64,000 nucleotides of DNA, from positions 124,001 to 188,000 of the forward strand of contig NZ_BSOS01000090.1 in the NCBI RefSeq assembly GCF_030160635.1. Reading direction: 5' to 3'. A program made the translations under genes and the position numbers. Within the stretch, counting starts at the first letter, position 1, and every line of letters begins with the position of its first letter. The stretch comes from Acidocella aquatica (GTDB taxonomy: Bacteria; Pseudomonadota; Alphaproteobacteria; Acetobacterales; Acetobacteraceae). Shown here one piece after another: positions 1 to 64,000 of the stretch. Under the pieces are notes generated by a model. That model had not been told where the DNA came from. It saw only the letters and a program-made list of their open reading frames with translations, and did not search any database.

Positions 1-69
1 GCCATCCTCATAGCTGAGTTCGAGCAGGTTCTCCGCGCGCCTCAATTTAATCTGTACTGGCACACTCAC
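1..69 (-). CDS. DUF971-like protein, N-terminal 23 codons only
   Basis: The minus strand opens with a GTG at 67-69 that overlaps the TGA of the Trm112-like gene as GTGA, a sign of translational coupling. The 23 readable residues ([20 protein letters not shown], then EDG) match the start of DUF971 / gamma-butyrobetaine-hydroxylase-like N-terminal domains, with a basic strand, then LLEL-Y-DG. The rest lies beyond the window edge. In alphaproteobacteria this small domain often follows LON-domain and Trm112 genes, as here. Function is unknown; a role in iron-sulfur or metal handling is only suspected for the family. The frame is seen; the family call rests on a short match. Confidence 0.6.
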
Positions 70-257
70 GGCGTGAGAACGCGCGCTTCTTCCGCCAGCA
101 TGATCGGTATGCCGTTGCGGATCGGATATGCCAGCCCGGCCTTAACGCTGATCAATTCGCCGTGCTCCCGATCATAGGTCAACGGTCCGCGGGTCAGCGG
201 GCAGACCAGTATCTCCAGCAGCCTCGGGTCGATCGGCGGTTCGTTATCCATGCTCAA
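66..257 (-). CDS. Trm112 family protein (UPF0434, YcaR-like)
   Basis: This 63-residue protein carries the Trm112 signature: [17 protein letters not shown] near the N terminus and [11 protein letters not shown] near the C terminus. Family members of about 60 residues are standalone zinc-ribbon-like proteins related to the eukaryotic methyltransferase activator Trm112. Only one Cys (in VCPLT) is present, so the zinc site is degenerate, as is common in bacterial members. The ATG overlaps the stop of the LON-domain gene by four bases (254-257) and its own stop overlaps the DUF971 start, giving a tightly coupled operon. No specific methyltransferase partner can be named from the sequence. Confidence 0.88.
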
Positions 258-928
258 CTCGCTTTCGGTTCATCATCATCGTCATCATGCCCACCCTCGA
301 AGGCATTTATCTCCAGCAGCGCCAGCAGCGCGCGGGCGCGTTCGGCCTCGTCGCGCGCCTCCAGCAAAGCCTGTTTCTCCTCAACGTCAAACGGGCAGGC
401 CATGGCCAGCGAGACAACCAGCGCCGCATCGGGCATATCGGCGATGGTGTCCCAGTTCGCCTCCACCCCGGCCCGGGCAAAATAACGGCGCAGCGCCGCC
501 ACCAATATCCCACGCTCAAAGGGCAAGCAGGCCTGCGGCTCCTGCAAATCCGCGGCAAAGCCGCTGAACGCCCCACGCACCCGCCGATAACCCCGCCGCG
601 CCTCCACTTCTTCGACAATGGTGAACCGCGCGACTCCGCTCAGTGTGATGAGATAGCGTCCGTCGCCGCTCTCCTCGAAAGCCGAAATCCGCCCCAGGCA
701 GCCAATGCGATACAGACCAGGCCCATTATTCCCCCGCGCCAGCCGTTTATCGGGCTGCACCATGCCCAACATCCGCCCTGCCGCCAACGCATCCTCCACC
801 AAAGCGAGATAGCGCGGCTCGAAGATATTGAGCGGCAGCTTGCCGCCAGGCAGGAGCAGCGCCCCCGCGAGCGGAAACACCGGAAACTCCTCTGGTAGAT
901 CTTCCAACGCGGGGGGCAAGGCCGCCAT
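254..928 (-). CDS. LON peptidase N-terminal-type substrate-binding domain protein
   Basis: The 224 residues consist of a single LON substrate-binding domain with no AAA+ or protease part. It starts with [26 protein letters not shown] (residues 16-41), the family hallmark, and has [20 protein letters not shown] in the middle. Bacterial standalone versions are uncharacterised and may bind unfolded proteins. The tail is acidic (GHDDDDDEP). The gene starts three bases after the end of the thioredoxin-TPR gene and overlaps the Trm112 start, so thioredoxin, LON, Trm112 and DUF971 genes are probably co-transcribed as a protein-homeostasis operon. The family call is firm, the function is not. Confidence 0.9.
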
Positions 929-931
929 GCG

Positions 932-1876
932 CTAGCGAAATAACAGCGCTGAAAGCTTGCGCCGCGCCGCCATGGTGGCCTCATCGTCAAACCCCCAGGC
1001 CTCGAAAAACTTCAGCAGTTGCAGCCGCGCGGCATCCTCGTTCCAGGCCCGGTTGCGGCGCACGATCTCCAGCAACGCATCCGCCGCCGCATCACGCTCG
1101 CCAGAGGCGTTCAGCGCCGTTGCCAGCTCATAACGCGCCTCGAAATCATCAGGATTGGCGGCCAGCCGCGCCTCCAGCCCGGCCCGCGCGCCCTGCGCCT
1201 TGCGCCCCTCGGCAGCCAGCGCCAGCGCTGAGCGCGCGCCCGCGATCTCGCCATGCTCCGCCAGCTTCTCAGGCACCCCGGCCAGCACCTCGGCGGCCTG
1301 CTCCTCATCGCCCAGCGCGATCAGCGCCCGCGCCAGGCCGGACCACGCCTCCGGCTTCTCACGGTCAGCCTGCACCGCGGCGGCAAAATGCTGCGCCGCC
1401 GATTCGGCATCGCCCTGTTCCAAATATTCCTTGCCCTGCGCGATCAGCTCCGCCCCTGGCGCCGCCGAACCCGCCATTTTCAGCAAGCCCTCGACGAATC
1501 GCCTCACCTCGCTCTCCGGCAGCGCGCCGGAGAACGTATCGGCCACCTGCCCCTGCCAGAACGCCACAACGGTCGGCACTGATTGCAACGGCAACCCCAT
1601 GCGGGTGAGCTGCGCCACCAGGGCCTGGTTCTTGTCGATATCGATCTTCACCAGCCGCACCCGCCCGCCCTGCGCGCGCACCACTTTCTCCAGCGCCGGT
1701 GTCAGGGTTTTGCACGGGCCGCACCATGTCGCCCAAAAATCCACCAGCACGGGGATTTCACGCGAGGCATCGACCACATCGGCCATAAAACTGGTCTGGT
1801 CGCTGTCGATAATCATGTTGGCCGGCGGGGGCGCCGGAGTCGCATCGGTCTCGGTACTGAATAGGCTGCTCATCAC
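932..1876 (-). CDS. Thioredoxin-domain protein with TPR tail (YbbN/CnoX-like)
   Basis: Residues about 22-130 form a thioredoxin fold with the redox motif WCGPC (Cys52, Cys55) followed by KTLTPALEKV. The remaining 180 residues are helical TPR-like repeats rich in Ala and Leu (for example GDAESAAQHFAAAVQADREKPEAW). This architecture is that of YbbN/CnoX, a chaperedoxin that protects proteins from overoxidation and passes them to GroEL or DnaK. E. coli CnoX has lost one active-site Cys; here the CxxC is intact, as in many alphaproteobacteria. It is first in the operon with LON, Trm112 and DUF971. The start could be either of two adjacent Met codons. Confidence 0.88.
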   Translation of the reverse strand: MMSSLFSTETDATPAPPPANMIIDSDQTSFMADVVDASREIPVLVDFWATWCGPCKTLTPALEKVVRAQGGRVRLVKIDIDKNQALVAQLTRMGLPLQSVPTVVAFWQGQVADTFSGALPESEVRRFVEGLLKMAGSAAPGAELIAQGKEYLEQGDAESAAQHFAAAVQADREKPEAWSGLARALIALGDEEQAAEVLAGVPEKLAEHGEIAGARSALALAAEGRKAQGARAGLEARLAANPDDFEARYELATALNASGERDAAADALLEIVRRNRAWNEDAARLQLLKFFEAWGFDDEATMAARRKLSALLFR

Positions 1877-2008
1877 TCTTAATCCGTATGGGTTTCCTTG
1901 AGGCAGTATATAGTATCAATCCGCGCGCTCACACCCCACGCAAAGTAACTCACGGTTGGAGGCTTGCAATCCTCTCCGAGGGGCCTTAAAGAGCCGCTCA
2001 CGCCATGA

Positions 2009-2083
2009 GCGGGCGTAGCTCAGGGGTAGAGCACAACCTTGCCAAGGTTGGGGTCGTGGGTTCGAATCCCATCGCCCGCTCCA
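2009..2083 (+). tRNA. tRNA-Gly (anticodon GCC)
   Basis: The acceptor arms GCGGGCG (2009-2015) and CGCCCGC (2073-2079) pair fully, followed by T and an encoded CCA (2081-2083). The anticodon arm is CAACC-TTGCCAA-GGTTG, giving anticodon GCC for glycine. The T arm GTGGG-TTCGAAT-CCCAT is canonical. The gene is transcribed rightward, away from the operon on its left, and an intrinsic terminator follows. Confidence 0.97.
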
Positions 2084-2113
2084 AATTTCTTCAAGGAAGT
2101 GAGAGCGTTACGA

Positions 2114-2145
2114 AAAGGCCGCCGCAGGGTGGCCTTTCGCTTTTT
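2114..2145 (+). terminator. Intrinsic terminator after tRNA-Gly
   Basis: AAAGGCC (2114-2120) and GGCCTTT (2131-2137) form a seven-pair stem with a ten-base loop, followed after CGC by five T (2141-2145). It sits 30 bases after the tRNA CCA end and no gene lies between. Confidence 0.7.
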
Positions 2146-2213
2146 CGGCGTGCGCCCGCATGGCGCCCACGCCATGTAGCCACATTCTTTTGCCCGATTA
2201 GCCGGCCAGAGTG

Positions 2214-2288
2214 ATCGCACTTAGTGCGATAGATTCGAAAGGCTGATTCACGTTTGAGGCTGACGCGCCAGCGCGTCAGCCTCAAACG
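2214..2288. repeat. Two palindromes, REP-like element
   Basis: ATCGCAC-TTA-GTGCGAT (2214-2230) is followed by a perfect 18-bp inverted repeat (2251-2268 and 2271-2288) with a two-base centre. Both are intergenic and about 75 bases from the end of the aldo-keto reductase. The long stem lacks a T tract on either side, so it is not a standard terminator. A dispersed REP-type or MITE-type repeat is more likely. Other copies cannot be tested from one window. Confidence 0.5.
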
Positions 2289-2350
2289 ATCCGATTCTAA
2301 AGCAATCATGCTTCAGTCTGCCATGCGGCTGTTCGCCCGTGCCGCGGTGA

Positions 2351-4392
<2,042 letters not shown>

Positions 4393-4474
4393 TTATGTCA
4401 CTGAACGCAAGCGGGAGCGGTGAAGCCACCGATGATACGGAGGGTATATAGCCTCTGCCCATTACGACGATTAG

Positions 4475-4490
4475 ATGCTAAAATAAGCAT
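4475..4490. promoter_or_regulatory. Candidate LysR operator
   Basis: ATGCT-AAAATA-AGCAT is a 16-base dyad 24 bases before the LysR start and about 110 bases before the aldo-keto reductase start. LysR proteins usually bind interrupted dyads in such divergent regions. The strict T-N11-A spacing is not met exactly, so this is a position-based suggestion. Confidence 0.35.
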
Positions 4491-4513
4491 AAAGTGATAT
4501 CTGGAGCTTATAA

Positions 4514-5407
4514 ATGAGGCGCGACACTTTGGCTGATCTGGCCGTGTTCCTCAGCGTGGCAGAGGAACGCAGCTTCACCCGGGCGGCGGCGGCACTCGGC
4601 ACCTCGCAATCTGCCATCAGCCAGATCGTGCGCAGGCTGGAGGCAGCGATGGGGGTGAAGCTGCTGACCCGCACCACCCGGGCCGTTGCTCTCACGGTGG
4701 CGGGGGAGCAACTGGCCTCAACCTTGCGCCCGGCTTTCGATGATATCGACGCGCGGCTGAGCGCACTCACCGCCCTGGCGGAAAAACCTTCGGGCGAGTT
4801 GCGCATCACCACCCACAAACATGCCGCGCAGACGGTGCTGTGGCCGGTGCTCAAGCGGATGATGCAGGATTATCCCGATATCAGCGTGGAATTATCGCTG
4901 GATGGGCGTCTGATCGACATCGTCGCCGAACGGTTCGACGCTGGCGTGCGTTTGGGCGAGCAGGTGGCGAAGGATATGATCGCGGTGCGGATCGGGCCGG
5001 ATCTGCGCATGGCGGTGGTCGCGGCACCTGCCTATCTGGAGCGTTTTGGCAGCCCCGCCACGCCGCATGAGCTGACCCGCCACCGCTGCATCAATCTCCG
5101 CCTGCCGACGGCGGGCGGGCTCTATGCCTGGGAGTTTGAGAAGAATGGGCGGGCGGTCAACGTCAGGGTCGATGGGCCACTGATTGTTAACGATGTGGAG
5201 ATGATGCTGCAGGCCGCGCAAGACGGGCTGGCGCTGGCCTATGTTCTTGAGGATCAGGCGATGCCCCATCTGGTGAGCGGGCGGCTTGTACGGGTTTTGG
5301 AGGATTGGTGCCCGTATTTCCCCGGCTATCATCTCTACTACCCCGACCGCCGGCAGTTACCGGCCGCGTTCACGCTGCTGGTTAACGCGCTGCGCTACAA
5401 GCCGTGA
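4514..5407 (+). CDS. LysR family transcriptional regulator
   Basis: The 297 residues show the LysR architecture. The N-terminal winged helix-turn-helix is at residues about 3-62 ([20 protein letters not shown], then [20 protein letters not shown] and [12 protein letters not shown]). A periplasmic-binding-like effector domain runs from residue 90 to the end, with the typical GELRIT and VDGPLIVND segments. It belongs to the large CrgA/AaeR-like branch that often controls a divergent oxidoreductase. GGAG seven bases before the ATG supports the start. It is divergent from the two aldo-keto reductases, which are its likely targets. The inducer is unknown. Confidence 0.93.
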
Positions 5408-5478
5408 TGGATGCGGCGGAAAAGAAGCGGGCAAAGCCAGCGTTGTTCCGGGGTACTTGCGGCCCTGGAGGTACACTG

Positions 5479-5509
5479 AGCCGATCGCATGCGCGTCATG
5501 CGATCGGCT
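5479..5509. terminator. Hairpin between convergent genes
   Basis: AGCCGATCGCATG (5479-5491) and CATGCGATCGGCT (5497-5509) form a perfect 13-pair stem with a five-base loop. It lies between the convergent LysR and SDR stop codons. No strong T tract follows on either side, so it may be a weak bidirectional terminator or transcript-end stabiliser. Confidence 0.55.
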
Positions 5510-5515
5510 TTCGCG

Positions 5516-6274
5516 TCAGAACTGGACGCGCTTGGTATAACCACCATCGATGATGAGGTTGGTGCCCGTGATGTAATTCGCCGCGGGACTGGCGAGAAAC
5601 ACCACCGCGCGCGCGACCTCTTCAGGTTTACCCATGCGGCCGAGCGGGATCGCTTTTTCCGTTGCCTCGTAAACTTCCGGCATCACGCCCTTCAGCGCCT
5701 GCCAGTTGCCGGTGGGAAAAGAGACCGGCCCGGGCGATACCGCGTTCACGCGAATTCCCTTGCCCGCCCAATGCTGCGAGAGCTGCTTGGAATAGGTGAG
5801 CAGAGCGGCTTTCATCGCATTAAACGCCTGCGGCATGAAAAATGTCTCAACCGCGGCGGTGCTCGAAAGCAGGATCACCGAACCGGCGCCGGAGGCCTCA
5901 AGGTAGGGCTCCAGCGTCTCGCATCCCGCGACCCCGCCGAGAATGTCCACATCCAGGCATTTCTGCCAGTCGGTGGCGGCCTGCGAACCGGAGGCGCTGG
6001 CGTTGTGGATGAAGATGTCGCAGCCGCCCATGGCCTGCGCGGCCTTCACCAGCCACGCCTTGTAGGCGTCCATATCCTGCATATCCAGCACATCGCCCAC
6101 CACTTTATGGCCGTACGCGGCCAGGGCGGTGCGGGTGTCCTCAACCTGCGCGGCGTTGCGGGAGAAAAAGGCGACATCGGCCCCCTCCGCCGCGAAAAGT
6201 TCGGCGATGGCGCGGCCAATGCCGCGGCTGCCGCCCGAAATAATGACTTTTTTGCCCGCTAATCCTAGATCCAT
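5516..6274 (-). CDS. SDR family protein with Phe in place of the catalytic Tyr
   Basis: This 252-residue Rossmann protein has the cofactor motif SGGSRGIG (residues 13-20) and HNASASG where NNAG is usual. The active-site Ser is at 137/138 and Lys at 155 (FNAMK), but the position of the catalytic Tyr holds Phe151. The Ser-to-Phe spacing of 13 residues matches normal SDRs, so this is a real substitution. It could be a divergent subfamily with another proton donor or a non-reductase role. The start at 6274 is supported by GGGAGAAACGCC upstream; a longer frame reaching back into the neighbouring SDR is not plausible. It lies 55 bases downstream of that SDR and is probably co-transcribed. Confidence 0.88.
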   Translation of the reverse strand: MDLGLAGKKVIISGGSRGIGRAIAELFAAEGADVAFFSRNAAQVEDTRTALAAYGHKVVGDVLDMQDMDAYKAWLVKAAQAMGGCDIFIHNASASGSQAATDWQKCLDVDILGGVAGCETLEPYLEASGAGSVILLSSTAAVETFFMPQAFNAMKAALLTYSKQLSQHWAGKGIRVNAVSPGPVSFPTGNWQALKGVMPEVYEATEKAIPLGRMGKPEEVARAVVFLASPAANYITGTNLIIDGGYTKRVQF

Positions 6275-6329
6275 GGCGTTTCTCCCGGTTGTTGTGCGCG
6301 CCGCGGCGCGCGTTGGCTGAGGGGTGGTT

Positions 6330-7091
6330 TTATTTGGGGCCCATGCGAATGGCGCCGTCCAGCCGGATCGTTTCGCCATTGAGCATCGGGTTGGTGATGA
6401 TGCTTTCCACCAGCATCGCGTATTCTTCGGGCTTGCCGAGGCGGCTGGGGAAAGGCACCTGCCGGCCGAGTGAGTCCCGCACATCCTGCGGGAGGCCGAG
6501 CAGCATGGGGGTGAGAAACAATCCTGGGGCGATGGTCATCACCCGGATACCATGGGGGGCGAGATCGCGGGAGATCGGCAGGGTCATGGCCGCGACACCC
6601 CCTTTGGAGGCGGCGTACGAAGCCTGCCCCACCTGCCCCTCAAAGGCGGCGACGGAGGCGGTATTGATGATCACGCCGCGTTCATCGCCGTGCGGGTCCG
6701 CAGCCGCCAGCCGCGCCGCGAATTTGGAGATGACGTTGAAGGTGCCGACGAGATTGATCTCGATAAGCTGGCGGAACCCGGCCAGCGGCGCGGGCGCGAA
6801 TTCACGGCCCACGGTTTTGGCGGGGCGGCTGATGCCGGCGCAATTGACCAGAATGCGCGCCGTGCCGTGCCGGGCGGCCGCCTCGTCCAGCGCGGCGGCG
6901 ACACCCTCGTCGCTGGTGATGTCCACGGCGCAGAACATGCCGCCGATCTCGCCTGCGAGCGCAGTGCCCAGGGCTTCGTTCATATCAAACAATGCAACCT
7001 TACAGCCGCGCGCCGCCAGCCGCCTGGCCGTGGCCGCACCAAGCCCGGAGGCGCCGCCCGTTACGACTGCCGCTACATTCTGGAATTCCAT
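6330..7091 (-). CDS. SDR, 3-hydroxyacyl-CoA dehydrogenase type 2-like
   Basis: The 253-residue protein has TGGASGLG (11-18), NCAG (83-86), catalytic Ser146, Tyr159 and Lys163 (YAASK), and a C-terminal GETIRLDGAIRM. The pattern EINLVGTFNVI plus IINTASVAAFEGQVGQ is characteristic of HSD17B10/HADH2-like enzymes, which oxidise 3-hydroxyacyl-CoA with NAD, including branched and steroid-side-chain substrates. ATG at 7091 is chosen over a codon nine residues upstream because it aligns with the family start and follows GGGGGA. It is the first gene of a two-SDR minus-strand unit. It is divergent from the VOC-DUF35-thiolase operon across a region with TTGTATA-type sites. Confidence 0.9.
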   Translation of the reverse strand: MEFQNVAAVVTGGASGLGAATARRLAARGCKVALFDMNEALGTALAGEIGGMFCAVDITSDEGVAAALDEAAARHGTARILVNCAGISRPAKTVGREFAPAPLAGFRQLIEINLVGTFNVISKFAARLAAADPHGDERGVIINTASVAAFEGQVGQASYAASKGGVAAMTLPISRDLAPHGIRVMTIAPGLFLTPMLLGLPQDVRDSLGRQVPFPSRLGKPEEYAMLVESIITNPMLNGETIRLDGAIRMGPK

Positions 7092-7132
7092 CCTGATTCC
7101 CCCGTGCGTCCGGTGCATCCCGGATTTCTACA

Positions 7133-7220
7133 TATATACAATTTGACCATAAATAATATAGTAGTCAATGCGACGGGCGCAAAGTATCTTGCCCGGTTTT
7201 ATGAATTATGATTATACAAA
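7133..7220. promoter_or_regulatory. Two TTGTATA-type sites in a divergent promoter region
   Basis: TATATACAA (7133-7141) and TTATACAAA (7212-7220) lie in the AT-rich gap between the SDR operon and the VOC-DUF35-thiolase operon. Both match one arm and centre of the TTGTATACAA palindrome seen at other promoters of this window. A GntR/FCD regulator is the suggested binder. Confidence 0.5.
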
Positions 7221-7252
7221 ATTACAACAAAAGTATAAAAGGAATCGGACGG

Positions 7253-7789
7253 ATGCCCAGGAATCTGATTGCCGGTATTGGCAATGTCATGCAGCTCGCC
7301 TTTGTTCCCGCGGATGTGGATGCGGCGCTGAAATACTGGACGCAGACCATGGGTGCTGGCCCCTTCGTGGCGCTGGACCATGTGCAAATGGACGCCGCTA
7401 CCTATAAAGGCGCGCCGGTGGCGATCGATTTCAGTGTCTACATCGGGTATTGGGGCGATTTGCAGATCGAGATCATCGCGCAGCACGACGATACGCCCTC
7501 GATCTATAAATCCTGGCGCGATGAGGGGTGCGAAGGGCTGCACCATGTCTGCCTGATCACCAGCGACATGGCCAAGGCGCGGCGCATCATTCAGGATGCC
7601 GGCGGCACCGTGGTGCAGGAGGCGTTTCTCCCCGGCGGCGTGGAGGCATTTTATGCTGAGACCGGCGGCGGACCGGGGACCATGGTTGAGGTATTGCAGC
7701 CAAACCAGGCGATACTGGATGCGTTTGCCCACATCAAAAGCCTCTCGGTGGGCTGGGACGGAGCTGACCCCGTGCGGAGGCTTGGCTGA
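7253..7789 (+). CDS. VOC (glyoxalase/bleomycin resistance superfamily) protein
   Basis: The 178 residues form a two-module VOC fold: MQLAFVPADVDAALKYWTQTMGAGPF at the start and LHHVCLITSDMAKARRIIQDAGGTVVQE in the second half. Metal-ligand candidates are the His in GLHHV and the late Glu in TMVEVLQP. The branch resembles glyoxalase_4-type proteins next to CoA-ester catabolism genes, such as methylmalonyl-CoA epimerase-like proteins, but the reaction is not fixed. The start at 7253 is preferred over an upstream ATG at 7208 because AAAGGAATCGG precedes it and the extra residues are unlike the family. Its stop overlaps the DUF35 start by one base (TGATG), so it leads the operon. Confidence 0.82.
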   Translation: MPRNLIAGIGNVMQLAFVPADVDAALKYWTQTMGAGPFVALDHVQMDAATYKGAPVAIDFSVYIGYWGDLQIEIIAQHDDTPSIYKSWRDEGCEGLHHVCLITSDMAKARRIIQDAGGTVVQEAFLPGGVEAFYAETGGGPGTMVEVLQPNQAILDAFAHIKSLSVGWDGADPVRRLG

Positions 7790-8199
7790 TGCGCGCGATC
7801 GCGCCTGATTTGTTCATCGAAACGCCCGAGGGCCCGCGTCTGCTGGGTGGGCGGCGGCGTGAGGGCGGAGATGTTGTGTTTCCGTTGCCGCAAGGCGGCG
7901 AGCGGGCTTTTTATGAGCCCGTGGAACTCTCGCCGCACGGCCTGCTGTGGAGCTGGACGGTGCAGCGCTTCCGTCCGAAATCGCCGCCTTATGCTGGTGA
8001 TGAGGATGAACGCGGCTTTCAGCCTTATGCGGTCGGCTATGTCGAGTTGCCGGGTGAGGTGATTGTGGAATCCCGCCTGGAGTTCGGCGAGGTTGAGCCG
8101 CGCCTGGGGCTTTCGATGCGGTTGGAGATTGTGCCCTTTAACCATGGGGCCGATGGCGATTTACAAAGTTGTTACATCTTCCGGGCGGAGGGGGCATGA
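7789..8199 (+). CDS. DUF35 / OB-fold protein lacking the zinc-ribbon cysteines
   Basis: The 136-residue protein matches the ChsH2/DUF35 family through its OB-fold: LSPHGLLWSWTVQRFRPKSPPY, then FQPYAVGYVELPGEVIVESRL. DUF35 proteins usually have a four-Cys rubredoxin-like zinc ribbon before the OB-fold. Here the corresponding segment (GPRLLGGRRREGGDVVFP) has none, and the only Cys is near the C terminus. In actinobacterial steroid degradation DUF35 domains bind acyl-CoA and form complexes with Ltp2 thiolase-like aldolases. The gene is sandwiched by overlap between the VOC and thiolase-like genes, which supports a complex with the latter. Confidence 0.82.
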   Translation: MRAIAPDLFIETPEGPRLLGGRRREGGDVVFPLPQGGERAFYEPVELSPHGLLWSWTVQRFRPKSPPYAGDEDERGFQPYAVGYVELPGEVIVESRLEFGEVEPRLGLSMRLEIVPFNHGADGDLQSCYIFRAEGA

Positions 8200-9338
8200 G
8201 CGAGGTTTTTATTGTCGGGGCGGGGATTCATCCCTTCGGGCGGCATGAGCTTTCCGGGCTTGACCAGGGCGTGTTCGCGGCACGGGCGGCGCTGGCCGAT
8301 GCAGGTGTGGAGTGGCGCGATGTGCAATGCGCCTTTGGCGGCTCCTTCGCGGCCGGCGATGCCGATGCGGCGCTGCCGCGGCTGGGGCTCACGGGCGTGC
8401 AGTTTATCAACGTCGCCAATGGCTGCGCCACGGGCGGCTCGGCGCTGCTTTCAGCCTATTGGGCAATCAAGTCCGGCGAGTTCGATCTGGCGCTCGTGCT
8501 GGGGTTTGATAAGCATCCGCGCGGCTCCTTCAACCCAGCGCCGGCCGATATGGGGCTGCCTGATTGGTACGGCGAGCTGGGCATGATGCTCACCACGCAG
8601 TTTTTCGCCAACAAGATCCAACGTTACATGGCACTCTACGGCATCAGCCGGCGCACGCTGGGGCTGGTCGCGGAAAAGGCGTTCGCCAATGCGGTGCATG
8701 CGCCGCATGCCTGGCGGCGTGCCCCGGTGGCGCTGGATGACATTCTTAACGCGCAGATGGTGAATGATCCGCTAACCAAATTCATGTTCTGCTCACCCTC
8801 CGAGGGTGGGGCGGCGTTGATCCTGGCCAGCCCGGCGCGCGCGCGCCAGCTGGGGCGCGACCAGATAAGGCTGCGCGGCGCCGCCATGCGGACCAGGGTA
8901 AAAGGTTCGTTCGAGGTGTTCTCGCCAAGCCTGGACATTGAGCGCGGCCCCTCGCCAGCGGAGATGGCCGCCAAAGCTGCCTTCCAGATGGCCGGGCTTG
9001 GGCCCAAGGATATGAATGTGTTGCAGCTTCAGGATACAGAATCGGGCGCTGAAATCATGCATATGGCGGAGAACGGATTCTGTGAGCATGGCGCGCAGGA
9101 GAAGTTGATCCAATCGGGCGCCACACGTATCGGAGGACCGATGCCGGTGAACACGGATGGCGGTTGCCTGGCCTGCGGCGAGCCGATTGGCGCCTCGGGG
9201 CTGCGCCAGGTCTACGAGAACGTCATCCAGCTGCGCGGCCAGGGCGGCGGGCGCCAGGTGCCGGGCAACCCGGGGATAGGCTACAGCCAGGTTTATGGCG
9301 CGCCAGGGTTGGCAGCGGTCACCATCATCGGGAAATAG
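8196..9338 (+). CDS. Thiolase-like lipid-transfer protein (Ltp2/SCP-x type)
   Basis: The 380 residues have a thiolase fold. A nucleophile-position Cys77 occurs in NVANGCATGGSAL, and the C-terminal loop is CGEPIGASG. In true thiolases that loop reads GHPxGxSG; here the His is Glu329, so ordinary Claisen chemistry is doubtful. Loss of this His is a feature of Ltp2-like proteins, which act as retro-aldolases on steroid side-chain CoA esters together with a DUF35 partner. The DUF35 gene directly upstream overlaps this start as ATGA (8196-8199), so this start is preferred. Aldol cleavage of a tertiary hydroxyacyl-CoA is a reasonable inference, not shown. Confidence 0.88.
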   Translation: MSEVFIVGAGIHPFGRHELSGLDQGVFAARAALADAGVEWRDVQCAFGGSFAAGDADAALPRLGLTGVQFINVANGCATGGSALLSAYWAIKSGEFDLALVLGFDKHPRGSFNPAPADMGLPDWYGELGMMLTTQFFANKIQRYMALYGISRRTLGLVAEKAFANAVHAPHAWRRAPVALDDILNAQMVNDPLTKFMFCSPSEGGAALILASPARARQLGRDQIRLRGAAMRTRVKGSFEVFSPSLDIERGPSPAEMAAKAAFQMAGLGPKDMNVLQLQDTESGAEIMHMAENGFCEHGAQEKLIQSGATRIGGPMPVNTDGGCLACGEPIGASGLRQVYENVIQLRGQGGGRQVPGNPGIGYSQVYGAPGLAAVTIIGK

Positions 9339-9397
9339 GCGCGCCGGAGATTCTGATGCTCTGCCAGGCGGGCGTTCGTTCAGGGCACCAAAGTATT

Positions 9398-9423
9398 CCG
9401 GGACCAAATTTGGCCCCGGTTTT
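9398..9423 (+). terminator. Intrinsic terminator after the thiolase operon
   Basis: CCGGG-a-CC, loop AAATTT, GG-c-CCCGG followed by four T. It lies 60 bases after the thiolase-like stop and has one mismatch in the stem. The rest of the gap 9339-9591 shows only AT-rich promoter-like sequence for the next gene. Confidence 0.55.
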
Positions 9424-9591
9424 CATGACCCGTTGCAGACAAGCCTGTCTAAACCTTGATATTTTCCATTGGCGATGAGCGGCATGCCGATATGTATCAA
9501 CATCGCCTTCTGCTTAAAATCATGACTTTTAGATATATTAATACCGTTATTTCATAGAGTTACAGCACGCCGCATAATGAAAGGAAACACC

Positions 9592-10377
9592 ATGAAACAG
9601 CTCGACGGCAAAACCGCGATCATCCTAGGGGCAAGCGCCAAAGGTAATCTTGGCCAGACACTGGCAAAACGCTTTCTCTCCGAGGGGGCGAATGTTATCG
9701 TCTCAGGCCGGCGCGAGGAAGAACTTGCCGAATTTTCGAAAGAAAACAACTGCGCCTATAAACCATGCGACATCACCAAGAAGTCTGACTGCGAGGCGCT
9801 GGCCTCCTTCGCCCAGGACAAATATGGCCGCATCGATATTGCCATCAACTCCACCGGCTGGGGATTGCTGGTGCCATTCCTCGAAACATCCGAGGATGAC
9901 CTCGCCAAAATGACCGCGCTTCAATTCGTCGGCCCCTATTATTTCTACCAGGCGGTGATTCCGCACATGACCAAGGGCGGCTCGATCATTCAAATTTCAT
10001 CGGCCACCGCTACGATCATGCTCGACAATCACGCTGCCTATATGGGAACGAAAGCAGGCACCGACCATGTCATAAGATGCATCGCGAATGAGTTCGGCGA
10101 AAAGGGCATTCGCGCCAATTCCATCTCCCCGGGGTTGACCGATACACCCATGACGGAAGGCGCATTTGCAAAACCTGAAGTCGTTGCCTGCTTCGCCCGG
10201 GAATACCCGCTGGGCCGCGTCGGCACGAAGGAAGATATCGCGAACGCCGCTATCTGGCTCTCCCAGGACGGCTGCTTTATGACCGGACAAAATTTGCAGG
10301 TGAATGGCGGGCTGACACTTCGGCGCAATCCGCGGGCCTATGAAATTTCCGAGGCTTTCATGGCCTCTGGTTCGTAA
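9592..10377 (+). CDS. SDR family oxidoreductase
   Basis: This 261-residue SDR has a variant cofactor loop, GASAKGNLGQ (residues 13-22), related to the spacing seen in enoyl-ACP-reductase-like SDRs, with INSTGWG instead of NNAG. The active site is complete: Ser136/137, Tyr150, Lys154 (YMGTK). The C-terminal MTGQNLQVNGGLTLRRNP is typical of SDRs that bind large hydrophobic alcohols. ATG 9592 follows AAAGGAAACACC, a strong ribosome site, so an ATG five codons earlier is not used. It stands alone between two terminators, so it is monocistronic. The promoter is presumably in the AT-rich 9490-9570 stretch. Confidence 0.9.
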   Translation: MKQLDGKTAIILGASAKGNLGQTLAKRFLSEGANVIVSGRREEELAEFSKENNCAYKPCDITKKSDCEALASFAQDKYGRIDIAINSTGWGLLVPFLETSEDDLAKMTALQFVGPYYFYQAVIPHMTKGGSIIQISSATATIMLDNHAAYMGTKAGTDHVIRCIANEFGEKGIRANSISPGLTDTPMTEGAFAKPEVVACFAREYPLGRVGTKEDIANAAIWLSQDGCFMTGQNLQVNGGLTLRRNPRAYEISEAFMASGS

Positions 10378-10408
10378 AATAAAATCGGCGCCGGGTTCCG
10401 GCGCCGAT
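10376..10408 (-). terminator. Intrinsic terminator of the MMPL-NTF2 operon
   Basis: ATCGGCGCCGG (10384-10394), loop GTT and CCGGCGCCGAT (10398-10408) form an 11-pair stem. On the minus strand it is followed by TTTTATTTT. It begins five bases after the last gene of the leftward operon. The A-rich tract overlaps the stop region of the convergent SDR. Confidence 0.85.
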
Positions 10409-10413
10409 CCACC

Positions 10414-10827
10414 TCAGCCTTTCTTTTGTCCCCGTTCATAAAGAGCCCGCATGGCGTGCGTGTCCCAGTAATGGGGCCAAACCTCGATCACCTTTCCATC
10501 CTTCATCCGCCAATGCTCCAGGATACGGGTCTGGAAACCCTCCTGACCGTCAGGGGATTTTCCCGAGAAGGCCATCAGAACGGCAAAATCCTCAGCATCG
10601 TCAGCGCCAATATACATCTCGGTCTTGATGGCGACATCTCTCCATATGCCGATGACAGTTGAGAAGAGTTTCTGCCACCCCGCCAGGCCGTGATACTCAC
10701 CCGCATAGGGCAACCCCGCGGCCTCATGAACGACAAACGCGGGATGCATCAGGGCGCCTACAGTTTCATCATCCAGTCTCTGTGCGGCTTCGATGAATTT
10801 TTGTAGGATTTGCTTATTGCTTTCCAT
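10414..10827 (-). CDS. NTF2-fold / SnoaL-like protein
   Basis: The 137-residue protein has the cone-shaped NTF2 fold pattern: ILQKFIEAAQRLDDETVGALMHPAFV at the start, then GLPYAGEYHGLAGWQKLF and a final LEHWRMKDGKVIEVWPHYWDT. SnoaL-like members include ketosteroid isomerases, dehydratases and cyclases, but many are binding proteins. The start at 10827 follows GGAG with good spacing; upstream codons in frame would overlap the neighbour. It is a paralog of the upstream gene (both end in PYYWDT or PHYWDT) and closes the DUF1302-DUF1329-YCF48-MMPL operon. It may act on or bind the compound that the exporter handles. Confidence 0.82.
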   Translation of the reverse strand: MESNKQILQKFIEAAQRLDDETVGALMHPAFVVHEAAGLPYAGEYHGLAGWQKLFSTVIGIWRDVAIKTEMYIGADDAEDFAVLMAFSGKSPDGQEGFQTRILEHWRMKDGKVIEVWPHYWDTHAMRALYERGQKKG

Positions 10828-10829
10828 AA

Positions 10830-11231
10830 TCAATTCTCCATTCCAGAAACGCGCCGCAGTAAATGCGTATCCCAGTAATAAGGCCGCACAAGGCTGATCA
10901 GGCCATCGCGCAGCTCCCACAACTCCAACAAGCTTGTCTCGAAGCGCTCGCCTGTTTTAATCGAACGGCCGGTCAAATCGACCATGACAATCACGCGTGT
11001 CCCGGTATCATCGGTGAGGGCATATTTGACGGTGGGTACGAATTCAGTAAAGACCGAACCGACGCTGGCAAGCAGGCGGTGCCACCCCTCCAGGCCTTTA
11101 TAGGTGCCGCCATAGGGAAGGCTGACCGCCTCCTCACCGGCGAACTCAGGGTGAATCATCGCTTCCGCCCCGGCCATATCACCTTGGCCGACGAGTTCAT
11201 AAAAACGAAAAATGATTTCTTGTGGGGACAT
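10830..11231 (-). CDS. NTF2-fold / SnoaL-like protein (paralog)
   Basis: A 133-residue NTF2-fold protein with IIFRFYELVGQGDMAGAEAMIHPEF, SLPYGGTYKGLEGWHRLL and LLELWELRDGLISLVRPYYWDT. The shared LPYxGxYxGLxGW and YWDT blocks show that it and the next gene arose by tandem duplication. It starts five bases after the MMPL stop and ends two bases before the next start, so translation is probably coupled through all three. No catalytic residue set of a named SnoaL enzyme can be assigned with confidence. Confidence 0.82.
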   Translation of the reverse strand: MSPQEIIFRFYELVGQGDMAGAEAMIHPEFAGEEAVSLPYGGTYKGLEGWHRLLASVGSVFTEFVPTVKYALTDDTGTRVIVMVDLTGRSIKTGERFETSLLELWELRDGLISLVRPYYWDTHLLRRVSGMEN

Positions 11232-11236
11232 CAGTT

Positions 11237-13699
11237 TTACTGGCTCATCAATACGGGGTTGGAGGGCGTTGGATCAGATGCGGCATGTTGATTTTTCTTG
11301 TCACCCCGGGCGGCGAAAAGCCTTGGCGGCAAAAGGAAATAGGCGAGCGCGGGTAGAAGGATCATCGCCCCCAGCATGTTCCAGAGGAACATGAAGGCCA
11401 GCAGAAGCCCCATGTCAGCCTGAAATTTGATCGGCGCGAAAACCCAGGTGACAACGCCCGCGGCCAGTGTGAAGCCTGTCAGCAGCACGACTTTACCGGT
11501 GAAAAGCAGGGTCTGATGATAGGCATCCGACAAAGTCGCGCCATCACGCAATTGTTTAAGGACAATGGAGAGAACATAGAGCGCATAATCAACGCCGATG
11601 CCGACACCCAATGCAATAACCGGCAGCGTTGCAACCTTGATGCCAATATGCAGCGTCACCATCAGCGCCTGCGCCAGCGTGGACGTGAGCATCAAGGGCA
11701 GCACCGCGCAGAGCACAGCACGCCAGGAGCGGAAAGCAATGAAGCAGAACAAAATCACCGTTGCGTAGACCAGATAGAGCATCTGGCTATTTGCTTCTTC
11801 GATAACAATGTTCGTGGCAGCTGCAATGCCGGCATTTCCGCCGGCGAGCAAAATCTTGAAATTGGGGCTCTGGTTCTCCGGATTTTTAACAAACGTCTGC
11901 ACCGCATCGATCACGTTCGTAAGCGTCGCCGCCTTGTGATCGTTCAGATTCACATACAAGGGCAGGAACGAGCAGCCGAAATTTTCCAGCGAACGCGGGA
12001 CGAATTGAGCGAAATCATCAATCGACGCTTGGTTGCGAACCACGGCGTACCATTTTGGTGAGTTCTCGGTCATCAGCATCGTCGCCATCTGCGCGAACGA
12101 GCCGATTGAACTGGTTGACTGCACCTGCGGCAGCTGATCCAGACGCCATTCGAGTGCATTGACTGTGTTCACAGTCTTGAAGTTGCCGCACTGATAGGGC
12201 TGGGTATCAACCATCACGACAAGCGTGTCCGAGCCCGTCGAGTAATGCGAAAGTATGTACGCGTTATCCAAATTATATTGTGAATTCGCGCGAAGCTCCG
12301 GCGCGCCCTGATCAAGATCGCCAACCTGCACATGGCGGCCGATTGTCCAGCCAAGGCCACCCAATACGATACCACAAAGCAGGGCAGCCGTGGCATAACG
12401 GCGACGCGTGAAATGATCGAGGAAATTCCAGAGCGGATGTTTAACGCCGCCTTGGGCCGTCTCGCTGCGCAGGCTGCGAAGTGCGGCGGCCTTGCTGACA
12501 CCTGTATAACTCAACAGCATGGGCAGCATGATAAGATTGGTAAAAATCAGGATTGCGACACCAACCGAGGCGATCAACGCCAGCTCCCGGATAGCTTCAA
12601 TACGGATGGTCATCAGAACCGCAAAGCTTGCCGCGTCGCAGACAAGTGCGGCGAGACCCGCAAGAAAGAGCCGCCTGAAGGTATAGCGTGCCGCGATAAG
12701 CGGATGCGTGCCCCGCCCGATATCCTGCATCACACCATTCATTTTCTGCGCGCCATGACTCATGCCGATGGCGAAAATCAAAAACGGCACAAGGACGGAA
12801 TATGGATTGAGATCGAAGCCCATCAACGGCACAAGCCCCATCTGCCAGGTTACCGCGACCAGAGAAGCGGTGACAACCAGCGCAGTCGAACGCACACAGC
12901 GCGTATACCAAAAGAGAACGACCGTCGCGATGAAGATTGAGATCAAAAAGAAGACCAGCACTTTGTTGATCGCATTGATCATGTCGCCCATGACCATGGC
13001 AAAACCAACAATGTGCAAGCTCACGCCCTGCGCGTCATATTTCGCGCGAATGGCATTCAAATTCCGGGCAAGTTGACCATAGTCAAGCGGCTTTCCGGTG
13101 AGGTTGTTGGTTTCCATCAACGGCACGTAGACCATGCTCGATGTGAAATCGTTCGAGACTAATTCGCCAATTTTTCCAGTCTTTTGTATGTTCTGACGGA
13201 CCGTGTCGAGCGCTTGCGGCGATCCGTCGTATGTCTCGTCAATGACTGGCCCGCCCTCCAACCCATCCGGCGTGACCGCCAGCCAGCGGGTCGATGGTGT
13301 CCAGAGCGAGGTCATGAAGGGCCTGTCGACTCCAGGAAGAAGATATACTTCGTCGCTTATGTGCTCCAGCGTCGCGAGATAATTCTTGGATATGATCGTG
13401 CCGTGATCCGCCGTTACCGCAATTTCGATGGCATCGCCCTGGGATTGCAGTTCGTTATAATGCTTCAAAAAATTAACGATGAAAGGCTGATGCGTCGGAA
13501 TCATGTTCTCGAAACTGGCATTCAGCTTTAGCTTATGAATTTGAAACCCCAGGACCAATGTGGTCATAAGGCACAAGAGCAGCACCACGGGCCGATTATT
13601 AAATAACAGACGCTCGAGTATTGAGCCGGAATGACGATCAAAATCGGCGATATCGGCGATAATTGGCGCTGGACTGGAAGAGTGAGAAGCCAAAACCAA
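11237..13699 (-). CDS. MMPL/RND-superfamily exporter (HAE3-like)
   Basis: The 820-residue inner-membrane protein has an N-terminal membrane span at about 38-56, a large periplasmic loop, then a block of spans. This layout is repeated in the second half, giving about 12 spans as in MMPL and hopanoid-transporter-like RND proteins. The C-terminal TGFTLAAGVVTWVFAPIKFQ and MLGAMILLPALAYFLLPP are family blocks. Proteins of this group move lipids or other hydrophobic molecules using the proton gradient. It follows a YCF48-like gene by six bases and precedes two NTF2-fold genes, in a DUF1302-DUF1329-YCF48-MMPL set found repeatedly in proteobacteria. A broken copy of its C terminus lies at 53254-53451. 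Confidence 0.9.
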   Translation of the reverse strand: MVLASHSSSPAPIIADIADFDRHSGSILERLLFNNRPVVLLLCLMTTLVLGFQIHKLKLNASFENMIPTHQPFIVNFLKHYNELQSQGDAIEIAVTADHGTIISKNYLATLEHISDEVYLLPGVDRPFMTSLWTPSTRWLAVTPDGLEGGPVIDETYDGSPQALDTVRQNIQKTGKIGELVSNDFTSSMVYVPLMETNNLTGKPLDYGQLARNLNAIRAKYDAQGVSLHIVGFAMVMGDMINAINKVLVFFLISIFIATVVLFWYTRCVRSTALVVTASLVAVTWQMGLVPLMGFDLNPYSVLVPFLIFAIGMSHGAQKMNGVMQDIGRGTHPLIAARYTFRRLFLAGLAALVCDAASFAVLMTIRIEAIRELALIASVGVAILIFTNLIMLPMLLSYTGVSKAAALRSLRSETAQGGVKHPLWNFLDHFTRRRYATAALLCGIVLGGLGWTIGRHVQVGDLDQGAPELRANSQYNLDNAYILSHYSTGSDTLVVMVDTQPYQCGNFKTVNTVNALEWRLDQLPQVQSTSSIGSFAQMATMLMTENSPKWYAVVRNQASIDDFAQFVPRSLENFGCSFLPLYVNLNDHKAATLTNVIDAVQTFVKNPENQSPNFKILLAGGNAGIAAATNIVIEEANSQMLYLVYATVILFCFIAFRSWRAVLCAVLPLMLTSTLAQALMVTLHIGIKVATLPVIALGVGIGVDYALYVLSIVLKQLRDGATLSDAYHQTLLFTGKVVLLTGFTLAAGVVTWVFAPIKFQADMGLLLAFMFLWNMLGAMILLPALAYFLLPPRLFAARGDKKNQHAASDPTPSNPVLMSQ

Positions 13700-13705
13700 G
13701 TTTCC

Positions 13706-14797
13706 TTAATTCGATTTATTTAGATTTTTAGATGGAACAACGAAAACACCACCGCTCCCCACAGCGACGAGATCATCGTCTTGGGCCTGTGTGAAATCAT
13801 ACACCGACATTGGCGGGACATCCGATAACACCGTAAAGCTGCGGCCATGATCGCGGCTGACGAAGATCCGCCCTGATTCAGCCGCCACCACCAGAATACC
13901 GGAGGGCAGCAAATGCGCGCTTGTCAGATTGCTGCTTGACCCCACGAAAACAGATGTCCAACTCTGCCCGCCATCCTCGCTGAGCGCGGCTCTGCCGGCG
14001 ACGCCGCAAACGAATATTCCTCCATCGCCTGTTGGTGATACGGCGAACAGGCTGGCGTCCGTGGGCTGGGTCGTTTCCGGGAAACTTTGCCCACCATCGG
14101 TTGACACAAATGTTAATCCCGTCTCAGCGGCAATGAAGATCGAATTTCCATCGGTCGCGACATCGTAGAGATTATGACTAAGCCGATCGCCGATATGCAA
14201 AGACCAGTCCTGCCAGGTCTTACCGCCATCCTGGGTGCGCATAACCATCCTGTACGCGCCGAAGACCATCGCATCCTGCGGACTTGTCGCCAAAATGCTG
14301 AAAAATGGTTTATCCGGCCCACCCTCTAAAAAAAATTGCGCGCGGCGCACGGCAAGCGGCGCGCCAAGGCTTTGGTCGCCATCCTTCACCGCCTGCTGCG
14401 CGGCGTCCATGGTTAATTGATTCGCCTGCAGGCCGTTAAGCTGCTCCTGCCAGGTCAACCCTCCGTCATTCGTGTGCAAGATAACGCCGTAATGCCCAGC
14501 CGCCCACCCGTGTTGCGCATCAACAAAGGCGACACTGGTCAGGGTCACATCAACCGGCACCGCAGCTTGAGTCCAGCCTATTCCATTATCATCGGAATAA
14601 GCGATTCCTCCATGTTCCCCTACCGCGACCAGCCGGTTACCCGCCCTGGTAATGGCGATTAAAACAATCTTATCGGGGGCCTTAAGCTTGATCGCCGGAC
14701 TATCAAGATTGCGGATTCCCGTCGCCGCCAAGCCGATGCCGGGCGGTGCCGCCAACAGCAGGCTAAATAACACACGCAGGAAAATCTTGAGAACCAA
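13706..14797 (-). CDS. YCF48/BNR-repeat periplasmic protein
   Basis: The protein has a Sec signal (MVLKIFLRVLFSLLLAAPPG) and then repeated sialidase-like blades: YSDDNGIGWTQ, HTNDGGLTWQE, RTQDGGKTWQD, STDGGQSF, SEDGGQSWTS and SRDHGRSFT. These Asp-box repeats of the SxDxGxxW type build a beta-propeller like plant/cyanobacterial YCF48 (HCF136). The start is uncertain: TTG at 14797 follows AAAGGA at proper spacing and gives a clean signal peptide, while TTG at 14854 adds 19 residues. It probably scaffolds or escorts partners in the periplasm. It lies between DUF1329 and MMPL genes, so it is likely part of the same envelope machine. Confidence 0.85.
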   Translation of the reverse strand: MVLKIFLRVLFSLLLAAPPGIGLAATGIRNLDSPAIKLKAPDKIVLIAITRAGNRLVAVGEHGGIAYSDDNGIGWTQAAVPVDVTLTSVAFVDAQHGWAAGHYGVILHTNDGGLTWQEQLNGLQANQLTMDAAQQAVKDGDQSLGAPLAVRRAQFFLEGGPDKPFFSILATSPQDAMVFGAYRMVMRTQDGGKTWQDWSLHIGDRLSHNLYDVATDGNSIFIAAETGLTFVSTDGGQSFPETTQPTDASLFAVSPTGDGGIFVCGVAGRAALSEDGGQSWTSVFVGSSSNLTSAHLLPSGILVVAAESGRIFVSRDHGRSFTVLSDVPPMSVYDFTQAQDDDLVAVGSGGVFVVPSKNLNKSN

Positions 14798-14882
14798 CGC
14801 CAGGCTTCCTTTTGCAATCTTCAGAAAATCGAACCCGCGGCAACCAAGTTCCAACTGGCCGCCGCGGGGAGATAAGAACGCC

Positions 14883-16289
14883 TCAGAAAGAGTCCTGAGC
14901 GCCCAGTGTCTGCGGATTGAACGTGTTGGGCGTCAGCGGCGCGAAGCTCACAGGCTCGTTGTAGGGTGCCGGCATATCCCAGGCACCGCCGCCCGACACG
15001 TACTCATCGGCCTGCAGGTTATAGACCAGGGAGTTGCCGTAGGCTGTCGAGGGCACATCAGGCCGTGTCTCCATGAACATGATCTGATGATGATACAGAT
15101 TGCCCTGGGCGTCGTAAGCATCGCCAAGCACCGCATGCCAGGTATCTTCGTCAACATAGAACACACGCCGCGGCAGCACGTTGCGCGCGCCCTGGTGCAG
15201 GGTGGCTTCAACAACCCAGACACGATGCAACTCCCAGCGCACCAGATCGGGATTCATGAAATGCGGCTGATGAGCATTTTCCGGCGTGGCCAGGAACAGA
15301 GCGTTATTGTTGTAGGGAATATACACCTCACGCTTGCCAAGCAGCTTCCAGTCATAGCGATCAAGCGCACCGTAGAACACATAATATTCGTCGTAACCGC
15401 CGATGCCATCAAGCGTGGAGGCTGGTGTGTCATAGGTCAGTTCGGGCGCCTTGCGCACGCGCCCTTGCCCGGCCAGATACTGCCAAACCTGCATCGGTTG
15501 ATTGGTGGTGTTTGTCGGCTGCCACTCAATCAGTTCCTGCCCATTGAAATTCGCCGGGGAGTAGAAATGCTCGTGATACTGGCGAATGTAACCGTTATAG
15601 GTCTCGAGCGTTCCGTCGGGCTGATAATAAGGGCTGGTTTCAGTGTTGCGGTAGCCCAAGGCAAGCGTCAACTGCCCCTGGCTGACCACCCACGCTGAGA
15701 TCATCCGGTTATAATTGCAGGACTCCCAACGGGTATTGTGGTTCCACATAATCTGAGCCCCCGCTTCCAAGGGGTCATTCGGGTCGGGGATGGGGAATGG
15801 AATTCCGCCATATGCGTTGGCGAACCCTAGGCGGGAGCCACCGGCAACCGGCGTGGTGCGCAGCGCATTCTGATAGGTGTTATCGTAAACCCATTGTGGC
15901 GCGGCAGCCGTACGATGTGTGGGATACACATCGATGCGGAAGTCGGGCCACTTCTTCATCATGAACTTCACGCTCTCGCACAGCTTGTCCTCATACTGGG
16001 CCATGTTGCTGGCGTTGATCGAGACGACCTTGGCATCGGACTTGAACATGTCCGGCATCGGCTGGGCCGGAGTCCAGCCGTCGGGCGTGGTGGTCAGTCC
16101 GCCCGTCCAGGCGGGGATCGAGCCATCGGCATTGCCGGCACGCTCCGCGCCAAAGGGCGTGAGCGTTGTTTTGAGTTGCGCCGCCAGATCCGGCGTCACT
16201 ACCGCGCGGGCTGCCTTCGGCGCCGCCATACCAGCGGCAAGCGCGCCGGCACTGCTGGTCATCAGGGTGTTAAAGGTTCTTCTCTTCAT
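14883..16289 (-). CDS. DUF1329 periplasmic/outer-membrane protein
   Basis: The 468-residue protein matches DUF1329: PDLAAQLKTTLTPFGAERAGNADGSIPAWTGG near the N terminus, many aromatic residues, and WVVEATLHQGARNVLPRRVFYVDEDTW in the C-terminal half. DUF1329 folds like lipoprotein carrier LolB-type half-barrels and is thought to bind lipid-like ligands. The N terminus MKRRTFNTL followed by SSAGALAAGMAAPKAARA looks like an export signal with a short Arg pair. The start at 16289 is backed by GAGGA seven bases upstream. It is almost always next to DUF1302, as here 28 bases downstream of it. The exact role is unestablished. Confidence 0.9.
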   Translation of the reverse strand: MKRRTFNTLMTSSAGALAAGMAAPKAARAVVTPDLAAQLKTTLTPFGAERAGNADGSIPAWTGGLTTTPDGWTPAQPMPDMFKSDAKVVSINASNMAQYEDKLCESVKFMMKKWPDFRIDVYPTHRTAAAPQWVYDNTYQNALRTTPVAGGSRLGFANAYGGIPFPIPDPNDPLEAGAQIMWNHNTRWESCNYNRMISAWVVSQGQLTLALGYRNTETSPYYQPDGTLETYNGYIRQYHEHFYSPANFNGQELIEWQPTNTTNQPMQVWQYLAGQGRVRKAPELTYDTPASTLDGIGGYDEYYVFYGALDRYDWKLLGKREVYIPYNNNALFLATPENAHQPHFMNPDLVRWELHRVWVVEATLHQGARNVLPRRVFYVDEDTWHAVLGDAYDAQGNLYHHQIMFMETRPDVPSTAYGNSLVYNLQADEYVSGGGAWDMPAPYNEPVSFAPLTPNTFNPQTLGAQDSF

Positions 16290-16317
16290 ACGTCGTTCCT
16301 CGCCATTTATATTTTGG

Positions 16318-17940
16318 TTAGAATGTGCGCTGGATATTGAATGCCACATAGCCGCGATCCGCCAGCGGGTTGAGGCTGGGATCAGGCCGGCCCAGATAAT
16401 CCTGATAGGTTATGCCCGCAATCCAAACAGAACGGTAAGTGCCCGTTACGCCAAAGTTGATTGTCCCTGTTCCGTGATTCATGGTTGCGTCGATCTGTGA
16501 GCGGCCAAGGAAATTATACTTGAAGCCGATCGGGAAGGAAACCGTGAGGTTGGGCAGAACCTCGTAATAGGTCGGGGAGAACACAACGTCGAAAGCACCA
16601 CCGGTCGCATCGCGATGCGGTGTCAGCTCGGCGGCGCCGGAGTCAACCGAAAGCACATGGTTCATGGCAACTTCCCCATCAATCGTCATGCCGCCCGGGT
16701 CGAGCGGAAGGCCCGGCGAGACATAAATAAACGAAGCCTGGGCCGCCATTGTGCTACCCTTGGCATAGAGAGCACCAGAGTTGGCCGGACCAACGGGAGT
16801 TGAGGTAAAGGCCGCACCGCTGACCAGCGGCATGTTGCGGCGGCCTGAAACTTCGCCGGCGACATTCACCGCCCCAACCGTCGTGGACAACGCCGCGCCG
16901 AAGAGCTGAATATCACGCGGATAAACCAGATAATAACTGCCAACGGAGTTGCTGGGCTGGCCAGCTTGCGCGGCGGTCAGATAAAGCGAAGGCGCCTTGG
17001 CATCGAACCGTTCGGCATAGAGACCAACGTCGTAATTGCCGTAGGTGGCCTGGACCGAGAGACCGAATTCGCCGTTATTGATCGGCGGACGAATATCCTT
17101 CGTGCGATACAGATAGGCATTGCTGCCCGCGATCAGGCGTTGCCCGCCTTTGTCGAGAACGTCTGCACTGGAGAAATAGGCGCCGACGCCCTGGAACGTG
17201 TCAGGCTGCCACTCGAACTGATAGAAGCCCTGGATCGTATAGGTCATGTTCGGCTGATAGGTGACCACCGCCTGGCCAACGGGCAGAAAAATCTGCTGGG
17301 CCTGGGCGTTGGGCAGGCTCTCAGCCTTGATGACGTCAATCGGCGCCTGACCGGCGGAGATACCGTTTGTCGCGAAGAACAGACTCTGGCCCCAAAGCAG
17401 CGTCTGGCGGCCAATTTTCACCGTTACGGTCTGCCCGTTGTTCTGGCCAAACGAGGTCGAGCCATAGACGAAGGCGTCAAGCAGAACGGCATTCTGGCCG
17501 TTGATGTTGCGCGTGGCTCTGGTGAAATCCTTGTTGCTCGGCGTCGAGTATGGGTTATAGGTCGACGGCGAGTTGTTCTGCGTCGTACCAAGATAAGGCG
17601 TGTCTAGATAAAACTCACCGCTGACATGCGCGCCGTAATTGCCATCTTTGATGTCAAGCACGGGCAGTAAGTCAAATGTGTTGTCAACGATGCCATGGCG
17701 GAAATTGAGATCGCCATCATTGCCGTTCACGTTGTTGGTGAGAATTGCCGACGGACTATTAACACGATAGATGGCCGACCATTCGGCCGTCGTGTCGAGG
17801 CTTATTTCCGTTCCGCTGCCGTTACTATAGACGCTGAACGCGCGAGCCGGCGCGCCCGGCATCAACAAGCCGCCCAGCAAAGCCGTGCCGCCCAACAGCA
17901 ACGGCCGTAGATTTTTCCCGGGATATAATTTGGTCTTCAT
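16318..17940 (-). CDS. DUF1302 outer-membrane beta-barrel protein
   Basis: The 540-residue protein has a signal peptide (LRPLLLGGTALLGGLLMPGAPARA, residues 11-34) and then a Gly/Tyr/Asn-rich body with alternating strands. It ends in GYVAFNIQRTF, the C-terminal Phe typical of outer-membrane barrels. Blocks such as VTVKIGRQTLLWGQSLFF are diagnostic for DUF1302. Family members accompany DUF1329 and an RND exporter, and several are linked to uptake or handling of hydrophobic substrates. GAGGAG eight bases before the ATG supports the start. It is the first gene of the leftward operon 17940-10414, and an AT-rich promoter region (17941-18182) precedes it. Confidence 0.9.
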   Translation of the reverse strand: MKTKLYPGKNLRPLLLGGTALLGGLLMPGAPARAFSVYSNGSGTEISLDTTAEWSAIYRVNSPSAILTNNVNGNDGDLNFRHGIVDNTFDLLPVLDIKDGNYGAHVSGEFYLDTPYLGTTQNNSPSTYNPYSTPSNKDFTRATRNINGQNAVLLDAFVYGSTSFGQNNGQTVTVKIGRQTLLWGQSLFFATNGISAGQAPIDVIKAESLPNAQAQQIFLPVGQAVVTYQPNMTYTIQGFYQFEWQPDTFQGVGAYFSSADVLDKGGQRLIAGSNAYLYRTKDIRPPINNGEFGLSVQATYGNYDVGLYAERFDAKAPSLYLTAAQAGQPSNSVGSYYLVYPRDIQLFGAALSTTVGAVNVAGEVSGRRNMPLVSGAAFTSTPVGPANSGALYAKGSTMAAQASFIYVSPGLPLDPGGMTIDGEVAMNHVLSVDSGAAELTPHRDATGGAFDVVFSPTYYEVLPNLTVSFPIGFKYNFLGRSQIDATMNHGTGTINFGVTGTYRSVWIAGITYQDYLGRPDPSLNPLADRGYVAFNIQRTF

Positions 17941-18105
17941 CCTTGAACTCCTCGCTTCCCTTGAGTTTTTGTTTTATCTTACGTTCGCACTCCACCGCCC
18001 CCAAAAGAGGCGGAAGCCAAATGAAACCGGGACCACCGCTACAGCCTCCCGCTCCCTCGATGCTGAACCGCCCGAAGGCAAATTCGCCTCATTCGTTTTA
18101 TATAA

Positions 18106-18134
18106 ATAATGCTACACTAAAAATAATATTGCAA
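18106..18134 (-). promoter_or_regulatory. Candidate promoter for the DUF1302 operon
   Basis: Reading leftward, TTGCAA (18129-18134) and CATTAT (18106-18111) are 17 bases apart, a sigma70-like arrangement with four of six matches in each box. The surrounding 18090-18165 is very AT-rich. It lacks the TTGTATA site found at other promoters here, although TTTATATAA-like runs are present. Confidence 0.35.
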
Positions 18135-18182
18135 TGGATTTATATAATATTCGGCGTTTTTTCTGCGCGGCACCGCCCAAGC

Positions 18183-19223
18183 CTAGGAGATGTCAGGATC
18201 GATCCTGACCATCAGCTTGCCGGTATGCCCGCCACCGGGCGCAAACAGGCTGTGGAAGGCGCTCAACGTGTTCTCGATCCCTTCGCGCACATCAACATCA
18301 TAGACCAGCTGACCGGAGCGAATCCAAGCGGACAGGGCGTTAACAGCCTCGGCGGCGCGCGGAAAATAATCGAGCACCAGGAAGCCCTCGATCGTCGCGC
18401 GGCACATGAGAATTTTGGTCAGATCAACACCCAGCGGCCGCTCTTTGGCATTATACTGCGATATCATCCCGCAAAGCATGACCCGCCCGCGCATGGCGAT
18501 ATTCTCGATGACGGCATTGCCGATCTCACCGCCGACATTCTCAAAATACATATCCACGCCGCCCCCGCCATCCGCACGCGGCGGCGCCAGCTCCGCCAGG
18601 CGCGCGGCGACGTTCTCGCTCTTGTAATCGATGGTTTCATCGAAGCCAAAGCGGGTTTTGAGATGCCGGCATTTTTGCGCGCCACCGGCAATGCCGATCA
18701 CGCGGCAACCCATAATTTTGCCAATCTGCCCGACGATCGAGCCCACGGCCCCCGCCGCCGCCGAGACCACCAGGGTTTCACCAGCCTTGGGTTTGCCAAC
18801 TTCAAGAAGGCCGAAATAAGCGGTAATCCCGGTGGCACCCAGCACGCTCATCCACGCGCTCAGCGGCACGCCCTCCACCGGCGTCACGCGCCCTACCTCG
18901 CCTGGGGTGAAGAGATGATATTCCGCCCAGCCGCCAAGCCCCGCCACCAGATCGCCCGGCACAAACCCCTCGGCCGCCGAGGCCTCGACTGTGCCGATGA
19001 TGCCGCCATACATCGGCCCCCCAAGCGGCACGGGCGGCATATAGCTTGGCTCATCCTTCATCCATAGACGGTTGGCGGGATCGAGCGAAAGATAGGCGGT
19101 GCGGACCAGCATCTGCCCAGGCCCAGGCACCGGTTTCGGCTTTTCCTCAAAACGCAGGCACGCATCAACGTCATCGCCAACCGGGCGGCGGATTAAAGTC
19201 CATTGCTTATTGGTTGCAGGCAT
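18183..19223 (-). CDS. Zinc-less MDR oxidoreductase (CurA/PTGR-like)
   Basis: The 346-residue protein has the leukotriene B4 dehydrogenase/CurA layout: SLDPANRLWMKDEPSYMPPVPLG in the N-terminal part, then SAAAGAVGSIVGQIGKIMGCRVIGIAGG as the NADPH-binding Rossmann motif, and YFENVGG. No structural or catalytic zinc ligands are present. Such enzymes reduce the double bond of enones or 2-alkenals. ATG 19223 is chosen over the GTG just before it because AGGGG lies seven bases upstream. It is the last gene of the E1-E2-synthetase operon, 18 bases after the acyl-CoA synthetase. A paralog sits at 43126-44175. Confidence 0.9.
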   Translation of the reverse strand: MPATNKQWTLIRRPVGDDVDACLRFEEKPKPVPGPGQMLVRTAYLSLDPANRLWMKDEPSYMPPVPLGGPMYGGIIGTVEASAAEGFVPGDLVAGLGGWAEYHLFTPGEVGRVTPVEGVPLSAWMSVLGATGITAYFGLLEVGKPKAGETLVVSAAAGAVGSIVGQIGKIMGCRVIGIAGGAQKCRHLKTRFGFDETIDYKSENVAARLAELAPPRADGGGGVDMYFENVGGEIGNAVIENIAMRGRVMLCGMISQYNAKERPLGVDLTKILMCRATIEGFLVLDYFPRAAEAVNALSAWIRSGQLVYDVDVREGIENTLSAFHSLFAPGGGHTGKLMVRIDPDIS

Positions 19224-19241
19224 CACAATTCCCCTTGGCCG

Positions 19242-21329
19242 TCAGATTTGCGCGCTGATCAGCGCATCGACAATTACCGCCCCCTGCCCGTTCGGGCGCA
19301 CGAGAACCGGGTTGATTTCAACATCGCGCAGGGCAGACCCCGCTTGCATCACCATATCGGAGAGCTTCAACATCACATCGATCAACGCCTCCTCATCAGC
19401 AGGCTTGGCGCCGCGGAAGCCGGTGAGCAGCGGGTGCGCCTTCAACTCCAGCAACATCTCGCACGCGATATCGCGATTGATGGGCAACAGGCGCAGCGAA
19501 ATATCCTGGTACAACTCGGTCAGCACGCCGCCGAGGCCCGCGGTCAGCACCGGGCCGAAAACCGGGTCACGTGTGACGCCAAGCAGCATGCCGACACCTT
19601 CGCTAACCTGCTGCTGAACCGTCACACCTTCAATGCGCGCCGCGGGCAGCGCCTTGCGCGCCGATTCCGTAACGATCACGAAAGCTTCGCGTGCGGCCTC
19701 AGGCGTTTTCAAATCCAGCCGCACGCCGCCAACCTCGGTCTTATGCAGAATATCGGCGCTCAATATCTTCACCACGACCGGGCAGCCCAGCTCCGCCGCC
19801 ATCGCCGCCGCTTCATCGGCCGTGGTGGCGATGCGCTCTTCCACCACAGGCAGACCGTAGCGTTTGAGGAATGATTTTGCCTCCGCCTCGTTCAGTGTCC
19901 TATAAGGGGCGGTGGAGAGCGGCGCGTGCGGCACGGGGACCCAGGCGGGCTTGTGTGAGCGGGCCGCCCAGTCGAGATAGCCGCCGAGCGCGCGCGCCGT
20001 CTGGCCAATTTCAGGCAGCACGGCCACACCTGCGGCCTCCAGCTCGGCCACGCGTTCCGCGCCGGTCGGGTCAATCGCCACCAACAGCTTGCCCGTCCTT
20101 CCGGCCGCCTCGATAAGTGCCGGGGCCACCAGATCAAGCAGATAGCCCATGATGTAGAACACGATGCAATCCAGCGCATCGGTCTCGAGCAGCGCGTTCA
20201 ACGCGGCGGTGAAAAAGCTGAGATCATTGGTCACCTGCCCGGTCAGATCAACCGGGTTGGTCCACATGCCGTAACTCGGCAGCAGCGCCGCGAGCTTCGT
20301 CTGCACTTCAGCGGGGAGCGTGGGAATTTCCAGCCCCGCTTCGGCGAAACGGTCAGAGAGAATGGCGCACCCGGCCCCCGAGACGGAGACGATGCAGGTA
20401 CGCAGCCCGGCGGGCCGCCGGCCTGTGCGCCAAAGGCGGGCGAGGTCGATGATCTGTCCCGGATCGCCACCCACCGCTGCCCCGGCCTGGCGAAGTGCTG
20501 CCTTGTAGACAATGGCGTTGCCGGCCATCGCCGCCGTGTGCGAGGCCGCCGCCTCGGCCGCTTTTTCGGAATCGCCTACTTTGAGCAGAAACAACGGCTT
20601 GGCCTGTTCGCGCATCCGCGCGGCGGTCGCCAGAAAACGCGGGCCGTCGCGCAGCTGCTCAACATAGCCGAGCACCGCTTTTGTTCCCGGATCATCAGCA
20701 AGATACTCAAGATATTCCGAAAACTCGACGCACGCCTCGTTGCCGGTGTTGGCAAAGCAGGAATAGCCAAGCCCGGCGCGCGCGCCCATCACCATGAAAA
20801 TGGCGGCCATGTTGCCACTTTGCGCGATCACCCCAACCGGCCCGGCCGGCTGCGGCGTCTCAAAACCCTTCAGGAAGGTGGCGAAAAGCTGCGTGCTGAA
20901 ATTGGCATGGCCAAGACAATTCGGCCCCGAGATGACCATGCCGGTCTCGCGCGCGAATTCAACCACCTCGCGCTGCAACGCCTCGCCCTGCTCGGTATGT
21001 TCCTCGGCGAAACCCGAAGCAAACAGCACGGCAGCGGGTATGCCCTTGGCATGGGCAGCGCGCAGGGTCTGCAGGGTCTCGCTCGCGCGCACCGCCAGCA
21101 CCGCGAGATCCGGCGTGAAGGGCAGCGAGGCGATATCAGGATGGCAGGGAAACCCCTCGATCTCCCGATAGCGCGGATTGACGAGGGCCAGGCGGTCAGG
21201 GCCAAACCCCAGGCGCAGCGCGGTATTAACCGGAATCCCGCCGGTGCGCTCATAATTCTGGCTGGCCCCTACGATGACGAGAGTCTTGGCATCGAAGAGC
21301 GGACTAAGCTTGTGGGACATCGCGTTCAA
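19242..21329 (-). CDS. Acyl-CoA synthetase, NDP-forming (acetate--CoA ligase family)
   Basis: The 695-residue protein has, in order, a CoA-binding Rossmann domain (LVIVGASQNYERTGGIPV), succinyl-CoA-ligase-like domains with ISGPNCLG and the SHTAAMAG loop, and a C-terminal ATP-grasp domain (LKRYGLPVVEE, then ELGCPVVVKILS and INPVLV). This single-chain order is that of ADP-forming acyl-CoA synthetases, which couple acyl-CoA and nucleotide through a phospho-His. A TTG start is kept because GAGG lies six bases before it; an ATG three codons later is an alternative with weaker spacing. It sits eight bases after E2, which suggests it uses or salvages the acyl product of the dehydrogenase. The substrate is unknown. 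Confidence 0.88.
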   Translation of the reverse strand: MNAMSHKLSPLFDAKTLVIVGASQNYERTGGIPVNTALRLGFGPDRLALVNPRYREIEGFPCHPDIASLPFTPDLAVLAVRASETLQTLRAAHAKGIPAAVLFASGFAEEHTEQGEALQREVVEFARETGMVISGPNCLGHANFSTQLFATFLKGFETPQPAGPVGVIAQSGNMAAIFMVMGARAGLGYSCFANTGNEACVEFSEYLEYLADDPGTKAVLGYVEQLRDGPRFLATAARMREQAKPLFLLKVGDSEKAAEAAASHTAAMAGNAIVYKAALRQAGAAVGGDPGQIIDLARLWRTGRRPAGLRTCIVSVSGAGCAILSDRFAEAGLEIPTLPAEVQTKLAALLPSYGMWTNPVDLTGQVTNDLSFFTAALNALLETDALDCIVFYIMGYLLDLVAPALIEAAGRTGKLLVAIDPTGAERVAELEAAGVAVLPEIGQTARALGGYLDWAARSHKPAWVPVPHAPLSTAPYRTLNEAEAKSFLKRYGLPVVEERIATTADEAAAMAAELGCPVVVKILSADILHKTEVGGVRLDLKTPEAAREAFVIVTESARKALPAARIEGVTVQQQVSEGVGMLLGVTRDPVFGPVLTAGLGGVLTELYQDISLRLLPINRDIACEMLLELKAHPLLTGFRGAKPADEEALIDVMLKLSDMVMQAGSALRDVEINPVLVRPNGQGAVIVDALISAQI

Positions 21330-21337
21330 ATGAAACC

Positions 21338-22639
21338 TCAGACCAGAAGGGAGAGCGGCGCTTCGACACGCGCCTTGAAATCAGCCAGGAACTGGGCGCC
21401 AAGCGCGCCGTCGATCGCGCGGTGGTCGCAGGAGAGCGTGACTGAGAGCACCGTCACAAAGCCAACGCCGCCATCCTTGGTCTCACGCGCCTCGCGCCGG
21501 GTCGCGCCCACCGCGAGGATGCCACCCTGCGGCGGGTTGATGATCGCCTCGAACTGCCGCACGCCGAACATGCCGAGATTTGAAACAGTGAAGGTGCCAC
21601 CTTGCATGTCATCGCTCTGCAGGCCCCGCCCCCGGGCCTTTAGCGCCAGATCGCGCGCCGCGGCGGAGAGGACGGACAGGGAAAGATTGGCGGCATCGCG
21701 GATGACCGGCACAAGCAGGCCACCCTCAATGGAAACGGCGACGCCCAGATCCACCCGCGCGAAACGGCGGATGCCCTCGGGCGTGAAATGCACATTCATA
21801 TCCGGGCAAGCGGTAAGACTCTTTGCCGCCGCGCAGAGCAGGAAATCATTGACCGAGAGTTTCGTTGCGCTGGCTGGCGTATTCACCTCCGCGCGCAATG
21901 CCAGCAACCGGTCCATCTCCACATCCATCGTCAGGTAGAAATGCGGGATGGTTTGCTTTGCCGCCTGCAACGTGTTGGCGATGGCGCGGCGCATGCCGCT
22001 CAGGGGCAACAGCTCATCGCGCTGGGCCGCAACACCAATCTTGGGGGATACGGGCGCGATCGCGCTAGCGCCGGGCTCGATGTCCTCCCAGGTAATGCGG
22101 CCCTGACGGCCGGTGCCGGTGATGCCCGCCAGCGAGATACCCAGTTCGGCGGCACGCTTCAAGGCTCTTGGCGTCGCAAGGGGCGTCACCGCCGCGGCCT
22201 GCACATCAGCCTGGCGTATCCGCGCGCCATCCGGCGTGAGGCTGGCCAGGTCAACGCCAAGCTCAACCGCCGCGCGCTTGGCAAGCGGCGTCGCCTTGGG
22301 CGCGGCTGGCGGCACCTGCGGCGCAATCACCGGCTCAGACATCGCGGCGCCGGTTTTCTGGGCTATGAAGGCATCAATTCCGGCGGCGCTCGTACCTGCC
22401 GGCGCAACCACTGCCAGCAAGGCCCCAACGGGGTAAACCTCGCCCGTCCTGCCAATCAGCCGGGCCACCACGCCATCGTCCTCGCACTCAAGCGTGTTGA
22501 CGATCTTGGCGGTCTCAATATCCGCAAGCTCGGCGCCCTTGGCAACGGCATCGCCTTCGGCCACATGCCATGCGGCAAGCTGCCCCTCGGTCATTTCCAA
22601 TCCCCATTTGGGCATGGTCACGGCAAATATTTCCGACAT
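21338..22639 (-). CDS. 2-oxoacid/acetoin dehydrogenase E2 acyltransferase with two E1/E3-binding-like modules
   Basis: The 433 residues contain one lipoyl domain with Lys45 in DIETAKIVNTLE. Then come two peripheral-subunit-binding-like modules (about 116-148, TPLAKRAAVELGVDLASL, and about 154-187, TPRALKRAAELGISLAGI). The catalytic domain ends in CDHRAIDGALGAQFL with His406 and Asp410. The second module keeps the conserved GTGRQGRIT; the first has PDGARIRQADV. E2 transfers the acyl group from lipoate to CoA. It follows E1alpha and E1beta in the same operon. No E3 (dihydrolipoamide dehydrogenase) gene is present, so a shared E3 must be used. Confidence 0.9.
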   Translation of the reverse strand: MSEIFAVTMPKWGLEMTEGQLAAWHVAEGDAVAKGAELADIETAKIVNTLECEDDGVVARLIGRTGEVYPVGALLAVVAPAGTSAAGIDAFIAQKTGAAMSEPVIAPQVPPAAPKATPLAKRAAVELGVDLASLTPDGARIRQADVQAAAVTPLATPRALKRAAELGISLAGITGTGRQGRITWEDIEPGASAIAPVSPKIGVAAQRDELLPLSGMRRAIANTLQAAKQTIPHFYLTMDVEMDRLLALRAEVNTPASATKLSVNDFLLCAAAKSLTACPDMNVHFTPEGIRRFARVDLGVAVSIEGGLLVPVIRDAANLSLSVLSAAARDLALKARGRGLQSDDMQGGTFTVSNLGMFGVRQFEAIINPPQGGILAVGATRREARETKDGGVGFVTVLSVTLSCDHRAIDGALGAQFLADFKARVEAPLSLLV

Positions 22640-22651
22640 ATCTTCCCTCTC

Positions 22652-23665
22652 CTAGCGGCTGGCCATGGTGGCGAGCGCTGCCTGGATGATTTTTTCCGGT
22701 GACGGAATATAAAGACTCTCAAGATCGTTCGCGAAGGGCACCGGCGTGTGTGGCGCCGTAACCTGGCGCACCGGCGCCTTGAGATAGCCAAAGGCGCGCT
22801 CGGCCACCATCGCGGCAACATCCGCGGCAAGCGAGCAGCGCGGCGGCGATTCATCGACCACCACCAGCCGGCCCGTGGCGCGCACGCTCTCCAGGATCAT
22901 ATCCTCATCCAGCGGCGAGGTCGTGCGCGGATCTATCACATCGCAATGGATGCCCTGAGCCGCCAACTTGTCCGCCGCCGCGCGCGCGAAGTTCACCATG
23001 CGCGCGAAGGCGACGATGGTCACGTCGTCGCCCGAACGCACCAGCGCCGCCTCGCCGAACGGCAACGCATAGGGCTCATCGGGAACTTCACAGGATTCGC
23101 CATAGAGCATCTTATGCTCAAGGAAGATCACTGGATCGTCGTCGCGGATCGCGGCGATCATCAGCCCCTTCGCGTCATAGGCGTTGGAGGGGGTCACCAC
23201 CTTGATTCCGGGAATGGCGGTGAAGAGCGGATAGAGCGTCTGCGAATGCTGCGCGGCCGCGCCCATGCCGGCTCCCATAGTCATGCGGATGACCAGCGGA
23301 GCCTTCGCGTTAGGCCCGAACATGTAACGGAATTTTGCCGCCTGATTGAGTATCTGGTCAAAGCAGACGCCGACAAAATCGGCAAACATGATCTCGGCCA
23401 CGGGACGCAGCCCCGCCAGTGCCGCACCGTTGGCTGCACCAATAATGGCGGCTTCCGAAATGGGCGTATCGATCACCCGCGCCTCGCCAAAACGCGGCAA
23501 CAGGCCTTTGGTGAGGCCAAACACACCACCCGCCGCCTCGCGCTGGCCAGACGTTCCGCCAGCCCCGCCCGAGACATCCTCACCCAGAACAATCACCCTG
23601 GAATCGCGCGCCATTTCCTGATGCAGGGCTTCGTTGATAGCCTCTCGCATTGTCTTGATCGACAT
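22652..23665 (-). CDS. Dehydrogenase E1 component, beta subunit (AcoB-like)
   Basis: The 337-residue protein has the transketolase pyrimidine-binding domain at its N terminus (REAINEALHQEMARDSRVIVLGEDV). GGVFGLTKGLLPRFGEARVIDTPISEAAIIG follows, and a C-terminal transketolase domain with VVVDESPPRCSLAADVAAMV. This is the E1beta fold that completes the thiamine diphosphate site at the alpha/beta interface. The length and the GGAGGTSGQREAAGGVFG insertion resemble acetoin dehydrogenase beta subunits. Branched-chain or other 2-oxoacid specificity is not excluded. It lies 11 bases after E1alpha and 12 before E2. Confidence 0.92.
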   Translation of the reverse strand: MSIKTMREAINEALHQEMARDSRVIVLGEDVSGGAGGTSGQREAAGGVFGLTKGLLPRFGEARVIDTPISEAAIIGAANGAALAGLRPVAEIMFADFVGVCFDQILNQAAKFRYMFGPNAKAPLVIRMTMGAGMGAAAQHSQTLYPLFTAIPGIKVVTPSNAYDAKGLMIAAIRDDDPVIFLEHKMLYGESCEVPDEPYALPFGEAALVRSGDDVTIVAFARMVNFARAAADKLAAQGIHCDVIDPRTTSPLDEDMILESVRATGRLVVVDESPPRCSLAADVAAMVAERAFGYLKAPVRQVTAPHTPVPFANDLESLYIPSPEKIIQAALATMASR

Positions 23666-23676
23666 CGACGATCTCC

Positions 23677-24651
23677 TCAGTAACTGGCGTAAACGTTGGT
23701 CAGAAGCTCGGCCGGCGTATGCCCGCGCCCAGCTTTCGCAGCCACCACTGAATGGTCGACCAGCGCCCTGATTTCCACCTCGATTCCATCAAGATCACCC
23801 GCGGTGAGAAGACCGGCTTCCGTCACGCGCCGGCGGAAGTTCTGCAGGCAGTCATTTTCGGCGCGCAGCCTCTCTACTTCGCCCGGCGCGCGGTAGAGCA
23901 TCGGGTCACCCTCGAAATGTCCATAATAACGCGTCGTTTGCGCATAAACGGCCGTGGGGCCACCGCCATTGCGCGAAATTTCCAGCGCCTGGCGCACCGC
24001 GTCATAAACCGAGAAAAGATCGAATCCATCCGCTTCAAACACGGGAATGCCAAAACCGCGTATGCGCTGCACAGGATCCTTCGCGCCGGTAGAGTAACTG
24101 CCCCCCGTGTGCTCCGAATAGCCGTTCATTTCGAACATAAACACTTTTGGCACTTGCAAAACGACCGCGAGATTCATGGCCTCGAACACCGTGCCCTGAT
24201 TGGCCGCGCCATCTCCGGTGAAAGAGGCGGCCACAGAGCCATCGCCACGCATCTTGCAAGCAATCGCGGCACCTACGGCAATGGGCTGCCCGCCGCCGAC
24301 AATGCCGTTCGCGCCAAGCATGCCCTTGGTAACATCGGCAATATGCATCGAACCGCCCTTGCCATTGCAAAGCCCGTCGGCACGGCCATAAATTTCCAGC
24401 ATCATGGCGGGAATGTCGCAGCCCTTGGCAATGCAATGACCATGGCCGCGATGGGTACTGATGATATAGTCCCGCTCTGTCAGCTGTTCACACAACCCCA
24501 CCGCCACCGCTTCCTGGCCGGCATAAAGATGTAAAAATCCCGGGATTTCACCTTTGGGATTTTCAATATGCAGACGCTCCTCGAACTCCCTGATTTTCAC
24601 CATGCTGCGAAAAGCCTGGAGCAATTGTTCACGGCTCAGTTGCATGCGCAT
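23677..24651 (-). CDS. Dehydrogenase E1 component, alpha subunit (AcoA-like)
   Basis: The 324-residue protein carries the thiamine-diphosphate motif GDGAANQGTVFEAMNLA and the typical STHRGHGHCIAKG and GKGGSMHIAD blocks. Its phosphorylation-loop equivalent is HTGGSYSTGAKDP. It resembles acetoin:DCPIP oxidoreductase alpha subunits. The start is ambiguous: ATG at 24651 or a second ATG two codons later. Both lie inside a short overlapping frame at 24636-24695 that has a much stronger ribosome site, so translational coupling to that leader is possible. This is the first enzyme of a leftward operon E1alpha-E1beta-E2-acyl-CoA synthetase-MDR. TTGTATA-type sites lie about 120-140 bases upstream. Confidence 0.92.
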   Translation of the reverse strand: MRMQLSREQLLQAFRSMVKIREFEERLHIENPKGEIPGFLHLYAGQEAVAVGLCEQLTERDYIISTHRGHGHCIAKGCDIPAMMLEIYGRADGLCNGKGGSMHIADVTKGMLGANGIVGGGQPIAVGAAIACKMRGDGSVAASFTGDGAANQGTVFEAMNLAVVLQVPKVFMFEMNGYSEHTGGSYSTGAKDPVQRIRGFGIPVFEADGFDLFSVYDAVRQALEISRNGGGPTAVYAQTTRYYGHFEGDPMLYRAPGEVERLRAENDCLQNFRRRVTEAGLLTAGDLDGIEVEIRALVDHSVVAAKAGRGHTPAELLTNVYASY

Positions 24652-24695
24652 CTCGCCCCGCTGGCCACACCCAGCTGCTCAATTTTAGTTTTCAT
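24636..24695 (-). CDS. Possible 19-codon leader peptide overlapping E1alpha
   Basis: ATG at 24693-24695 follows GGGAGGGAGCGAATAGA, the strongest Shine-Dalgarno near this operon. It encodes MKTKIEQLGVASGARCACN, then stops at 24636, inside the E1alpha start region and in another frame. It could be a coupling leader that delivers ribosomes to E1alpha. It could also be the true N terminus of E1alpha after a frameshift, since the main frame begins with a weak site. The sequence alone does not decide. Confidence 0.35.
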   Translation of the reverse strand: MKTKIEQLGVASGARCACN

Positions 24696-24769
24696 TCTAT
24701 TCGCTCCCTCCCACGCGCCTGTATATTTGTTCTGGCGCAAGCGGCACTGTATCTATGAGGCCGGTTTTA

Positions 24770-24793
24770 ATATACAAAAATGCCGTTGTATAT
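24770..24793. promoter_or_regulatory. Inverted TTGTATA half sites between E1alpha and ferredoxin genes
   Basis: TATACAA (24770-24776) and TTGTATATA (24785-24793) face each other across eight bases in the divergent gap. They are further variants of the shared palindrome. The right copy is only 24 bases before the ferredoxin start, so binding there should block that gene. Confidence 0.5.
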
Positions 24794-24816
24794 ATATAAA
24801 AATGGCCAAGGTTTGT

Positions 24817-25185
24817 ATGGTAGCAAAAATTTTGTTCGACGGCACAAAAAAATCAGCCCTGGGGGAGTGGCATGAAGCCGCGGCAAGCACCGATTTGGCC
24901 GAGGGGCAAGGGTTGCAGGTGCAAAGAGGGCACGACCGGATTTATTTGTGCCGCTCGCAGGGCTTTGCCCATGCGGTTGAGGACCGCTGCACACATGGCG
25001 AGGCCGCTTTTTCTGAATCAGGGCGCGTCAGGAGCGGTTTTCTGCTCTGCCTTGCGCACGGCGCCCGATTCGATTTGGCGAGCGGGCGTTGCCTGGGGGC
25101 GATGCGCTGCCCCCAGTTGAGGCGGTGGCGTGTGCTGGAAGAAAATGGCGCGATTTTTTTAGGCGAGGAATACCCGCCAGGCTGA
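24817..25185 (+). CDS. Rieske [2Fe-2S] ferredoxin
   Basis: The 122-residue protein has one Rieske cluster site: Cys58-Thr-His60 and Cys78-Leu-Ala-His81, with 17 residues between, in the bphF/naphthalene-dioxygenase ferredoxin arrangement. Such ferredoxins carry electrons from a reductase to Rieske oxygenase alpha subunits. Four such oxygenase subunits are in this window, three of them just downstream. The start at 24817 is chosen because AAGG precedes it; an ATG five codons earlier lacks a site. It stands alone on the plus strand, convergent with the GntR gene (five-base gap). No ferredoxin reductase gene was found in the window. Confidence 0.85.
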   Translation: MVAKILFDGTKKSALGEWHEAAASTDLAEGQGLQVQRGHDRIYLCRSQGFAHAVEDRCTHGEAAFSESGRVRSGFLLCLAHGARFDLASGRCLGAMRCPQLRRWRVLEENGAIFLGEEYPPG

Positions 25186-25190
25186 AAAAT

Positions 25191-25925
25191 TCACGCCGCC
25201 GGCTTGGACACACGGGAAGGCGCCGGCTTGGAAATACGAACAGGTTCCGGCTCCGGTCTCGCCGCGGGAACAGGCGACGGCTCGGAGCGCAAGAGATATT
25301 CAGCCAATACATCGCCATGAATGGTCGCATGCTGGCGCAGCAATTCGTAGGCGAGATCACCGTCCTGGCGCTCAAATGCGCCCATCAGCGTGCAATGGTC
25401 GTGATAATCCTGCTCCGCTTTGCCGGGATAGAACAAATGCGTGCGAAAATAGCCAAGCAAACGCAGGCCGTAATTATGGGTTGTATCAAACATATAATTA
25501 TTGCGCGCGAGACGCATTATGTAGACATGAAAATCAGTGTTCATATCGGCATAAGCGTGGATGTCGCCCTTGCCCAGGAGCGACTCCATCTTTTTATGGA
25601 TGGCGCGCAGTTCACGCAGATTATCCGGCGTCATGCGGCGCGCCGCGTATTTCCCGCAAATCCCCGACAATTCAGCGGTGAATTCAAACATCTGCACCAT
25701 CTCGCGCAGGCCGAGGTTGGGCACGAACGCGCCCTGGCGCGGCCGTTTTTCGAGAAGCCCATCCTGCACCATCTGCAAAACCGCCTCACGCACCGGCGTG
25801 CGTGAGACTTCAAGCCGCGTGGCCACGCTATCCTCATCAACACGCGAACCAGGCGGCAGCTTTCCGCTGGCCATCTCATTCTCTAGTATCTCGCGGACTC
25901 GCTGGGCTTGGGTCTTACGGCTCAC
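25191..25925 (-). CDS. GntR family regulator, FadR/FCD subfamily
   Basis: The 244 residues begin with a GntR winged helix (RVREILENEMASGKLPPGSRV, then VATRLEVSRTPVREAVLQMV and GAFV). An FCD all-helical effector domain follows, whose metal ligands are visible as Asp and His in NTDFHVYI, His in DHCTLMG and His in HATIHGD. The last 30 residues are a Pro-rich tail with the repeated RxSKPA motif, unusual for the family. FCD regulators bind short palindromes of the TnGTnnnACnA type, and TTGTATACAA in this window fits that form. Its position inside the oxygenase cluster makes it the best candidate for regulating the sites listed here. The effector is unknown, probably an organic acid or acyl-CoA. 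Confidence 0.93.
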   Translation of the reverse strand: MSRKTQAQRVREILENEMASGKLPPGSRVDEDSVATRLEVSRTPVREAVLQMVQDGLLEKRPRQGAFVPNLGLREMVQMFEFTAELSGICGKYAARRMTPDNLRELRAIHKKMESLLGKGDIHAYADMNTDFHVYIMRLARNNYMFDTTHNYGLRLLGYFRTHLFYPGKAEQDYHDHCTLMGAFERQDGDLAYELLRQHATIHGDVLAEYLLRSEPSPVPAARPEPEPVRISKPAPSRVSKPAA

Positions 25926-26078
25926 GGCTGGTTGTCACTCCTGGGTTGATCGCTCGGTTCACAATCTGGCTACACCGAGCGCCCCCGCTTGTCATCGGTT
26001 TATTTTACACTCTCCAAAAAATACACACACACCCGATTTTTTCGGGTTTATATATAACTTCTGATATATTTCATCCGC

Positions 26079-27461
26079 CTAAGCGAGATATTTATCAAGG
26101 GTCCGGGCGAAATGCCGCACGCGGCTTTCCTGATAATTGCCCAACTCCAACTTACGGTTCTTGGAGGCCTTCATGCCTTCCTGCACGAAGGGGAGATTGA
26201 ACATATCCTGGTCGAAAATGAATCCAAGCGTGCCAAGCTCAGGCGCATCGGCCCAGGCCTCATGCTCACCCAGCAAATGCATGGGCACGGCACGCGGCGG
26301 CGTCTCGCCGGCCGGCGCGCGGCTAAGGATTCGCACCTCCATCAGGCAACGCTCATGGCCAGGCCAAGGCCGCCAGCGATAGACGATATTGAGCGACCGT
26401 CCACCCCACGGCGAAAAATTAGGGAAAACATTATAGGTGAAAAGATCCACCATCTCCGTATCTGAGACGCCCGAGACATCATACCCAAGATCAGTCCCGT
26501 ATTGCTGGCGGTTAAATTCCGCCATGGCCTGGCGGGCGGTCTGGCCAGGTTTAACGATCACGCGCTCATAACCCGGCATCTTATCGAGCCCGGTGCGCTC
26601 GGCGGCGATATCGGCGATCTCCTGCTCGGTGAGCTTCCCCGCGGGAATATGGGGCGAATTGGTGATGTAGGGCGTCAGCGCGACATTCACATGATCGCCA
26701 TAGAGATTATATTTCGTGTTGGCATCCCCCAGGTAATCCATGAGCTGCGGATGCGTCTCTATCGTGTGCCAGGCTTCCATGAAGGCTTCCGCCGTCGTCT
26801 TCCAGTTGGCATCGACGACTTTGGCGACCCAAATAGACGTCCAGCATTGCTCCAGATGCCAATCCTTGAAATGCTCGGGCAGCGGGGCGAGATATTCCTC
26901 GATGCTCGGCCCCTCCTCGGCTTCGCGGATGAAAATAAAGCCCTGCCAGCGCGCCACCGTGGCCTCGGGCAACTGCATTTTTTCATCCGTCAGATGCGGA
27001 AAATCCCAGCGGCAGGGAATATCCTTGAGGCTGCCATCAATCTCCCAGGTGAAGGCATGGAAGGGGCATTTGAAATCGACCGCACACCCGTCCTCGGTGC
27101 GCAACTTGCGGCCCCGGTGCAGGCATACATTATAAAACGCCCGCACGCTGCCATCTGGCTGGCGCGTCACCAGGTAGGAGCGCCCAGCGTTTTCATACAC
27201 CACATAATCACCAGGATCAGGCAGCTCCTCCTCGCGCGCCGCGAACTGCCAGACCCGCGGCCACATCTTCTCACACTCGGCGCGGAAAACATCAGGGTTG
27301 ATGTAGCGGTCAACATCCAGCGGTTCGGAGCCGAGATCGACATAATCGTCGCGTTTCAGGAATTCAGGGGCGCCGCGCGTGTCGCTGGCCATCAAATCAT
27401 CCCAGGAAGTACCCGGGCAACGGGCCATGGCGGGCGGCGGAGAAGCGGTATCATCAGGCAC
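26079..27461 (-). CDS. Rieske non-heme iron oxygenase, alpha subunit
   Basis: This 460-residue protein has the N-terminal Rieske domain with Cys113-Leu-His115 and Cys132-Pro-Phe-His135. The C-terminal catalytic domain has iron ligands His232 and His237 in EAFMEAWHTIETH. The third ligand is expected to be a later Asp. It catalyses O2-dependent hydroxylation or dihydroxylation with electrons from a ferredoxin. The GTG start follows AAAGGAACGCCC. The next gene upstream is a paralog that shares an identical 183-base segment. The gap between them holds a TTGTATATAA site, so this gene probably has its own promoter. No beta subunit is nearby, suggesting an alpha-only oxygenase such as the carnitine/vanillate/ketosteroid types. 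Confidence 0.92.
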   Translation of the reverse strand: MPDDTASPPPAMARCPGTSWDDLMASDTRGAPEFLKRDDYVDLGSEPLDVDRYINPDVFRAECEKMWPRVWQFAAREEELPDPGDYVVYENAGRSYLVTRQPDGSVRAFYNVCLHRGRKLRTEDGCAVDFKCPFHAFTWEIDGSLKDIPCRWDFPHLTDEKMQLPEATVARWQGFIFIREAEEGPSIEEYLAPLPEHFKDWHLEQCWTSIWVAKVVDANWKTTAEAFMEAWHTIETHPQLMDYLGDANTKYNLYGDHVNVALTPYITNSPHIPAGKLTEQEIADIAAERTGLDKMPGYERVIVKPGQTARQAMAEFNRQQYGTDLGYDVSGVSDTEMVDLFTYNVFPNFSPWGGRSLNIVYRWRPWPGHERCLMEVRILSRAPAGETPPRAVPMHLLGEHEAWADAPELGTLGFIFDQDMFNLPFVQEGMKASKNRKLELGNYQESRVRHFARTLDKYLA

Positions 27462-27516
27462 GGGCGTTCCTTTCGGTATTTTTTATATGGCCTTATATTA
27501 CATATATAAGGACGTT

Positions 27517-27526
27517 TTGTATATAA
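27517..27526. promoter_or_regulatory. TTGTATATAA site upstream of the Rieske oxygenase gene
   Basis: TTGTATATAA lies 56 bases before the GTG start of the oxygenase at 27461, in a very AT-rich stretch (27475-27535). It differs from the perfect palindrome by one base pair. Its position overlaps where a core promoter would be, consistent with repression. Confidence 0.5.
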
Positions 27527-27535
27527 TTTTTCAAA

Positions 27536-28924
27536 TTATCCGGCGAGATAGTGGTCCATCGTCTGGGCGAAATGCCGGATGCGGACTTCCTGGTAATTTC
27601 CCAACTCTATCTTGCCGGTCTTGCTGGCCTCGCACCCGGCCTGCACCTGCGGCAAATTCCACATATCCTGGTCAAACACGCCCCCAAGCTGCCCCAGCGC
27701 CTCAACCGCCGCGAAGCCCTCGCCCGGCCCGAGCAGACGCATGGGCGGGCAACGTGGATGCGCCTCGCCGGCGGGGATTTTGCGCAGAAACCGCACCTCC
27801 ATGAGCGTGGCGCGATGATCCGGCCAGGGCCGGAAACGATAGACGATGTTGGGCATATGCCCGCCCCAGGGAGAGAAATTAGGAAAGACGTTGTAGACGA
27901 ATGCATCCAACATTTCCGCGTCGGAGGCCTCCGTATAATCGTAGCCGCATTGCTGCTGGAACATGCGGCGGTTCAGTTCGGCCACCGCCTCGCGCGCGCT
28001 CTGCCCATCGGCCAGTTCAATCGGCACCACCGGGTCACCCGGCCGCGCGTTATATTCCGCCAGACGCTCCGCCAGCCAGCGGTCGGAGGCAACGCCCTGA
28101 TCAAGATGCGGCGAGGGCGTGGCGAAAGGCGTGATGGCGAGGTTCACGTGCTCTCCCAACACATGGTAGGCGCTGTTGGCATCGCCGGTGAACGGCAGAA
28201 GCTGCTTGTGCGTCTCAAGCGAATGCCAGGCTTCGATAAAGGCCTCCAACACCGCCTTCCAGTTGGCGGCAATCACCTTGCCCACCCACAGCGTCGTCGC
28301 GCAACCCGCATGGTCCCAACGCGCGAACTCGCGTGGCAGCGGGTCGAGATATTCCTCAATGCCTGGCCCCTCCTCGGCCTCGCGCAAAAAGATATACCCA
28401 CCCCAGCGCGCCACCGTAGCCTGGGGCAGCTGCATTTTTTCAGCCGTCAGATGCCCAAAATCCCAGCGGCAGGGAATATCCTTGAGGCTGCCATCAATCT
28501 CCCAGGTGAAGGCATGGAAGGGGCATTTGAAATCGACCGCACACCCGTCCTCGGTGCGCAACTTGCGGCCCCGGTGCAGGCATACATTATAAAACGCCCG
28601 CACGCTGCCATCTGGCTGGCGCGTCACCAGGTAGGAGCGGCCTGCGTTTTCATACACCACATAATCACCAGGATCAGGCAGTTCCTCCTCGCGCGCCGCG
28701 AACTGCCACACCCGCGGCCACATCTTTTCACACTCGGCCCGGAAAACATCAGGGTTGACGTAGCGGTCAACATCCAGCGGCTCGGAGCCGAGATAGCGAT
28801 AACGGTCCGCACGCAAAAACGCCGGCACCGGGCGCGTGTCCCTGCCCAGCAAATCCACATAAGACAGGCCCGGACACCGCGCCCCGCCTGGCGGGGATTC
28901 GCAATTCTCATCAGTATGAATCAA
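27536..28924 (-). CDS. Rieske non-heme iron oxygenase, alpha subunit (tandem paralog)
   Basis: The 462-residue protein has Rieske ligands Cys115-His117 and Cys134-His137 and catalytic His pair in EAFIEAWHSLETH. The frame is open far upstream to 29425, but the homologous part begins near residue 1 if TTG 28924 is used. That start follows GGAAG and gives nearly the same length as the paralog (460). Residues about 50-150 are almost identical to the paralog, while the C-terminal catalytic half differs widely, so substrate range may differ while the electron-accepting domain is kept the same. It is divergent from a third oxygenase across the perfect TTTTGTATACAAAA palindrome. Confidence 0.88.
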   Translation of the reverse strand: MIHTDENCESPPGGARCPGLSYVDLLGRDTRPVPAFLRADRYRYLGSEPLDVDRYVNPDVFRAECEKMWPRVWQFAAREEELPDPGDYVVYENAGRSYLVTRQPDGSVRAFYNVCLHRGRKLRTEDGCAVDFKCPFHAFTWEIDGSLKDIPCRWDFGHLTAEKMQLPQATVARWGGYIFLREAEEGPGIEEYLDPLPREFARWDHAGCATTLWVGKVIAANWKAVLEAFIEAWHSLETHKQLLPFTGDANSAYHVLGEHVNLAITPFATPSPHLDQGVASDRWLAERLAEYNARPGDPVVPIELADGQSAREAVAELNRRMFQQQCGYDYTEASDAEMLDAFVYNVFPNFSPWGGHMPNIVYRFRPWPDHRATLMEVRFLRKIPAGEAHPRCPPMRLLGPGEGFAAVEALGQLGGVFDQDMWNLPQVQAGCEASKTGKIELGNYQEVRIRHFAQTMDHYLAG

Positions 28925-29007
28925 GATGTTTCTTCCGTTCTTGCGCCGGCGCCGCCCGGCATTTTTATTTGACGATTTACACGCAGTTAAATATAATACT
29001 AAAAGTC

Positions 29008-29021
29008 TTTTGTATACAAAA
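29008..29021. promoter_or_regulatory. Perfect palindrome TTTTGTATACAAAA
   Basis: A 14-base perfect dyad in the 141-base gap between two divergent Rieske oxygenase genes, 84 bases before one start and 45 bases before the other. It is the best copy of the motif shared by at least seven promoter regions here. It matches the FCD GntR operator form. Confidence 0.65.
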
Positions 29022-29065
29022 AATACGCCAGCCACTGGCGCACAAAGGAAGGAACACCGTCCAAG

Positions 29066-30241
29066 ATGAGCCTTATCCAAGCTTATGGGAACGCGGCGGA
29101 GGCGATGATCTCCTACGTTGACAACCACACCACCGACCTTGCCGGCAGCGTGATGCCCGTGCCGGTGAAAAACTACACCGATCCCGAGATTTTCGAGCGG
29201 GAGCTCGACCTCATCTTCAAGCGCCTGCCACTGCTCGCGGCGCTTACCATTGAGATGCCCAAGCCCGGCGATTTCAAGACGCTCTCGATGGTCGGCAAGC
29301 CCGTTCTCCTCACCCGTGGCAAGGATGGCGTGGCGCGCGCGTTCCTGAATGTTTGCACCCATCGCGGCAACAAGCTGGCCATGGAGAAAACCGGCAACTG
29401 CAGCCGTTTCTCCTGCGCCTATCATGCGTGGACCTACTCAAACGACGGGCGGCTGCTCGGCATTGCCGAGCGCGCCAAATTCGGCGAGGTCGATACCAGC
29501 ACCCTCAATCTTACCGCCCTGCCCTGCCAGGAAGTGGCCGGGCTGATCTTCGTGACCCTCACCCCTGGGGTAGAGATGGATATGCCAGCCTTCCTGGGCG
29601 GCATGCTCGAAGATCTCGAGGGGCAGAAATTCAAGGACTGGTATTATGTCGGCTCGAAGGAAATCGAGGGCGCCAACTGGAAGATCGCCTACGACGGCTA
29701 TCTTGAGGGATATCATTTCTCCGCCGCTCACCCCAAGACCATTGCCCCCCGCTCCTACACCAACATCATGCATTTTGATATTTTCGGCCCGCATATGCGC
29801 GTCGGCTACCCAACCTTCAGTATCGGCAAGCTGAAGGATTTGCCGCGCGAGGAATGGGGGCAGCATGAAAACGACGGTTATGATTTCGTGCGCACGCTCT
29901 TCCCCAATGTCTCGATTTTCGTGGCCCCGGAGCTGACACAAATCGCCCAGCTTCTGCCCGGCCCCACCGCGGCCGAAAATCGCACGGTTCTGCATTATCT
30001 CGCCAAAGTCGCGCCCGTGAACGAGGAAGAAGAGGCGCGGCTGCAGAGTTTCAGCCAGTTCATCCGCGATGTGGTGAACGAGGAGGATTACATGCTGGGC
30101 TTGAAGGTGCAGGAGGGGCTGGCCTCCGGCGCGCTCGACCATGTCGTGTTCGGGCGCAACGAGCGCGGCAACCAGGTGTTTCATAAATGGGTCGATTATT
30201 ACCTGCGTAACGACCCCACCGCCCCGCGGCCCAACCCGTAA
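29066..30241 (+). CDS. Rieske non-heme iron oxygenase, alpha subunit
   Basis: The 391-residue protein has Cys97-Thr-His99 and Cys117-Ala-Tyr-His120 as Rieske ligands and the catalytic motif DGYLEGYHFSAAHP with two iron-binding His. It belongs to a different branch from the two neighbours: it is 70 residues shorter and has WTYSNDGRLLG after the Rieske site. GGAAGGA precedes the ATG by about 12 bases. A hydrophobic stretch PLLAALTIEMPKPGDF resembles the start of aromatic-ring-type alpha subunits. Its own promoter carries the perfect palindrome shared with the opposite gene. The SDR at 30366 follows after 124 bases. Confidence 0.91.
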   Translation: MSLIQAYGNAAEAMISYVDNHTTDLAGSVMPVPVKNYTDPEIFERELDLIFKRLPLLAALTIEMPKPGDFKTLSMVGKPVLLTRGKDGVARAFLNVCTHRGNKLAMEKTGNCSRFSCAYHAWTYSNDGRLLGIAERAKFGEVDTSTLNLTALPCQEVAGLIFVTLTPGVEMDMPAFLGGMLEDLEGQKFKDWYYVGSKEIEGANWKIAYDGYLEGYHFSAAHPKTIAPRSYTNIMHFDIFGPHMRVGYPTFSIGKLKDLPREEWGQHENDGYDFVRTLFPNVSIFVAPELTQIAQLLPGPTAAENRTVLHYLAKVAPVNEEEEARLQSFSQFIRDVVNEEDYMLGLKVQEGLASGALDHVVFGRNERGNQVFHKWVDYYLRNDPTAPRPNP

Positions 30242-30340
30242 GCCGCCGCGCCTCCCGCCTCCGGCGCGCGCAGGGCCGGAGGCGGTCGCGCCGGTGCGCG
30301 AACGGGGTTGCGTGGAGGCGCGACATCCAGCATATTAAAT

Positions 30341-30347
30341 TATACAA
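30341..30347. promoter_or_regulatory. TATACAA half site before the SDR gene
   Basis: AAATTATACAAAT surrounds a TATACAA half site 19 bases before the SDR ATG at 30366. It is one arm of the shared palindrome and would overlap the ribosome-binding region. As a single half site it is weaker evidence than the copies at 27.5, 29.0 and 43.1 kb. Confidence 0.35.
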
Positions 30348-30365
30348 ATAACAGGAATTTTTATA

Positions 30366-31085
30366 ATGGGGAAACTCGACGGCAAAGTCGTGCTCATTAC
30401 CGGCTCAGCGGGCGGCATCGGCGCCGCCACAGCGAAATTGTTCGCCAGCCAGGGCGCGCATCTCGTCCTGGCCGATGTGGCGCCGCTCCCCGCCGCGCCT
30501 GATCTGTTGACGCTCCATCTGGACGTCACCGATGAAGCCGGCTGGACCGCGGCGATAGACCAAGCCGTCAAGCGTTTCGGACGGCTGGATGTGCTGATGA
30601 ACAACGCCGGAATCTTTAAAATGGCGCCGTTGGAGGAAACCAGCGTCGCCATGTTCGAGCAGACCGTGCGCATCAACCAGCTTGGCGTGTTTCTCGGCAT
30701 GCGCGCGGCCGCGCCGGTGATGAAGGCGCAAGGCGCTGGCAGCATCATCAATGTCTCATCGGTCGGCGGGCTGGTCGGCTCACCCAACAACATCGCCTAT
30801 TCCGGCACAAAATGGGCGGTGCGCGGCATGACCAAATGCGCCGCCACCGAGTTGGCGCCCTTCAAGGTGCGGGTCAACTCCATCCATCCCGGCGGCGTGG
30901 ATACGCCAATGCTCACCGCCCAGTTCCAGGGCGCGGCGCTGGCCGGCGTTGCCGCCGGCACCCCGCTCGGCCGCCTCGCCACGGCCGAGGATGTGGCCGC
31001 CATGGCGCTGTTCCTCGCCTCGGACGACAGCAGCTATTCAACCGGCTCGGAGTTTGTCTGCGACGGCGGCATGTCGATGGCCTGA
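30366..31085 (+). CDS. SDR family oxidoreductase
   Basis: The 239-residue classical SDR has TGSAGGIG (12-19), NNAG (79-82), Ser131/132, Tyr145 and Lys149 (YSGTK), and the C-terminal STGSEFVCDGGMSMA. It resembles 3-alpha/20-beta-hydroxysteroid dehydrogenases (FabG-like), which act on cyclic alcohols and ketones. Asp37 in LVLADV after beta2 indicates NAD preference. It begins a plus-strand run of three SDRs, an acyl-CoA dehydrogenase and a kinase-like gene with gaps of 1-32 bases, likely one operon. The steroid-like resemblance is from family blocks only. Confidence 0.91.
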   Translation: MGKLDGKVVLITGSAGGIGAATAKLFASQGAHLVLADVAPLPAAPDLLTLHLDVTDEAGWTAAIDQAVKRFGRLDVLMNNAGIFKMAPLEETSVAMFEQTVRINQLGVFLGMRAAAPVMKAQGAGSIINVSSVGGLVGSPNNIAYSGTKWAVRGMTKCAATELAPFKVRVNSIHPGGVDTPMLTAQFQGAALAGVAAGTPLGRLATAEDVAAMALFLASDDSSYSTGSEFVCDGGMSMA

Positions 31086-31117
31086 ACGGCCCAACATAAA
31101 ATTCAGATGAGGGTGAA

Positions 31118-31867
31118 ATGATGATGCTGACAGGAAAAGTGGCGCTGGTGACCGGCGCTGGCGCGGGAATTGGCCGGGCCATCGCCGAGAGCTACGCGCG
31201 CGAGGGCGCCCGGCTGGTGATCTCGGATGTGAATGCGGCGCTGGGTGCCGAGACCGTGGCCACGATTGAGGCGCTGGGCGGACAGGCCGTTTTCGTGAAG
31301 GCCGACGTCGCCGAGGCAGCGGGGCATGTGGCGCTGGTTGCCGCGGCGCATCAGCATTTCGGCGCGCTGCACATTGCCTGCAACAACGCCGGCATCGCCG
31401 GGGGCGGGCGCGCGCTTACCGAGACCACCGATGAAGACTGGGGCCGCGTGATCGCGGTCAACCTCACCGGCGTGTTCCTCGGCATGCGGGCGCAAATCCC
31501 CGCCATCGCGGCCGCCGGGGGCGGGGCCATCGTCAATATCGCCAGCGTCCTCGGCAGCGTCGCCATCCCCAATTCCGCCCCTTATGTCGCCTCCAAGCAT
31601 GGCTGCGTCGGGCTCACCCGCGCCGCGGCGCTGGAAGCCGCCGGGCAGAAGGTGCGGGTGAATGCCGTCGGGCCGGGTTTCATCGCCACCCCCATGGCCG
31701 CCAAGCTCGATCAGGCGAGCATTGACGCTATCGCCGCCAAGCACGCCCTCGGGCGTTGGGGGACCGCGCAAGAGATCGCCGAAGTGGCGCTGTGGCTCGC
31801 CTCCGACAAGGCGAGCTTCGTCACCGGCGCCTATTACACCGCCGACGGCGGCTACTCGGCTCAATAG
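31118..31867 (+). CDS. SDR family oxidoreductase
   Basis: The 249-residue SDR has TGAGAGIG (12-19), NNAG (89-92), Ser143, Tyr156 and Lys160 (YVASK), and ends TGAYYTADGGYSAQ. Asp37 after the second strand (LVISDV) suggests NAD. The blocks ALTETTDEDWGRVIAVNLTGVFLGM are typical of FabG-like enzymes of alcohol/ketone catabolism. Three consecutive Met codons at the start leave a small ambiguity; AGGG sits five bases before the first. It is the second SDR of the run and ends one base before the next GTG start, so translation of the pair is probably coupled. Confidence 0.91.
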   Translation: MMMLTGKVALVTGAGAGIGRAIAESYAREGARLVISDVNAALGAETVATIEALGGQAVFVKADVAEAAGHVALVAAAHQHFGALHIACNNAGIAGGGRALTETTDEDWGRVIAVNLTGVFLGMRAQIPAIAAAGGGAIVNIASVLGSVAIPNSAPYVASKHGCVGLTRAAALEAAGQKVRVNAVGPGFIATPMAAKLDQASIDAIAAKHALGRWGTAQEIAEVALWLASDKASFVTGAYYTADGGYSAQ

Positions 31868-31868
31868 C

Positions 31869-32624
31869 GTGAACACGCTCTTCGGCCTCTCCGGCAAAAC
31901 GGTGCTGGTAACCGGCGCCTCCTCGGGGCTTGGCGCGCATTTCGCCACCGTTCTGGCCAAGGCGGGGGCCAACCTCATCCTCGCGGCGCGGCGCCAGGGC
32001 GCGCTGGAGGAGACCGCCGAAGCCGCGCGCCGCCTTGGCGCCACGGTCACCGCCGTACCGGTGGATGTCACCTCCTCAGCCTCGGTGGCGGCACTCGCCC
32101 CGGCCATCGCGCAGGTGGACGTGCTGATCAACAACGCCGGCATCGTGCGCAGCGCCCCCGCACTGGCCCAGACCGAAGAGGACTGGGACACGGTGATCGA
32201 CACCAACCTCAAAGGCATGTTCCTCGTCGCGCAGGCAGCGGCACGGGCGATGAAGGCGCATGGGCGCGGCGGGGCCATCGTCAACATCGCCTCCATCCTG
32301 GGGCTGCGCCAGGCGGGCGGTGTGGCGCCCTATGCCATCTCGAAGGCGGGCGTGGTGCAGATGACCAAAACCCTCGCCCTGGAGCTGGCGCGCTACAATA
32401 TCCGCGTGAACGCCCTGGCGCCGGGCTATCTGGACACCGCGCTCAATCGCGAATTCTGGGAAACCGAGACCGGCCAGGCGCTGATCCGGCGCATTCCCGC
32501 CCGCCGCCTCGGCCAGCCCGCGGAGCTTGACGGGCCGCTGCTGCTGCTGGCTTCCGAGGCGTCGGCCTATATGAGCGGCGCGGTGCTCGCCGTCGATGGC
32601 GGACACCTCGTCAACACGTTGTAA
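31869..32624 (+). CDS. SDR family oxidoreductase
   Basis: The 251-residue SDR has TGASSGLG (15-22), NNAG (88-91), Ser142, Tyr155 and Lys159 (YAISK), and AVDGGHL at the C terminus. After strand two it has ARRQ rather than an acidic residue, which suggests NADP use, unlike its two SDR neighbours. GTG at 31869 is taken as start because the SDR fold begins seven residues later and no ATG exists nearby. It directly follows the previous SDR and is 12 bases before the acyl-CoA dehydrogenase. With LvaD-like SDRs next to kinase/dehydrogenase pairs in mind, one of these three may act on a hydroxyacyl-CoA. Confidence 0.9.
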   Translation: MNTLFGLSGKTVLVTGASSGLGAHFATVLAKAGANLILAARRQGALEETAEAARRLGATVTAVPVDVTSSASVAALAPAIAQVDVLINNAGIVRSAPALAQTEEDWDTVIDTNLKGMFLVAQAAARAMKAHGRGGAIVNIASILGLRQAGGVAPYAISKAGVVQMTKTLALELARYNIRVNALAPGYLDTALNREFWETETGQALIRRIPARRLGQPAELDGPLLLLASEASAYMSGAVLAVDGGHLVNTL

Positions 32625-32636
32625 GGAGTTAATCGG

Positions 32637-33818
32637 ATGTCCAACCCAGACCCCGAACTGACCGCAAGGCTGACGCGCGATGTCGAGCGCTTCGTGCGCG
32701 AGGTGGTGATCCCCTATGAGACAGACCCGCGCCGCGGCCCGCACGGCCCGCTCGATTCACTGGTGATGGAGCTGCGCGAGAAAGCCCGCGCGGCCGGGGT
32801 GCTCACCCCGCATATCCGCCCCGGCGGCGCGCATCTCACCCAGCGTGAAACCGCCGCCATCCTCAAAAAATCCGGCCTCTCGCCGCTCGGCCCGCTGGCC
32901 TGCAACACCGCGGCCCCCGATGAAGGCAACATGTTCCTCATGGGCCGCGTGGCCAGCGCCGCGCAAAAAGCGGAGTTTCTGCAGCCCGTCGTTGAGGGGC
33001 GGGCGCGCTCAGCCTTCCTGATGACCGAACCCGCTGCCGAGGGCGGCGCCGGCTCCGACCCCTCGATGCTCAAAACCCACGCGGTGCGCGCGGGCGATGA
33101 ATGGGTCATCAACGGCCGCAAGGCCTTCATCACCGGGTTTGATGGCGCGCATACCGGCATCGTCATGGCCCGCACGCGCGATGGCGAGCGCCCGGCCGCG
33201 ACCATGTTCCTCGTCAGGCTCCCGCACCCGGCCATCAGCATCGAGCGCATTCTGGACACCATCGACAGCTCCATGCCCGGCGGCCATGCGGTGCTCAACA
33301 TCGAGAATCTGCGCGTCCCGGCCGCCAATGTTCTGGGCGAGGTGGACGAGGGCTTCAAATACGCCCAGGTCCGCCTCTCGCCCGCGCGGCTTTCGCATTG
33401 CATGCGCTGGTGGGGCGCCGCCGCGCGCGCGCAGGAGATCGCCAGCCAATACGCCTGCACGCGCGAGGCGTTCGGTAAGAAGCTCATCGAGCATGAGGGC
33501 GTGGGCTTCATGCTGGCGGAGAACCTCATCGCGCTGAAACAGGCGGAGCTGATGATCGATTGGTGCGCCGATGTGCTCGATACCGGCGAATCCGGCACGG
33601 TGGAAAGTTCCATGACCAAGGTTGCGGTCTCGGAACTACTCTTTGCCATCGCCGATCGCTGCGTCCAGGTGATGGGCGGCACCGGCGTCACCGGGGATAC
33701 GATCGTCGAGCAGGTATTCCGTGAAATCCGCGCCTTCCGGATTTATGACGGCCCGACCGAGGTGCATAAATGGTCTCTCGCGCGCAAAATCCGGCGCGAC
33801 CACGCGAAGCGGCCATGA
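32637..33818 (+). CDS. Acyl-CoA dehydrogenase (ACAD10/11- or LvaC-like)
   Basis: The 393-residue flavoprotein has FAD-binding FLMTEPAAEGGAGSDPSML and the C-terminal RIYDGPTEVHKWSLARKI with the catalytic Glu375 at the position used by short/medium-chain and ACAD10/11-type enzymes. The R-CMRWWG block (RLSHCMRWWGAAARAQE) is also typical of ACAD10/11. AAGGAG eight bases upstream fixes the ATG. It overlaps the next gene, a phosphotransferase, by four bases. In animals both activities are fused in ACAD10/ACAD11, and in Pseudomonas LvaA/LvaC they phosphorylate a 4-hydroxyacyl-CoA and eliminate the phosphate. The same reaction is inferred here. Confidence 0.9.
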   Translation: MSNPDPELTARLTRDVERFVREVVIPYETDPRRGPHGPLDSLVMELREKARAAGVLTPHIRPGGAHLTQRETAAILKKSGLSPLGPLACNTAAPDEGNMFLMGRVASAAQKAEFLQPVVEGRARSAFLMTEPAAEGGAGSDPSMLKTHAVRAGDEWVINGRKAFITGFDGAHTGIVMARTRDGERPAATMFLVRLPHPAISIERILDTIDSSMPGGHAVLNIENLRVPAANVLGEVDEGFKYAQVRLSPARLSHCMRWWGAAARAQEIASQYACTREAFGKKLIEHEGVGFMLAENLIALKQAELMIDWCADVLDTGESGTVESSMTKVAVSELLFAIADRCVQVMGGTGVTGDTIVEQVFREIRAFRIYDGPTEVHKWSLARKIRRDHAKRP

Positions 33819-34864
33819 GCGGGACCGAAAACGAGGGCACCACCGCGGTCCGCCCCGGCTTCGGCTTCGATGAAGCCCGTCTGGCCGGGTGGATGGAAGC
33901 GCATGTCGAGGGATTTTCCGGGCCGCTCAGCGTGCGCCAGTTCAAGGGCGGGCAGTCCAACCCCACCTACCAGCTCGTCACCCCCGGGCGGCGCTATGTG
34001 CTGCGCCGCAAGCCGCCGGGGCAGTTGCTCAAGGGCGCCCACGCGGTGGAGCGCGAGGCGCGGGTGCTGAGCGCGCTATCTGGCTCCGGCCTGCCGGTGC
34101 CCCGCGTCTTTGGCCTCTGCACCGATGAGAGCGTGATCGGCACCTGGTTTTTCATCATGGAGATGGTGGAAGGGCGTATCTTCTGGGACGCGACCTTCCC
34201 CGATGTTTCGCGCGCATCCCGCCCCGCCTATTTCGCCGCGATGAACGGCGCCATCGCAGCACTCCACAAGGCCGATTACATGGCGCTCGGGCTGGGCGAT
34301 TTCGGCCGCACCGGGAATTATTTCTCCCGCCAGATTGAACGCTGGGCCGGGCAGTATGAGGCAGACCATGAGGCCGGGCGCGACGCCAACATGGACCGGC
34401 TGATCAGCTGGCTGCGCGCCCATATCCCCGCTGACGACACCACCAGCCTGGTGCATGGCGATTTCCGGTGCGACAACATGATCTTCCACCCCACCGAGCC
34501 TCGCGTGCTCGCCGTGCTGGACTGGGAGCTCTCAACCCTCGGCCACCCGCTGGCTGATTTCGCTTATCACGCCATGATGTACCGCATGCCGCCGCATATC
34601 GTGGCGGGGCTGAAGGGTGCTGATCTCGCCGCGCTCAACATTCCCTCCGAGGAAGACTACATCGCTGCCTATTGCGCCAATACCGGGCGCGCGGGCATCC
34701 CGGATTACAAATTCTACGCGGCGTTCTCGTTCTTTCGCATCGCGGCGATTTTCCACGGGGTGAAGGGGCGCGTGCTGCGCGGCACGGCGGCCTCAGCGCA
34801 GGCGCTGGAGCGGGTGCAGGTGTTGCCCGAGCTCATGGCCCTGGCCTGGGCGCAGGCGGCCTGA
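33815..34864 (+). CDS. Phosphotransferase, APH family (ACAD10/11 kinase- or LvaA-like)
   Basis: The 349-residue protein is an aminoglycoside-phosphotransferase-fold kinase. It has the loop GGQSNPTYQL (45-54), YVLRRKPPGQLL around the ATP-binding Lys, the catalytic HGDFRCDN (His214, Asp216, Asn221) and the metal-binding Asp236 in VLDWELSTLGHP. It resembles the kinase half of ACAD10/11 and LvaA, which phosphorylate the 4-hydroxyl of acyl-CoA. The ATG overlaps the TGA of the acyl-CoA dehydrogenase (ATGA, 33815-33818), and an upstream in-frame codon inside that gene is rejected. It closes the operon that begins at 30366. Confidence 0.9.
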   Translation: MSGTENEGTTAVRPGFGFDEARLAGWMEAHVEGFSGPLSVRQFKGGQSNPTYQLVTPGRRYVLRRKPPGQLLKGAHAVEREARVLSALSGSGLPVPRVFGLCTDESVIGTWFFIMEMVEGRIFWDATFPDVSRASRPAYFAAMNGAIAALHKADYMALGLGDFGRTGNYFSRQIERWAGQYEADHEAGRDANMDRLISWLRAHIPADDTTSLVHGDFRCDNMIFHPTEPRVLAVLDWELSTLGHPLADFAYHAMMYRMPPHIVAGLKGADLAALNIPSEEDYIAAYCANTGRAGIPDYKFYAAFSFFRIAAIFHGVKGRVLRGTAASAQALERVQVLPELMALAWAQAA

Positions 34865-34883
34865 GCCGCCTGCCCCGCCTGCC

Positions 34884-35624
34884 TCACGGCGCCAGAAACC
34901 CGCCATCGACCGCCAGCAGCGCGCCGCTGACATAGGCGGCCTCATCCCCCGCCAGCCAGAACACCGCCTTGGCGATATCCTCGGGCATGCCCAGCCGGCC
35001 CAGCGGCACATCGCCCACGATCGCCGGCGGCCACGCATCCCCCGCCGCCGCGCGCAGCATCGGCGTGTCGATCGGCCCCGGCGCGATCGCGTTCACGCGG
35101 ATATTGCTGGAACCATTCTCCAGCGCGGCCGCGCGCGTCAGCGCGACCACGGCCGATTTGCTGGCGGCATAAAACGCCGCCCCCGGATAGACGACCCGCA
35201 CCCCCTGCACCGAGGCGATGTTGACAATCGCCCCCCGGCCCGCCGCGCGCATCGCCAGCAGCGCGTGCTTCATGCCAAACACCACGCCTTTCACATTCAC
35301 CCCCAGCACGGCATCCAGCGCCTCGGCGCTCTGCTCATGGATCGGCACCCACGGCCCGAGGATGGCGGCATTGTTGACCATGACATCCAGCCGGCCAAAA
35401 CGCTGTTTCGCGGTTTCCACCAGCGCGGCCACATCAGCCTCCTGCGAGACATTGGCGCGCTGCGCGATGGCGCTCCCGCCCGCCGCCTCAATCGCGGCCA
35501 CGGTCTGCGCCAGCCCGGCCTCGTTCAAATCCGCTACCAGAACCTTATCCCCGGCTTTTGCAAAAGCCTCGGCAATGGCCCGGCCCATACCGCCGCCTGC
35601 CCCCGTCACGATGACACCACGCAT
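34884..35624 (-). CDS. SDR family oxidoreductase
   Basis: The 246-residue SDR has TGAGGGMG (7-14), NNAAI (84-88), Ser138, Tyr152 and Lys156 (YAASK), with Asp32 (VLVADL) pointing to NAD, and ends VSGALLAVDGGFLAP. It is a FabG-like dehydrogenase of unknown alcohol substrate. It is the only gene on its strand here: convergent with the kinase gene (20 bases) and divergent from the TetR regulator, which probably controls it. It is thus likely a separately regulated branch of the same pathway. Confidence 0.9.
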   Translation of the reverse strand: MRGVIVTGAGGGMGRAIAEAFAKAGDKVLVADLNEAGLAQTVAAIEAAGGSAIAQRANVSQEADVAALVETAKQRFGRLDVMVNNAAILGPWVPIHEQSAEALDAVLGVNVKGVVFGMKHALLAMRAAGRGAIVNIASVQGVRVVYPGAAFYAASKSAVVALTRAAALENGSSNIRVNAIAPGPIDTPMLRAAAGDAWPPAIVGDVPLGRLGMPEDIAKAVFWLAGDEAAYVSGALLAVDGGFLAP

Positions 35625-35648
35625 GATCGTCTTATCCTTTCCAGTTGA

Positions 35649-35665
35649 TTGTTACGCGATTACAA
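35649..35665. promoter_or_regulatory. Candidate TetR operator
   Basis: TTGTTA-CGCGA-TTACAA is a 17-base imperfect dyad (five of six arm positions match) in the 100-base gap between the SDR and the TetR gene. Position and symmetry suggest the TetR protein represses both. It differs from the TTGTATACAA motif by its longer centre. Confidence 0.4.
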
Positions 35666-35724
35666 ATCAGGCAAAGCCCCGCCCCGGCGTGAGCAGCCCG
35701 AAACCATCAGGCCCGGAGACATAG

Positions 35725-36321
35725 ATGCCCGCCATTGTCGACCATGATGAGCGCCGCCGTGAGGTGACCGAGGCCGCCTTCCGGCTGGTGGCCAAAAGCG
35801 GCCTGGCGGCACTCACCGTGCGCGCCGTCGCCGATGAGGTCGGCTGCTCGACCGCCGTGGTCAGCCATTATTTCGAGAACAAGCGCCAACTCCTGATCCA
35901 GACCTACGAGCTGAGCGCCGACCGCGCCGCATCGCGGTTTTTCGCCGCGCGTGACAGCCAGGCCGATCTGGCGGGCTGCCTCGCCGTGTTGCTGCCGCTT
36001 GATGCGGCGCGCGCGGATGACTGGAACGTCTGGTTCTGCTTCTGGGGCGAGGCGGTGGCCGACCCGGAGCTCGGCATGCGCCAGCGCGCGCGCGTGGCCA
36101 ACACCATCGGCTTCATCGCCACGCTGCTGCGCCGCGACTGGCCCCGCCTGCGCACCGCCGGTGAACCCCTGGTCGAGCACCTGGCCAGCCGGATTCTCTC
36201 GGCATTGCTCGGCGTCGCCGTGCAGGCACTGTTCTCCCCCGCACTCTGGCCGCCCGCGCGCCAGCTCCAGATCATTACAGACGAGTTGGCCAGCCTCGAT
36301 CATCATGGCGCCTCATTGTAG
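35725..36321 (+). CDS. TetR family transcriptional regulator (BetI-like)
   Basis: The 198-residue protein has an N-terminal TetR helix-turn-helix (RREVTEAAFRLVAKSGLAALTVRAVADEVGCSTAVVSHYFENKRQLLI, residues about 10-58). An all-helical ligand domain follows, with no Cys-rich or metal pattern. The recognition helix STAVVSHYF is like that of BetI-group repressors. It is divergent from the SDR at 34884-35624, and a dyad at 35649-35665 lies between them. Downstream, the convergent crotonase gene ends at 36385. The inducer is not predictable. Confidence 0.91.
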   Translation: MPAIVDHDERRREVTEAAFRLVAKSGLAALTVRAVADEVGCSTAVVSHYFENKRQLLIQTYELSADRAASRFFAARDSQADLAGCLAVLLPLDAARADDWNVWFCFWGEAVADPELGMRQRARVANTIGFIATLLRRDWPRLRTAGEPLVEHLASRILSALLGVAVQALFSPALWPPARQLQIITDELASLDHHGASL

Positions 36322-36384
36322 CCTATCATAAGCTTGGCCGCCTGGCGGGCGCGCCCCATCGCCGGGCCGGGCGCCGCCGCGCGC

Positions 36385-37158
36385 TCACGCGCCGTGCCAT
36401 TGCGGGGCGCGCTTCTCCGCAAAGGCAGCCATGCCTTCAACCTTGTCCTGCGTGGCGCAAAGCCCGTTGAACAACCGGCGCTCAAACAGCAGCCCGTGCG
36501 CCAGCCCGGTCTCAAACGCGGCATTCACCATTTCCTTGTTGGCCATCGCGGCCAGCGGCGCCATCGCGGCAATCGCCTGCGCCTGCGCCAGCGCCTCCTC
36601 CAGCAGCCGCGCCGCCGGCACGACCTGCGCCACCAGCGAGGCCCGCTCCGCCTCCTCGGCCTTCATCATGCGCCCGGTGAGGCACATCTGCATCGCCTTC
36701 GCCTTGCCCACCGCCCGCGTCAAACGTTGCGAGCCGCCCATGCCCGGCGCAATCCCGAGCTTGATCTCCGGCTGGCCGAACTGCGCGGTGTCAGCGGCAA
36801 TAATGTAATCGGCCATCATCGCCAGCTCGCAGCCACCGCCCAGCGCGAACCCGGCCACCGCCGCGATCCAGGGTTTACGCGCGGCGCTCACCCGCTCGAA
36901 ACCGGCAAAAAAATTCTCGCCATACATGGCCGAAAAACCCTTGGGCTGCATCTCCTTAATATCCGCCCCGGCGGCAAAGGCCTTCTCGGAGCCGGTGAGC
37001 ACAAGGCAGCGCTGGCTCTCATCGGCATCATAGGCGGCAAAGGCCGCGATCAGGTCGCGCAGCACCTGGCTGTTCAATGCGTTCAACGCGTTGGGGCGGT
37101 TCAACCGCAACAGGGTTACCGCGCCATGCGTCTCGGCAAGCAAAGTCTCGTAGGTCAC
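36385..37158 (-). CDS. Enoyl-CoA hydratase
   Basis: The 257-residue crotonase has both catalytic glutamates: Glu111 in [11 protein letters not shown] and Glu131 in [16 protein letters not shown]. The oxyanion-hole segment is [11 protein letters not shown]. The length and the [27 protein letters not shown] block match short-chain enoyl-CoA hydratases (FadB1x/PaaF-like). GTG at 37158 is preferred because AAAGGG lies seven bases upstream; an ATG seven codons earlier has no site. It overlaps nothing but follows the next crotonase by 41 bases on the same strand. It would hydrate 2-enoyl-CoA in side-chain beta-oxidation. Confidence 0.91.
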
Positions 37159-37199
37159 ATCACACCCTTTCAAAAACATGCAAATCCCCGCGCCGCGGC

Positions 37200-37988
37200 T
37201 CAGCCACACGCCAGAAAATCAGGCTTGCGCTTGGCCAGAAACGCGGCGATCCCCTCGCGCGCCTCGGCATCATTGCCGCTTTGCGCGATGGCGCGGGCCT
37301 CGGCCTCCAGCTGGGCGGGCAGTGTGGCCGCAAAACTCTCAAGCAACAGGGCGCGCGTGCGCCCCCAGGCGCGCACCGCCCCGCCCGCCACGCGCGCGGC
37401 CATCGCGTCCGCCTCGGCCTGCAATGTCTCATCGGGGCAAAGCCGGGTGATCATACGCTCGGCAAGCGCCTGCTCAGCACTCAGGCGCAGCCCCAGCAGC
37501 AACATCTCCTGCGCGCGGCGCAGCCCCACCAACCTGGGCAACAGCCAGCTCGCACCGCCATCGGGCGAGAGGCCAATGCCGCCATAGGCCGGCGCGAACA
37601 CGGCACTTTGCCCCGCCAGCACCAGATCGCCCGCCAGCGCCAGGCTGAATCCCGCCCCTGCCGCCGGGCCGTTCACCGCCGTGACCAGCGGTTTCTCCAT
37701 CCGCGCGAATATCGCCATCGCGGCGTGCAGATCGGCGGTCAGCGTGCGCGTGAGCGCGCCCAAGCTCTCAAGCCGCGACGAGAACGCGCCGATATCCCCG
37801 CCCGCGCAAAAAACCCGCCCGCTGGCGCGCAGCACCACACATCGTATGCCAGGGTCTTCAGCGCATGAAATGGCGGCCTCGCGCAGGGCCTTGGCCATGG
37901 CGGGGTCTATGGCATTTCCAGCCTCGGGGCGGTTCAGCGTGAGCCTCGCCACCGCGCCCTCACGCGTCAGCAGAACCGGATCCGTCAT
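37200..37988 (-). CDS. Enoyl-CoA isomerase/hydratase, PaaG-like
   Basis: The 262-residue crotonase lacks the first catalytic Glu ([15 protein letters not shown], Ser115 at that place). It has Asp143 in [15 protein letters not shown], the pattern of PaaG-type isomerases (GLxPDGG). PaaG shifts double bonds in ring or acyl CoA esters. It is therefore likely an enoyl-CoA isomerase, not a hydratase. It is first in a two-crotonase leftward unit, and a TTGTATA site lies about 65 bases upstream of the ATG. Its hydratase partner is downstream. Confidence 0.88.
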
Positions 37989-38053
37989 GGCGCATCCTGT
38001 GAGCCGGGGTGGCGAAACATTTCACGTCCCTTTTTTATATTTATAAACAAAAC

Positions 38054-38060
38054 TTGTATA
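38054..38060. promoter_or_regulatory. TTGTATA half site before the crotonase pair
   Basis: AACTTGTATAAAC at 38051-38063 includes a TTGTATA half site about 65 bases upstream of the PaaG-like start at 37988. It is 27 bases beyond the stop of the convergently read ThuA gene. It is consistent with the shared operator but incomplete. Confidence 0.4.
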
Positions 38061-38086
38061 AACTTTGCCGCGCGATGCAAAACCTG

Positions 38087-38872
38087 TCAAGCAAAAGCCT
38101 CACCCCCCAGCAACCAGGCCAGCCCGTTGCCGATCAGACGCCGCAGCCCCTCATTGGCGTAGGCCTCGGCTGAATCGCCGCATTGTATGTAGAGGATCGG
38201 GCTGTTGCGCTCCCGCCGCGTCCAGGCGATCAGATTACTCCCCGGCGGATGCCTCCAGCCCTCGCGGCTATGGAACGCGCCGCGCATGGCCGCCGCGGCC
38301 GACCAGAAATTCTCCTCGGCAAACACGTGGCCGCTGGCCAGCAATGGGACAATACTGTCATCAAACACCTCGAACAAATAAAGTTCGTCGGTAATCTCAA
38401 ACCCCTGTTCCACCCCCTCCAGCACGGGGTGGCGCGTGAGCGGGCGCACACGGTGCGTCACCTCATGCCGATAGCCGGAATCAGGGCGTAACCGCCCCCG
38501 GACATCACCCGGCTGGTAGAGAAACCGCCCGCCGATAATCTCACCGTAGCGCGGCCAGGCCGGCCAGCCGGCGATGGCATGATGAAGAAAGAGCAGCGGT
38601 TTGCCCGCTGCGAGCAGCGCCTCGATATGCGCCTGATAGGCCTCACTCGGCGGCTCAAAGACCGGCGGCTCGGGAACCCTGAAGCCAATTCCGGGCATAT
38701 CATAAAACAGCACCGCATCGAAACGGGTCACGAAATCCGGCGCCAAGGCTGCCTCAACCGCCGGATGCTCAACCAGCGTGAACTCATGTCCGCCGGGCAG
38801 CGCCTCCAGCATCTGCGAAAATGCGTTGCGGTCATAAGGATGGCCTTTGACCGGCACCAAAATCGCCGCCAC
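38087..38872 (-). CDS. ThuA-domain (trehalose-utilisation-like) protein
   Basis: The 261-residue protein has the class-I glutamine-amidotransferase-like ThuA fold: DAVLFYDMPGIGF, then GKPLLFLHHAIAGWPAWPRYGEIIGGRFLYQP and LTRHPVLEGVEQGFEITDELYLFEVFDDS. No Cys of a GATase triad is at the expected place, as usual in ThuA. The GTG start follows GGGAGG. ThuA proteins have no settled activity; their place next to acyl-CoA genes is not explained by trehalose metabolism. A second ThuA gene at 42253-42990 lies in an acyl-CoA dehydrogenase operon, suggesting a common role in this pathway. Confidence 0.85.
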   Translation of the reverse strand: MAAILVPVKGHPYDRNAFSQMLEALPGGHEFTLVEHPAVEAALAPDFVTRFDAVLFYDMPGIGFRVPEPPVFEPPSEAYQAHIEALLAAGKPLLFLHHAIAGWPAWPRYGEIIGGRFLYQPGDVRGRLRPDSGYRHEVTHRVRPLTRHPVLEGVEQGFEITDELYLFEVFDDSIVPLLASGHVFAEENFWSAAAAMRGAFHSREGWRHPPGSNLIAWTRRERNSPILYIQCGDSAEAYANEGLRRLIGNGLAWLLGGEAFA

Positions 38873-39047
38873 GCCTAACGCCTCCCGCCGGCATCACCGG
38901 GGACAAAGGCGAGCCGCATGTCACCGCCGGTATCTGCCATTAAATTCCCGCGCATCCGTCCACTTCCATTTATGCTTTTATTGTCATTTCGCATATTTCA
39001 ATTGCCGGGCGCGCCATACAATAATGCAGCTGGAACACTCGAACGAT

Positions 39048-39088
39048 AAAAAACAAAAAGGCGCCGCCGGGCCAGTTTCCAGCGGCGC
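39048..39088 (-). terminator. Intrinsic terminator after the SDR operon
   Basis: On the minus strand GCGCCGC and GCGGCGC pair over seven bases (39061-39067 and 39082-39088). They are followed by CTTTTTGTTTTTT (39048-39060). It is 22 bases beyond the SDR stop. It separates the ThuA gene from the unit that begins at 42990. The rest of 38873-39047 is an AT-rich ThuA promoter region without a clear motif. Confidence 0.85.
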
Positions 39089-39109
39089 TCCAGTTTGGCT
39101 GGGAGAAAC

Positions 39110-39862
39110 CTACTTTGCCGTCACGGCGTCATCGATGATGATCTCTGTGGCGTTGACCATGCGGCTTTCATCAGAGGCCAGGTAAAGCACCAGATTCGCA
39201 ATGTCCTCGGGCTGGCCGACCTTAGGCGCCTTGGCGGGGTCGGCCACCGGCACATCCAGCCCGCGGCGCTTCACTTCCTCGGCGGCCGCTGCGGTCATGT
39301 CACTGGCGATGATGCCGGGCAATATCGCATTCACACGGATGTTGTAGCCCTGCTCCTGGCAATATACCGCTATATTGCGCGACATCGAGCGCACGGCCCC
39401 CTTCGCCGCCGCATAGGAACAAACGATTGGATAGGCTGTCAGCGAGGCAACGGACGACATGTTGATAATCGATCCGCCGCCCGATTTTTTCATCAGAGGA
39501 ATCGCCGCCTGGCAACCCAGGAACGTCCCCTCGGCCGAGATGGCATAGACCCTTCTGAAATTTTCCAGTGTCGATTCCTCGATGGTCGTGAAATCAACAA
39601 TACCGGCATTATTGACCAGCACATCCAGCCGGCCAAATTTCGCCTCCGCCAGCGCGATCACCTCTGCCCAGCCCTCCGGCGAAGTGACATCCTGCACAAC
39701 CCCGATCGCCCCTTCAATTTGCGCGGCGGTTTCCATGACTTTCGGGCTGATGTCGGTGAGAATGACGCGCGCCCCCTCCTTCGCGAGCAAACGCGCGTCG
39801 GCCTCGCCCAGACCACGCGCCGCGCCCGTGACAATGGCAACTTTTCCTGATACCCGTCCCAT
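39110..39862 (-). CDS. SDR family oxidoreductase
   Basis: The 250-residue SDR has TGAARGLG (12-19), NNAG (84-87), Ser136/137, Tyr150 and Lys154 (YAAAK). Asp37 (VILTDI) suggests NAD. The YAISAEGTFLGCQAAIPLMKKSGGGSIINMSSVAS block is like 3-alpha/20-beta-hydroxysteroid dehydrogenases and cyclohexanol dehydrogenases. It is the last gene of the leftward ThuA-ACAD-ACAD-SDR unit, 22 bases after the acyl-CoA dehydrogenase, with a strong terminator behind it. It would oxidise the alcohol formed after hydration of the enoyl-CoA, or a ring hydroxyl. Confidence 0.91.
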   Translation of the reverse strand: MGRVSGKVAIVTGAARGLGEADARLLAKEGARVILTDISPKVMETAAQIEGAIGVVQDVTSPEGWAEVIALAEAKFGRLDVLVNNAGIVDFTTIEESTLENFRRVYAISAEGTFLGCQAAIPLMKKSGGGSIINMSSVASLTAYPIVCSYAAAKGAVRSMSRNIAVYCQEQGYNIRVNAILPGIIASDMTAAAAEEVKRRGLDVPVADPAKAPKVGQPEDIANLVLYLASDESRMVNATEIIIDDAVTAK

Positions 39863-39884
39863 TTTTCTTCCCTTCTGTTTTTTT

Positions 39885-41075
39885 CTAAAGTTTCAACAAT
39901 TGCTTCGCGATAATGGTTCTCTGAATTTCGGAGGATCCGCCGAAAATCGTATTGGCCCTGGTGTTCAAATAACGCGACAACGCCGGCTTGTTCGCGTCCT
40001 CATCCGGCGTTGAACAAATTTCATGAAAGGCGCGGTGTGTTTCCCAGCGCAGGGCGGATTCACCGGCAAGCTGCAATGCCATTTCCGTCACCTGCTGCTG
40101 CAACTGGCTCACGCGCAATTTGAGAATGGAGGATTCCGCGCCTGGCGCTTCCCCCCGCGACAGGCTGGAGAGCATCGTCAATTCCATCATCTCAAGCGTA
40201 TCGATATCTATTCCAAGCCGTGAGAGCGAATATTCAATATCCGGATCGTCAATATCAATCGCGAGCGCCCGATCGAGCAATTCATTGAGCGAGCGCCGCA
40301 ACGACGCCGCCGCCATGACACTGCCGCGCTCGAATTCCAGAAGATATTTCGCAATCGCCCATCCCTGGCCCTCGGCGGCCACGAGATTCTCCACGGGCAC
40401 GCGCGTGTCCTCGAAAAATACCTCGTTCACCTCATGGTCCCCGCCAATGGTGCGGATTGGGCGAACCTGCACGCCCGCCGCCGTCATGGGCACCAGCAGG
40501 CATGAGATTCCCGCCTGTGGCTTTGGCCCGTCTGATGTGCGCACAAGCGCGATCATCCAATTGGCCACATGGGCGTGCGTTGTCCATATCTTCGAGCCGT
40601 TCAGCACATAGTCGTCACCCTGCCGCACCGCGCGCAGCTTGAGAGATGCCAGATCAGACCCCGCGCCAGGCTCCGAGAAACCCTGGCACCAATAATCCTT
40701 GGCTTCAAGAATGCGCGGCAAAAACTGTTTCTTCTGTTCGGCGGTTCCAAATTTGATCAGCACGGGGCCGACCATATGCAGGCCGATCGGCGAAATATAA
40801 GGTGTCGCCGCGCGTTCCATTTCGGAGGCGAATATATACCGGCGGGTCGCATCCCAGCCGGTGCCGCCGTGTTCAACCGGCCAGTCCGGCGCCGCCCAGC
40901 CCTTGCGCGCCAGAATCTCGTGCCACGGGTGCGACAGCTCATATTCGGAGAAAACCGTCGTCGTCAGCCGCTGCGCGCGTGCCATCGCAGGCGGCAGCTT
41001 CGCGTCCAGGAAGGCCCGCACCTCCTCGCGAAACGCGGCCGCGTCCTCATCGAGCGTCAGATTCATTTTGTTCAT
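39885..41075 (-). CDS. Acyl-CoA dehydrogenase, steroid-type (large partner of a pair)
   Basis: The 396-residue protein has the FAD-binding CQGFSEPGAGSDLASL and KIWTTHAHVANW blocks and the C-terminal TIFGGSSEIQRTIIAKQLL. This is the FadE26/FadE34-like branch used for steroid side chains and other bulky acyl-CoAs. In actinobacteria it works as an alpha2beta2 heterotetramer with a second, divergent ACAD. The next gene upstream is such a partner and overlaps this start by four bases (41072-41075). The N-terminal start has ATG codons at positions 1 and 4. A paralogous partner pair is at 45214 and 47466. Confidence 0.91.
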   Translation of the reverse strand: MNKMNLTLDEDAAAFREEVRAFLDAKLPPAMARAQRLTTTVFSEYELSHPWHEILARKGWAAPDWPVEHGGTGWDATRRYIFASEMERAATPYISPIGLHMVGPVLIKFGTAEQKKQFLPRILEAKDYWCQGFSEPGAGSDLASLKLRAVRQGDDYVLNGSKIWTTHAHVANWMIALVRTSDGPKPQAGISCLLVPMTAAGVQVRPIRTIGGDHEVNEVFFEDTRVPVENLVAAEGQGWAIAKYLLEFERGSVMAAASLRRSLNELLDRALAIDIDDPDIEYSLSRLGIDIDTLEMMELTMLSSLSRGEAPGAESSILKLRVSQLQQQVTEMALQLAGESALRWETHRAFHEICSTPDEDANKPALSRYLNTRANTIFGGSSEIQRTIIAKQLLKL

Positions 41076-42241
41076 AATGCATACTCCGGGCGCATCTCGG
41101 GAACAGAGAGCAACCCTTCACGCAAAACACCAGTCCGCCCCACCCAGGCGTAGCGGCGAAGATGAAAATTTATATCGCCCAGCACAAGCTCGAACACGGT
41201 CAGCCGCTTGAAATAGGCCCCGACCGGTAATTCTTCGGTCACCCCCATGCCGCCGTGAAGCTGCACGGCCTGCTGGCCGATGAAACGGGCACATTCAGCG
41301 ATCTTGACCCGCGCGGCTGAAACCGCGCGCACGCGCTCATGGCTCGGCGCCTCGGCCTTGAGCGCGCCCAGCAGCAAAATCGCTTCGGCCTCCGCCTGTT
41401 TCACCGCCATATCCGCCATGCGATGTGTCAGCGCCTGGAAACTGCCGATGGGCTTGCCGAACTGCACGCGCGTCTTGGCGTATTCAACGGTTGCCGCCAG
41501 CAGAACTTTCATCGCCCCCACCGCATCGGCGCAAAGGGCAATGGCCGTGCGGTCGAGCGCCGCCTCCACATGGGGCAGAATATCGCGCCTTGCGCCCAAC
41601 AGCGCCGAAGGCGGCATGGTGACATTGCGAAACTCCATATCCGCGAAATCCGCCCCATCCGCCCCCTGCCAGGCCCTTCGCGTCACGCCGGGCGCATCGG
41701 GATCGATCATGAAAAGGCCAAACCCGCCCATCCCGTCGAGCCGTGCGAGTACCAGCAGCGTATCAGCCAACCCCCCGCCGCGCACGGCCGTCTTGGCGCC
41801 ATTGAGAACCCAGGTTCCCTGGCTGTGGGCCGCGCGCGTCGCAATTCCCTCCAGCGCCGCGCGGCGCGGCGTCTCGCCAACGGCCAACGCCAGCAAATGC
41901 GTGCCGGCCAGCACCGCATCGAGGATCGCATGCTGTTCATCATCGCCCAGTTTGGCGATCAGCTGCGCGCTGATGATGACCGGAAGATATGGCTCGACGA
42001 CCAGAGCCGCGCCAAACTGTTCCGATATCAACACTACATCTTCCATCTTGCCGCCAAAACCGCCCACCGATTCGGGGAGCGCCAGGGCCAGCCACCCCAT
42101 ATCCGCGAATCCCGCCCAGGCGGCCGGCGAAAAGCCAGGCCGCGCCGCGGGCGCCTCACGAAATTTCGGGTATTGCTCGGCAAGAAACCGCCGTGCGCTT
42201 TCCTTCAGCAGGAGTTGCTCTTCGGCCGGAAGAAGGTCCAT
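41072..42241 (-). CDS. Acyl-CoA dehydrogenase, steroid-type (second partner of a pair)
   Basis: The 389-residue protein is a divergent ACAD with weak FAD signatures: TPRRAALEGIATRAAHSQGTWVLNGAKTAVRGG, and VQLHGGMGVTEELPVGAYFKRL near the C terminus. In the active-site loop QLHGGMGVTEE keeps the Glu position used in ChsE-type subunits. Together with the overlapping downstream gene it forms the typical heteromeric acyl-CoA dehydrogenase of side-chain beta-oxidation. It follows a ThuA gene by 11 bases. A role in a specific chain length cannot be told. Confidence 0.9.
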   Translation of the reverse strand: MDLLPAEEQLLLKESARRFLAEQYPKFREAPAARPGFSPAAWAGFADMGWLALALPESVGGFGGKMEDVVLISEQFGAALVVEPYLPVIISAQLIAKLGDDEQHAILDAVLAGTHLLALAVGETPRRAALEGIATRAAHSQGTWVLNGAKTAVRGGGLADTLLVLARLDGMGGFGLFMIDPDAPGVTRRAWQGADGADFADMEFRNVTMPPSALLGARRDILPHVEAALDRTAIALCADAVGAMKVLLAATVEYAKTRVQFGKPIGSFQALTHRMADMAVKQAEAEAILLLGALKAEAPSHERVRAVSAARVKIAECARFIGQQAVQLHGGMGVTEELPVGAYFKRLTVFELVLGDINFHLRRYAWVGRTGVLREGLLSVPEMRPEYAL

Positions 42242-42252
42242 AGTCTATCGCC

Positions 42253-42990
42253 TTAAAGCTTGGCAGCCCAACGCAGGCCACGACGGAGAATTTCGTAATA
42301 GGTCGGGGTGTTCCAGGCACCGCGCTCGATATAGGGATAAACCGGCGTCAGCTCCGGCACATCGAACTTGCCACGGCAATGGCCGAGCGTGCAGTAGACG
42401 ATCTCGCCCCCCGAATGAACGCGATGATAAAGCACCGGATGCTCGCCCTCCGGCCACTCGTTGCGCACGAACGGATCGGCATTGCCGCCAAAACGCGTGG
42501 TCATCAACACATGGTTGCCGGGGTGGCAATCAGCGAGATAAAGCTCATCCTCGACCCAGAAATCAGCGATGCCGCGGCTCAGCTCGTGGCCATCATCGCA
42601 AACGCGAACCTGGAATTTACAAATCGGCGGATGCGCCTTGAACTGGCTGCCCAGCACTTCCATGAAGTCCGGGTGGGTGTCCGGCGCGTCGAACCGGCCA
42701 TCACCACGCTGGACCAGAACGGAATTGGTGCCATGCAGTGCTAGCCAGCGGCGGCCCTTGCCCAGAAAGGTTTTAAGCGCCGCGACGCCGCGCGGGCTTG
42801 GCTGCACATCGCATGTATAACTCACCAGCACATCCGCGTTCTCGATCGCCTCGTGATTTTCATAATCATCGGCCACCTGCACGCGCAAACGTTCATGCTC
42901 GGCCAGCAGCTTCAACAGCTCGAGCCGGGCGAAATCAAAATCATGATATTTACCGCCAGCGATAAGCAACAGCTTGATGGGCGTTTCCAT
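42253..42990 (-). CDS. ThuA-domain protein
   Basis: The 245-residue ThuA-fold protein has LLLIAGGKYHDFDFARLELL at the start, VLVSYTCDVQPSPRG, FLGKGRRWLALHGTNSVL, and HPVLYHRVHSGGEIVYCTLGHCRGKFD near the end. The catalytic nucleophile Cys of glutamine amidotransferases is absent at the elbow (ALHGT), as in ThuA. It is first in a leftward operon with two acyl-CoA dehydrogenases and an SDR, and only 11 bases separate it from the first. The upstream gap has a TTGTATATA site. It differs strongly from the other ThuA protein (38087-38872), so they are old paralogs. Confidence 0.87.
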   Translation of the reverse strand: METPIKLLLIAGGKYHDFDFARLELLKLLAEHERLRVQVADDYENHEAIENADVLVSYTCDVQPSPRGVAALKTFLGKGRRWLALHGTNSVLVQRGDGRFDAPDTHPDFMEVLGSQFKAHPPICKFQVRVCDDGHELSRGIADFWVEDELYLADCHPGNHVLMTTRFGGNADPFVRNEWPEGEHPVLYHRVHSGGEIVYCTLGHCRGKFDVPELTPVYPYIERGAWNTPTYYEILRRGLRWAAKL

Positions 42991-43056
42991 GACACCTCCT
43001 CCCAGGATTTTTTAACTTTATGATATGCCGCAGAATGATATATAATGAATGATTTT

Positions 43057-43065
43057 TTGTATATA
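43057..43065. promoter_or_regulatory. TTGTATATA site between ThuA operon and MDR gene
   Basis: GATTTTTTGTATATATTAAA contains TTGTATATA in the divergent gap 42991-43125. It lies 67 bases before the ThuA start and 61 bases before the MDR start. It is one of the better copies of the shared operator. Confidence 0.5.
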
Positions 43066-43125
43066 TTAAAATCACAATTTTATATAGTAATCCCTGACCA
43101 AAATAACAGAGTAGAGAGGACCCCC

Positions 43126-44175
43126 ATGAAAACCCGCCGCATCGTGCTTGCCTCGCGCCCATCAGGCGTTCCGGTTGCCCGCAATTTCAAAATGGCCGAG
43201 CAGGAAATCCCCCCGCTCAAGGAAGGCGAGGTGCTGACCGAAAACCTCGTGTTCGCCATCGACCCCGCCGTGCGCGGCATGCTCGATGAAAAAGAGGACA
43301 GCTATCTGCCATCCGTGCCGCTGGATGGGCTGATCCCGACCATGGTGCTCGGCCGGGTTATCGAGTCCCGCAATCCCGGCTTCAAGGTTGGCGACTATGC
43401 CCGCGGCTTCATCGGCTGGGAGGAACACAGCATCATCCCCGCCGATAATTTCGCCACCGAGAATGTCCATGTCGACCCCTCGGTGCCGCTGACCGCCTAT
43501 ATGGGCGCGCTCGGCTGGTCGGGCATCACCGCCTATGTCGGGCTCAAGCGTATCGGCGAGATGAAGCCCGGCGATGTCGTTGTCGTCAGCGCCGCGGCTG
43601 GTGCGGTGGGCAGCGTCGCCGGCCAGATCGCGCGGCTGAGCGGCTGCCGCGCCGTGGGCATCACCAGCACCGATAAAGTGGCTGATGTCACCGGCCTGCT
43701 CGGCATGCACGCCGCCGTTGACTATAAAACCGCCCCCGATCTCGCCGCCGCCATCCGCGAGGCCTGCGGCGGCAAAGGTGCCGATGTCTTCTTCGACAAT
43801 GTCGGCGGCAAAATCCTCGATACCATGCTGCCGCTGATGGCGGCGTTCGGGCGCATCGTGGTGTGCGGCATGGTTGCTGATTACAACCAGGGCAAGGATG
43901 TCTACGCCTTCCGCAATTTGTGGCAGGTGCTGGTCCACCGTGTCACCATGCGCGGCTTCCTGGCCTATGAGCATCTGGACATGCTGGCCGAAGCAGAATC
44001 GACGATGGCCGGCTGGATCAAATCGGGCCAGCTCAAGGCCACCGAGAATGTCGCCACCGGGCTTGAGCGCGCGCCGGAGGCCTTCATCCGCCTGATGGCG
44101 GGCCAGACCAAGGGCAAAACCATCGTGCGGTTACGAGAGGACATCTCGACCCTGGCCGATCTCAAACTTTCCTAG
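43126..44175 (+). CDS. Zinc-less MDR oxidoreductase (CurA/PTGR-like)
   Basis: The 349-residue NADPH-binding protein has FAIDPAVRGMLDEKEDSYLPSVPLDG, then VVVSAAAGAVGSVAGQIARLSGCRAVGI and FFDNVGGKILDTML, the LTB4-dehydrogenase/CurA pattern without zinc ligands. It would reduce an alpha,beta-unsaturated carbonyl. The start at 43126 follows GAGAGGAC; an earlier codon inside the AT-rich promoter is rejected. It shares the upstream TTGTATATA site with the divergent ThuA operon. A paralog of similar length is at 18183-19223. Directly after it comes a MITE-like element. Confidence 0.91.
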   Translation: MKTRRIVLASRPSGVPVARNFKMAEQEIPPLKEGEVLTENLVFAIDPAVRGMLDEKEDSYLPSVPLDGLIPTMVLGRVIESRNPGFKVGDYARGFIGWEEHSIIPADNFATENVHVDPSVPLTAYMGALGWSGITAYVGLKRIGEMKPGDVVVVSAAAGAVGSVAGQIARLSGCRAVGITSTDKVADVTGLLGMHAAVDYKTAPDLAAAIREACGGKGADVFFDNVGGKILDTMLPLMAAFGRIVVCGMVADYNQGKDVYAFRNLWQVLVHRVTMRGFLAYEHLDMLAEAESTMAGWIKSGQLKATENVATGLERAPEAFIRLMAGQTKGKTIVRLREDISTLADLKLS

Positions 44176-44304
44176 TGTCCCTATTCTAAAATTCGTAACA
44201 TCAAAATATCTTCCCTCGCGGGACACGAGTGCTTTGTTTTCAGTGGCCTGCTTATCCCTTCCGTCCGCTGCGAGATGCAGCGGACTTCAGGGGCAGGACA
44301 CTAG
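44172..44304. repeat. MITE-like element with CTAGTGTCC ends
   Basis: CTAGTGTCC (44172-44180) and GGACACTAG (44296-44304) are perfect 9-base inverted ends of a 133-base noncoding stretch. The left end overlaps the stop codon of the MDR gene. A third, near copy, GGGACACGAG, lies at 44220-44229. Inside, GTCCGCTGC-GAGAT-GCAGCGGAC (44263-44285) is a strong hairpin. Nested ends suggest a decayed insertion, but no transposase is left. No target-site duplication is obvious. Confidence 0.5.
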
Positions 44305-44315
44305 TGCCGGATGAC

Positions 44316-44342
44316 AAAAAAGGGCCTGGAAACCCCCGGCCC
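44316..44342 (-). terminator. Intrinsic terminator after the Rieske ferredoxin gene
   Basis: On the minus strand GGGCC (44338-44342), an 11-base loop and GGCCC (44322-44326) are followed by six T (44316-44321). It is nine bases beyond the ferredoxin stop. The stem is short but GC-rich. Confidence 0.65.
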
Positions 44343-44350
44343 CGCCGCCG

Positions 44351-44716
44351 TCAACCCAGCGGGGTGACGGGCAGATGCTCAGGCCTCGGCGCCTCATCGG
44401 GCACCGCGACCTCGATCCAGCCTTCCGCGTCCTCGCGCAGATCGAAGCGCATCAGCGGCTTGTAGTCCACCGCCCCCATGCAGCTGCCATCCTCAAGCTT
44501 GAAACGCGCCCCATGCAACGGGCACATGATCGCGCCACGCCGCACCCGCCCATCGGGCGCAAGACTCGCGGCCTGATGCGTACAGCGGTTGATGAGGGCA
44601 TGGAGCCTGCCCTCATCGCGCACCACCAGCACCGGCCAGCGGTTGACGATAAAAGCCTGCAAGGACCGCTCGGCGATGTCGGCGGCCTTGATGACCCGGT
44701 GAAAGCTATGAGACAT
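44351..44716 (-). CDS. Rieske [2Fe-2S] ferredoxin-like protein
   Basis: The 121-residue protein has one Rieske site, Cys45-Thr-His47 and Cys65-Pro-Leu-His68, with 17 residues between, and SCMGAVDYKPLMRF behind it. It resembles the first ferredoxin (24817-25185) in size and motif, so both may serve the four oxygenases. ATG 44716 is used because the domain starts there; GGAG lies about 12 bases upstream, which is long. An in-frame ATG 14 codons further back is possible but would add residues unlike the family. It lies 130 bases after the EthD gene and has its own terminator. Confidence 0.85.
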   Translation of the reverse strand: MSHSFHRVIKAADIAERSLQAFIVNRWPVLVVRDEGRLHALINRCTHQAASLAPDGRVRRGAIMCPLHGARFKLEDGSCMGAVDYKPLMRFDLREDAEGWIEVAVPDEAPRPEHLPVTPLG

Positions 44717-44772
44717 TCTGATGTTACACTCCGGCGTGACAGATTCAGGACAGATCACGTCTCTAAATCAGT

Positions 44773-44812
44773 ATGCGATTGGATTGAACCCAAAGGTCCA
44801 GGCCAATCGCAT
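44773..44812. repeat. Intergenic stem-loop
   Basis: ATGCGATTGG (44773-44782) and CCAATCGCAT (44803-44812) pair perfectly around a 20-base loop, between the EthD and ferredoxin genes. A run of A follows on the plus strand, so on the minus strand the T run precedes rather than follows the stem, and termination of EthD is unlikely. It may be a dispersed palindromic repeat. Confidence 0.4.
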
Positions 44813-44846
44813 AAAAACTGCTCGCCCTCAGAAAAGGGGGCTGCCT

Positions 44847-45209
44847 TCATGCAATGGATAACGGCTCCAGCGCACTCTCTGCTTCTTCGACCGTGAAGAC
44901 CCGCATCGCCGCACGATCAAAAAGACGGTCCTCATCGGCCATGACCCACTCTGCCACCGAAGGTTCGGAGAGCGCGGCGATGCAGCGGTCATGCGTGGCG
45001 CGGTCGGGGAAGCTGATTTCGGTCATCACATCGAAATCGGGCAACTCCAAACCCTGGCCAGCCGGCGCAACATAGCGGCGCAGATAACGCTGCGCGAACC
45101 CGGCCAGCACGCGCTCGCCGATCAGCCGGTGGTGGGTCTCATAATAGTCGCGGAACGCTTCAACCGTCATTCCCGGCCTGCGTTTGAGCAGGGTGATGCG
45201 CGTGAACAC
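44847..45209 (-). CDS. EthD-domain protein
   Basis: The 120-residue protein has a dimeric alpha-beta-barrel (EthD/ferredoxin-like) pattern: ITLLKRRPGMTVEAFRDYYETHHRLIG, then YVAPAGQ and FDVMTEISFPDRATHDRCIAAL. EthD-type proteins occur with P450 or oxygenase systems and in decarboxylation or isomerisation; their role is often unknown. The GTG start lies four bases after the acyl-CoA dehydrogenase stop with GAGG in front. It is thus the second gene of that leftward unit. The His pair in ETHHR is the usual ligand-binding spot. Confidence 0.84.
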   Translation of the reverse strand: MFTRITLLKRRPGMTVEAFRDYYETHHRLIGERVLAGFAQRYLRRYVAPAGQGLELPDFDVMTEISFPDRATHDRCIAALSEPSVAEWVMADEDRLFDRAAMRVFTVEEAESALEPLSIA

Positions 45210-45213
45210 CGCC

Positions 45214-46317
45214 TCAGGCCGCCTTCGTCAGCTGTACATAATGGCGCAGATCCCACTCACTATCGCCCAGCAGCGAGGCGAGCAGCAGCGTGCGCTTGAA
45301 GGCCTGACCGACCATCAGCTCCTCGGTCGTGCCGATGCCGCCATGAAGCTGCACGGCCTCCTCGGCGATATCGCGCGCAAAGCCGCTGATCAAGGCTTTT
45401 GCACCGATGATCGCGCGGTGGGCTTCGGCTGTGCCGGGCGTCTGGGCGGCGGCGCGGTAGAGCTGGGAGCGGCTGAGTTCAAGCAGCACATAACCATCGG
45501 CCAGGCGGTGTTGCACCGCCTGAAACCGGCCGATCGGCTGGCCGAATTGCTGACGTGTCTTTACATAGTCCAGCGTGGCGTCAAACATATGCGTCATCAG
45601 CCCGACCAGCTCGGCGCAAATCGCGAGACGGGCCTGATCCAGCACTTCCTCGAAACACGCAGCCCCATCGGGCAGATATTGCGCCGGTGTACCGCGGAAG
45701 ATGATGTCGCTCGCAACCGCGCCGTCAACCAGGCGGTAGTCGGTGCGCGTCACCCCTTCGGCCTGCGCATCCACCCGGTAGAGGCCGGTGGCACCCGTCT
45801 CATCGCAGGCTGTGACCAGCAACAGATCCGCAAAGCCGCCGCCGATCACGCAAATTTTCTCTCCGTCGAGGCGGACATCGCCGCGTAGCCCCACCGCCCG
45901 CGTTTGCGGCTGTGCCGGCAGAAACCGGCCGGCACGTTCAAGATGCGCAAGCGCCGGCAGGCAATCGCCGGCACTGATAAGGGGCAGCAGCTCCGCCTTC
46001 ATGGCGGCGGACCCGCCACGCTCGATCAGCGAGGCGGCGATGAGGACGACAGGCAGAAACGGCTCCACGGCCACCCCCTTGCCCAGCGCCTCGGCAACCG
46101 TGATCAGCTCGGCCGCACCGCCGCCGATGCCGCCGTTGGCCTCCGCGAAGGGCAAGGCCAGCAGACCCGTCTCAGCCAGAATGCGCCAATTCTCTCGCGA
46201 GAAACCGCACGGCTCATCAATGTAGGCCAGGCGGCGGATCGGATCATAATGATCGGCAACAAACCGCTCCACCAAATCTCTCAGCATCATCTGTTCTTGG
46301 TTCAGATCGAAGTTCAC
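45214..46317 (-). CDS. Acyl-CoA dehydrogenase, steroid-type (second-partner type)
   Basis: The 367-residue ACAD has the divergent architecture of ChsE-like partner subunits: MMLRDLVERFVADHYDP at the start, DVRLDGEKICVIGGGFADLLLV in the middle, and VQLHGGIGTTEELMVGQAFKRTLLL at the C terminus. It is related to the protein at 41072-42241. The first-partner type that it would need is found on the other side of the LuxR gene, on the plus strand (47466-48674), so the pair is split and divergently oriented. The EthD gene follows after four bases. The upstream gap has a lux-box-like dyad. Confidence 0.9.
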   Translation of the reverse strand: MNFDLNQEQMMLRDLVERFVADHYDPIRRLAYIDEPCGFSRENWRILAETGLLALPFAEANGGIGGGAAELITVAEALGKGVAVEPFLPVVLIAASLIERGGSAAMKAELLPLISAGDCLPALAHLERAGRFLPAQPQTRAVGLRGDVRLDGEKICVIGGGFADLLLVTACDETGATGLYRVDAQAEGVTRTDYRLVDGAVASDIIFRGTPAQYLPDGAACFEEVLDQARLAICAELVGLMTHMFDATLDYVKTRQQFGQPIGRFQAVQHRLADGYVLLELSRSQLYRAAAQTPGTAEAHRAIIGAKALISGFARDIAEEAVQLHGGIGTTEELMVGQAFKRTLLLASLLGDSEWDLRHYVQLTKAA

Positions 46318-46418
46318 GTTGGTTCCCCCCTAACGCTTCCTCATCCGGCAGCCGCCGTGTGAGGGCCCTATTGTCTGCGACGTTATGCTAAATCTGACCG
46401 GATAGGTTAGGCTTTCCT

Positions 46419-46438
46419 ACCTGTAAGTAGTCATAGGT
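46419..46438. promoter_or_regulatory. Lux-box-like 20-base dyad
   Basis: ACCTGTAAGTAGTCATAGGT has arms that match at seven of ten positions, with ACCT and AGGT ends 20 bases apart. This is the length and form of the classical lux box (ACCTGTAGGATCGTACAGGT). It lies 45 bases before the LuxR-type start and about 100 bases before the divergent acyl-CoA dehydrogenase start. ATAGGTT repeats flank it at 46402-46408 and 46433-46439. Confidence 0.5.
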
Positions 46439-46483
46439 TTTGAACGCTTGTCTAAAGAAGTTGGGAGGGATAGCGTAAACATC

Positions 46484-47341
46484 ATGGAGGGAACGCGCGA
46501 GCCTGTGTCCGCCAGTACGGATCACATCGACCCAGCCGATTCGCTGCCTTTCGGGCGGCGTGGCATTGTAATATCCTCAGTCCAGGACATTCGCCCCGCC
46601 GCCGAAGCCTTGCGGGATATGGCCCGTGAACTCAGCAACTTCCGGGTGGCCGTGTGCCCCAACATCGCCTCGAAACTCCCCATGACCGACGCCGAAGGCA
46701 ACGCGCTGGCCGAGACCGTCTTCGGCTGGCCATGCTCAAAAGATCAATGGTGGAAGAAGCCGCTGCTGGCGCTCATTTCGCCCCTTACCTTCGTCTGCCG
46801 CTATGAAAGCGAGCCTTTCTGGGCCAACGCGCGCGGCATCCATACCCGCGCGCCCAATCCGCTGCTCGATCAGGTCGATTTGTCGCATTTCCGGGAGTCG
46901 GTGAACGCCGAATCCTTCATCGTGGTGCCCGTGCATCTGCCGTTTGGCCAGATCGGCGCGATCAGCTACTCGCCCATGGAGACGGGGCGCGAAGACCTCT
47001 CGCGGGAATTCGCGCTTTACGCCGACATACTGGAATATCACGGCCGGCGCTTCATCAATGGCTATTCGCGCGTAACCAGCCAGCGCCCATGGATCGCGCG
47101 CAACTGCCGGCTTTCAAAACGCGAAGTGGAATGCCTGCGCTGGGCCGCGCTGGGCAAGACCGACGCCGAAATTGCGATGATTCTCGGCCGGAGCTGCGCC
47201 ACCGTGCGGTTTCACATCCATAATGCCGCAACCAAGCTGGAAGCCGTGAACCGCAGCCAGACCGTCTTCAAGGCAACGCAGCTCGGCTATTTGGGCAGCG
47301 TCGCGGCGATATCCGCCTCGCAGGCGCAGCCGCACAGCTGA
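46484..47341 (+). CDS. LuxR-type transcriptional regulator
   Basis: The 285-residue protein has a C-terminal LuxR/GerE helix-turn-helix: LSKREVECLRWAALGKTDAEIAMILGRSCATVRFHIHNAATKL. The N-terminal part of about 200 residues resembles autoinducer-binding domains in layout (FWANARGIHTRAPNPLLDQVDLSHF, then VVPVHLPFGQIGAISYSPM) but is not clearly canonical at the signal contacts. No luxI synthase is in the window, so it would be a LuxR solo, perhaps sensing a catabolic compound. The start is uncertain: ATG 46484 follows GGGAGGG at a long distance, and TTG 46448 would add 12 residues. A lux-box-like dyad lies directly upstream. Confidence 0.85.
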   Translation: MEGTREPVSASTDHIDPADSLPFGRRGIVISSVQDIRPAAEALRDMARELSNFRVAVCPNIASKLPMTDAEGNALAETVFGWPCSKDQWWKKPLLALISPLTFVCRYESEPFWANARGIHTRAPNPLLDQVDLSHFRESVNAESFIVVPVHLPFGQIGAISYSPMETGREDLSREFALYADILEYHGRRFINGYSRVTSQRPWIARNCRLSKREVECLRWAALGKTDAEIAMILGRSCATVRFHIHNAATKLEAVNRSQTVFKATQLGYLGSVAAISASQAQPHS

Positions 47342-47465
47342 TAAGCGCGTATCTGCGGGCAACCTAGCTAAATTCATAGAAGCCAGCGCGGTGGAGGGTT
47401 TCCATAATCGGCCACAGCGCGCGGCGTTGGGCAATTGTTTTGTTATGACGGGGGTTTGAGGAAAA

Positions 47466-48674
47466 ATGGATCTGCAGTTCACGCATGAGGAGGAAGCCTT
47501 CCAGCAAAACGTGCGCGCGTTTCTGGCAACGCATCTGGCGCCGCACCTGCGCGCGGGCGCGGTGGCAACACCCGGCGTTTTCGTGGAACCCGACATCGGC
47601 CGCGAATGGCAGCGTATCCTCCATGAAAAAGGCTGGCTGGCCTCCAGCTGGCCGGCCGAGTGCGGCGGCACGGGATGGACGCCAGTGCAGCGTTATATCT
47701 TCGAGAAGGAGTGCGCCCTCGCCGACGCGCCAAGCCTGCCGCTGCTAAGCCTCAAGCTATTGGGGCCGGTGATCTGCAAATTTGGCACCCCCAGGCAGAA
47801 GGCGGAGATTCTCCCCCGTATCCTCGATGGCAGCGACTACTGGTGCCAGGGCTTCTCGGAGCCGGGCGCGGGGTCGGATCTCGCCAGCCTGAAAACGCGG
47901 GCTGAGCGGCGCGGCGATGTTTATGTCATCAACGGCCGCAAGCTATGGACCACCCATGCTCACCATGCGAACAAAATTTTCTGCCTCGTTCGCACCGACC
48001 CGAAAGCCAAGCCCCAGAAGGGAATCAGCTTTCTCCTGGTTGACATGAACCAGCCGGGCGTCGAGGTCCGTCCGATCAAGGGTCTGGCTGGCGACCATGA
48101 GGTTAACGAGGTGTTTCTCGACGATGTGGCGGCCCCGGTTGAAAACCTGGTGGGCGCGGAAGGCATGGGATGGACCATCGCTAAATTCCTCCTCGAGAAT
48201 GAGCGCGGCGGCGCGTGCTACGCGCCAAAGCTGCTCTCGGGCATCCAGAAGCTGCGCCTCTGCGCCGCCCATGAACCAAATGGCGAAGGCGCCACCATGG
48301 CCGATGATGCCGCCTTCATGACCGATCTGGCGCGGCTGGAGCTGACCGCGCAAGCCCTGGAGATGACGGAGCTGCGCGTCCTGGCCGATCTGGCGCAGGG
48401 CCGCCCGCCTGGGCCGCAAACCTCGCTCGCCAAACTCACCGCCTCGCGATTGCGCCAGCAGATCGACGCGATGGCCGCGCGGCTTTACGGCTATGCCGGG
48501 TTGGCCCTGGAACGCCAGCGCCCGCTTTATGGCGAGAGCGCCCCCGCCCCGCTTTACCACAAGGCCGCCCAGCTTGCCGCCCCGCGTTACCTCAACAGCC
48601 TCGCCTGGACCATTTTCGGCGGCACAAATGAGATCCAGCGCACGATCATCGCAAAGACCGTACTCGGCTTGTAG
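47466..48674 (+). CDS. Acyl-CoA dehydrogenase, steroid-type (first-partner type)
   Basis: The 402-residue flavoprotein has CQGFSEPGAGSDLASL, KLWTTHAHHANK, GDHEVNEVFLDDVAAPVENLVG and a C-terminal TIFGGTNEIQRTIIAKTVLGL. It is closely related to the protein at 39885-41075 and is of the FadE26/34-like kind that pairs with a divergent ACAD. The matching partner is probably the product of 45214-46317, on the opposite strand. It is 11 bases from the end of a convergent TetR gene. The upstream 124 bases after the LuxR stop show no clear promoter motif. Confidence 0.91.
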   Translation: MDLQFTHEEEAFQQNVRAFLATHLAPHLRAGAVATPGVFVEPDIGREWQRILHEKGWLASSWPAECGGTGWTPVQRYIFEKECALADAPSLPLLSLKLLGPVICKFGTPRQKAEILPRILDGSDYWCQGFSEPGAGSDLASLKTRAERRGDVYVINGRKLWTTHAHHANKIFCLVRTDPKAKPQKGISFLLVDMNQPGVEVRPIKGLAGDHEVNEVFLDDVAAPVENLVGAEGMGWTIAKFLLENERGGACYAPKLLSGIQKLRLCAAHEPNGEGATMADDAAFMTDLARLELTAQALEMTELRVLADLAQGRPPGPQTSLAKLTASRLRQQIDAMAARLYGYAGLALERQRPLYGESAPAPLYHKAAQLAAPRYLNSLAWTIFGGTNEIQRTIIAKTVLGL

Positions 48675-48685
48675 GCGCCGAGCGG

Positions 48686-49393
48686 TCAGTCCACGGCGCC
48701 TAGCCCCAGGAAGCCCGCACTGAAGAAAGGGACGATGCGCTCGACCATGGCGGCGAAATCGCCCGATCCGAGCGCCCCGCCTGACTGGCGCTCCAGCATG
48801 CCGCTTTCCACCAGAATATGCGTGATCGCCGCCTGATAGAAGAAAAACCCCCATTGCACATCCAGCGGGGCGATTTCCGGGTGAATGGCCGCCAGCGCCT
48901 TCACGAATGACTGGATAAGGCTGTCATAATGACGCTTGAAGGGGGAGACGTAATCCTCCTCCTGCGGATGGTTGGCAACAAAGGCCAGCAGGCGGATGTA
49001 ATTCTTCCACCCCGGGCCGCCATGCACAAACCGCTCGGCAATCGGGCTGATCAGCGCCCGGATGATCGCCGCGCGCCGCATGCCGCGGCTGCCCTCCACC
49101 AGCATCGCCCCGGCAAGCGCCGCCGCGATGCTATCCGCATGTTCGCCCGCGCGCCGATCGATGATCGCGCTGAACAAATTTTCCTTGGACCCGAAATGAT
49201 AATGCGACAGGGCCAGCGGCACGCCGGCCTCGGCCGCAATGTCGCGCAGGCTGACGCCATAAAAGCCGCGGCGGGCGAACAGGGTTTCGGCGGAATCAAG
49301 AATCCGCGCGGCAGTTTCCGGCGCGCGGCGGCGGTCGACCCGCGGCGCCATCCCGGTCTCCGAACCTGCCAGTTTTAATAGGTTGCCACTCAT
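48686..49393 (-). CDS. TetR family transcriptional regulator
   Basis: The 235-residue regulator has TetR helix-turn-helix AARILDSAETLFARRGFYGVSLRDIAAEAGVPLALSHYHFGSKENLF (residues about 28-74), then a large helical domain with TetR_C-like GGPGWKNYIRLLAFVANHPQEEDYVSP. It has a longer N terminus than most; ATG 49393 follows AAGG, and an internal ATG at 49351 follows GGAG, so either may be used. It is divergent from the Rieske oxygenase operon at 49500, whose promoter (49420-49448) sits between them. It therefore probably represses that operon. Confidence 0.9.
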   Translation of the reverse strand: MSGNLLKLAGSETGMAPRVDRRRAPETAARILDSAETLFARRGFYGVSLRDIAAEAGVPLALSHYHFGSKENLFSAIIDRRAGEHADSIAAALAGAMLVEGSRGMRRAAIIRALISPIAERFVHGGPGWKNYIRLLAFVANHPQEEDYVSPFKRHYDSLIQSFVKALAAIHPEIAPLDVQWGFFFYQAAITHILVESGMLERQSGGALGSGDFAAMVERIVPFFSAGFLGLGAVD

Positions 49394-49419
49394 CAGCTCG
49401 CCTTGTTTTCAGGTAGACC

Positions 49420-49448
49420 TTGACATTCCACCAACCTCACGCAACTAT
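49420..49448 (+). promoter_or_regulatory. Candidate sigma70 promoter of the oxygenase operon
   Basis: TTGACA (49420-49425) is a perfect -35 box. AACTAT (49443-49448) is a weak -10 box, 17 bases further on. The start codon is at 49500. TAGTCGGTCGTTC follows the -10 box, where a TetR protein could bind. TetR is encoded divergently. Confidence 0.5.
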
Positions 49449-49499
49449 TTAGTCGGTCGTTCAAGAAAATACAACAAAGTAAACCAAGAGAGAGTTACG

Positions 49500-50816
49500 A
49501 TGGCACTTTCGGTGAAAGACTCCGATAGCATCCCGGTTGATCCGCCGGTACGCGGCGATCCGATCACGGGTGAGCGCTATTATGCAGCGCGCTGGGCTGA
49601 AGCGGAATGGAACAAGCTCTGGACCCGCGTGTGGCATGTTGGCGGCATGGCCGCCGACCTGCTCGATACCGGTGATTTTCTGACCCACAACATCGGGCGG
49701 GAATCGGTTGTCATGCTGCGCCAGGCGGATGGCTCGGTGCGGGCGTTTTATAATGCCTGTCTGCATCGCGGCTACCGGCTGGCCTGGACCGAGGTTGGCG
49801 GCGCGCCGCAGCTTGTATGCGGCTATCACGGCTGGCGCTACAATCCTGACGGCATGCTGGCCCATGTGCAGGACCCGGATGATTTCCCCGGCGGCTCGCC
49901 CTGCGGCAAGCACCGGCTCACGGAAATCGCCTGTGACGTCTGGGGCGGGCTCGTCTGGTTCAACATGGACCGGGGCGGCCCGAGCCTGCGCGAATGGCTC
50001 GGCGAAAATGTGGCGCGCCATATGGAACAATGGCAAATGGACAAAATGACGCGGGTCTACGCGGTGTCCTCGAACGTGCCGTGCAACTGGAAGATCGTCC
50101 GCGACAACTTCAACGAAAGCTACCACCTGCCGACGCTGCATCCGCAGATCTCGACCGTGATCAACGATGACCATACAGACTGCGTTTTCCGCATCTACGC
50201 GGATGTCGGCCATAACATGATGCGCATGAAGGGGCTGCAACCCTCGGCGCGTTACGAGACCTGCAACCAGCTCGATGTTCCTCTGGCGCAGGCGCTGGAA
50301 TACTGGGGGCTGGACCCCGCGCCCTTCGCCGGCAACGCCATGGCGACCCGCGAGGCGATCATCGCCCGCAAGCGCGCGGTGGGCGCGCAAATGGGCTATG
50401 CGCATTATGCGGCGATGGGCGATGAGGAGATCGTGGATTATTTCCACTTCACCCTCTGGCCCAACACCACCTTCACCATGTGGCCGGATGGCGTGCAGAT
50501 TCTGCGCTCGGAACCACACCCAAGCGACCCGGAACGCTGCATCTTCGACCATTGGTTCATGGCCCACCAGATCGGCGGCAGCGATGTGGTCATCGGCCCC
50601 AACGGCCCCACCTCGTTACAGGCGGTGGACCGCGAACATATCGTCTTTGGCGAGAAGACTCTGGGTGAGGTCGCGGATCAGGATCTCTCGGTCGCCATCG
50701 GTCAGCAGCTCGGGCTGCATTCGCGCGGCTTCCGGGGCGGCATCCTCGCCAATCAGGAAAAGCGTATCCAGATTTTCCATGAGCGGCTCAATGATGTGTG
50801 CGGCATTCACGACTGA
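49500..50816 (+). CDS. Rieske non-heme iron oxygenase, alpha subunit
   Basis: The 438-residue protein has Rieske ligands Cys87-Leu-His89 and Cys107-Gly-Tyr-His110, and iron-binding NFNESYHLPTLHP with two His. It is a fourth, clearly different oxygenase branch. The NESYHxxxxHP pattern is like large alpha-type oxygenases of aromatic or terpenoid compounds. The start at 49500 follows AAGAGAGAGTTACG; earlier codons in the promoter are excluded. It begins a plus-strand operon with a SnoaL-like gene and a KstD-like flavoprotein. It would introduce a hydroxyl or diol with electrons from one of the Rieske ferredoxins. Confidence 0.91.
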   Translation: MALSVKDSDSIPVDPPVRGDPITGERYYAARWAEAEWNKLWTRVWHVGGMAADLLDTGDFLTHNIGRESVVMLRQADGSVRAFYNACLHRGYRLAWTEVGGAPQLVCGYHGWRYNPDGMLAHVQDPDDFPGGSPCGKHRLTEIACDVWGGLVWFNMDRGGPSLREWLGENVARHMEQWQMDKMTRVYAVSSNVPCNWKIVRDNFNESYHLPTLHPQISTVINDDHTDCVFRIYADVGHNMMRMKGLQPSARYETCNQLDVPLAQALEYWGLDPAPFAGNAMATREAIIARKRAVGAQMGYAHYAAMGDEEIVDYFHFTLWPNTTFTMWPDGVQILRSEPHPSDPERCIFDHWFMAHQIGGSDVVIGPNGPTSLQAVDREHIVFGEKTLGEVADQDLSVAIGQQLGLHSRGFRGGILANQEKRIQIFHERLNDVCGIHD

Positions 50817-50864
50817 ACAAAAAACGTTATCCGCGCAGAATATTTCAAGAATGGAGCAAACGTG

Positions 50865-51296
50865 ATGTTTACGGGACCAATTGAGGATCGGCTGGCCATT
50901 CGTGAGCTGGTCGAGGCCTACGGCGACGCCGTGACGCGCGCCGACAAGCAGGCATGGGAGCAGAACTGGACGGAAGATGCGGTGTGGACGCTCAACCTCC
51001 CCGGGCTGGAGAAGGTGGAAGGGCGCAAGGCCATCGTCGAACTCTGGGTCCAGGCCATGGCAGGTTATGAATTTGTCCTCATGAGCTCCTCCCCTGGCGC
51101 GATCCAGGTGGAGGGAAACCACGCGACCGGCCGGTTTTATACGAGCGAGGTGGCCCGGACCAAGGACGGCACAACCCAGCGGGTTTCCGGCCGGTATGAG
51201 GATGAATACGTGAAGCAGGAGGGGCGCTGGTACATCCACCGGCGCACCTTCAAGGTTCTGTATACTCAGGACGTGACGGAAAAAGCGGGAGCTTGA
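50865..51296 (+). CDS. SnoaL-like / NTF2-fold protein
   Basis: The 143-residue protein has the SnoaL_4-like pattern IEDRLAIRELVEAYGDAVTRADKQAWEQNWTEDAVWTL, VEGRKAIVELWVQAM and VSGRYEDEYVKQEGRWYIHRRTFKVLY. This is the pattern of limonene-epoxide-hydrolase or dehydratase-like NTF2 proteins, and also of some beta-like subunits of Rieske oxygenases. It lies 48 bases after the oxygenase alpha gene and 165 before the flavoprotein, so either role fits. The start may be GTG 50862 or ATG 50865; GGAG lies before both. It is unlike the two SnoaL-like proteins at 10.4-11.2 kb. Confidence 0.85.
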   Translation: MFTGPIEDRLAIRELVEAYGDAVTRADKQAWEQNWTEDAVWTLNLPGLEKVEGRKAIVELWVQAMAGYEFVLMSSSPGAIQVEGNHATGRFYTSEVARTKDGTTQRVSGRYEDEYVKQEGRWYIHRRTFKVLYTQDVTEKAGA

Positions 51297-51461
51297 ATAT
51301 TAACACGCCGCTGAGAAGCGCCCGATCGGGCGGCTCCACCTATGAGATGTGCGAGTAGCTGCCTATCGCGGCTGAAAACTATAGTGACCCTAACCAAATG
51401 GACACGCGGCGATGGTGACCGCGCGTGCTCCAGCAAGAACGGATTACCAGGGAGATGGACG

Positions 51462-53114
51462 ATGACTGAGGAGTTCAAATGGGACCTGGAGGCTGACGTC
51501 GTCGTTCTGGGCTCCGGCGGGGCAGCCCTGACAGCGGCGATCTCCGCGCATGATTTCGGCGCCAAGGATGTCGTCATTCTTGAAAAATCCGGGATGGTCG
51601 GCGGGACAACCGCGATGTCCGGCGGCATGCTCTGGATCCCCAACAACCATTATCAGCGCGAAGCCGGAATTGAGGAGTCCGACGACGACATCGTCGCCTA
51701 CCTCGAAGCCCTTGCGCCGGACGGGCTGGACCCCGAAACCCTGGGCGCGTTCATGGAGAGCGGCCCGGAGATGATCCGCTATTTCACGGACAAAACCCCC
51801 GTTCGCTTTCATGCCTACGCCGACTTTCCCGACTATCAACCCTACCTGCCGGGCGCCAAGGCCGATGGCGGGCGTTCGCTGGACAACGAAGCCTTCTCCT
51901 TCGAGCTGCTCGGAAAATGGGCCTCCCGGGTGAACCCCTCCAAAATGGCCTACCCGCTGCGCGGCAGCCTGATGGAGGCGATCAACGGCACGCTGGATGA
52001 AGCCTCCCTCGCCGAGCGCGAAAAACACGATTACCGAGGTTTGGGACAGGCGCTGATCGGCTCCCTGCTCAAGGCCGTGCTGGATCGCAACATCCCGGTT
52101 GAATTCGAAAAACGCGCGCGCAAGCTGGTGAAGGACGGTGAGCGGGTCATCGGCGTCATCGCCGAAGATGCCAACGGCCGCGATCTGCGCGTGCGTGCCC
52201 GCCGCGGCGTCGTCATCGCCACCGGCGGCTTCGAGTGGAACGAAGCCCTGGTCAAGGCCTTCCTGCGCGGCCCGTTGACCGGACCGGTGAGCGTGCCGGA
52301 GAACGAGGGCGACGGCCTGCTGATGGCGATCGAGGCCGGCGCTCAACTAGGCAATATGCAAAATGCCTTCTGGCAGCAGAGCGTGCTCGAATTCAAACCC
52401 CAGCACCGCAATGCCAAACCCAACTACATGCTGGGCTCGGACGAACGGGCCCGCCCCGGTGCCATTCTGGTCAACCGCGCGGGCAAGCGGTTCGTGAACG
52501 AGGCGGCCAACTACAACGCCATGGGCAAGGCGCTGCACGCCTTCGACGCTGGGCGTCATACCTACGCCAACCTGCCCTACTGGCTGATCATCGATCAGCG
52601 CTACAAGAACAAATATCCAGCCTTCACTTCCCCGCCGGGGTCTCCCATCCCCTCCTACATGATGCAGGCCGATACGCTGGAGGAGCTGGCCGCGAAGGCG
52701 GGGATCGACGGCGAAGGCCTGAAGGCCACCGTGGCGCGGTTCAACGGCCTGGTCCGCAAGGGCCATGACGACGACTTCAACCGTGGCGACAACACTTATG
52801 ACAATTTCTATATGTGGGGCGATCCCGCCTTCGAACCCCCGTATCGTACCCTGGGCGTGATCGACCAGGCCCCCTATTACGCCGTCAAGATGGAGTCCGG
52901 CGCTTTGGGCACTTGCGGGGGGCCAAAGACCAACGGCGACGCACAGGTGTTGGATTGGAGCGGCAACCCGATTCCCGGTCTCTACGCGGCGGGTAACGCC
53001 ATGGCCGCGGTGCTGGGCGAAGCCTATGGCGGCGCCGGCGGGACACTGGGCCCAGGCATGACCTTCGGCTACATCGCCGGCCGACACCTCGGAACCCAAA
53101 CGCCCAACGACTGA
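51462..53114 (+). CDS. FAD-binding dehydrogenase, 3-ketosteroid-Delta1-dehydrogenase-like
   Basis: The 550-residue flavoprotein has a dinucleotide-binding motif VVVLGSGGAALTAAISA (about residues 13-29), the second signature GGTTAMSGGMLWIPNN, and the C-terminal GNAMAAVLGEAYGGAGGTLGPGMTFGYIAG. The last matches KstD-type ends (AxGxxIGPAMTFGYIAG). KstD introduces a double bond into ring A of 3-ketosteroids. Related enzymes act on other cyclic ketones. ATG 51462 follows GGGAGATGGACG. It follows a Rieske oxygenase and a SnoaL-like gene, so the three likely form an operon acting on one cyclic substrate. KstD function is an inference from family blocks. Confidence 0.87.
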   Translation: MTEEFKWDLEADVVVLGSGGAALTAAISAHDFGAKDVVILEKSGMVGGTTAMSGGMLWIPNNHYQREAGIEESDDDIVAYLEALAPDGLDPETLGAFMESGPEMIRYFTDKTPVRFHAYADFPDYQPYLPGAKADGGRSLDNEAFSFELLGKWASRVNPSKMAYPLRGSLMEAINGTLDEASLAEREKHDYRGLGQALIGSLLKAVLDRNIPVEFEKRARKLVKDGERVIGVIAEDANGRDLRVRARRGVVIATGGFEWNEALVKAFLRGPLTGPVSVPENEGDGLLMAIEAGAQLGNMQNAFWQQSVLEFKPQHRNAKPNYMLGSDERARPGAILVNRAGKRFVNEAANYNAMGKALHAFDAGRHTYANLPYWLIIDQRYKNKYPAFTSPPGSPIPSYMMQADTLEELAAKAGIDGEGLKATVARFNGLVRKGHDDDFNRGDNTYDNFYMWGDPAFEPPYRTLGVIDQAPYYAVKMESGALGTCGGPKTNGDAQVLDWSGNPIPGLYAAGNAMAAVLGEAYGGAGGTLGPGMTFGYIAGRHLGTQTPND

Positions 53115-53253
53115 CTTCGGCTCTGTTCGTCGTGCTGCCCTATACCAGGGCAGTGCTCACATGTGCGATCACACCGTCCCACACGCTTTGCTGGCTGCCG
53201 CGAAACAGGCGAGCTGTGGGGGGTCGTGCCGACGCCGGGGCTGACCCGCTGGC

Positions 53254-53451
53254 TCATGCTGATGATCCCGCCCTGGAGAACAGCGATGGCGGCAGCAGGA
53301 AATATGCCAGCGAGGGCACGAGGATCATCGCGCCGAGCATGTTCCATATGAACATGAACGACAGCAGGAGTCCCATGTCCGCCTGGAACTTGATCGGCGC
53401 AAACACCCAGGTGACGACGCCGGCGGCAAGCGTGAAGCCTGTGAGCAGCAC
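53254..53451 (-). pseudogene. C-terminal fragment of an MMPL/RND exporter
   Basis: About 65 residues read VLLTGFTLAAGVVTWVFAPI, then KFQADMGLLLSFMFIWNMLG. They are nearly the same as the end of the intact exporter at 11237-13699, also at the DNA level. Similarity stops abruptly upstream at 53449, after which unrelated codons run to a stop at 53512. Thus this is a broken remnant of a second copy, not a gene. The gap 53115-53583 has no other coding signal, but nearby 53461-53511 may be a joint of a rearrangement. Confidence 0.8.
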
Positions 53452-53583
53452 ATGCTCGAAGCTTGCAAACAGGCTTGGTTGTTCCTCGTCAACGATCCAG
53501 CCCGCATCGCTTCAATCGGAACAAGAACCTGGGCGTGTGTCAAAGGCTAAGTCAGATGGTATGAGGCCGGCGCGGGCCGCGAT

Positions 53584-54792
53584 TTAAGACGCCGGCGGCC
53601 AGACCAGGGGTAGGCTGTGCAGCGCCCAGACACTTTCCGTTGCGGTGGTGATCTGCGTTGGATCGCTGATCCGCCAGGAAGGGACATGTTTGATCCATTC
53701 TTCCAGCGCGATGCGGATCTCCGTCCGCGCCAGGTGCATTCCTGCGCAGGTGTGGGGGCCTGTTGAGAATGCAAGGGAGCGCTTCGACGCACGGGAAAAG
53801 TCAATTGTGTGAGGAGCGGCATGCATTTTCCCATCGCGCGAGGCCAGGCCCAGCGGCAGCTGTATCAGGTCGCCTTTATTGAGCTGCACACCATGAAACA
53901 CCATATCGCATGTGGCGTACCTGAAAGTATTGACGACGCTGAAGGCGCGAAGAAATTCATCAGTTGCGGCAGGAATGATTCCAAGGTCATTGCGCAGAGC
54001 GTCCTGGAGATCCGGCCGGAGCGCGAGTTCGCGAAAGATGAAGCCCAGAGATGAGGCAACCGTATCCAGACCGCCGGCGAAAAGCATGAAGCACAGGCCC
54101 ATGAGCCGGTCGTCGGGGATTGGTGCGCCGTCCAGCCTGTAGGCCAAGAGATATGAGATAATATCCTCACCCGGCGCGCGACGGCGCTGAGCGATCAGAT
54201 CCAGCAGGTAGGATTTGATGCCAATTGCTGCCGCGCCGCGTATTTCCATGGTCTCGCCGCGCAGTAGTTCCTCCTCCCAGTTCAGAAAGATGGGCATTTG
54301 CTCTACCGCCAGGCCCATCATGAGCAGAAAGACGGTAATCGGGTAGGGCTGGCCGAACGCCGTCACAAACTCCACCGCGCCATGGCGGCGGAACCCTTCA
54401 ATCAGCCGCGCCGCGAGTGCGCGGATTTCGCCGCTCAATTCCCGGGCCTTGGCGGGTGTGAACCAGGGGGCGATTACCTTGCGATATAATGTGTGCTCCG
54501 GCGGGTCTAGCTCCAGCGGCACCAGAGGCCAGCTATCGCCGGCCAGCTTTGAGAAACCGATGGCCAGGTGACTCGAAAAACGTGCTGGATCGAGCAGGAT
54601 TTCTTCCTGCAAGGCATGGCGCGTGACAACCCAGTTGCCGCCCAGGCCAGCGTCTCGCACATGGACCTCACCCGTTTTAAAGAAGATGTCCGGCCCATCA
54701 TGCAGCCTGGCGGCGGCGCGGAACGGGCAGATTGAGGCTCGCGGATCGTCAGATAGCGTCCACTCCCGAGCTAGCGTTATGCGATCGTCCAT
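53584..54792 (-). CDS. Cytochrome P450
   Basis: The 402-residue soluble P450 has the I-helix motif LMLFAGGLDTVASS-like (FMLFAGGLDTVASSL), the K-helix ExxR in DEFLRAFSVV, and the heme-binding FSTGPHTCAGMHLARTE with Cys349. It lacks a membrane anchor, as usual for bacterial class-I P450s, which need a ferredoxin and reductase; none is encoded adjacent. The substrate is unknown, but the context of KstD-like and Rieske enzymes suggests hydroxylation of a hydrophobic ring or side chain. It lies 91 bases downstream of an AraC-type gene on the same strand, its likely regulator. Confidence 0.93.
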   Translation of the reverse strand: MDDRITLAREWTLSDDPRASICPFRAAARLHDGPDIFFKTGEVHVRDAGLGGNWVVTRHALQEEILLDPARFSSHLAIGFSKLAGDSWPLVPLELDPPEHTLYRKVIAPWFTPAKARELSGEIRALAARLIEGFRRHGAVEFVTAFGQPYPITVFLLMMGLAVEQMPIFLNWEEELLRGETMEIRGAAAIGIKSYLLDLIAQRRRAPGEDIISYLLAYRLDGAPIPDDRLMGLCFMLFAGGLDTVASSLGFIFRELALRPDLQDALRNDLGIIPAATDEFLRAFSVVNTFRYATCDMVFHGVQLNKGDLIQLPLGLASRDGKMHAAPHTIDFSRASKRSLAFSTGPHTCAGMHLARTEIRIALEEWIKHVPSWRISDPTQITTATESVWALHSLPLVWPPAS

Positions 54793-54883
54793 TTATCCCT
54801 CTGAGATGTTGTTCAGAGTTATGGAATACCACGCCGCTCGGCGCGCTACTTGCCTGGGGGTGCTGAAAACTTGTCTGTGGCGT

Positions 54884-55852
54884 TCAGTCCGGCCGGCCCG
54901 CGTCACGATACGCACGAGGGCTTTGCCCGAAGCGCTGACGGAAGCGCCGGCTGAAATGTGACATATCCTCAAACCCCACGGCCAATGCCAGCGCCGTGAT
55001 GCTCTGATGACCGGACAATGGCGAGCGCAGCAGGCGGGCCGCCTGGGACAGGCGTATGTCCATGGCAAGATTGCTGAAACTGGTGCCCATCTCGCGCAGG
55101 GCCGCGTGCACGGCGCGCGGCGATCTACCAAGGCGCTTGGCGGCGCAGGCCGCCGAGCAGATATCCGGCTGGCCCATATGGGAGAGAATGTCTTCCCTGA
55201 TGCGCCAGTGCAGCGATTGGCTGGCAGCGGCGGCGCTTGCGGTGTATTTGAATTTCTCCTCAAAGATTCCGCGCAGGAAGCTGCCGATCGGCATCAGTAT
55301 GTTCATGGCGTCGCCCGCCATCAGCGTATTGCGGCTTTTCCAGAAGGAACTCATCGTATCGGCAAGGACGCGCGGAAGGCCCTGGGCGGTTTCGATTGGC
55401 GTGTAAAGCAACGGCGCGAGCGTGCCACCACCGATGGCGCGCAGGAGCGAGGCAGCGGATGTGCGCAGCGAAAGCGTCTCAAGATCACCTGTTGTCGAGA
55501 ACCCGTGAACACCGTCGCACGGCATGATCATGGCCTGATTGGCATGAAGCGCGAAATGGCTTCGCTTTTGCAATTCGCAACCGCCGCTCAGGCACAATGT
55601 TATCAGGTACTGATCACTCCGAAGCGGCAGGTCTGCCGCACGCGCCTCATATTGGCCACGCGACCACATATGGGTCAAGGAAACCTCCCCGAAACGATGG
55701 TATTCTCCGCCGGCGCGAATGGCCGCGTGCCCCCGTTGATGAAGAAATGTCATCGGGACCAACGCCAGGCGCGTGAACTGCGTGGCCTCTCCCGGCCTGA
55801 CCAATGTGGCGCTGTCCGCCGCCTCCGCATGAGCTGTTTCTGGTGATTTCAT
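54884..55852 (-). CDS. AraC family transcriptional regulator
   Basis: The 322-residue protein has an N-terminal effector domain (AraC_binding_2-like: FGEVSLTHMWSRGQYEARAADLPLRSDQYLITLCLSGG, then LHANQAMIMPCDGVH). The C-terminal AraC double helix-turn-helix runs through SAACAAKRLGRSPRAVHAAL and ITALALAVGFEDMSHFSRRFRQRFGQSPRAYR. It resembles regulators of aromatic or hydrocarbon catabolism. The ATG at 55852 follows AGTGGGCGAC; longer upstream codons would run into the IS relic. The P450 gene follows on the same strand. It may act as an activator of the P450. Confidence 0.9.
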   Translation of the reverse strand: MKSPETAHAEAADSATLVRPGEATQFTRLALVPMTFLHQRGHAAIRAGGEYHRFGEVSLTHMWSRGQYEARAADLPLRSDQYLITLCLSGGCELQKRSHFALHANQAMIMPCDGVHGFSTTGDLETLSLRTSAASLLRAIGGGTLAPLLYTPIETAQGLPRVLADTMSSFWKSRNTLMAGDAMNILMPIGSFLRGIFEEKFKYTASAAAASQSLHWRIREDILSHMGQPDICSAACAAKRLGRSPRAVHAALREMGTSFSNLAMDIRLSQAARLLRSPLSGHQSITALALAVGFEDMSHFSRRFRQRFGQSPRAYRDAGRPD

Positions 55853-55925
55853 GTCGCCCACTTTGCATATCCATAGCATGGCTGCCGGGGGCATTGTCAA
55901 AGCAGGAGGACAGGCCGTGCCTGTG

Positions 55926-56060
55926 TCAGGCCGATATTCCCCGCAAAACGCTCTCCGCCAGATCCAGGTCATGCGCCACCTGGGCAACCGATACGCCCAG
56001 CTCCGTAACCAGCTTCAAAGCTTCAATTTTAAATTCACCACCAGACTTCCGTCTCGTCAT
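55926..56060 (-). mobile_element. Relic of IS3-family transposase OrfA
   Basis: The frame reads MTRRKSGGEFKIEALKLVTE, then LGVSVAQVAHDLDLAESVLR, and stops after GISA. It matches the N-terminal helix-turn-helix part of IS3-family OrfA proteins (RRKF-xEFK-EAVxLV, SVAxVAxxLGISExxLRRW). The intact family protein is about 90-100 residues with a Leu-zipper; here it is cut after 44 residues. No OrfB or terminal repeats are seen. Its ribosome site GGAGAGAGGAC is intact. It marks an old insertion or deletion upstream of the AraC regulator. Confidence 0.75.
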
Positions 56061-56383
56061 GTCCTCTCTCCGGTTCCTGCGTTACGATCTTATCCTCGTG
56101 TCCACCAAACCGGCAGCAGCTCAAAAACCCCCGTCCGTTGAGAACTTGAACCCTCACCTGAATGAAGCATGCGCCACTCATCTGATGTGATATCCATGGC
56201 GGAAAACATAACTTTCCGATATTACAGTAAATTGAAGGAACAGCCATATTCGGTCACTCACTTTTAAAGATTATACTACACGGCAAAATATACTTTAAAA
56301 TTTATAATTGTTTCATCCGGGGCTGGAAGTTTTAAATAATTATTGCCATACTTATAAGCATTGATATTTTCGAGGAATCGCTC
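56061..56383. other. AT-rich gap before the quinone oxidoreductase gene
   Basis: No coding signal is evident. The right half (56240-56370) is very AT-rich and must hold the promoter of the gene at 56384. I see no reliable -35/-10 pair, no TTGTATA site and no RNA gene. The left end joins the IS relic. Confidence 0.5.
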
Positions 56384-57358
56384 ATGGCACAAGGCGGATA
56401 CGTGGTAACGCAACCTGGTGGCGCAGAGCGCCTGGAGTGGGTCGCATCCGCCGTCGGTCAGCCAGGACCTGGCCAGATACGTCTCCGACATGACGCAATC
56501 GGTGTTAACTACATTGACATTTACCATCGCATGGGCCTCTATCCATTACCTTTGCCAACCGGCATAGGCGTTGAAGGCGCAGGTTTCGTTGAAGCTGTGG
56601 GCAGCGATGTTACTCATCTCAGCATCGGCGACCGCGTCGTCTATGCCGGCGGGCAGCCCGGCGCCTATGCCAATGTAAGACTCATACAGGCTGACCGCGC
56701 GGTACGCCTGCCGGAAGAAATCACGTCACAAACCGCCGCTGCACTATTTTTTAAAGGCCTCACCGCCCAGTATCTCATAAAATCAGCCTATCAGGTGAAG
56801 GCCGGGGAATGGGTACTGCTACACGCTGCCGCCGGCGGCGTCGGCATTGTTGCTCTGCAGTGGCTTAAACACATCGGCGCAAACGTCATCGGTATTGTCA
56901 GCACGGAGGAAAAAGCCGAGCTGGCTCGTGCTTATGGCGCCAGCCATGTCATTATCGATAAAGAAGGTAACTTTTCCGGAAAAGTCCGAGAGATTGTACC
57001 GCAAGGCGTCGATGTCGTTTATGATTCCGTCGGTAAGGCAACCTTCACCGCCTCACTCGACAGTCTGCGCATCCGCGGCATGATGGTAAGCTTCGGGATG
57101 TCCTCGGGAAAAATTCCACCTATTGATCTTAGTATCCTCGGCGCCAAAGGGTCTCTTTATTTCACACGCTGCACAATTGCTCACTACATGGCCAGCCGCA
57201 CGCAATTAGAAGCAGGCGCCGCCGATCTATTCAGTATGATTGCCGGCGGAATAATCAAGTCCGGGCCCGTAACCAACTACGCTCTAAAAGATGCCCCCCA
57301 GGCACACCGTGATCTTGAGTCCCGCCGCACATCCGGTTCATTGCTGCTTATTCCGTAG
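56384..57358 (+). CDS. NADPH:quinone oxidoreductase (zeta-crystallin-like, QorA)
   Basis: The 324-residue zinc-less MDR has the quinone-reductase blocks: RLRHDAIGVNYIDIYHRMGLYPLPLPTGIGVEGAG, then GEWVLLHAAAGGVGIVALQWLKHIGANVIG (NADPH site) and VDVVYDSVGKATF. It reduces quinones or other enones by one or two electrons in the cytosol. The start follows GAGGAATCGCTC. It is convergent with the crotonase gene (nine-base gap) and separate from the RND efflux operon. AT content is slightly higher than in the rest of the island, which may indicate a different origin. Local function as a detoxifying enzyme for quinone products is possible. Confidence 0.9.
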   Translation: MAQGGYVVTQPGGAERLEWVASAVGQPGPGQIRLRHDAIGVNYIDIYHRMGLYPLPLPTGIGVEGAGFVEAVGSDVTHLSIGDRVVYAGGQPGAYANVRLIQADRAVRLPEEITSQTAAALFFKGLTAQYLIKSAYQVKAGEWVLLHAAAGGVGIVALQWLKHIGANVIGIVSTEEKAELARAYGASHVIIDKEGNFSGKVREIVPQGVDVVYDSVGKATFTASLDSLRIRGMMVSFGMSSGKIPPIDLSILGAKGSLYFTRCTIAHYMASRTQLEAGAADLFSMIAGGIIKSGPVTNYALKDAPQAHRDLESRRTSGSLLLIP

Positions 57359-57367
57359 CACCAACAA

Positions 57368-58141
57368 TCAAAAACCCGGCTTTCGTTTCTGCAGCAGCGC
57401 AGAAACCCCCTTGCGCAAATCATCACTCTTCAAAGCAATCTCGGCGCGCGAGAAAAATACATCATCGTCCCACTCCTGGCGCGCGAATTCATTCAACGAT
57501 AACTTCATGCCTTGAACAGCAAGCGGCGCGTTAGCCGCCAGAGTCTGCGCCAGATGTGCAACTGCCTCATCCAGCCTATCAGCTGTCACAAGTTGCGTTA
57601 GATATCCCATCTCCAACAACGCGCGTGCACCAATACGTTCCGCTGTAAGAAACATCCGCTTGGCATTGTCGAGCCCCAGGCGGCTTGCGTAGCGTTTTAT
57701 CCCACCTTTATAATAATGCAGCCCAAGCCGCGCGGCAGGCATCGCCGCCTCCATTTCCATCACGCCGATCCTGAAATCGCAGGCGAGTGCCAGATCTGTC
57801 GCCCCCCCGTAAACACCGCCGTTAAGCCGCGCAATGGTTGCCTGCGGCAAACATTCAAGCGCATCGGCCACGAGACCAAAACCTCCAGGCCCGCTTACCG
57901 GGTCGCCAACATCTCCCGCGGCAATCGCATTCAAGTCAAATCCCGCACTGAAAACATCCCCCGTGCCTGTCAGAACAACGACCCTAACTTCGCGGTCCAT
58001 CGAGATGCCCGAAAATATTTTTGTTAATTCAACCAGATCGCCATGTTCCAACCGATTTATATGATGCGGCCGGTTCAGTGTAATGTACGCCACTCTATCC
58101 TTAATTCTCAATACCGGCGGACTGGCATCCATTTTCGTCAT
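57368..58141 (-). CDS. Crotonase-fold protein lacking both usual catalytic glutamates
   Basis: The 257-residue protein is an enoyl-CoA hydratase/isomerase by fold (ITLNRPHHINRLEHGDLVEL, then FSAGFDLNAIAAG and GGVYGGATDLALACDF). The first catalytic Glu position reads Thr-Asp (GGATDLALACD), and the second region reads MPAARLGLHYYKGGIKRY where EIKLG-PG would be usual. It may be an isomerase, thioesterase or hydrolase of the superfamily. The start is either 58141 or an ATG three codons later. It follows the RND permease by 13 bases on the same strand and may be co-transcribed with the efflux genes, an unusual link. Confidence 0.83.
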   Translation of the reverse strand: MTKMDASPPVLRIKDRVAYITLNRPHHINRLEHGDLVELTKIFSGISMDREVRVVVLTGTGDVFSAGFDLNAIAAGDVGDPVSGPGGFGLVADALECLPQATIARLNGGVYGGATDLALACDFRIGVMEMEAAMPAARLGLHYYKGGIKRYASRLGLDNAKRMFLTAERIGARALLEMGYLTQLVTADRLDEAVAHLAQTLAANAPLAVQGMKLSLNEFARQEWDDDVFFSRAEIALKSDDLRKGVSALLQKRKPGF

Positions 58142-58154
58142 TCCATATCATTCA

Positions 58155-61100
58155 TTATAATGCGTTTAAGTCATTCTCTTGGTCACCCGGCCGCGTCACC
58201 CACAACAATACCGGCAGAGCCAGTAGCACCAGCGGAAACTGCACCAGCAAGCCGGAAATAATCGCAATCGCCAAAGGTTGCTGCATTCCTGCCCCCTGAC
58301 CAAGATCAAGCGCCAGCGGTAGCAGAGTCAATATCGCAGCCAACGTCGTCATGGCGATCGGCCGCAACCGGTTGGCACTCGCGGTAATCAGAGCTTCGCG
58401 GACAGGCATGGTCTTTAGCAGGAGAGTATATTCAGAAATATAAAATATCGCCATTTCCGTCGCGATGCCGACAATCATCGTCATACCCATCAACGCTGTG
58501 ATGTTAAGCTCAATTCCCGTGAGAAAGAGCCCCGTGAACACCGCTGTCGTGGAGAGCAGCGCCGTCCCCATAATCGAAAACACCAGCGCGAAACGCTCAT
58601 ACAAAAACAGCAGGAGAACAAACTCAGCCAACAACGCGGCAATAAAGACACGCACGAGCCCCGCAAAAGCAATCTGCTGCTGTTGGTAGAGCCCCCCCAG
58701 GGTGTATGTCACACCCGCCCCCAGGACGCCCGGTTTGCCAAGTGCGATTTTTACATCGGCAATCGTGCTGCCAAGCCCCCGGCCATCGATCCGTGCGGTC
58801 ACCGCGACAATCTGCTGGAGATTTTCCCGTGTGATTTCCGGCTGCCCCGCCTCTATAGAAAATGTTGCAATCTGGCCAAGCGGTACGAGTCTACCCGCCG
58901 GTGTCGCAATTAGAACCCCAGCCAGATCATCGGTATTATGGCGCGCCCGCGGACTTAATTGTACGCGCACGCCGATCTGCTGGTTGGCAAGTTGCAGCAT
59001 CGTCACCACGCTGCCTGCCAGTTCCGTATTCAAGCTTGCCGCAACCGTCGCTGGGTCCAGGCCAAGCATCGCTGCACGCACTTGGTCGACATGAATATCA
59101 TAGGCATCGCCTGCTGGCACAATACCGTTAACAACCGAGTTAACTCCAGCAATACTCGTGATCGCATCGGAGACGCGCTGCGCCGCGGCATCAAGCTGGC
59201 CGGTGTCCGAGCCAGCCAGCTTTATCTCAATCGGCTGTGGCACACCGGTAAGGTCGCCAATTTCATCGCCCATGAGCTGATGCAAATCTGTATCGACCCC
59301 CGGAACCTGGGCTGTGATCTGGTCACCGAGGCGCTGCATCACCTCATCGATTGCCGGCCGGGTGCCAACAGGTGTCAAACGGACCACGATATCGCCCTGA
59401 TTAGGCTCATTCAAATCTCCGCCAAACCCCGCGCCGATACGTGTCGAGAAACTATCGACCGCGGGGTCGGCCCGCAGAATATCCTCAACCTGCGCAATCT
59501 CGCGCCGCGTTTCAGCCAGCGACGTGCCCGGGTTCGACTGATAATCCATAACAAACCCGCCTTCATCCAGATTAGGCATGAAGCCGGTCTGCACATGGGT
59601 GAAGGAAAATGCGCCAACGCCAAGCAGCAGCGCAACCACTACAACCAGAACCAACGGCTGCTTGAACACCCGCACCAGTAGGCTGCCATGCGTACGCGTC
59701 AGCCAGCTTGGATGTTCTGCCTCAGGATCGTGCCATTTTTGAAAATCAATCAACTTGCCCGCCAACAGCGGCACCGCAAAGGCCGTCAGCAGCCACGACG
59801 CAAACAACGTCGCAGCCATGGTCAGCGACAGCGCTTTAAAAAACGCCCCGGTAACACCTGTTAAAAACCCAAGCGGCGCGAACACAATCAGCGTCGCCGC
59901 GGATGATCCGGTAAGTGGCGTTAAAAACTCCGTGCCAGCATGTAAAATACGTGTATCCTGGGTCCAGATCGCACCATCGCTGACATGCTCGGCGGAAAGC
60001 TCCCCGCTTGCGCGCCGTGCAATATGCTCAATCATCACAATGACGTCGTCAATCACCAGCCCGACGGAAGCCGCCAACCCGCCAAGCGTCATGATATTGA
60101 AACTCATGCCCAGCATACTGAGCACCAAAATGGCAGAGGCCATCGAAGCCGGCACGATAAATAACGCCAACAACGTTATGCGCCAGCTACGCAAAAAGAA
60201 CATCAATACAAAGGCCGCCAGCACGACGCCAATCAAAATAGCATCGCGTACCGAGCTCGCCGCCGCCACAACCAGCGTGCTCTGGTCGTACCATTTGCTT
60301 ACCTTAACACCGGGCGGAATCTGCCCTTTAAAGCCATCCAGCGCTGCCTGCACCGCCTTGGCGATCGCCACGGAGTTGCTGCCGCGCTGCTGGAACAGCA
60401 GCACCGTCACCGCACTCTTGCCATCGGCCAGAACATCATAGAATTTCGGCTGCACACCGTCATAAACCGCGGCAACATCAGATAAGCGCACAACCCCCTG
60501 CGGCCCGCCCCGCAGCACCACGTCCTTAATATCCTGCAACCCCTTGGGCGCATTGTTCTCCAACAGCAAATACAGCAGATCGTGATCCTCGACCCGGCCC
60601 ACCGATTGCAGAGCGTTGGCCGCGGTGATCGCTTGTGTCACATTAGCCAGCGTCAAATGAAACGCAGCCAGCCTTTGCGGGTCGACATTCACCTCGATCT
60701 CAGCCGTATTGCCGCCCTGCACCTGTACCTGCGAAATCCCCTCCACCGCCGAGAGCAACGGCACAATCTGATATTGCGCCAGATTTTGCAGCTTCACCTG
60801 GCTTACGGTTTTAGACGTAAGTGAATACGCCATGAATGGAAACACCGTAGGATCCATTCGCAGTACAGTGTAATTCGTATTCGTGGGCAGGCTCGGCAAC
60901 AACTGGGTCACCGCGGCGTTAACCGCCAGCGTGGCGGTCGTCATATCCGTACCCCAGGCGAAATCGATAATAATCTGCGCCGCCCCGCGCGAGGTTGTGG
61001 ATGTGATATCTGTAACGCCGGGAACCACCCGCACAGCCTGCTCCATCGGCTGCGTCACCTGCAGCATCATCTGCCCGGCCGGCTGGTCACCCGTGCTGAT

Positions 61101-61244
61101 GTTGACGCGCACCCGAGGGAACGAGATATTGGGAAACAGACCAATCGGCAACGACACGGCGGCGGCAATACCAGCCAGCGCCAGCGCGCCAGCCATCATG
61201 AGAACAGAGCGGCGATGCCGGCTTAACCAACTCGGAAAATTCAA
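58155..61244 (-). CDS. RND efflux transporter permease
   Basis: The 1029-residue inner-membrane protein has the RND layout: a first span at about 14-32, a large periplasmic loop, then TM2-TM6, and the duplicated second half. TM4 contains VGLVIDDVIVMIEH, where the two Asp of proton relay (AcrB Asp407/408) are kept. In TM10 the segment GIATEMAIFYISEY replaces the Lys of multidrug pumps with a Glu-containing motif, closer to CusA-like or uncharacterised families. Substrate could be metal or organic. It overlaps the adaptor gene as ATGA (61241-61244). With adaptor and outer-membrane factor it forms a full tripartite pump. Confidence 0.92.
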   Translation of the reverse strand: MNFPSWLSRHRRSVLMMAGALALAGIAAAVSLPIGLFPNISFPRVRVNISTGDQPAGQMMLQVTQPMEQAVRVVPGVTDITSTTSRGAAQIIIDFAWGTDMTTATLAVNAAVTQLLPSLPTNTNYTVLRMDPTVFPFMAYSLTSKTVSQVKLQNLAQYQIVPLLSAVEGISQVQVQGGNTAEIEVNVDPQRLAAFHLTLANVTQAITAANALQSVGRVEDHDLLYLLLENNAPKGLQDIKDVVLRGGPQGVVRLSDVAAVYDGVQPKFYDVLADGKSAVTVLLFQQRGSNSVAIAKAVQAALDGFKGQIPPGVKVSKWYDQSTLVVAAASSVRDAILIGVVLAAFVLMFFLRSWRITLLALFIVPASMASAILVLSMLGMSFNIMTLGGLAASVGLVIDDVIVMIEHIARRASGELSAEHVSDGAIWTQDTRILHAGTEFLTPLTGSSAATLIVFAPLGFLTGVTGAFFKALSLTMAATLFASWLLTAFAVPLLAGKLIDFQKWHDPEAEHPSWLTRTHGSLLVRVFKQPLVLVVVVALLLGVGAFSFTHVQTGFMPNLDEGGFVMDYQSNPGTSLAETRREIAQVEDILRADPAVDSFSTRIGAGFGGDLNEPNQGDIVVRLTPVGTRPAIDEVMQRLGDQITAQVPGVDTDLHQLMGDEIGDLTGVPQPIEIKLAGSDTGQLDAAAQRVSDAITSIAGVNSVVNGIVPAGDAYDIHVDQVRAAMLGLDPATVAASLNTELAGSVVTMLQLANQQIGVRVQLSPRARHNTDDLAGVLIATPAGRLVPLGQIATFSIEAGQPEITRENLQQIVAVTARIDGRGLGSTIADVKIALGKPGVLGAGVTYTLGGLYQQQQIAFAGLVRVFIAALLAEFVLLLFLYERFALVFSIMGTALLSTTAVFTGLFLTGIELNITALMGMTMIVGIATEMAIFYISEYTLLLKTMPVREALITASANRLRPIAMTTLAAILTLLPLALDLGQGAGMQQPLAIAIISGLLVQFPLVLLALPVLLWVTRPGDQENDLNAL

Positions 61245-62305
61245 TTGCCTGCTCCGTTATTGGCCAAACGTACCGGCACGCCATCGTCAAGTTGATACGC
61301 GCCCGTGGTAACCAGTGGCATTTCCGGTGAGATGCTGGGGGCAATTATGGTCTTATCGCCCAAATTTCCGAGCACATTCACAGTCTCCCGGTGTGCAACA
61401 TTTTTGCTGTCTACCTGAAAGACATAGGTTCCCTGCTCGTCGGACTGCACGCAATCGCGCGGCACAACATAGCCATTCAACATACCGGTGGTAATCGCGG
61501 CCTGCACGGGATCGCCAAGTTGCGGCGTGGTGCCTCCGGCAAAGCTCACCGTGACATCAACCAGCCCGGTCTGGGCATCCATCATCCTGCCAACTTGCAC
61601 AACCGAGCCGGTAACAGTGGCGCCCGTTTCCAGAAGCTGCATACTTACCTGATCGCCAACGGCTATATCCGTCGCCTGCGCCGGCGCGATCCCTACACCC
61701 GCCACCAGCCCATCCGCTTTGGCAATCTGTAACAACGCCACGCCAGGCGTCAACACGGTACCAGGCGCAACCTGCACCGCCGCCACAATGCCGCCTACCG
61801 GAGCCAATATTCGCCGCACACGGCCAGAGCCGGTCGCATTCAGCGCCGCCAGCGTGCTGCCGGCATCCTGAACACCCTGATTGGCAAGTGCTAGGTCAGT
61901 GGTCGTCGCCAGATGCCCGGCCAACAACGCACTCACGTGCTCCTGGTTTGCCTGCGCGGCAGCCAGCGCGCTTTTGGCCTTGGCATAATCCGCAATGGAT
62001 TGCGCATCCGGCCCCACGCTCAGCAACAACTGCCCCGCGCTAACGGCCTGTCCAGGCACAACATCGAGCGTATTCACCACCCCGCTGGCCAGCGCACTAA
62101 GCGTCACACTGGCGCCCGGGCCCGCCATAACACTGCCATCGCCACTCACCACGGCAGGCAAGGCACCCGGCACCAGCCGGATCACGTTTACCAGCACGCT
62201 GGGCGTCGGCGTGGTATCGCTGCCGCTACCCCCAGACATTTCATAAACAACGCCTCCCCCCACGGCTAGGAGCGCGAGGCTCAACCAGAGCAGACTCTTC
62301 TTCAT
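61241..62305 (-). CDS. RND efflux periplasmic adaptor (MFP) subunit
   Basis: The 354-residue protein has an N-terminal hydrophobic anchor (LLWLSLALLAVGGGVVYEM), a lipoyl-like half (GVVNTLDVVPGQAVSAGQLLLSVG) and a coiled-coil hairpin around QSIADYAKAKSALAAAQANQEHVSALLAGH. The second half-motif is RILAPVGGIVAAVQVAPGTVLTPG, and a beta-barrel domain lies at the C terminus. This is the standard HlyD/CusB/AcrA-type membrane fusion protein linking permease and outer-membrane channel. The coiled coil is short, like in some CusB-type adaptors. No metal-binding Met clusters are seen, so copper/silver specificity is not supported. It overlaps both neighbours by four bases. Confidence 0.92.
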   Translation of the reverse strand: MKKSLLWLSLALLAVGGGVVYEMSGGSGSDTTPTPSVLVNVIRLVPGALPAVVSGDGSVMAGPGASVTLSALASGVVNTLDVVPGQAVSAGQLLLSVGPDAQSIADYAKAKSALAAAQANQEHVSALLAGHLATTTDLALANQGVQDAGSTLAALNATGSGRVRRILAPVGGIVAAVQVAPGTVLTPGVALLQIAKADGLVAGVGIAPAQATDIAVGDQVSMQLLETGATVTGSVVQVGRMMDAQTGLVDVTVSFAGGTTPQLGDPVQAAITTGMLNGYVVPRDCVQSDEQGTYVFQVDSKNVAHRETVNVLGNLGDKTIIAPSISPEMPLVTTGAYQLDDGVPVRLANNGAGN

Positions 62306-63651
62306 TGGGCAGGCTCCAGATCAGTTGTGGCAACCGGCGGCAAGCCGATGCCAAGCAGGGTCGCCAGGGACAACCGGGCGGTAAGCAGTTGAACGCGAAG
62401 CGCAATCGCCTCGCGCCGCCGATCCGCAGAAGCGGTCTGCAGCGACACGGCACTCAGCGCATCAAGATTTCCATTCACAAATGCCGTGTGGGCATTCGCG
62501 GCGATACCGCTGGCCACATCCGCGGCCTGGGCGGCGGCGGTACTCTGGCTTTGCAGCAAGCCAATCTCCATGAGTAACGCCGCGGCGCTTCCTTGCGCAC
62601 TGGCGAGGCTGGCATTAAACTGCGCCGCCAGCTGCGCCCTGGTCGCGGTGGCGCTGGCAATGCCACCACGGTTACGGTTGAACAACGGAAGCGTCAGCGA
62701 AACCTGTGGACCGATGCTCACCACCTTGCTGGTATCGCTACCGCCAGCGGCCCCCACCGTCACCGGCAGAAACTGCGTCAGAATAGCGGCTCGCAGCCGC
62801 GCATCCGCCTGCTGATAGCCGTAACGCAACGCAATCAGGTCCGGCCGGCGCGACGCCAGCGTGGCGATCGCCTCATTGGCAAGAGCCGGATCAATCTGAT
62901 CGACCGGACCGGCTTTGATATCAATCACAACGCCCGGCTGCAGGTCGAGCAACGCGTCCAACGCGTCCTGATCCTGCGCCAATGTCTGTCGCGCATTATT
63001 GAGGGCGGTCGCCGTCGTTGCAAGCGCCGCCAGGCTGGATGAAGATTGGGCAATCGTCAGATTGCCGCTTGCCGTCGCATTGCTGGTGCTTGTATTGACC
63101 GCGGTCAGGGCGTTCTGGTCCGCACGCAGGCTATCCAACGTCTCGTTATCGCCTTGGATGAGAATGCAGAGCTGCTCCGCCGCGCTTGCGACTTGCCACT
63201 CCTGCCACAGAATATCAGCATCCACCTGCGCCACACCAGCCTTGGCGGCGCGCACATTCGCCGAATAGGTGATAAGTGCTGAAACATCTTGCATCAGGCT
63301 ACCGGTGATTGATGGTGCGCTGCCCGGCCCGCTGATAAGTGCCGCAAAGCCGCCGCTGATAACCGGGTCAGGCAATAGACCGGCACTCAACAAATCCGCC
63401 TGCGCAACACCGTGCGCCGCCCGCGCCGCGACCAGATCAGGGTCGTTCAATACCGCCAGCGCCGCCACGTTGCGCGCGCTCAGCGGCATTCCAAGCTGTA
63501 CGGCCGTGCCATCGGGCAGGTTTCGGTTGAGTCCCGCCACCGAAGTCTGCAGCGGCGGTTTAAGGCTGAGCGGAGCCGCATGGTACATGGTGCAGCCGGC
63601 GAGCGCCAACGGCAACAACCAGACAGCGCGAGGCTTCATCAGCTTCGGCAT
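62302..63651 (-). CDS. TolC-family outer-membrane factor (lipoprotein)
   Basis: The 449-residue protein has a lipoprotein signal ending in LPLALAGC (Cys20). It has an OEP body with two repeated helical and beta segments, such as PDLVAARAAHGVAQADLLSAGLLPDPVISGGF and GPQVSLTLPLFNRNRGGIASATATRAQL. The second, VSLTLPLFNRN, is the TolC-type strand motif. Start codons at residue 1 and residue 5 are both possible. It is the first gene of the leftward tripartite operon, and overlaps the adaptor gene. A 9-base inverted repeat lies about 125-165 bases upstream. The product completes the pump across the outer membrane. Confidence 0.92.
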   Translation of the reverse strand: MPKLMKPRAVWLLPLALAGCTMYHAAPLSLKPPLQTSVAGLNRNLPDGTAVQLGMPLSARNVAALAVLNDPDLVAARAAHGVAQADLLSAGLLPDPVISGGFAALISGPGSAPSITGSLMQDVSALITYSANVRAAKAGVAQVDADILWQEWQVASAAEQLCILIQGDNETLDSLRADQNALTAVNTSTSNATASGNLTIAQSSSSLAALATTATALNNARQTLAQDQDALDALLDLQPGVVIDIKAGPVDQIDPALANEAIATLASRRPDLIALRYGYQQADARLRAAILTQFLPVTVGAAGGSDTSKVVSIGPQVSLTLPLFNRNRGGIASATATRAQLAAQFNASLASAQGSAAALLMEIGLLQSQSTAAAQAADVASGIAANAHTAFVNGNLDALSAVSLQTASADRRREAIALRVQLLTARLSLATLLGIGLPPVATTDLEPAQ

Positions 63652-63776
63652 GTAACGCCGTCCTGCACGCGCGCCGTCCGCTGGAACCGCGGCTGTATGG
63701 CGGAAAAATATTTCACTGACATCGCTTTCACAGACGTTCCCGATAATGCGGATAGCCGCTTCATCTTTTCCGTTGG

Positions 63777-63815
63777 AACCATTTCAAGTATTTATTGCCT
63801 GGTCTCGAAATGGTT
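63777..63815. promoter_or_regulatory. Inverted repeat in the RND operon promoter region
   Basis: AACCATTTC (63777-63785) and GAAATGGTT (63807-63815) are perfect 9-base arms with a 21-base spacer. They lie 125-165 bases upstream of the outer-membrane factor start. A regulator-binding role is a guess from position. No regulator gene for the operon is in the window, so it may lie to the right. The rest of 63652-63890 has no coding signal. Confidence 0.4.
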
Positions 63816-63892
63816 ACGTTCAGCTCGCAACCATTATTCAGCCGGCAGAATCCCTCGCGAATACCGCAACGGTTTAAAAATATACTGAGGTA

Positions 63893-63941
63893 AAAATCTG
63901 GTCCGCATGGGGCGGCCCACTCAACTGGAGAGGACCGCCCC
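63893..63941 (-). terminator. Candidate terminator of a gene entering from the right
   Basis: On the minus strand CCGCCCC and GGGGCGG (63935-63941, 63909-63915) form a seven-pair stem with a 19-base loop. ATTTTTA follows about 11 bases later (63892-63898). The spacing of the T run is long, so function is uncertain. It lies 24 bases after a possible stop codon. Confidence 0.4.
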
Positions 63942-63965
63942 GCGCTTTAGAACCAACTGCAGTTC

Positions 63966-64000
63966 TTACTGCGCTGCCCCTTCGATGGGCTGATAAACAT
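63966..64000 (-). CDS. C-terminal end of an unidentified minus-strand gene
   Basis: The last bases read on the minus strand as VYQPIEGAAQ and then TAA (63966-63968). A stem-loop shortly behind the stop supports that a gene ends here. Ten residues do not identify a family; a Gln-Pro-rich end is compatible with envelope proteins. Other frames stay open too, so the reading could be wrong. Confidence 0.35.
   Translation of the reverse strand, partial: VYQPIEGAAQ

Follow-up and report, generated by a model that had tools for sequence, protein, structure and literature searches.

One word in several promoter gaps of an Acidocella cluster: a candidate docking site, most likely of the centrally encoded FCD regulator

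Described operators and the form of the palindrome

The FCD regulator Atu1419 of Agrobacterium fabrum, a member of the VanR group, binds ATGTATACAT, a sequence of the form GT-N2-AC, as described in an excerpt of its published account (PMC7797058). A palindrome with a 2-base spacer is a form known for several FCD groups, according to an extract of another report (PMC4494728). No description of the regulon considered here was found in the literature on GntR or FCD proteins with Rieske or Acidocella, and among the matches listed for the TTGTATACAA string no GntR study was seen by title.

As shown in Table 1, candidate sites were located across the window, the whole analysed stretch of 64,000 nucleotides from Acidocella aquatica. 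A preliminary description of this DNA had quoted eight ranges, all of which held the kind of word stated, and had called them variants of one palindrome. A shared word was indeed present at the sites, but only one perfect palindrome was found, at 29008-29021; as claimed there, it is exact, with TTGTATACAA at 29010 as the sole exact copy in the genome. The remaining sites consisted of one intact arm and an AT-rich arm and were mostly no palindrome. The counterpart of the 27517 site in the related genome G022 was also exact TTGTATACAA. Both FCD-type boxes (TKGT/ACMA, 2- or 3-base spacer) were present at 29010 and at this G022 counterpart, and the other sites carried one box.

The cluster palindrome is GT-N2-AC with a 2-base spacer. 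The consensus TnGTnnnACnA, quoted earlier as the operator type of FCD proteins, gave 0 matches in 7-43 kb; if the proposed regulation is true, the expected operator form would be corrected to the 2-base spacer. The general form TnGT-N2-ACnA gave 9 matches in 7-43 kb, 8 in genes and 1 in a gap, and was not enriched. With up to 2 mismatches allowed, TTGTATACAA had 15 matches in the window against 7.2 expected, four of them (20503, 25481, 27891 and 51135) inside gene models.

Table 1. Positions of candidate sites, promoter-like elements and the regulator gene in the window
Feature	Positions	Strand	Basis
Perfect palindrome TTTTGTATACAAAA, strongest candidate operator	29008-29021		14/14 columns identical in window, G010, G022
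Promoter-like TTGACG-N17-TATAAT, for Rieske oxygenase 29066-30241	28969-28997	+	11/12 consensus matches
TTTTTGTATATTAA (minus-strand reading), gap E1alpha operon/ferredoxin	24765-24778	-	14/14 columns identical in 4 genomes
Around TTGTATATATAT, E1alpha operon/ferredoxin gap	24784-24797	+	12/14 columns identical in 4 genomes; G010 and G022 have TTGTACA
TTTTGTATATAATT, upstream of Rieske oxygenase 26079-27461	27515-27528	+	13/14 columns identical in 3 genomes
TTTTGTATATATTA, between ThuA-ACAD operon and MDR gene	43055-43068	+	14/14 columns identical in 2 genomes
TTGTATA between SDR and VOC genes	7135-7141	-	Gap without counterpart in relatives
TTTTGTATAAT, -10-like, SDR/VOC gap; within longest VOC reading frame	7213-7219	-	Sequence
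TTTGTATAAT, upstream of SDR operon; doubtful	30341-30347	-	8/14 columns identical in 3 genomes, not conserved
TTGTATA, crotonase-side gap; doubtful	38054-38060	+	Gap absent from G010 and G022
Decayed copy TTTTAGATATATTAATACCG, approximate place; G010 has TTTTTTGTATATATTAAAACCG; before SDR at 9592	9527-9547	+	Alignment and blast coordinates
Gap before DUF1302 operon	17941-18182		Two TTGTATA in G015, one in G010; TTATATA in window instead
Regulator's own upstream gap; TTATATATAA at 26048	25926-26078		No TTGTATA
FCD-type GntR regulator, proposed binder; SRTPVRE recognition helix	25191-25925	-	Pfam, translation, alignment with 6z74, invariant in 4 orthologs

Occurrence and conservation of TTGTATA

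The whole-genome count of TTGTATA was 89 copies in 4.03 Mb. Between 7135 and 43063, 10 copies were found on either strand, against 0.8 expected in 36 kb; because the perfect palindrome counts twice, these are 9 sites. The copies were spread over 7 of the 21 gene-model gaps of the cluster (2,372 bp), while the window's remaining 19 gaps (3,580 bp) contained none. Dinucleotide-preserving shuffles of the cluster gaps had a mean of 0.36 copies and a maximum of 4, and at least 10 were reached in 0/5000. TTGTATA ranked first in the cluster gaps among the 105 words of the same letters (10 copies, mean 0.77) and was on top in an unbiased count of 7-mers. The presence of 10 of the 89 genome copies within 36 kb had a P of about 8e-9, which is optimistic because the interval was a post hoc choice. 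The presence of the word in the cluster is genuine and not random.

Gene models were codon-based calls, with manual changes to six starts and one manually added gene. For gap counts the VOC gene was taken to start at 7253 (at 7208 in the 7-mer count), and all 10 copies then lay in gaps; with the start at 7208, copy 7213 is intragenic. The earlier observation that TTGTATA occurs in gaps and not in genes thus applies to the cluster with the 7253 start, but it is no gap-only word, since 37 of the 75 copies outside the cluster's contig stretch were in genes. Likewise, exact TTGTATA was absent from 46 kb to the end of the window, as had been stated, but immediately past its end four further copies, two intergenic and two intragenic, surround a second FCD GntR gene. 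Seven genes adjoining TTGTATA copies elsewhere in the genome included two tRNA synthetases, Usp, SDR and glyoxalase, and a Pfam scan of these seven gave no clear extension of the regulon.

The conservation test covered the six sites whose gap was alignable in a relative; 7135, 7213 and 38054, without a counterpart, were left out. At these six sites 75/84 columns were identical to relatives, compared with 379/588 in the rest of their gaps (Fisher 1.4e-6). When only A/T positions were considered, the values were 67/75 at the sites and 213/300 elsewhere in the gaps (9.5e-4), and six 14-mers placed at random reached the conservation value in 29/20000 trials. This is modest evidence because the relatives are close. 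The gaps have only the core word in common; therefore, the sites were not copied along with whole promoters. The orthologous contigs were also dense in TTGTATA, with 8 of 56 copies in G010 (1.3 expected), 5 of 61 in G022 (0.4 expected) and 4 of 41 in G015 (0.2 expected), palindromes being counted twice and one G010 copy (27256) lying in a gene.

Five sites in four gaps (24652, 27462, 28946 and 42991) were conserved. One regulon of seven units, as first proposed, is too strong: the gaps of 30341 and 38054 were unsupported by relatives, which also lack a counterpart of the 7.1-kb gap. The DUF1302-gap site and the site before the SDR gene at 9592 were intact in relatives and not in the window. 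TTTGTATACAAA was found in 3 of the 4 genomes with the regulator, compared with 2 of 33 other genomes of the same genus. In G014 and G021 it stood at other genes (four places); blastx against the window proteins gave no match for three of these places, while the matches at the fourth were generic SDR ones (32-39%).

The FCD regulator and other possible explanations

The protein encoded at 25191-25925 belongs to the FCD subfamily, with Pfam scores of 52.3 bits for GntR and 78.0 bits for FCD, both above the cut-off. Its best PDB sequence matches included the VanR-group structures 4p9f and 6z74. The side chains with which the solved relative Atu1419 contacts DNA, Arg31, Ser44, Arg45, Thr46 and Arg49, were all identical in the alignment, as was Glu34, which makes a main-chain contact. 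SRTPVRE is common in this family. By analogy, N129, H133, H177 and H199 are likely metal ligands. The AlphaFold2 model had a mean pLDDT of 52, too poor to count the helices of the effector domain (six, not seven, in the VanR group). Each of the four genomes in which sites are conserved also carries the gene. Among 397 genomes of the family, 5 passed E 1e-40; homologs in G141 and G324 had 43 and 38% identity, and their contigs showed no TTGTATA and no cluster by blastx. A partial SDR match (52% to 5516-6274) adjoins the G141 homolog gene.

Compared with two TetR proteins, a LuxR protein, the second FCD protein and HutC, the 25191-25925 protein was the best candidate binder; the region also encodes a LysR protein (gene at 4529) and an AraC protein. 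The ownership suggested in the preliminary description therefore stands to this extent, although the consensus quoted for it is not supported. We consider it probable, at about 0.6, that the FCD protein binds TTTTGTATA half-sites as a repressor, is released by an acid or acyl-CoA and switches the core gene set together. Two symmetric arms would make 29008-29021 the strongest site, and one good arm with an AT-rich arm would give weaker sites, some of which may work. Bound at or just past the transcription start, the protein would block RNA polymerase, and release would follow when the FCD pocket takes up a pathway intermediate, an acid or an acyl-CoA. Two Rieske oxygenase genes would be switched on together with the 2-oxoacid dehydrogenase-like operon, the Rieske ferredoxin gene divergent from it, the ThuA/acyl-CoA dehydrogenase operon and the MDR gene divergent from that operon. 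Counted against this explanation were the mostly one-armed sites, the regulator's own gap, free of TTGTATA throughout the four genomes, the lack of enrichment of the general GT-N2-AC form, the sites that are intact in relatives and not in the window, and the wide occurrence of SRTPVRE, which the second FCD protein shares.

A wider reading appears unlikely: a single FCD regulator would govern an entire, uncharacterised degradation cluster of Acidocella by graded sites, most of them one-armed; the full palindrome would stand at one Rieske oxygenase, and the other sites would be TTTTGTATA arms. The site set would turn over between species and move with relocated genes, as at the VOC gene and in the new ThuA-crotonase gap, and the same word would be read by the contig's second FCD protein.

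It is rather improbable that the word is a true operator of another regulator, whether a regional TetR or LuxR protein, the second FCD protein or a distant one such as a HutC type. The second FCD protein also has the recognition helix SRTPVREA, and TTTTGTATA-like words lie upstream of its gene; however, it has no ortholog in G010, G022 and G015, where the sites persist. In G015, where the FCD gene and the double site are retained, no evident ortholog was found for TetR 35725, LuxR 46484 or TetR 48686; since G015 is 92% complete and its contig stops, regulators missing there may reflect an assembly gap. The TetR gene at 35725-36321, which the preliminary description did not mention, falls within the interval. 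In G014, TTTGTATACAAA adjoins a MarR-like reading frame, as judged by eye. The hut operators TTGTATATACAA, two copies of which stand beside hut-like genes on contig C65, have the half-site in common, but HutC was rejected as owner: its GT-N4-AC palindrome, sought as TTGT-N4-ACAA, did not occur in the 100-kb stretch.

That the word is a part of the core promoter, a -10-like or AT-rich element and no operator, is improbable as well. Copies 7213 and 30341 have the sequence TTGTATAAT, which includes TATAAT, the cluster gaps are likewise dense in TATATA (13) and TATAAT (6), and the DUF1302 gap shows a change of G to A with the core otherwise unchanged. However, at 29008 and 43055 the word sits past a separate TATAAT. 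The promoter-like element at 28969-28997 was the best of 9 found in 24600-43200, and the palindrome begins 10 bases downstream of it; the 43055 site begins 8 bases past the TATAAT at 43041-43046, for which the promoter scan of 24600-43200 listed no -35 partner. The rank of TTGTATA above all same-letter words and its absence from the other window gaps also speak against a core-promoter element. That an AT-rich word recurs by chance in gaps that are themselves AT-rich is very improbable, for although the interval was picked after inspection, no shuffle keeping each gap's dinucleotides reached the count, and the sites are conserved.

Comparison with known systems

Control by the FCD protein would be of an ordinary kind, in a pathway that is unstudied. 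If the proposal is true, it names what switches a degradation pathway in an acid-loving genus and which genes form its core, and the substrate of that pathway could be approached directly through the compound by which the regulator is released.

In the excerpts of the published accounts, three described systems can be compared. The FCD-group operators share the A/T-rich palindrome, the TKGT/ACMA boxes and GT-N2-AC (PMC4494728). NCBIfam matches of the regulator here were all below the cut-off. AlkR of Pseudomonas aeruginosa (GntR/VanR) is a VanR-type repressor of an oxygenase gene with a promoter-covering site and release by acyl-CoA compounds, features that are also proposed for the present locus; AlkR differs in its site, ATTGTCAGACAAT with a 3-base spacer, and in its single main target (PMC12042122). 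Atu1419 is likewise an FCD regulator of a catabolic region, with a 10-bp palindrome of GT-N2-AC form and several sites, some at the -10 box (PMC7797058); Arg45, which contacts G3, and the remaining DNA-contacting side chains are the same in both proteins. The second base differs in TTGTATACAA, the sites here are mostly one-armed, the pathway is another one, and the Atu1419 promoter carries sites of its own (PMC7797058), while the gap of the present regulator holds no TTGTATA. The full-length similarity of the two proteins is low (phmmer E 1e-14).

Distribution and form of the TTGTATA element

The genome of Acidocella aquatica is 4.03 Mb with a G+C content of 60.8%, and the window is part of contig NZ_BSOS01000090.1 (C90). 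The interval from about 7 to 43 kb encodes Rieske oxygenases, SDRs, acyl-CoA dehydrogenases, crotonases, ThuA proteins, a 2-oxoacid dehydrogenase-like operon, an MMPL/BNR/DUF1329/DUF1302 group, one FCD GntR regulator (25191-25925, minus strand) and one TetR regulator. The second Rieske oxygenase (27536-28945) showed 66% identity to the adjoining one (26079-27461) and was missing at the orthologous place in the relatives G010 and G022, likely reflecting tandem duplication or a loss. The Rieske ferredoxin gene (24871-25185) was kept in a third relative, G015, but nothing on the contigs of G010 and G022 matched it above 70%. Beyond the site-bearing interval, the closest PDB match of the flavoprotein at 51462-53114 was 3-oxosteroid 1-dehydrogenase (7p18, E = 1.2e-90), a faint hint of a steroid- or terpenoid-like substrate.

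Ten copies of TTGTATA, forming nine sites, were found in 7 of the 21 gaps of the interval (2,372 bp), and none in the 19 remaining gaps of the window (3,580 bp). Two further copies fell in the remaining 36 gaps (11,108 bp) of the 100-kb contig stretch, both preceding a second FCD gene past the window end. With 89 copies genome-wide, 0.8 would be expected in the interval (P = 8e-9, which is optimistic because the interval was picked in the preliminary description), and 0 of 5000 shuffles of the gaps themselves attained ten. The site coordinates quoted in that description all checked out, the recurrence is non-random, and the TTGTATA element is shared and real. Away from the 100-kb stretch, 37 of 75 copies lay inside gene models (our own, on which all gene or gap placement rests), so TTGTATA is not a gap-only word in general. 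The gaps were alike in the core word only and, therefore, the sites were not copied along with whole promoters.

The proposed consensus with a 3-base spacer, TnGTnnnACnA, had no match in 7-43 kb and was abandoned; 2-base spacers are documented in several FCD groups (PMC4494728). The loose GT-N2-AC form had nine matches in 7-43 kb, one of them in a gap. The proposed palindromic form did not hold for most sites: TTGTATACAA was exact once genome-wide, at 29010, and the G022 counterpart of 27517 was also exact (the window copy is one base off), but the remaining sites retained TTGTATA with an AT-rich second arm, and most sites carried T in place of the C that this arm requires. The longer word TTTTGTATA had 6 of its 17 genomic copies in the interval.

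Conservation of the sites in relatives

Of the 60 relatives searched, three (G010, G022 and G015) carry a close ortholog of the FCD protein, at 93-94% identity. Six sites pooled had 75/84 identical columns versus 379/588 in the rest of the same gaps; for A/T positions only, the counts were 67/75 versus 213/300. The 29008 site alone adds little because its entire gap was well conserved (109/120).

Conservation of 14-mer sites around TTGTATA (columns identical in every genome having that gap)
Site	Identical columns	Genomes
24765	14/14	4
24784	12/14	4
27515	13/14	3
29008	14/14	3
30336	8/14	3
43055	14/14	2

Before the SDR gene at 9592, TTTTTTGTATATATTAAAACCG was intact in G010 and decayed in the window; the DUF1302 gap carried TTGTATA in G010 and G015 and TTATATA in the window. 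G010 and G022 have an SDR-VOC-ThuA-crotonase run, in which the VOC gene lies between the SDR and ThuA genes and ThuA abuts the crotonase gene. Therefore the VOC promoter (7135, 7213) and the 38-kb gap are rearranged in the window (7253-9338 and 37989-38086), where the VOC gene is relocated relative to these two genomes; both gaps carry TTGTATA. The OB-fold and thiolase genes after the VOC gene had no match above 70% on the examined contigs of the relatives.

Candidate regulator

Our comparison covered both FCD proteins, two TetR proteins and one LuxR protein, with LysR 4529 and the AraC of the preliminary description outside it. Only the FCD gene of the interval was common to all four genomes. 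The second FCD protein had no ortholog in G010, G022 or G015. In G015, TetR 35725 and TetR 48686 had no evident ortholog (best 29% and 25%) and LuxR 46484 had no match; at 92% completeness of G015, these absences support the choice and do not settle it. As suggested, the FCD protein most likely uses the TTGTATA element as its operator; five sites, spread over four gaps, form the core, and the margin around them is loose. The suggested FCD regulon of seven units is too broad: the regulator is favoured among those tested, but the core is smaller. Binding of the FCD protein is a prediction from sequence, and the one-armed form of most sites and the closeness of the relatives count against it. So does the regulator's own gap, which lacked TTGTATA in all four genomes; it contained TTATATATAA at 26048-26057, also in G022, with one change each in G010 and G015.

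The TetR gene within the interval (35725-36321) has a divergent gap (35625-35724) without TTGTATA. The second FCD gene (L027, the contig past the window, 7055-7792) encodes a protein with 30% identity to the first and the same SRTPVREA helix; its upstream gap (L027:6880-7055, C90 about 194880-195055) held several TTTTGTATA-like words. On contig C65 (L112), two perfect TTGTATATACAA palindromes with GT-N4-AC lie at 96849 and 106536, near frames resembling HutC and HutF by eye, as expected of hut control; judging by position, G010 (C96) and G022 (C11) appear to have this pair too.

Promoter geometry and comparison with known systems

A TTGACG-N17-TATAAT promoter, oriented toward the oxygenase at 29066 and kept in G010 and G022, precedes the 29008 palindrome, which starts 10 bases past its -10 element. 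At 43055, the site starts 8 bases past a TATAAT, for which the scan listed no promoter with a -35 partner. Given these separate upstream elements, TTGTATA is not the -10 element at these two sites; the TTGTATAAT copies (7213, 30341) may still be -10 elements. A protein at the 29008 palindrome would cover the transcription start, where repressors commonly sit.

We found this regulon described nowhere in the literature searched; control of this kind is ordinary. By analogy with the Agrobacterium fabrum regulator Atu1419 and Pseudomonas aeruginosa AlkR (PMC12042122), the FCD protein may repress and be released by an acid or acyl-CoA. TTATATATAA fits the BioR consensus TTATMKATAA given in PMC4494728, and is also plain AT-rich DNA. 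Atu1419 recognises ATGTATACAT, and replacing G3 by A and C8 by T abolished binding (PMC7797058). That substitution hit both arms, so graded strength, with one-armed sites weaker, is an inference of ours. The 6z74 chain was identified as Atu1419 by alignment-counted residue numbers (Arg45, Asn137, His141) fitting that paper, not by title. The contacting side chains described there (Arg31, Ser44, Arg45, Thr46 and Arg49), and also Glu34, are identical in the aligned FCD protein.
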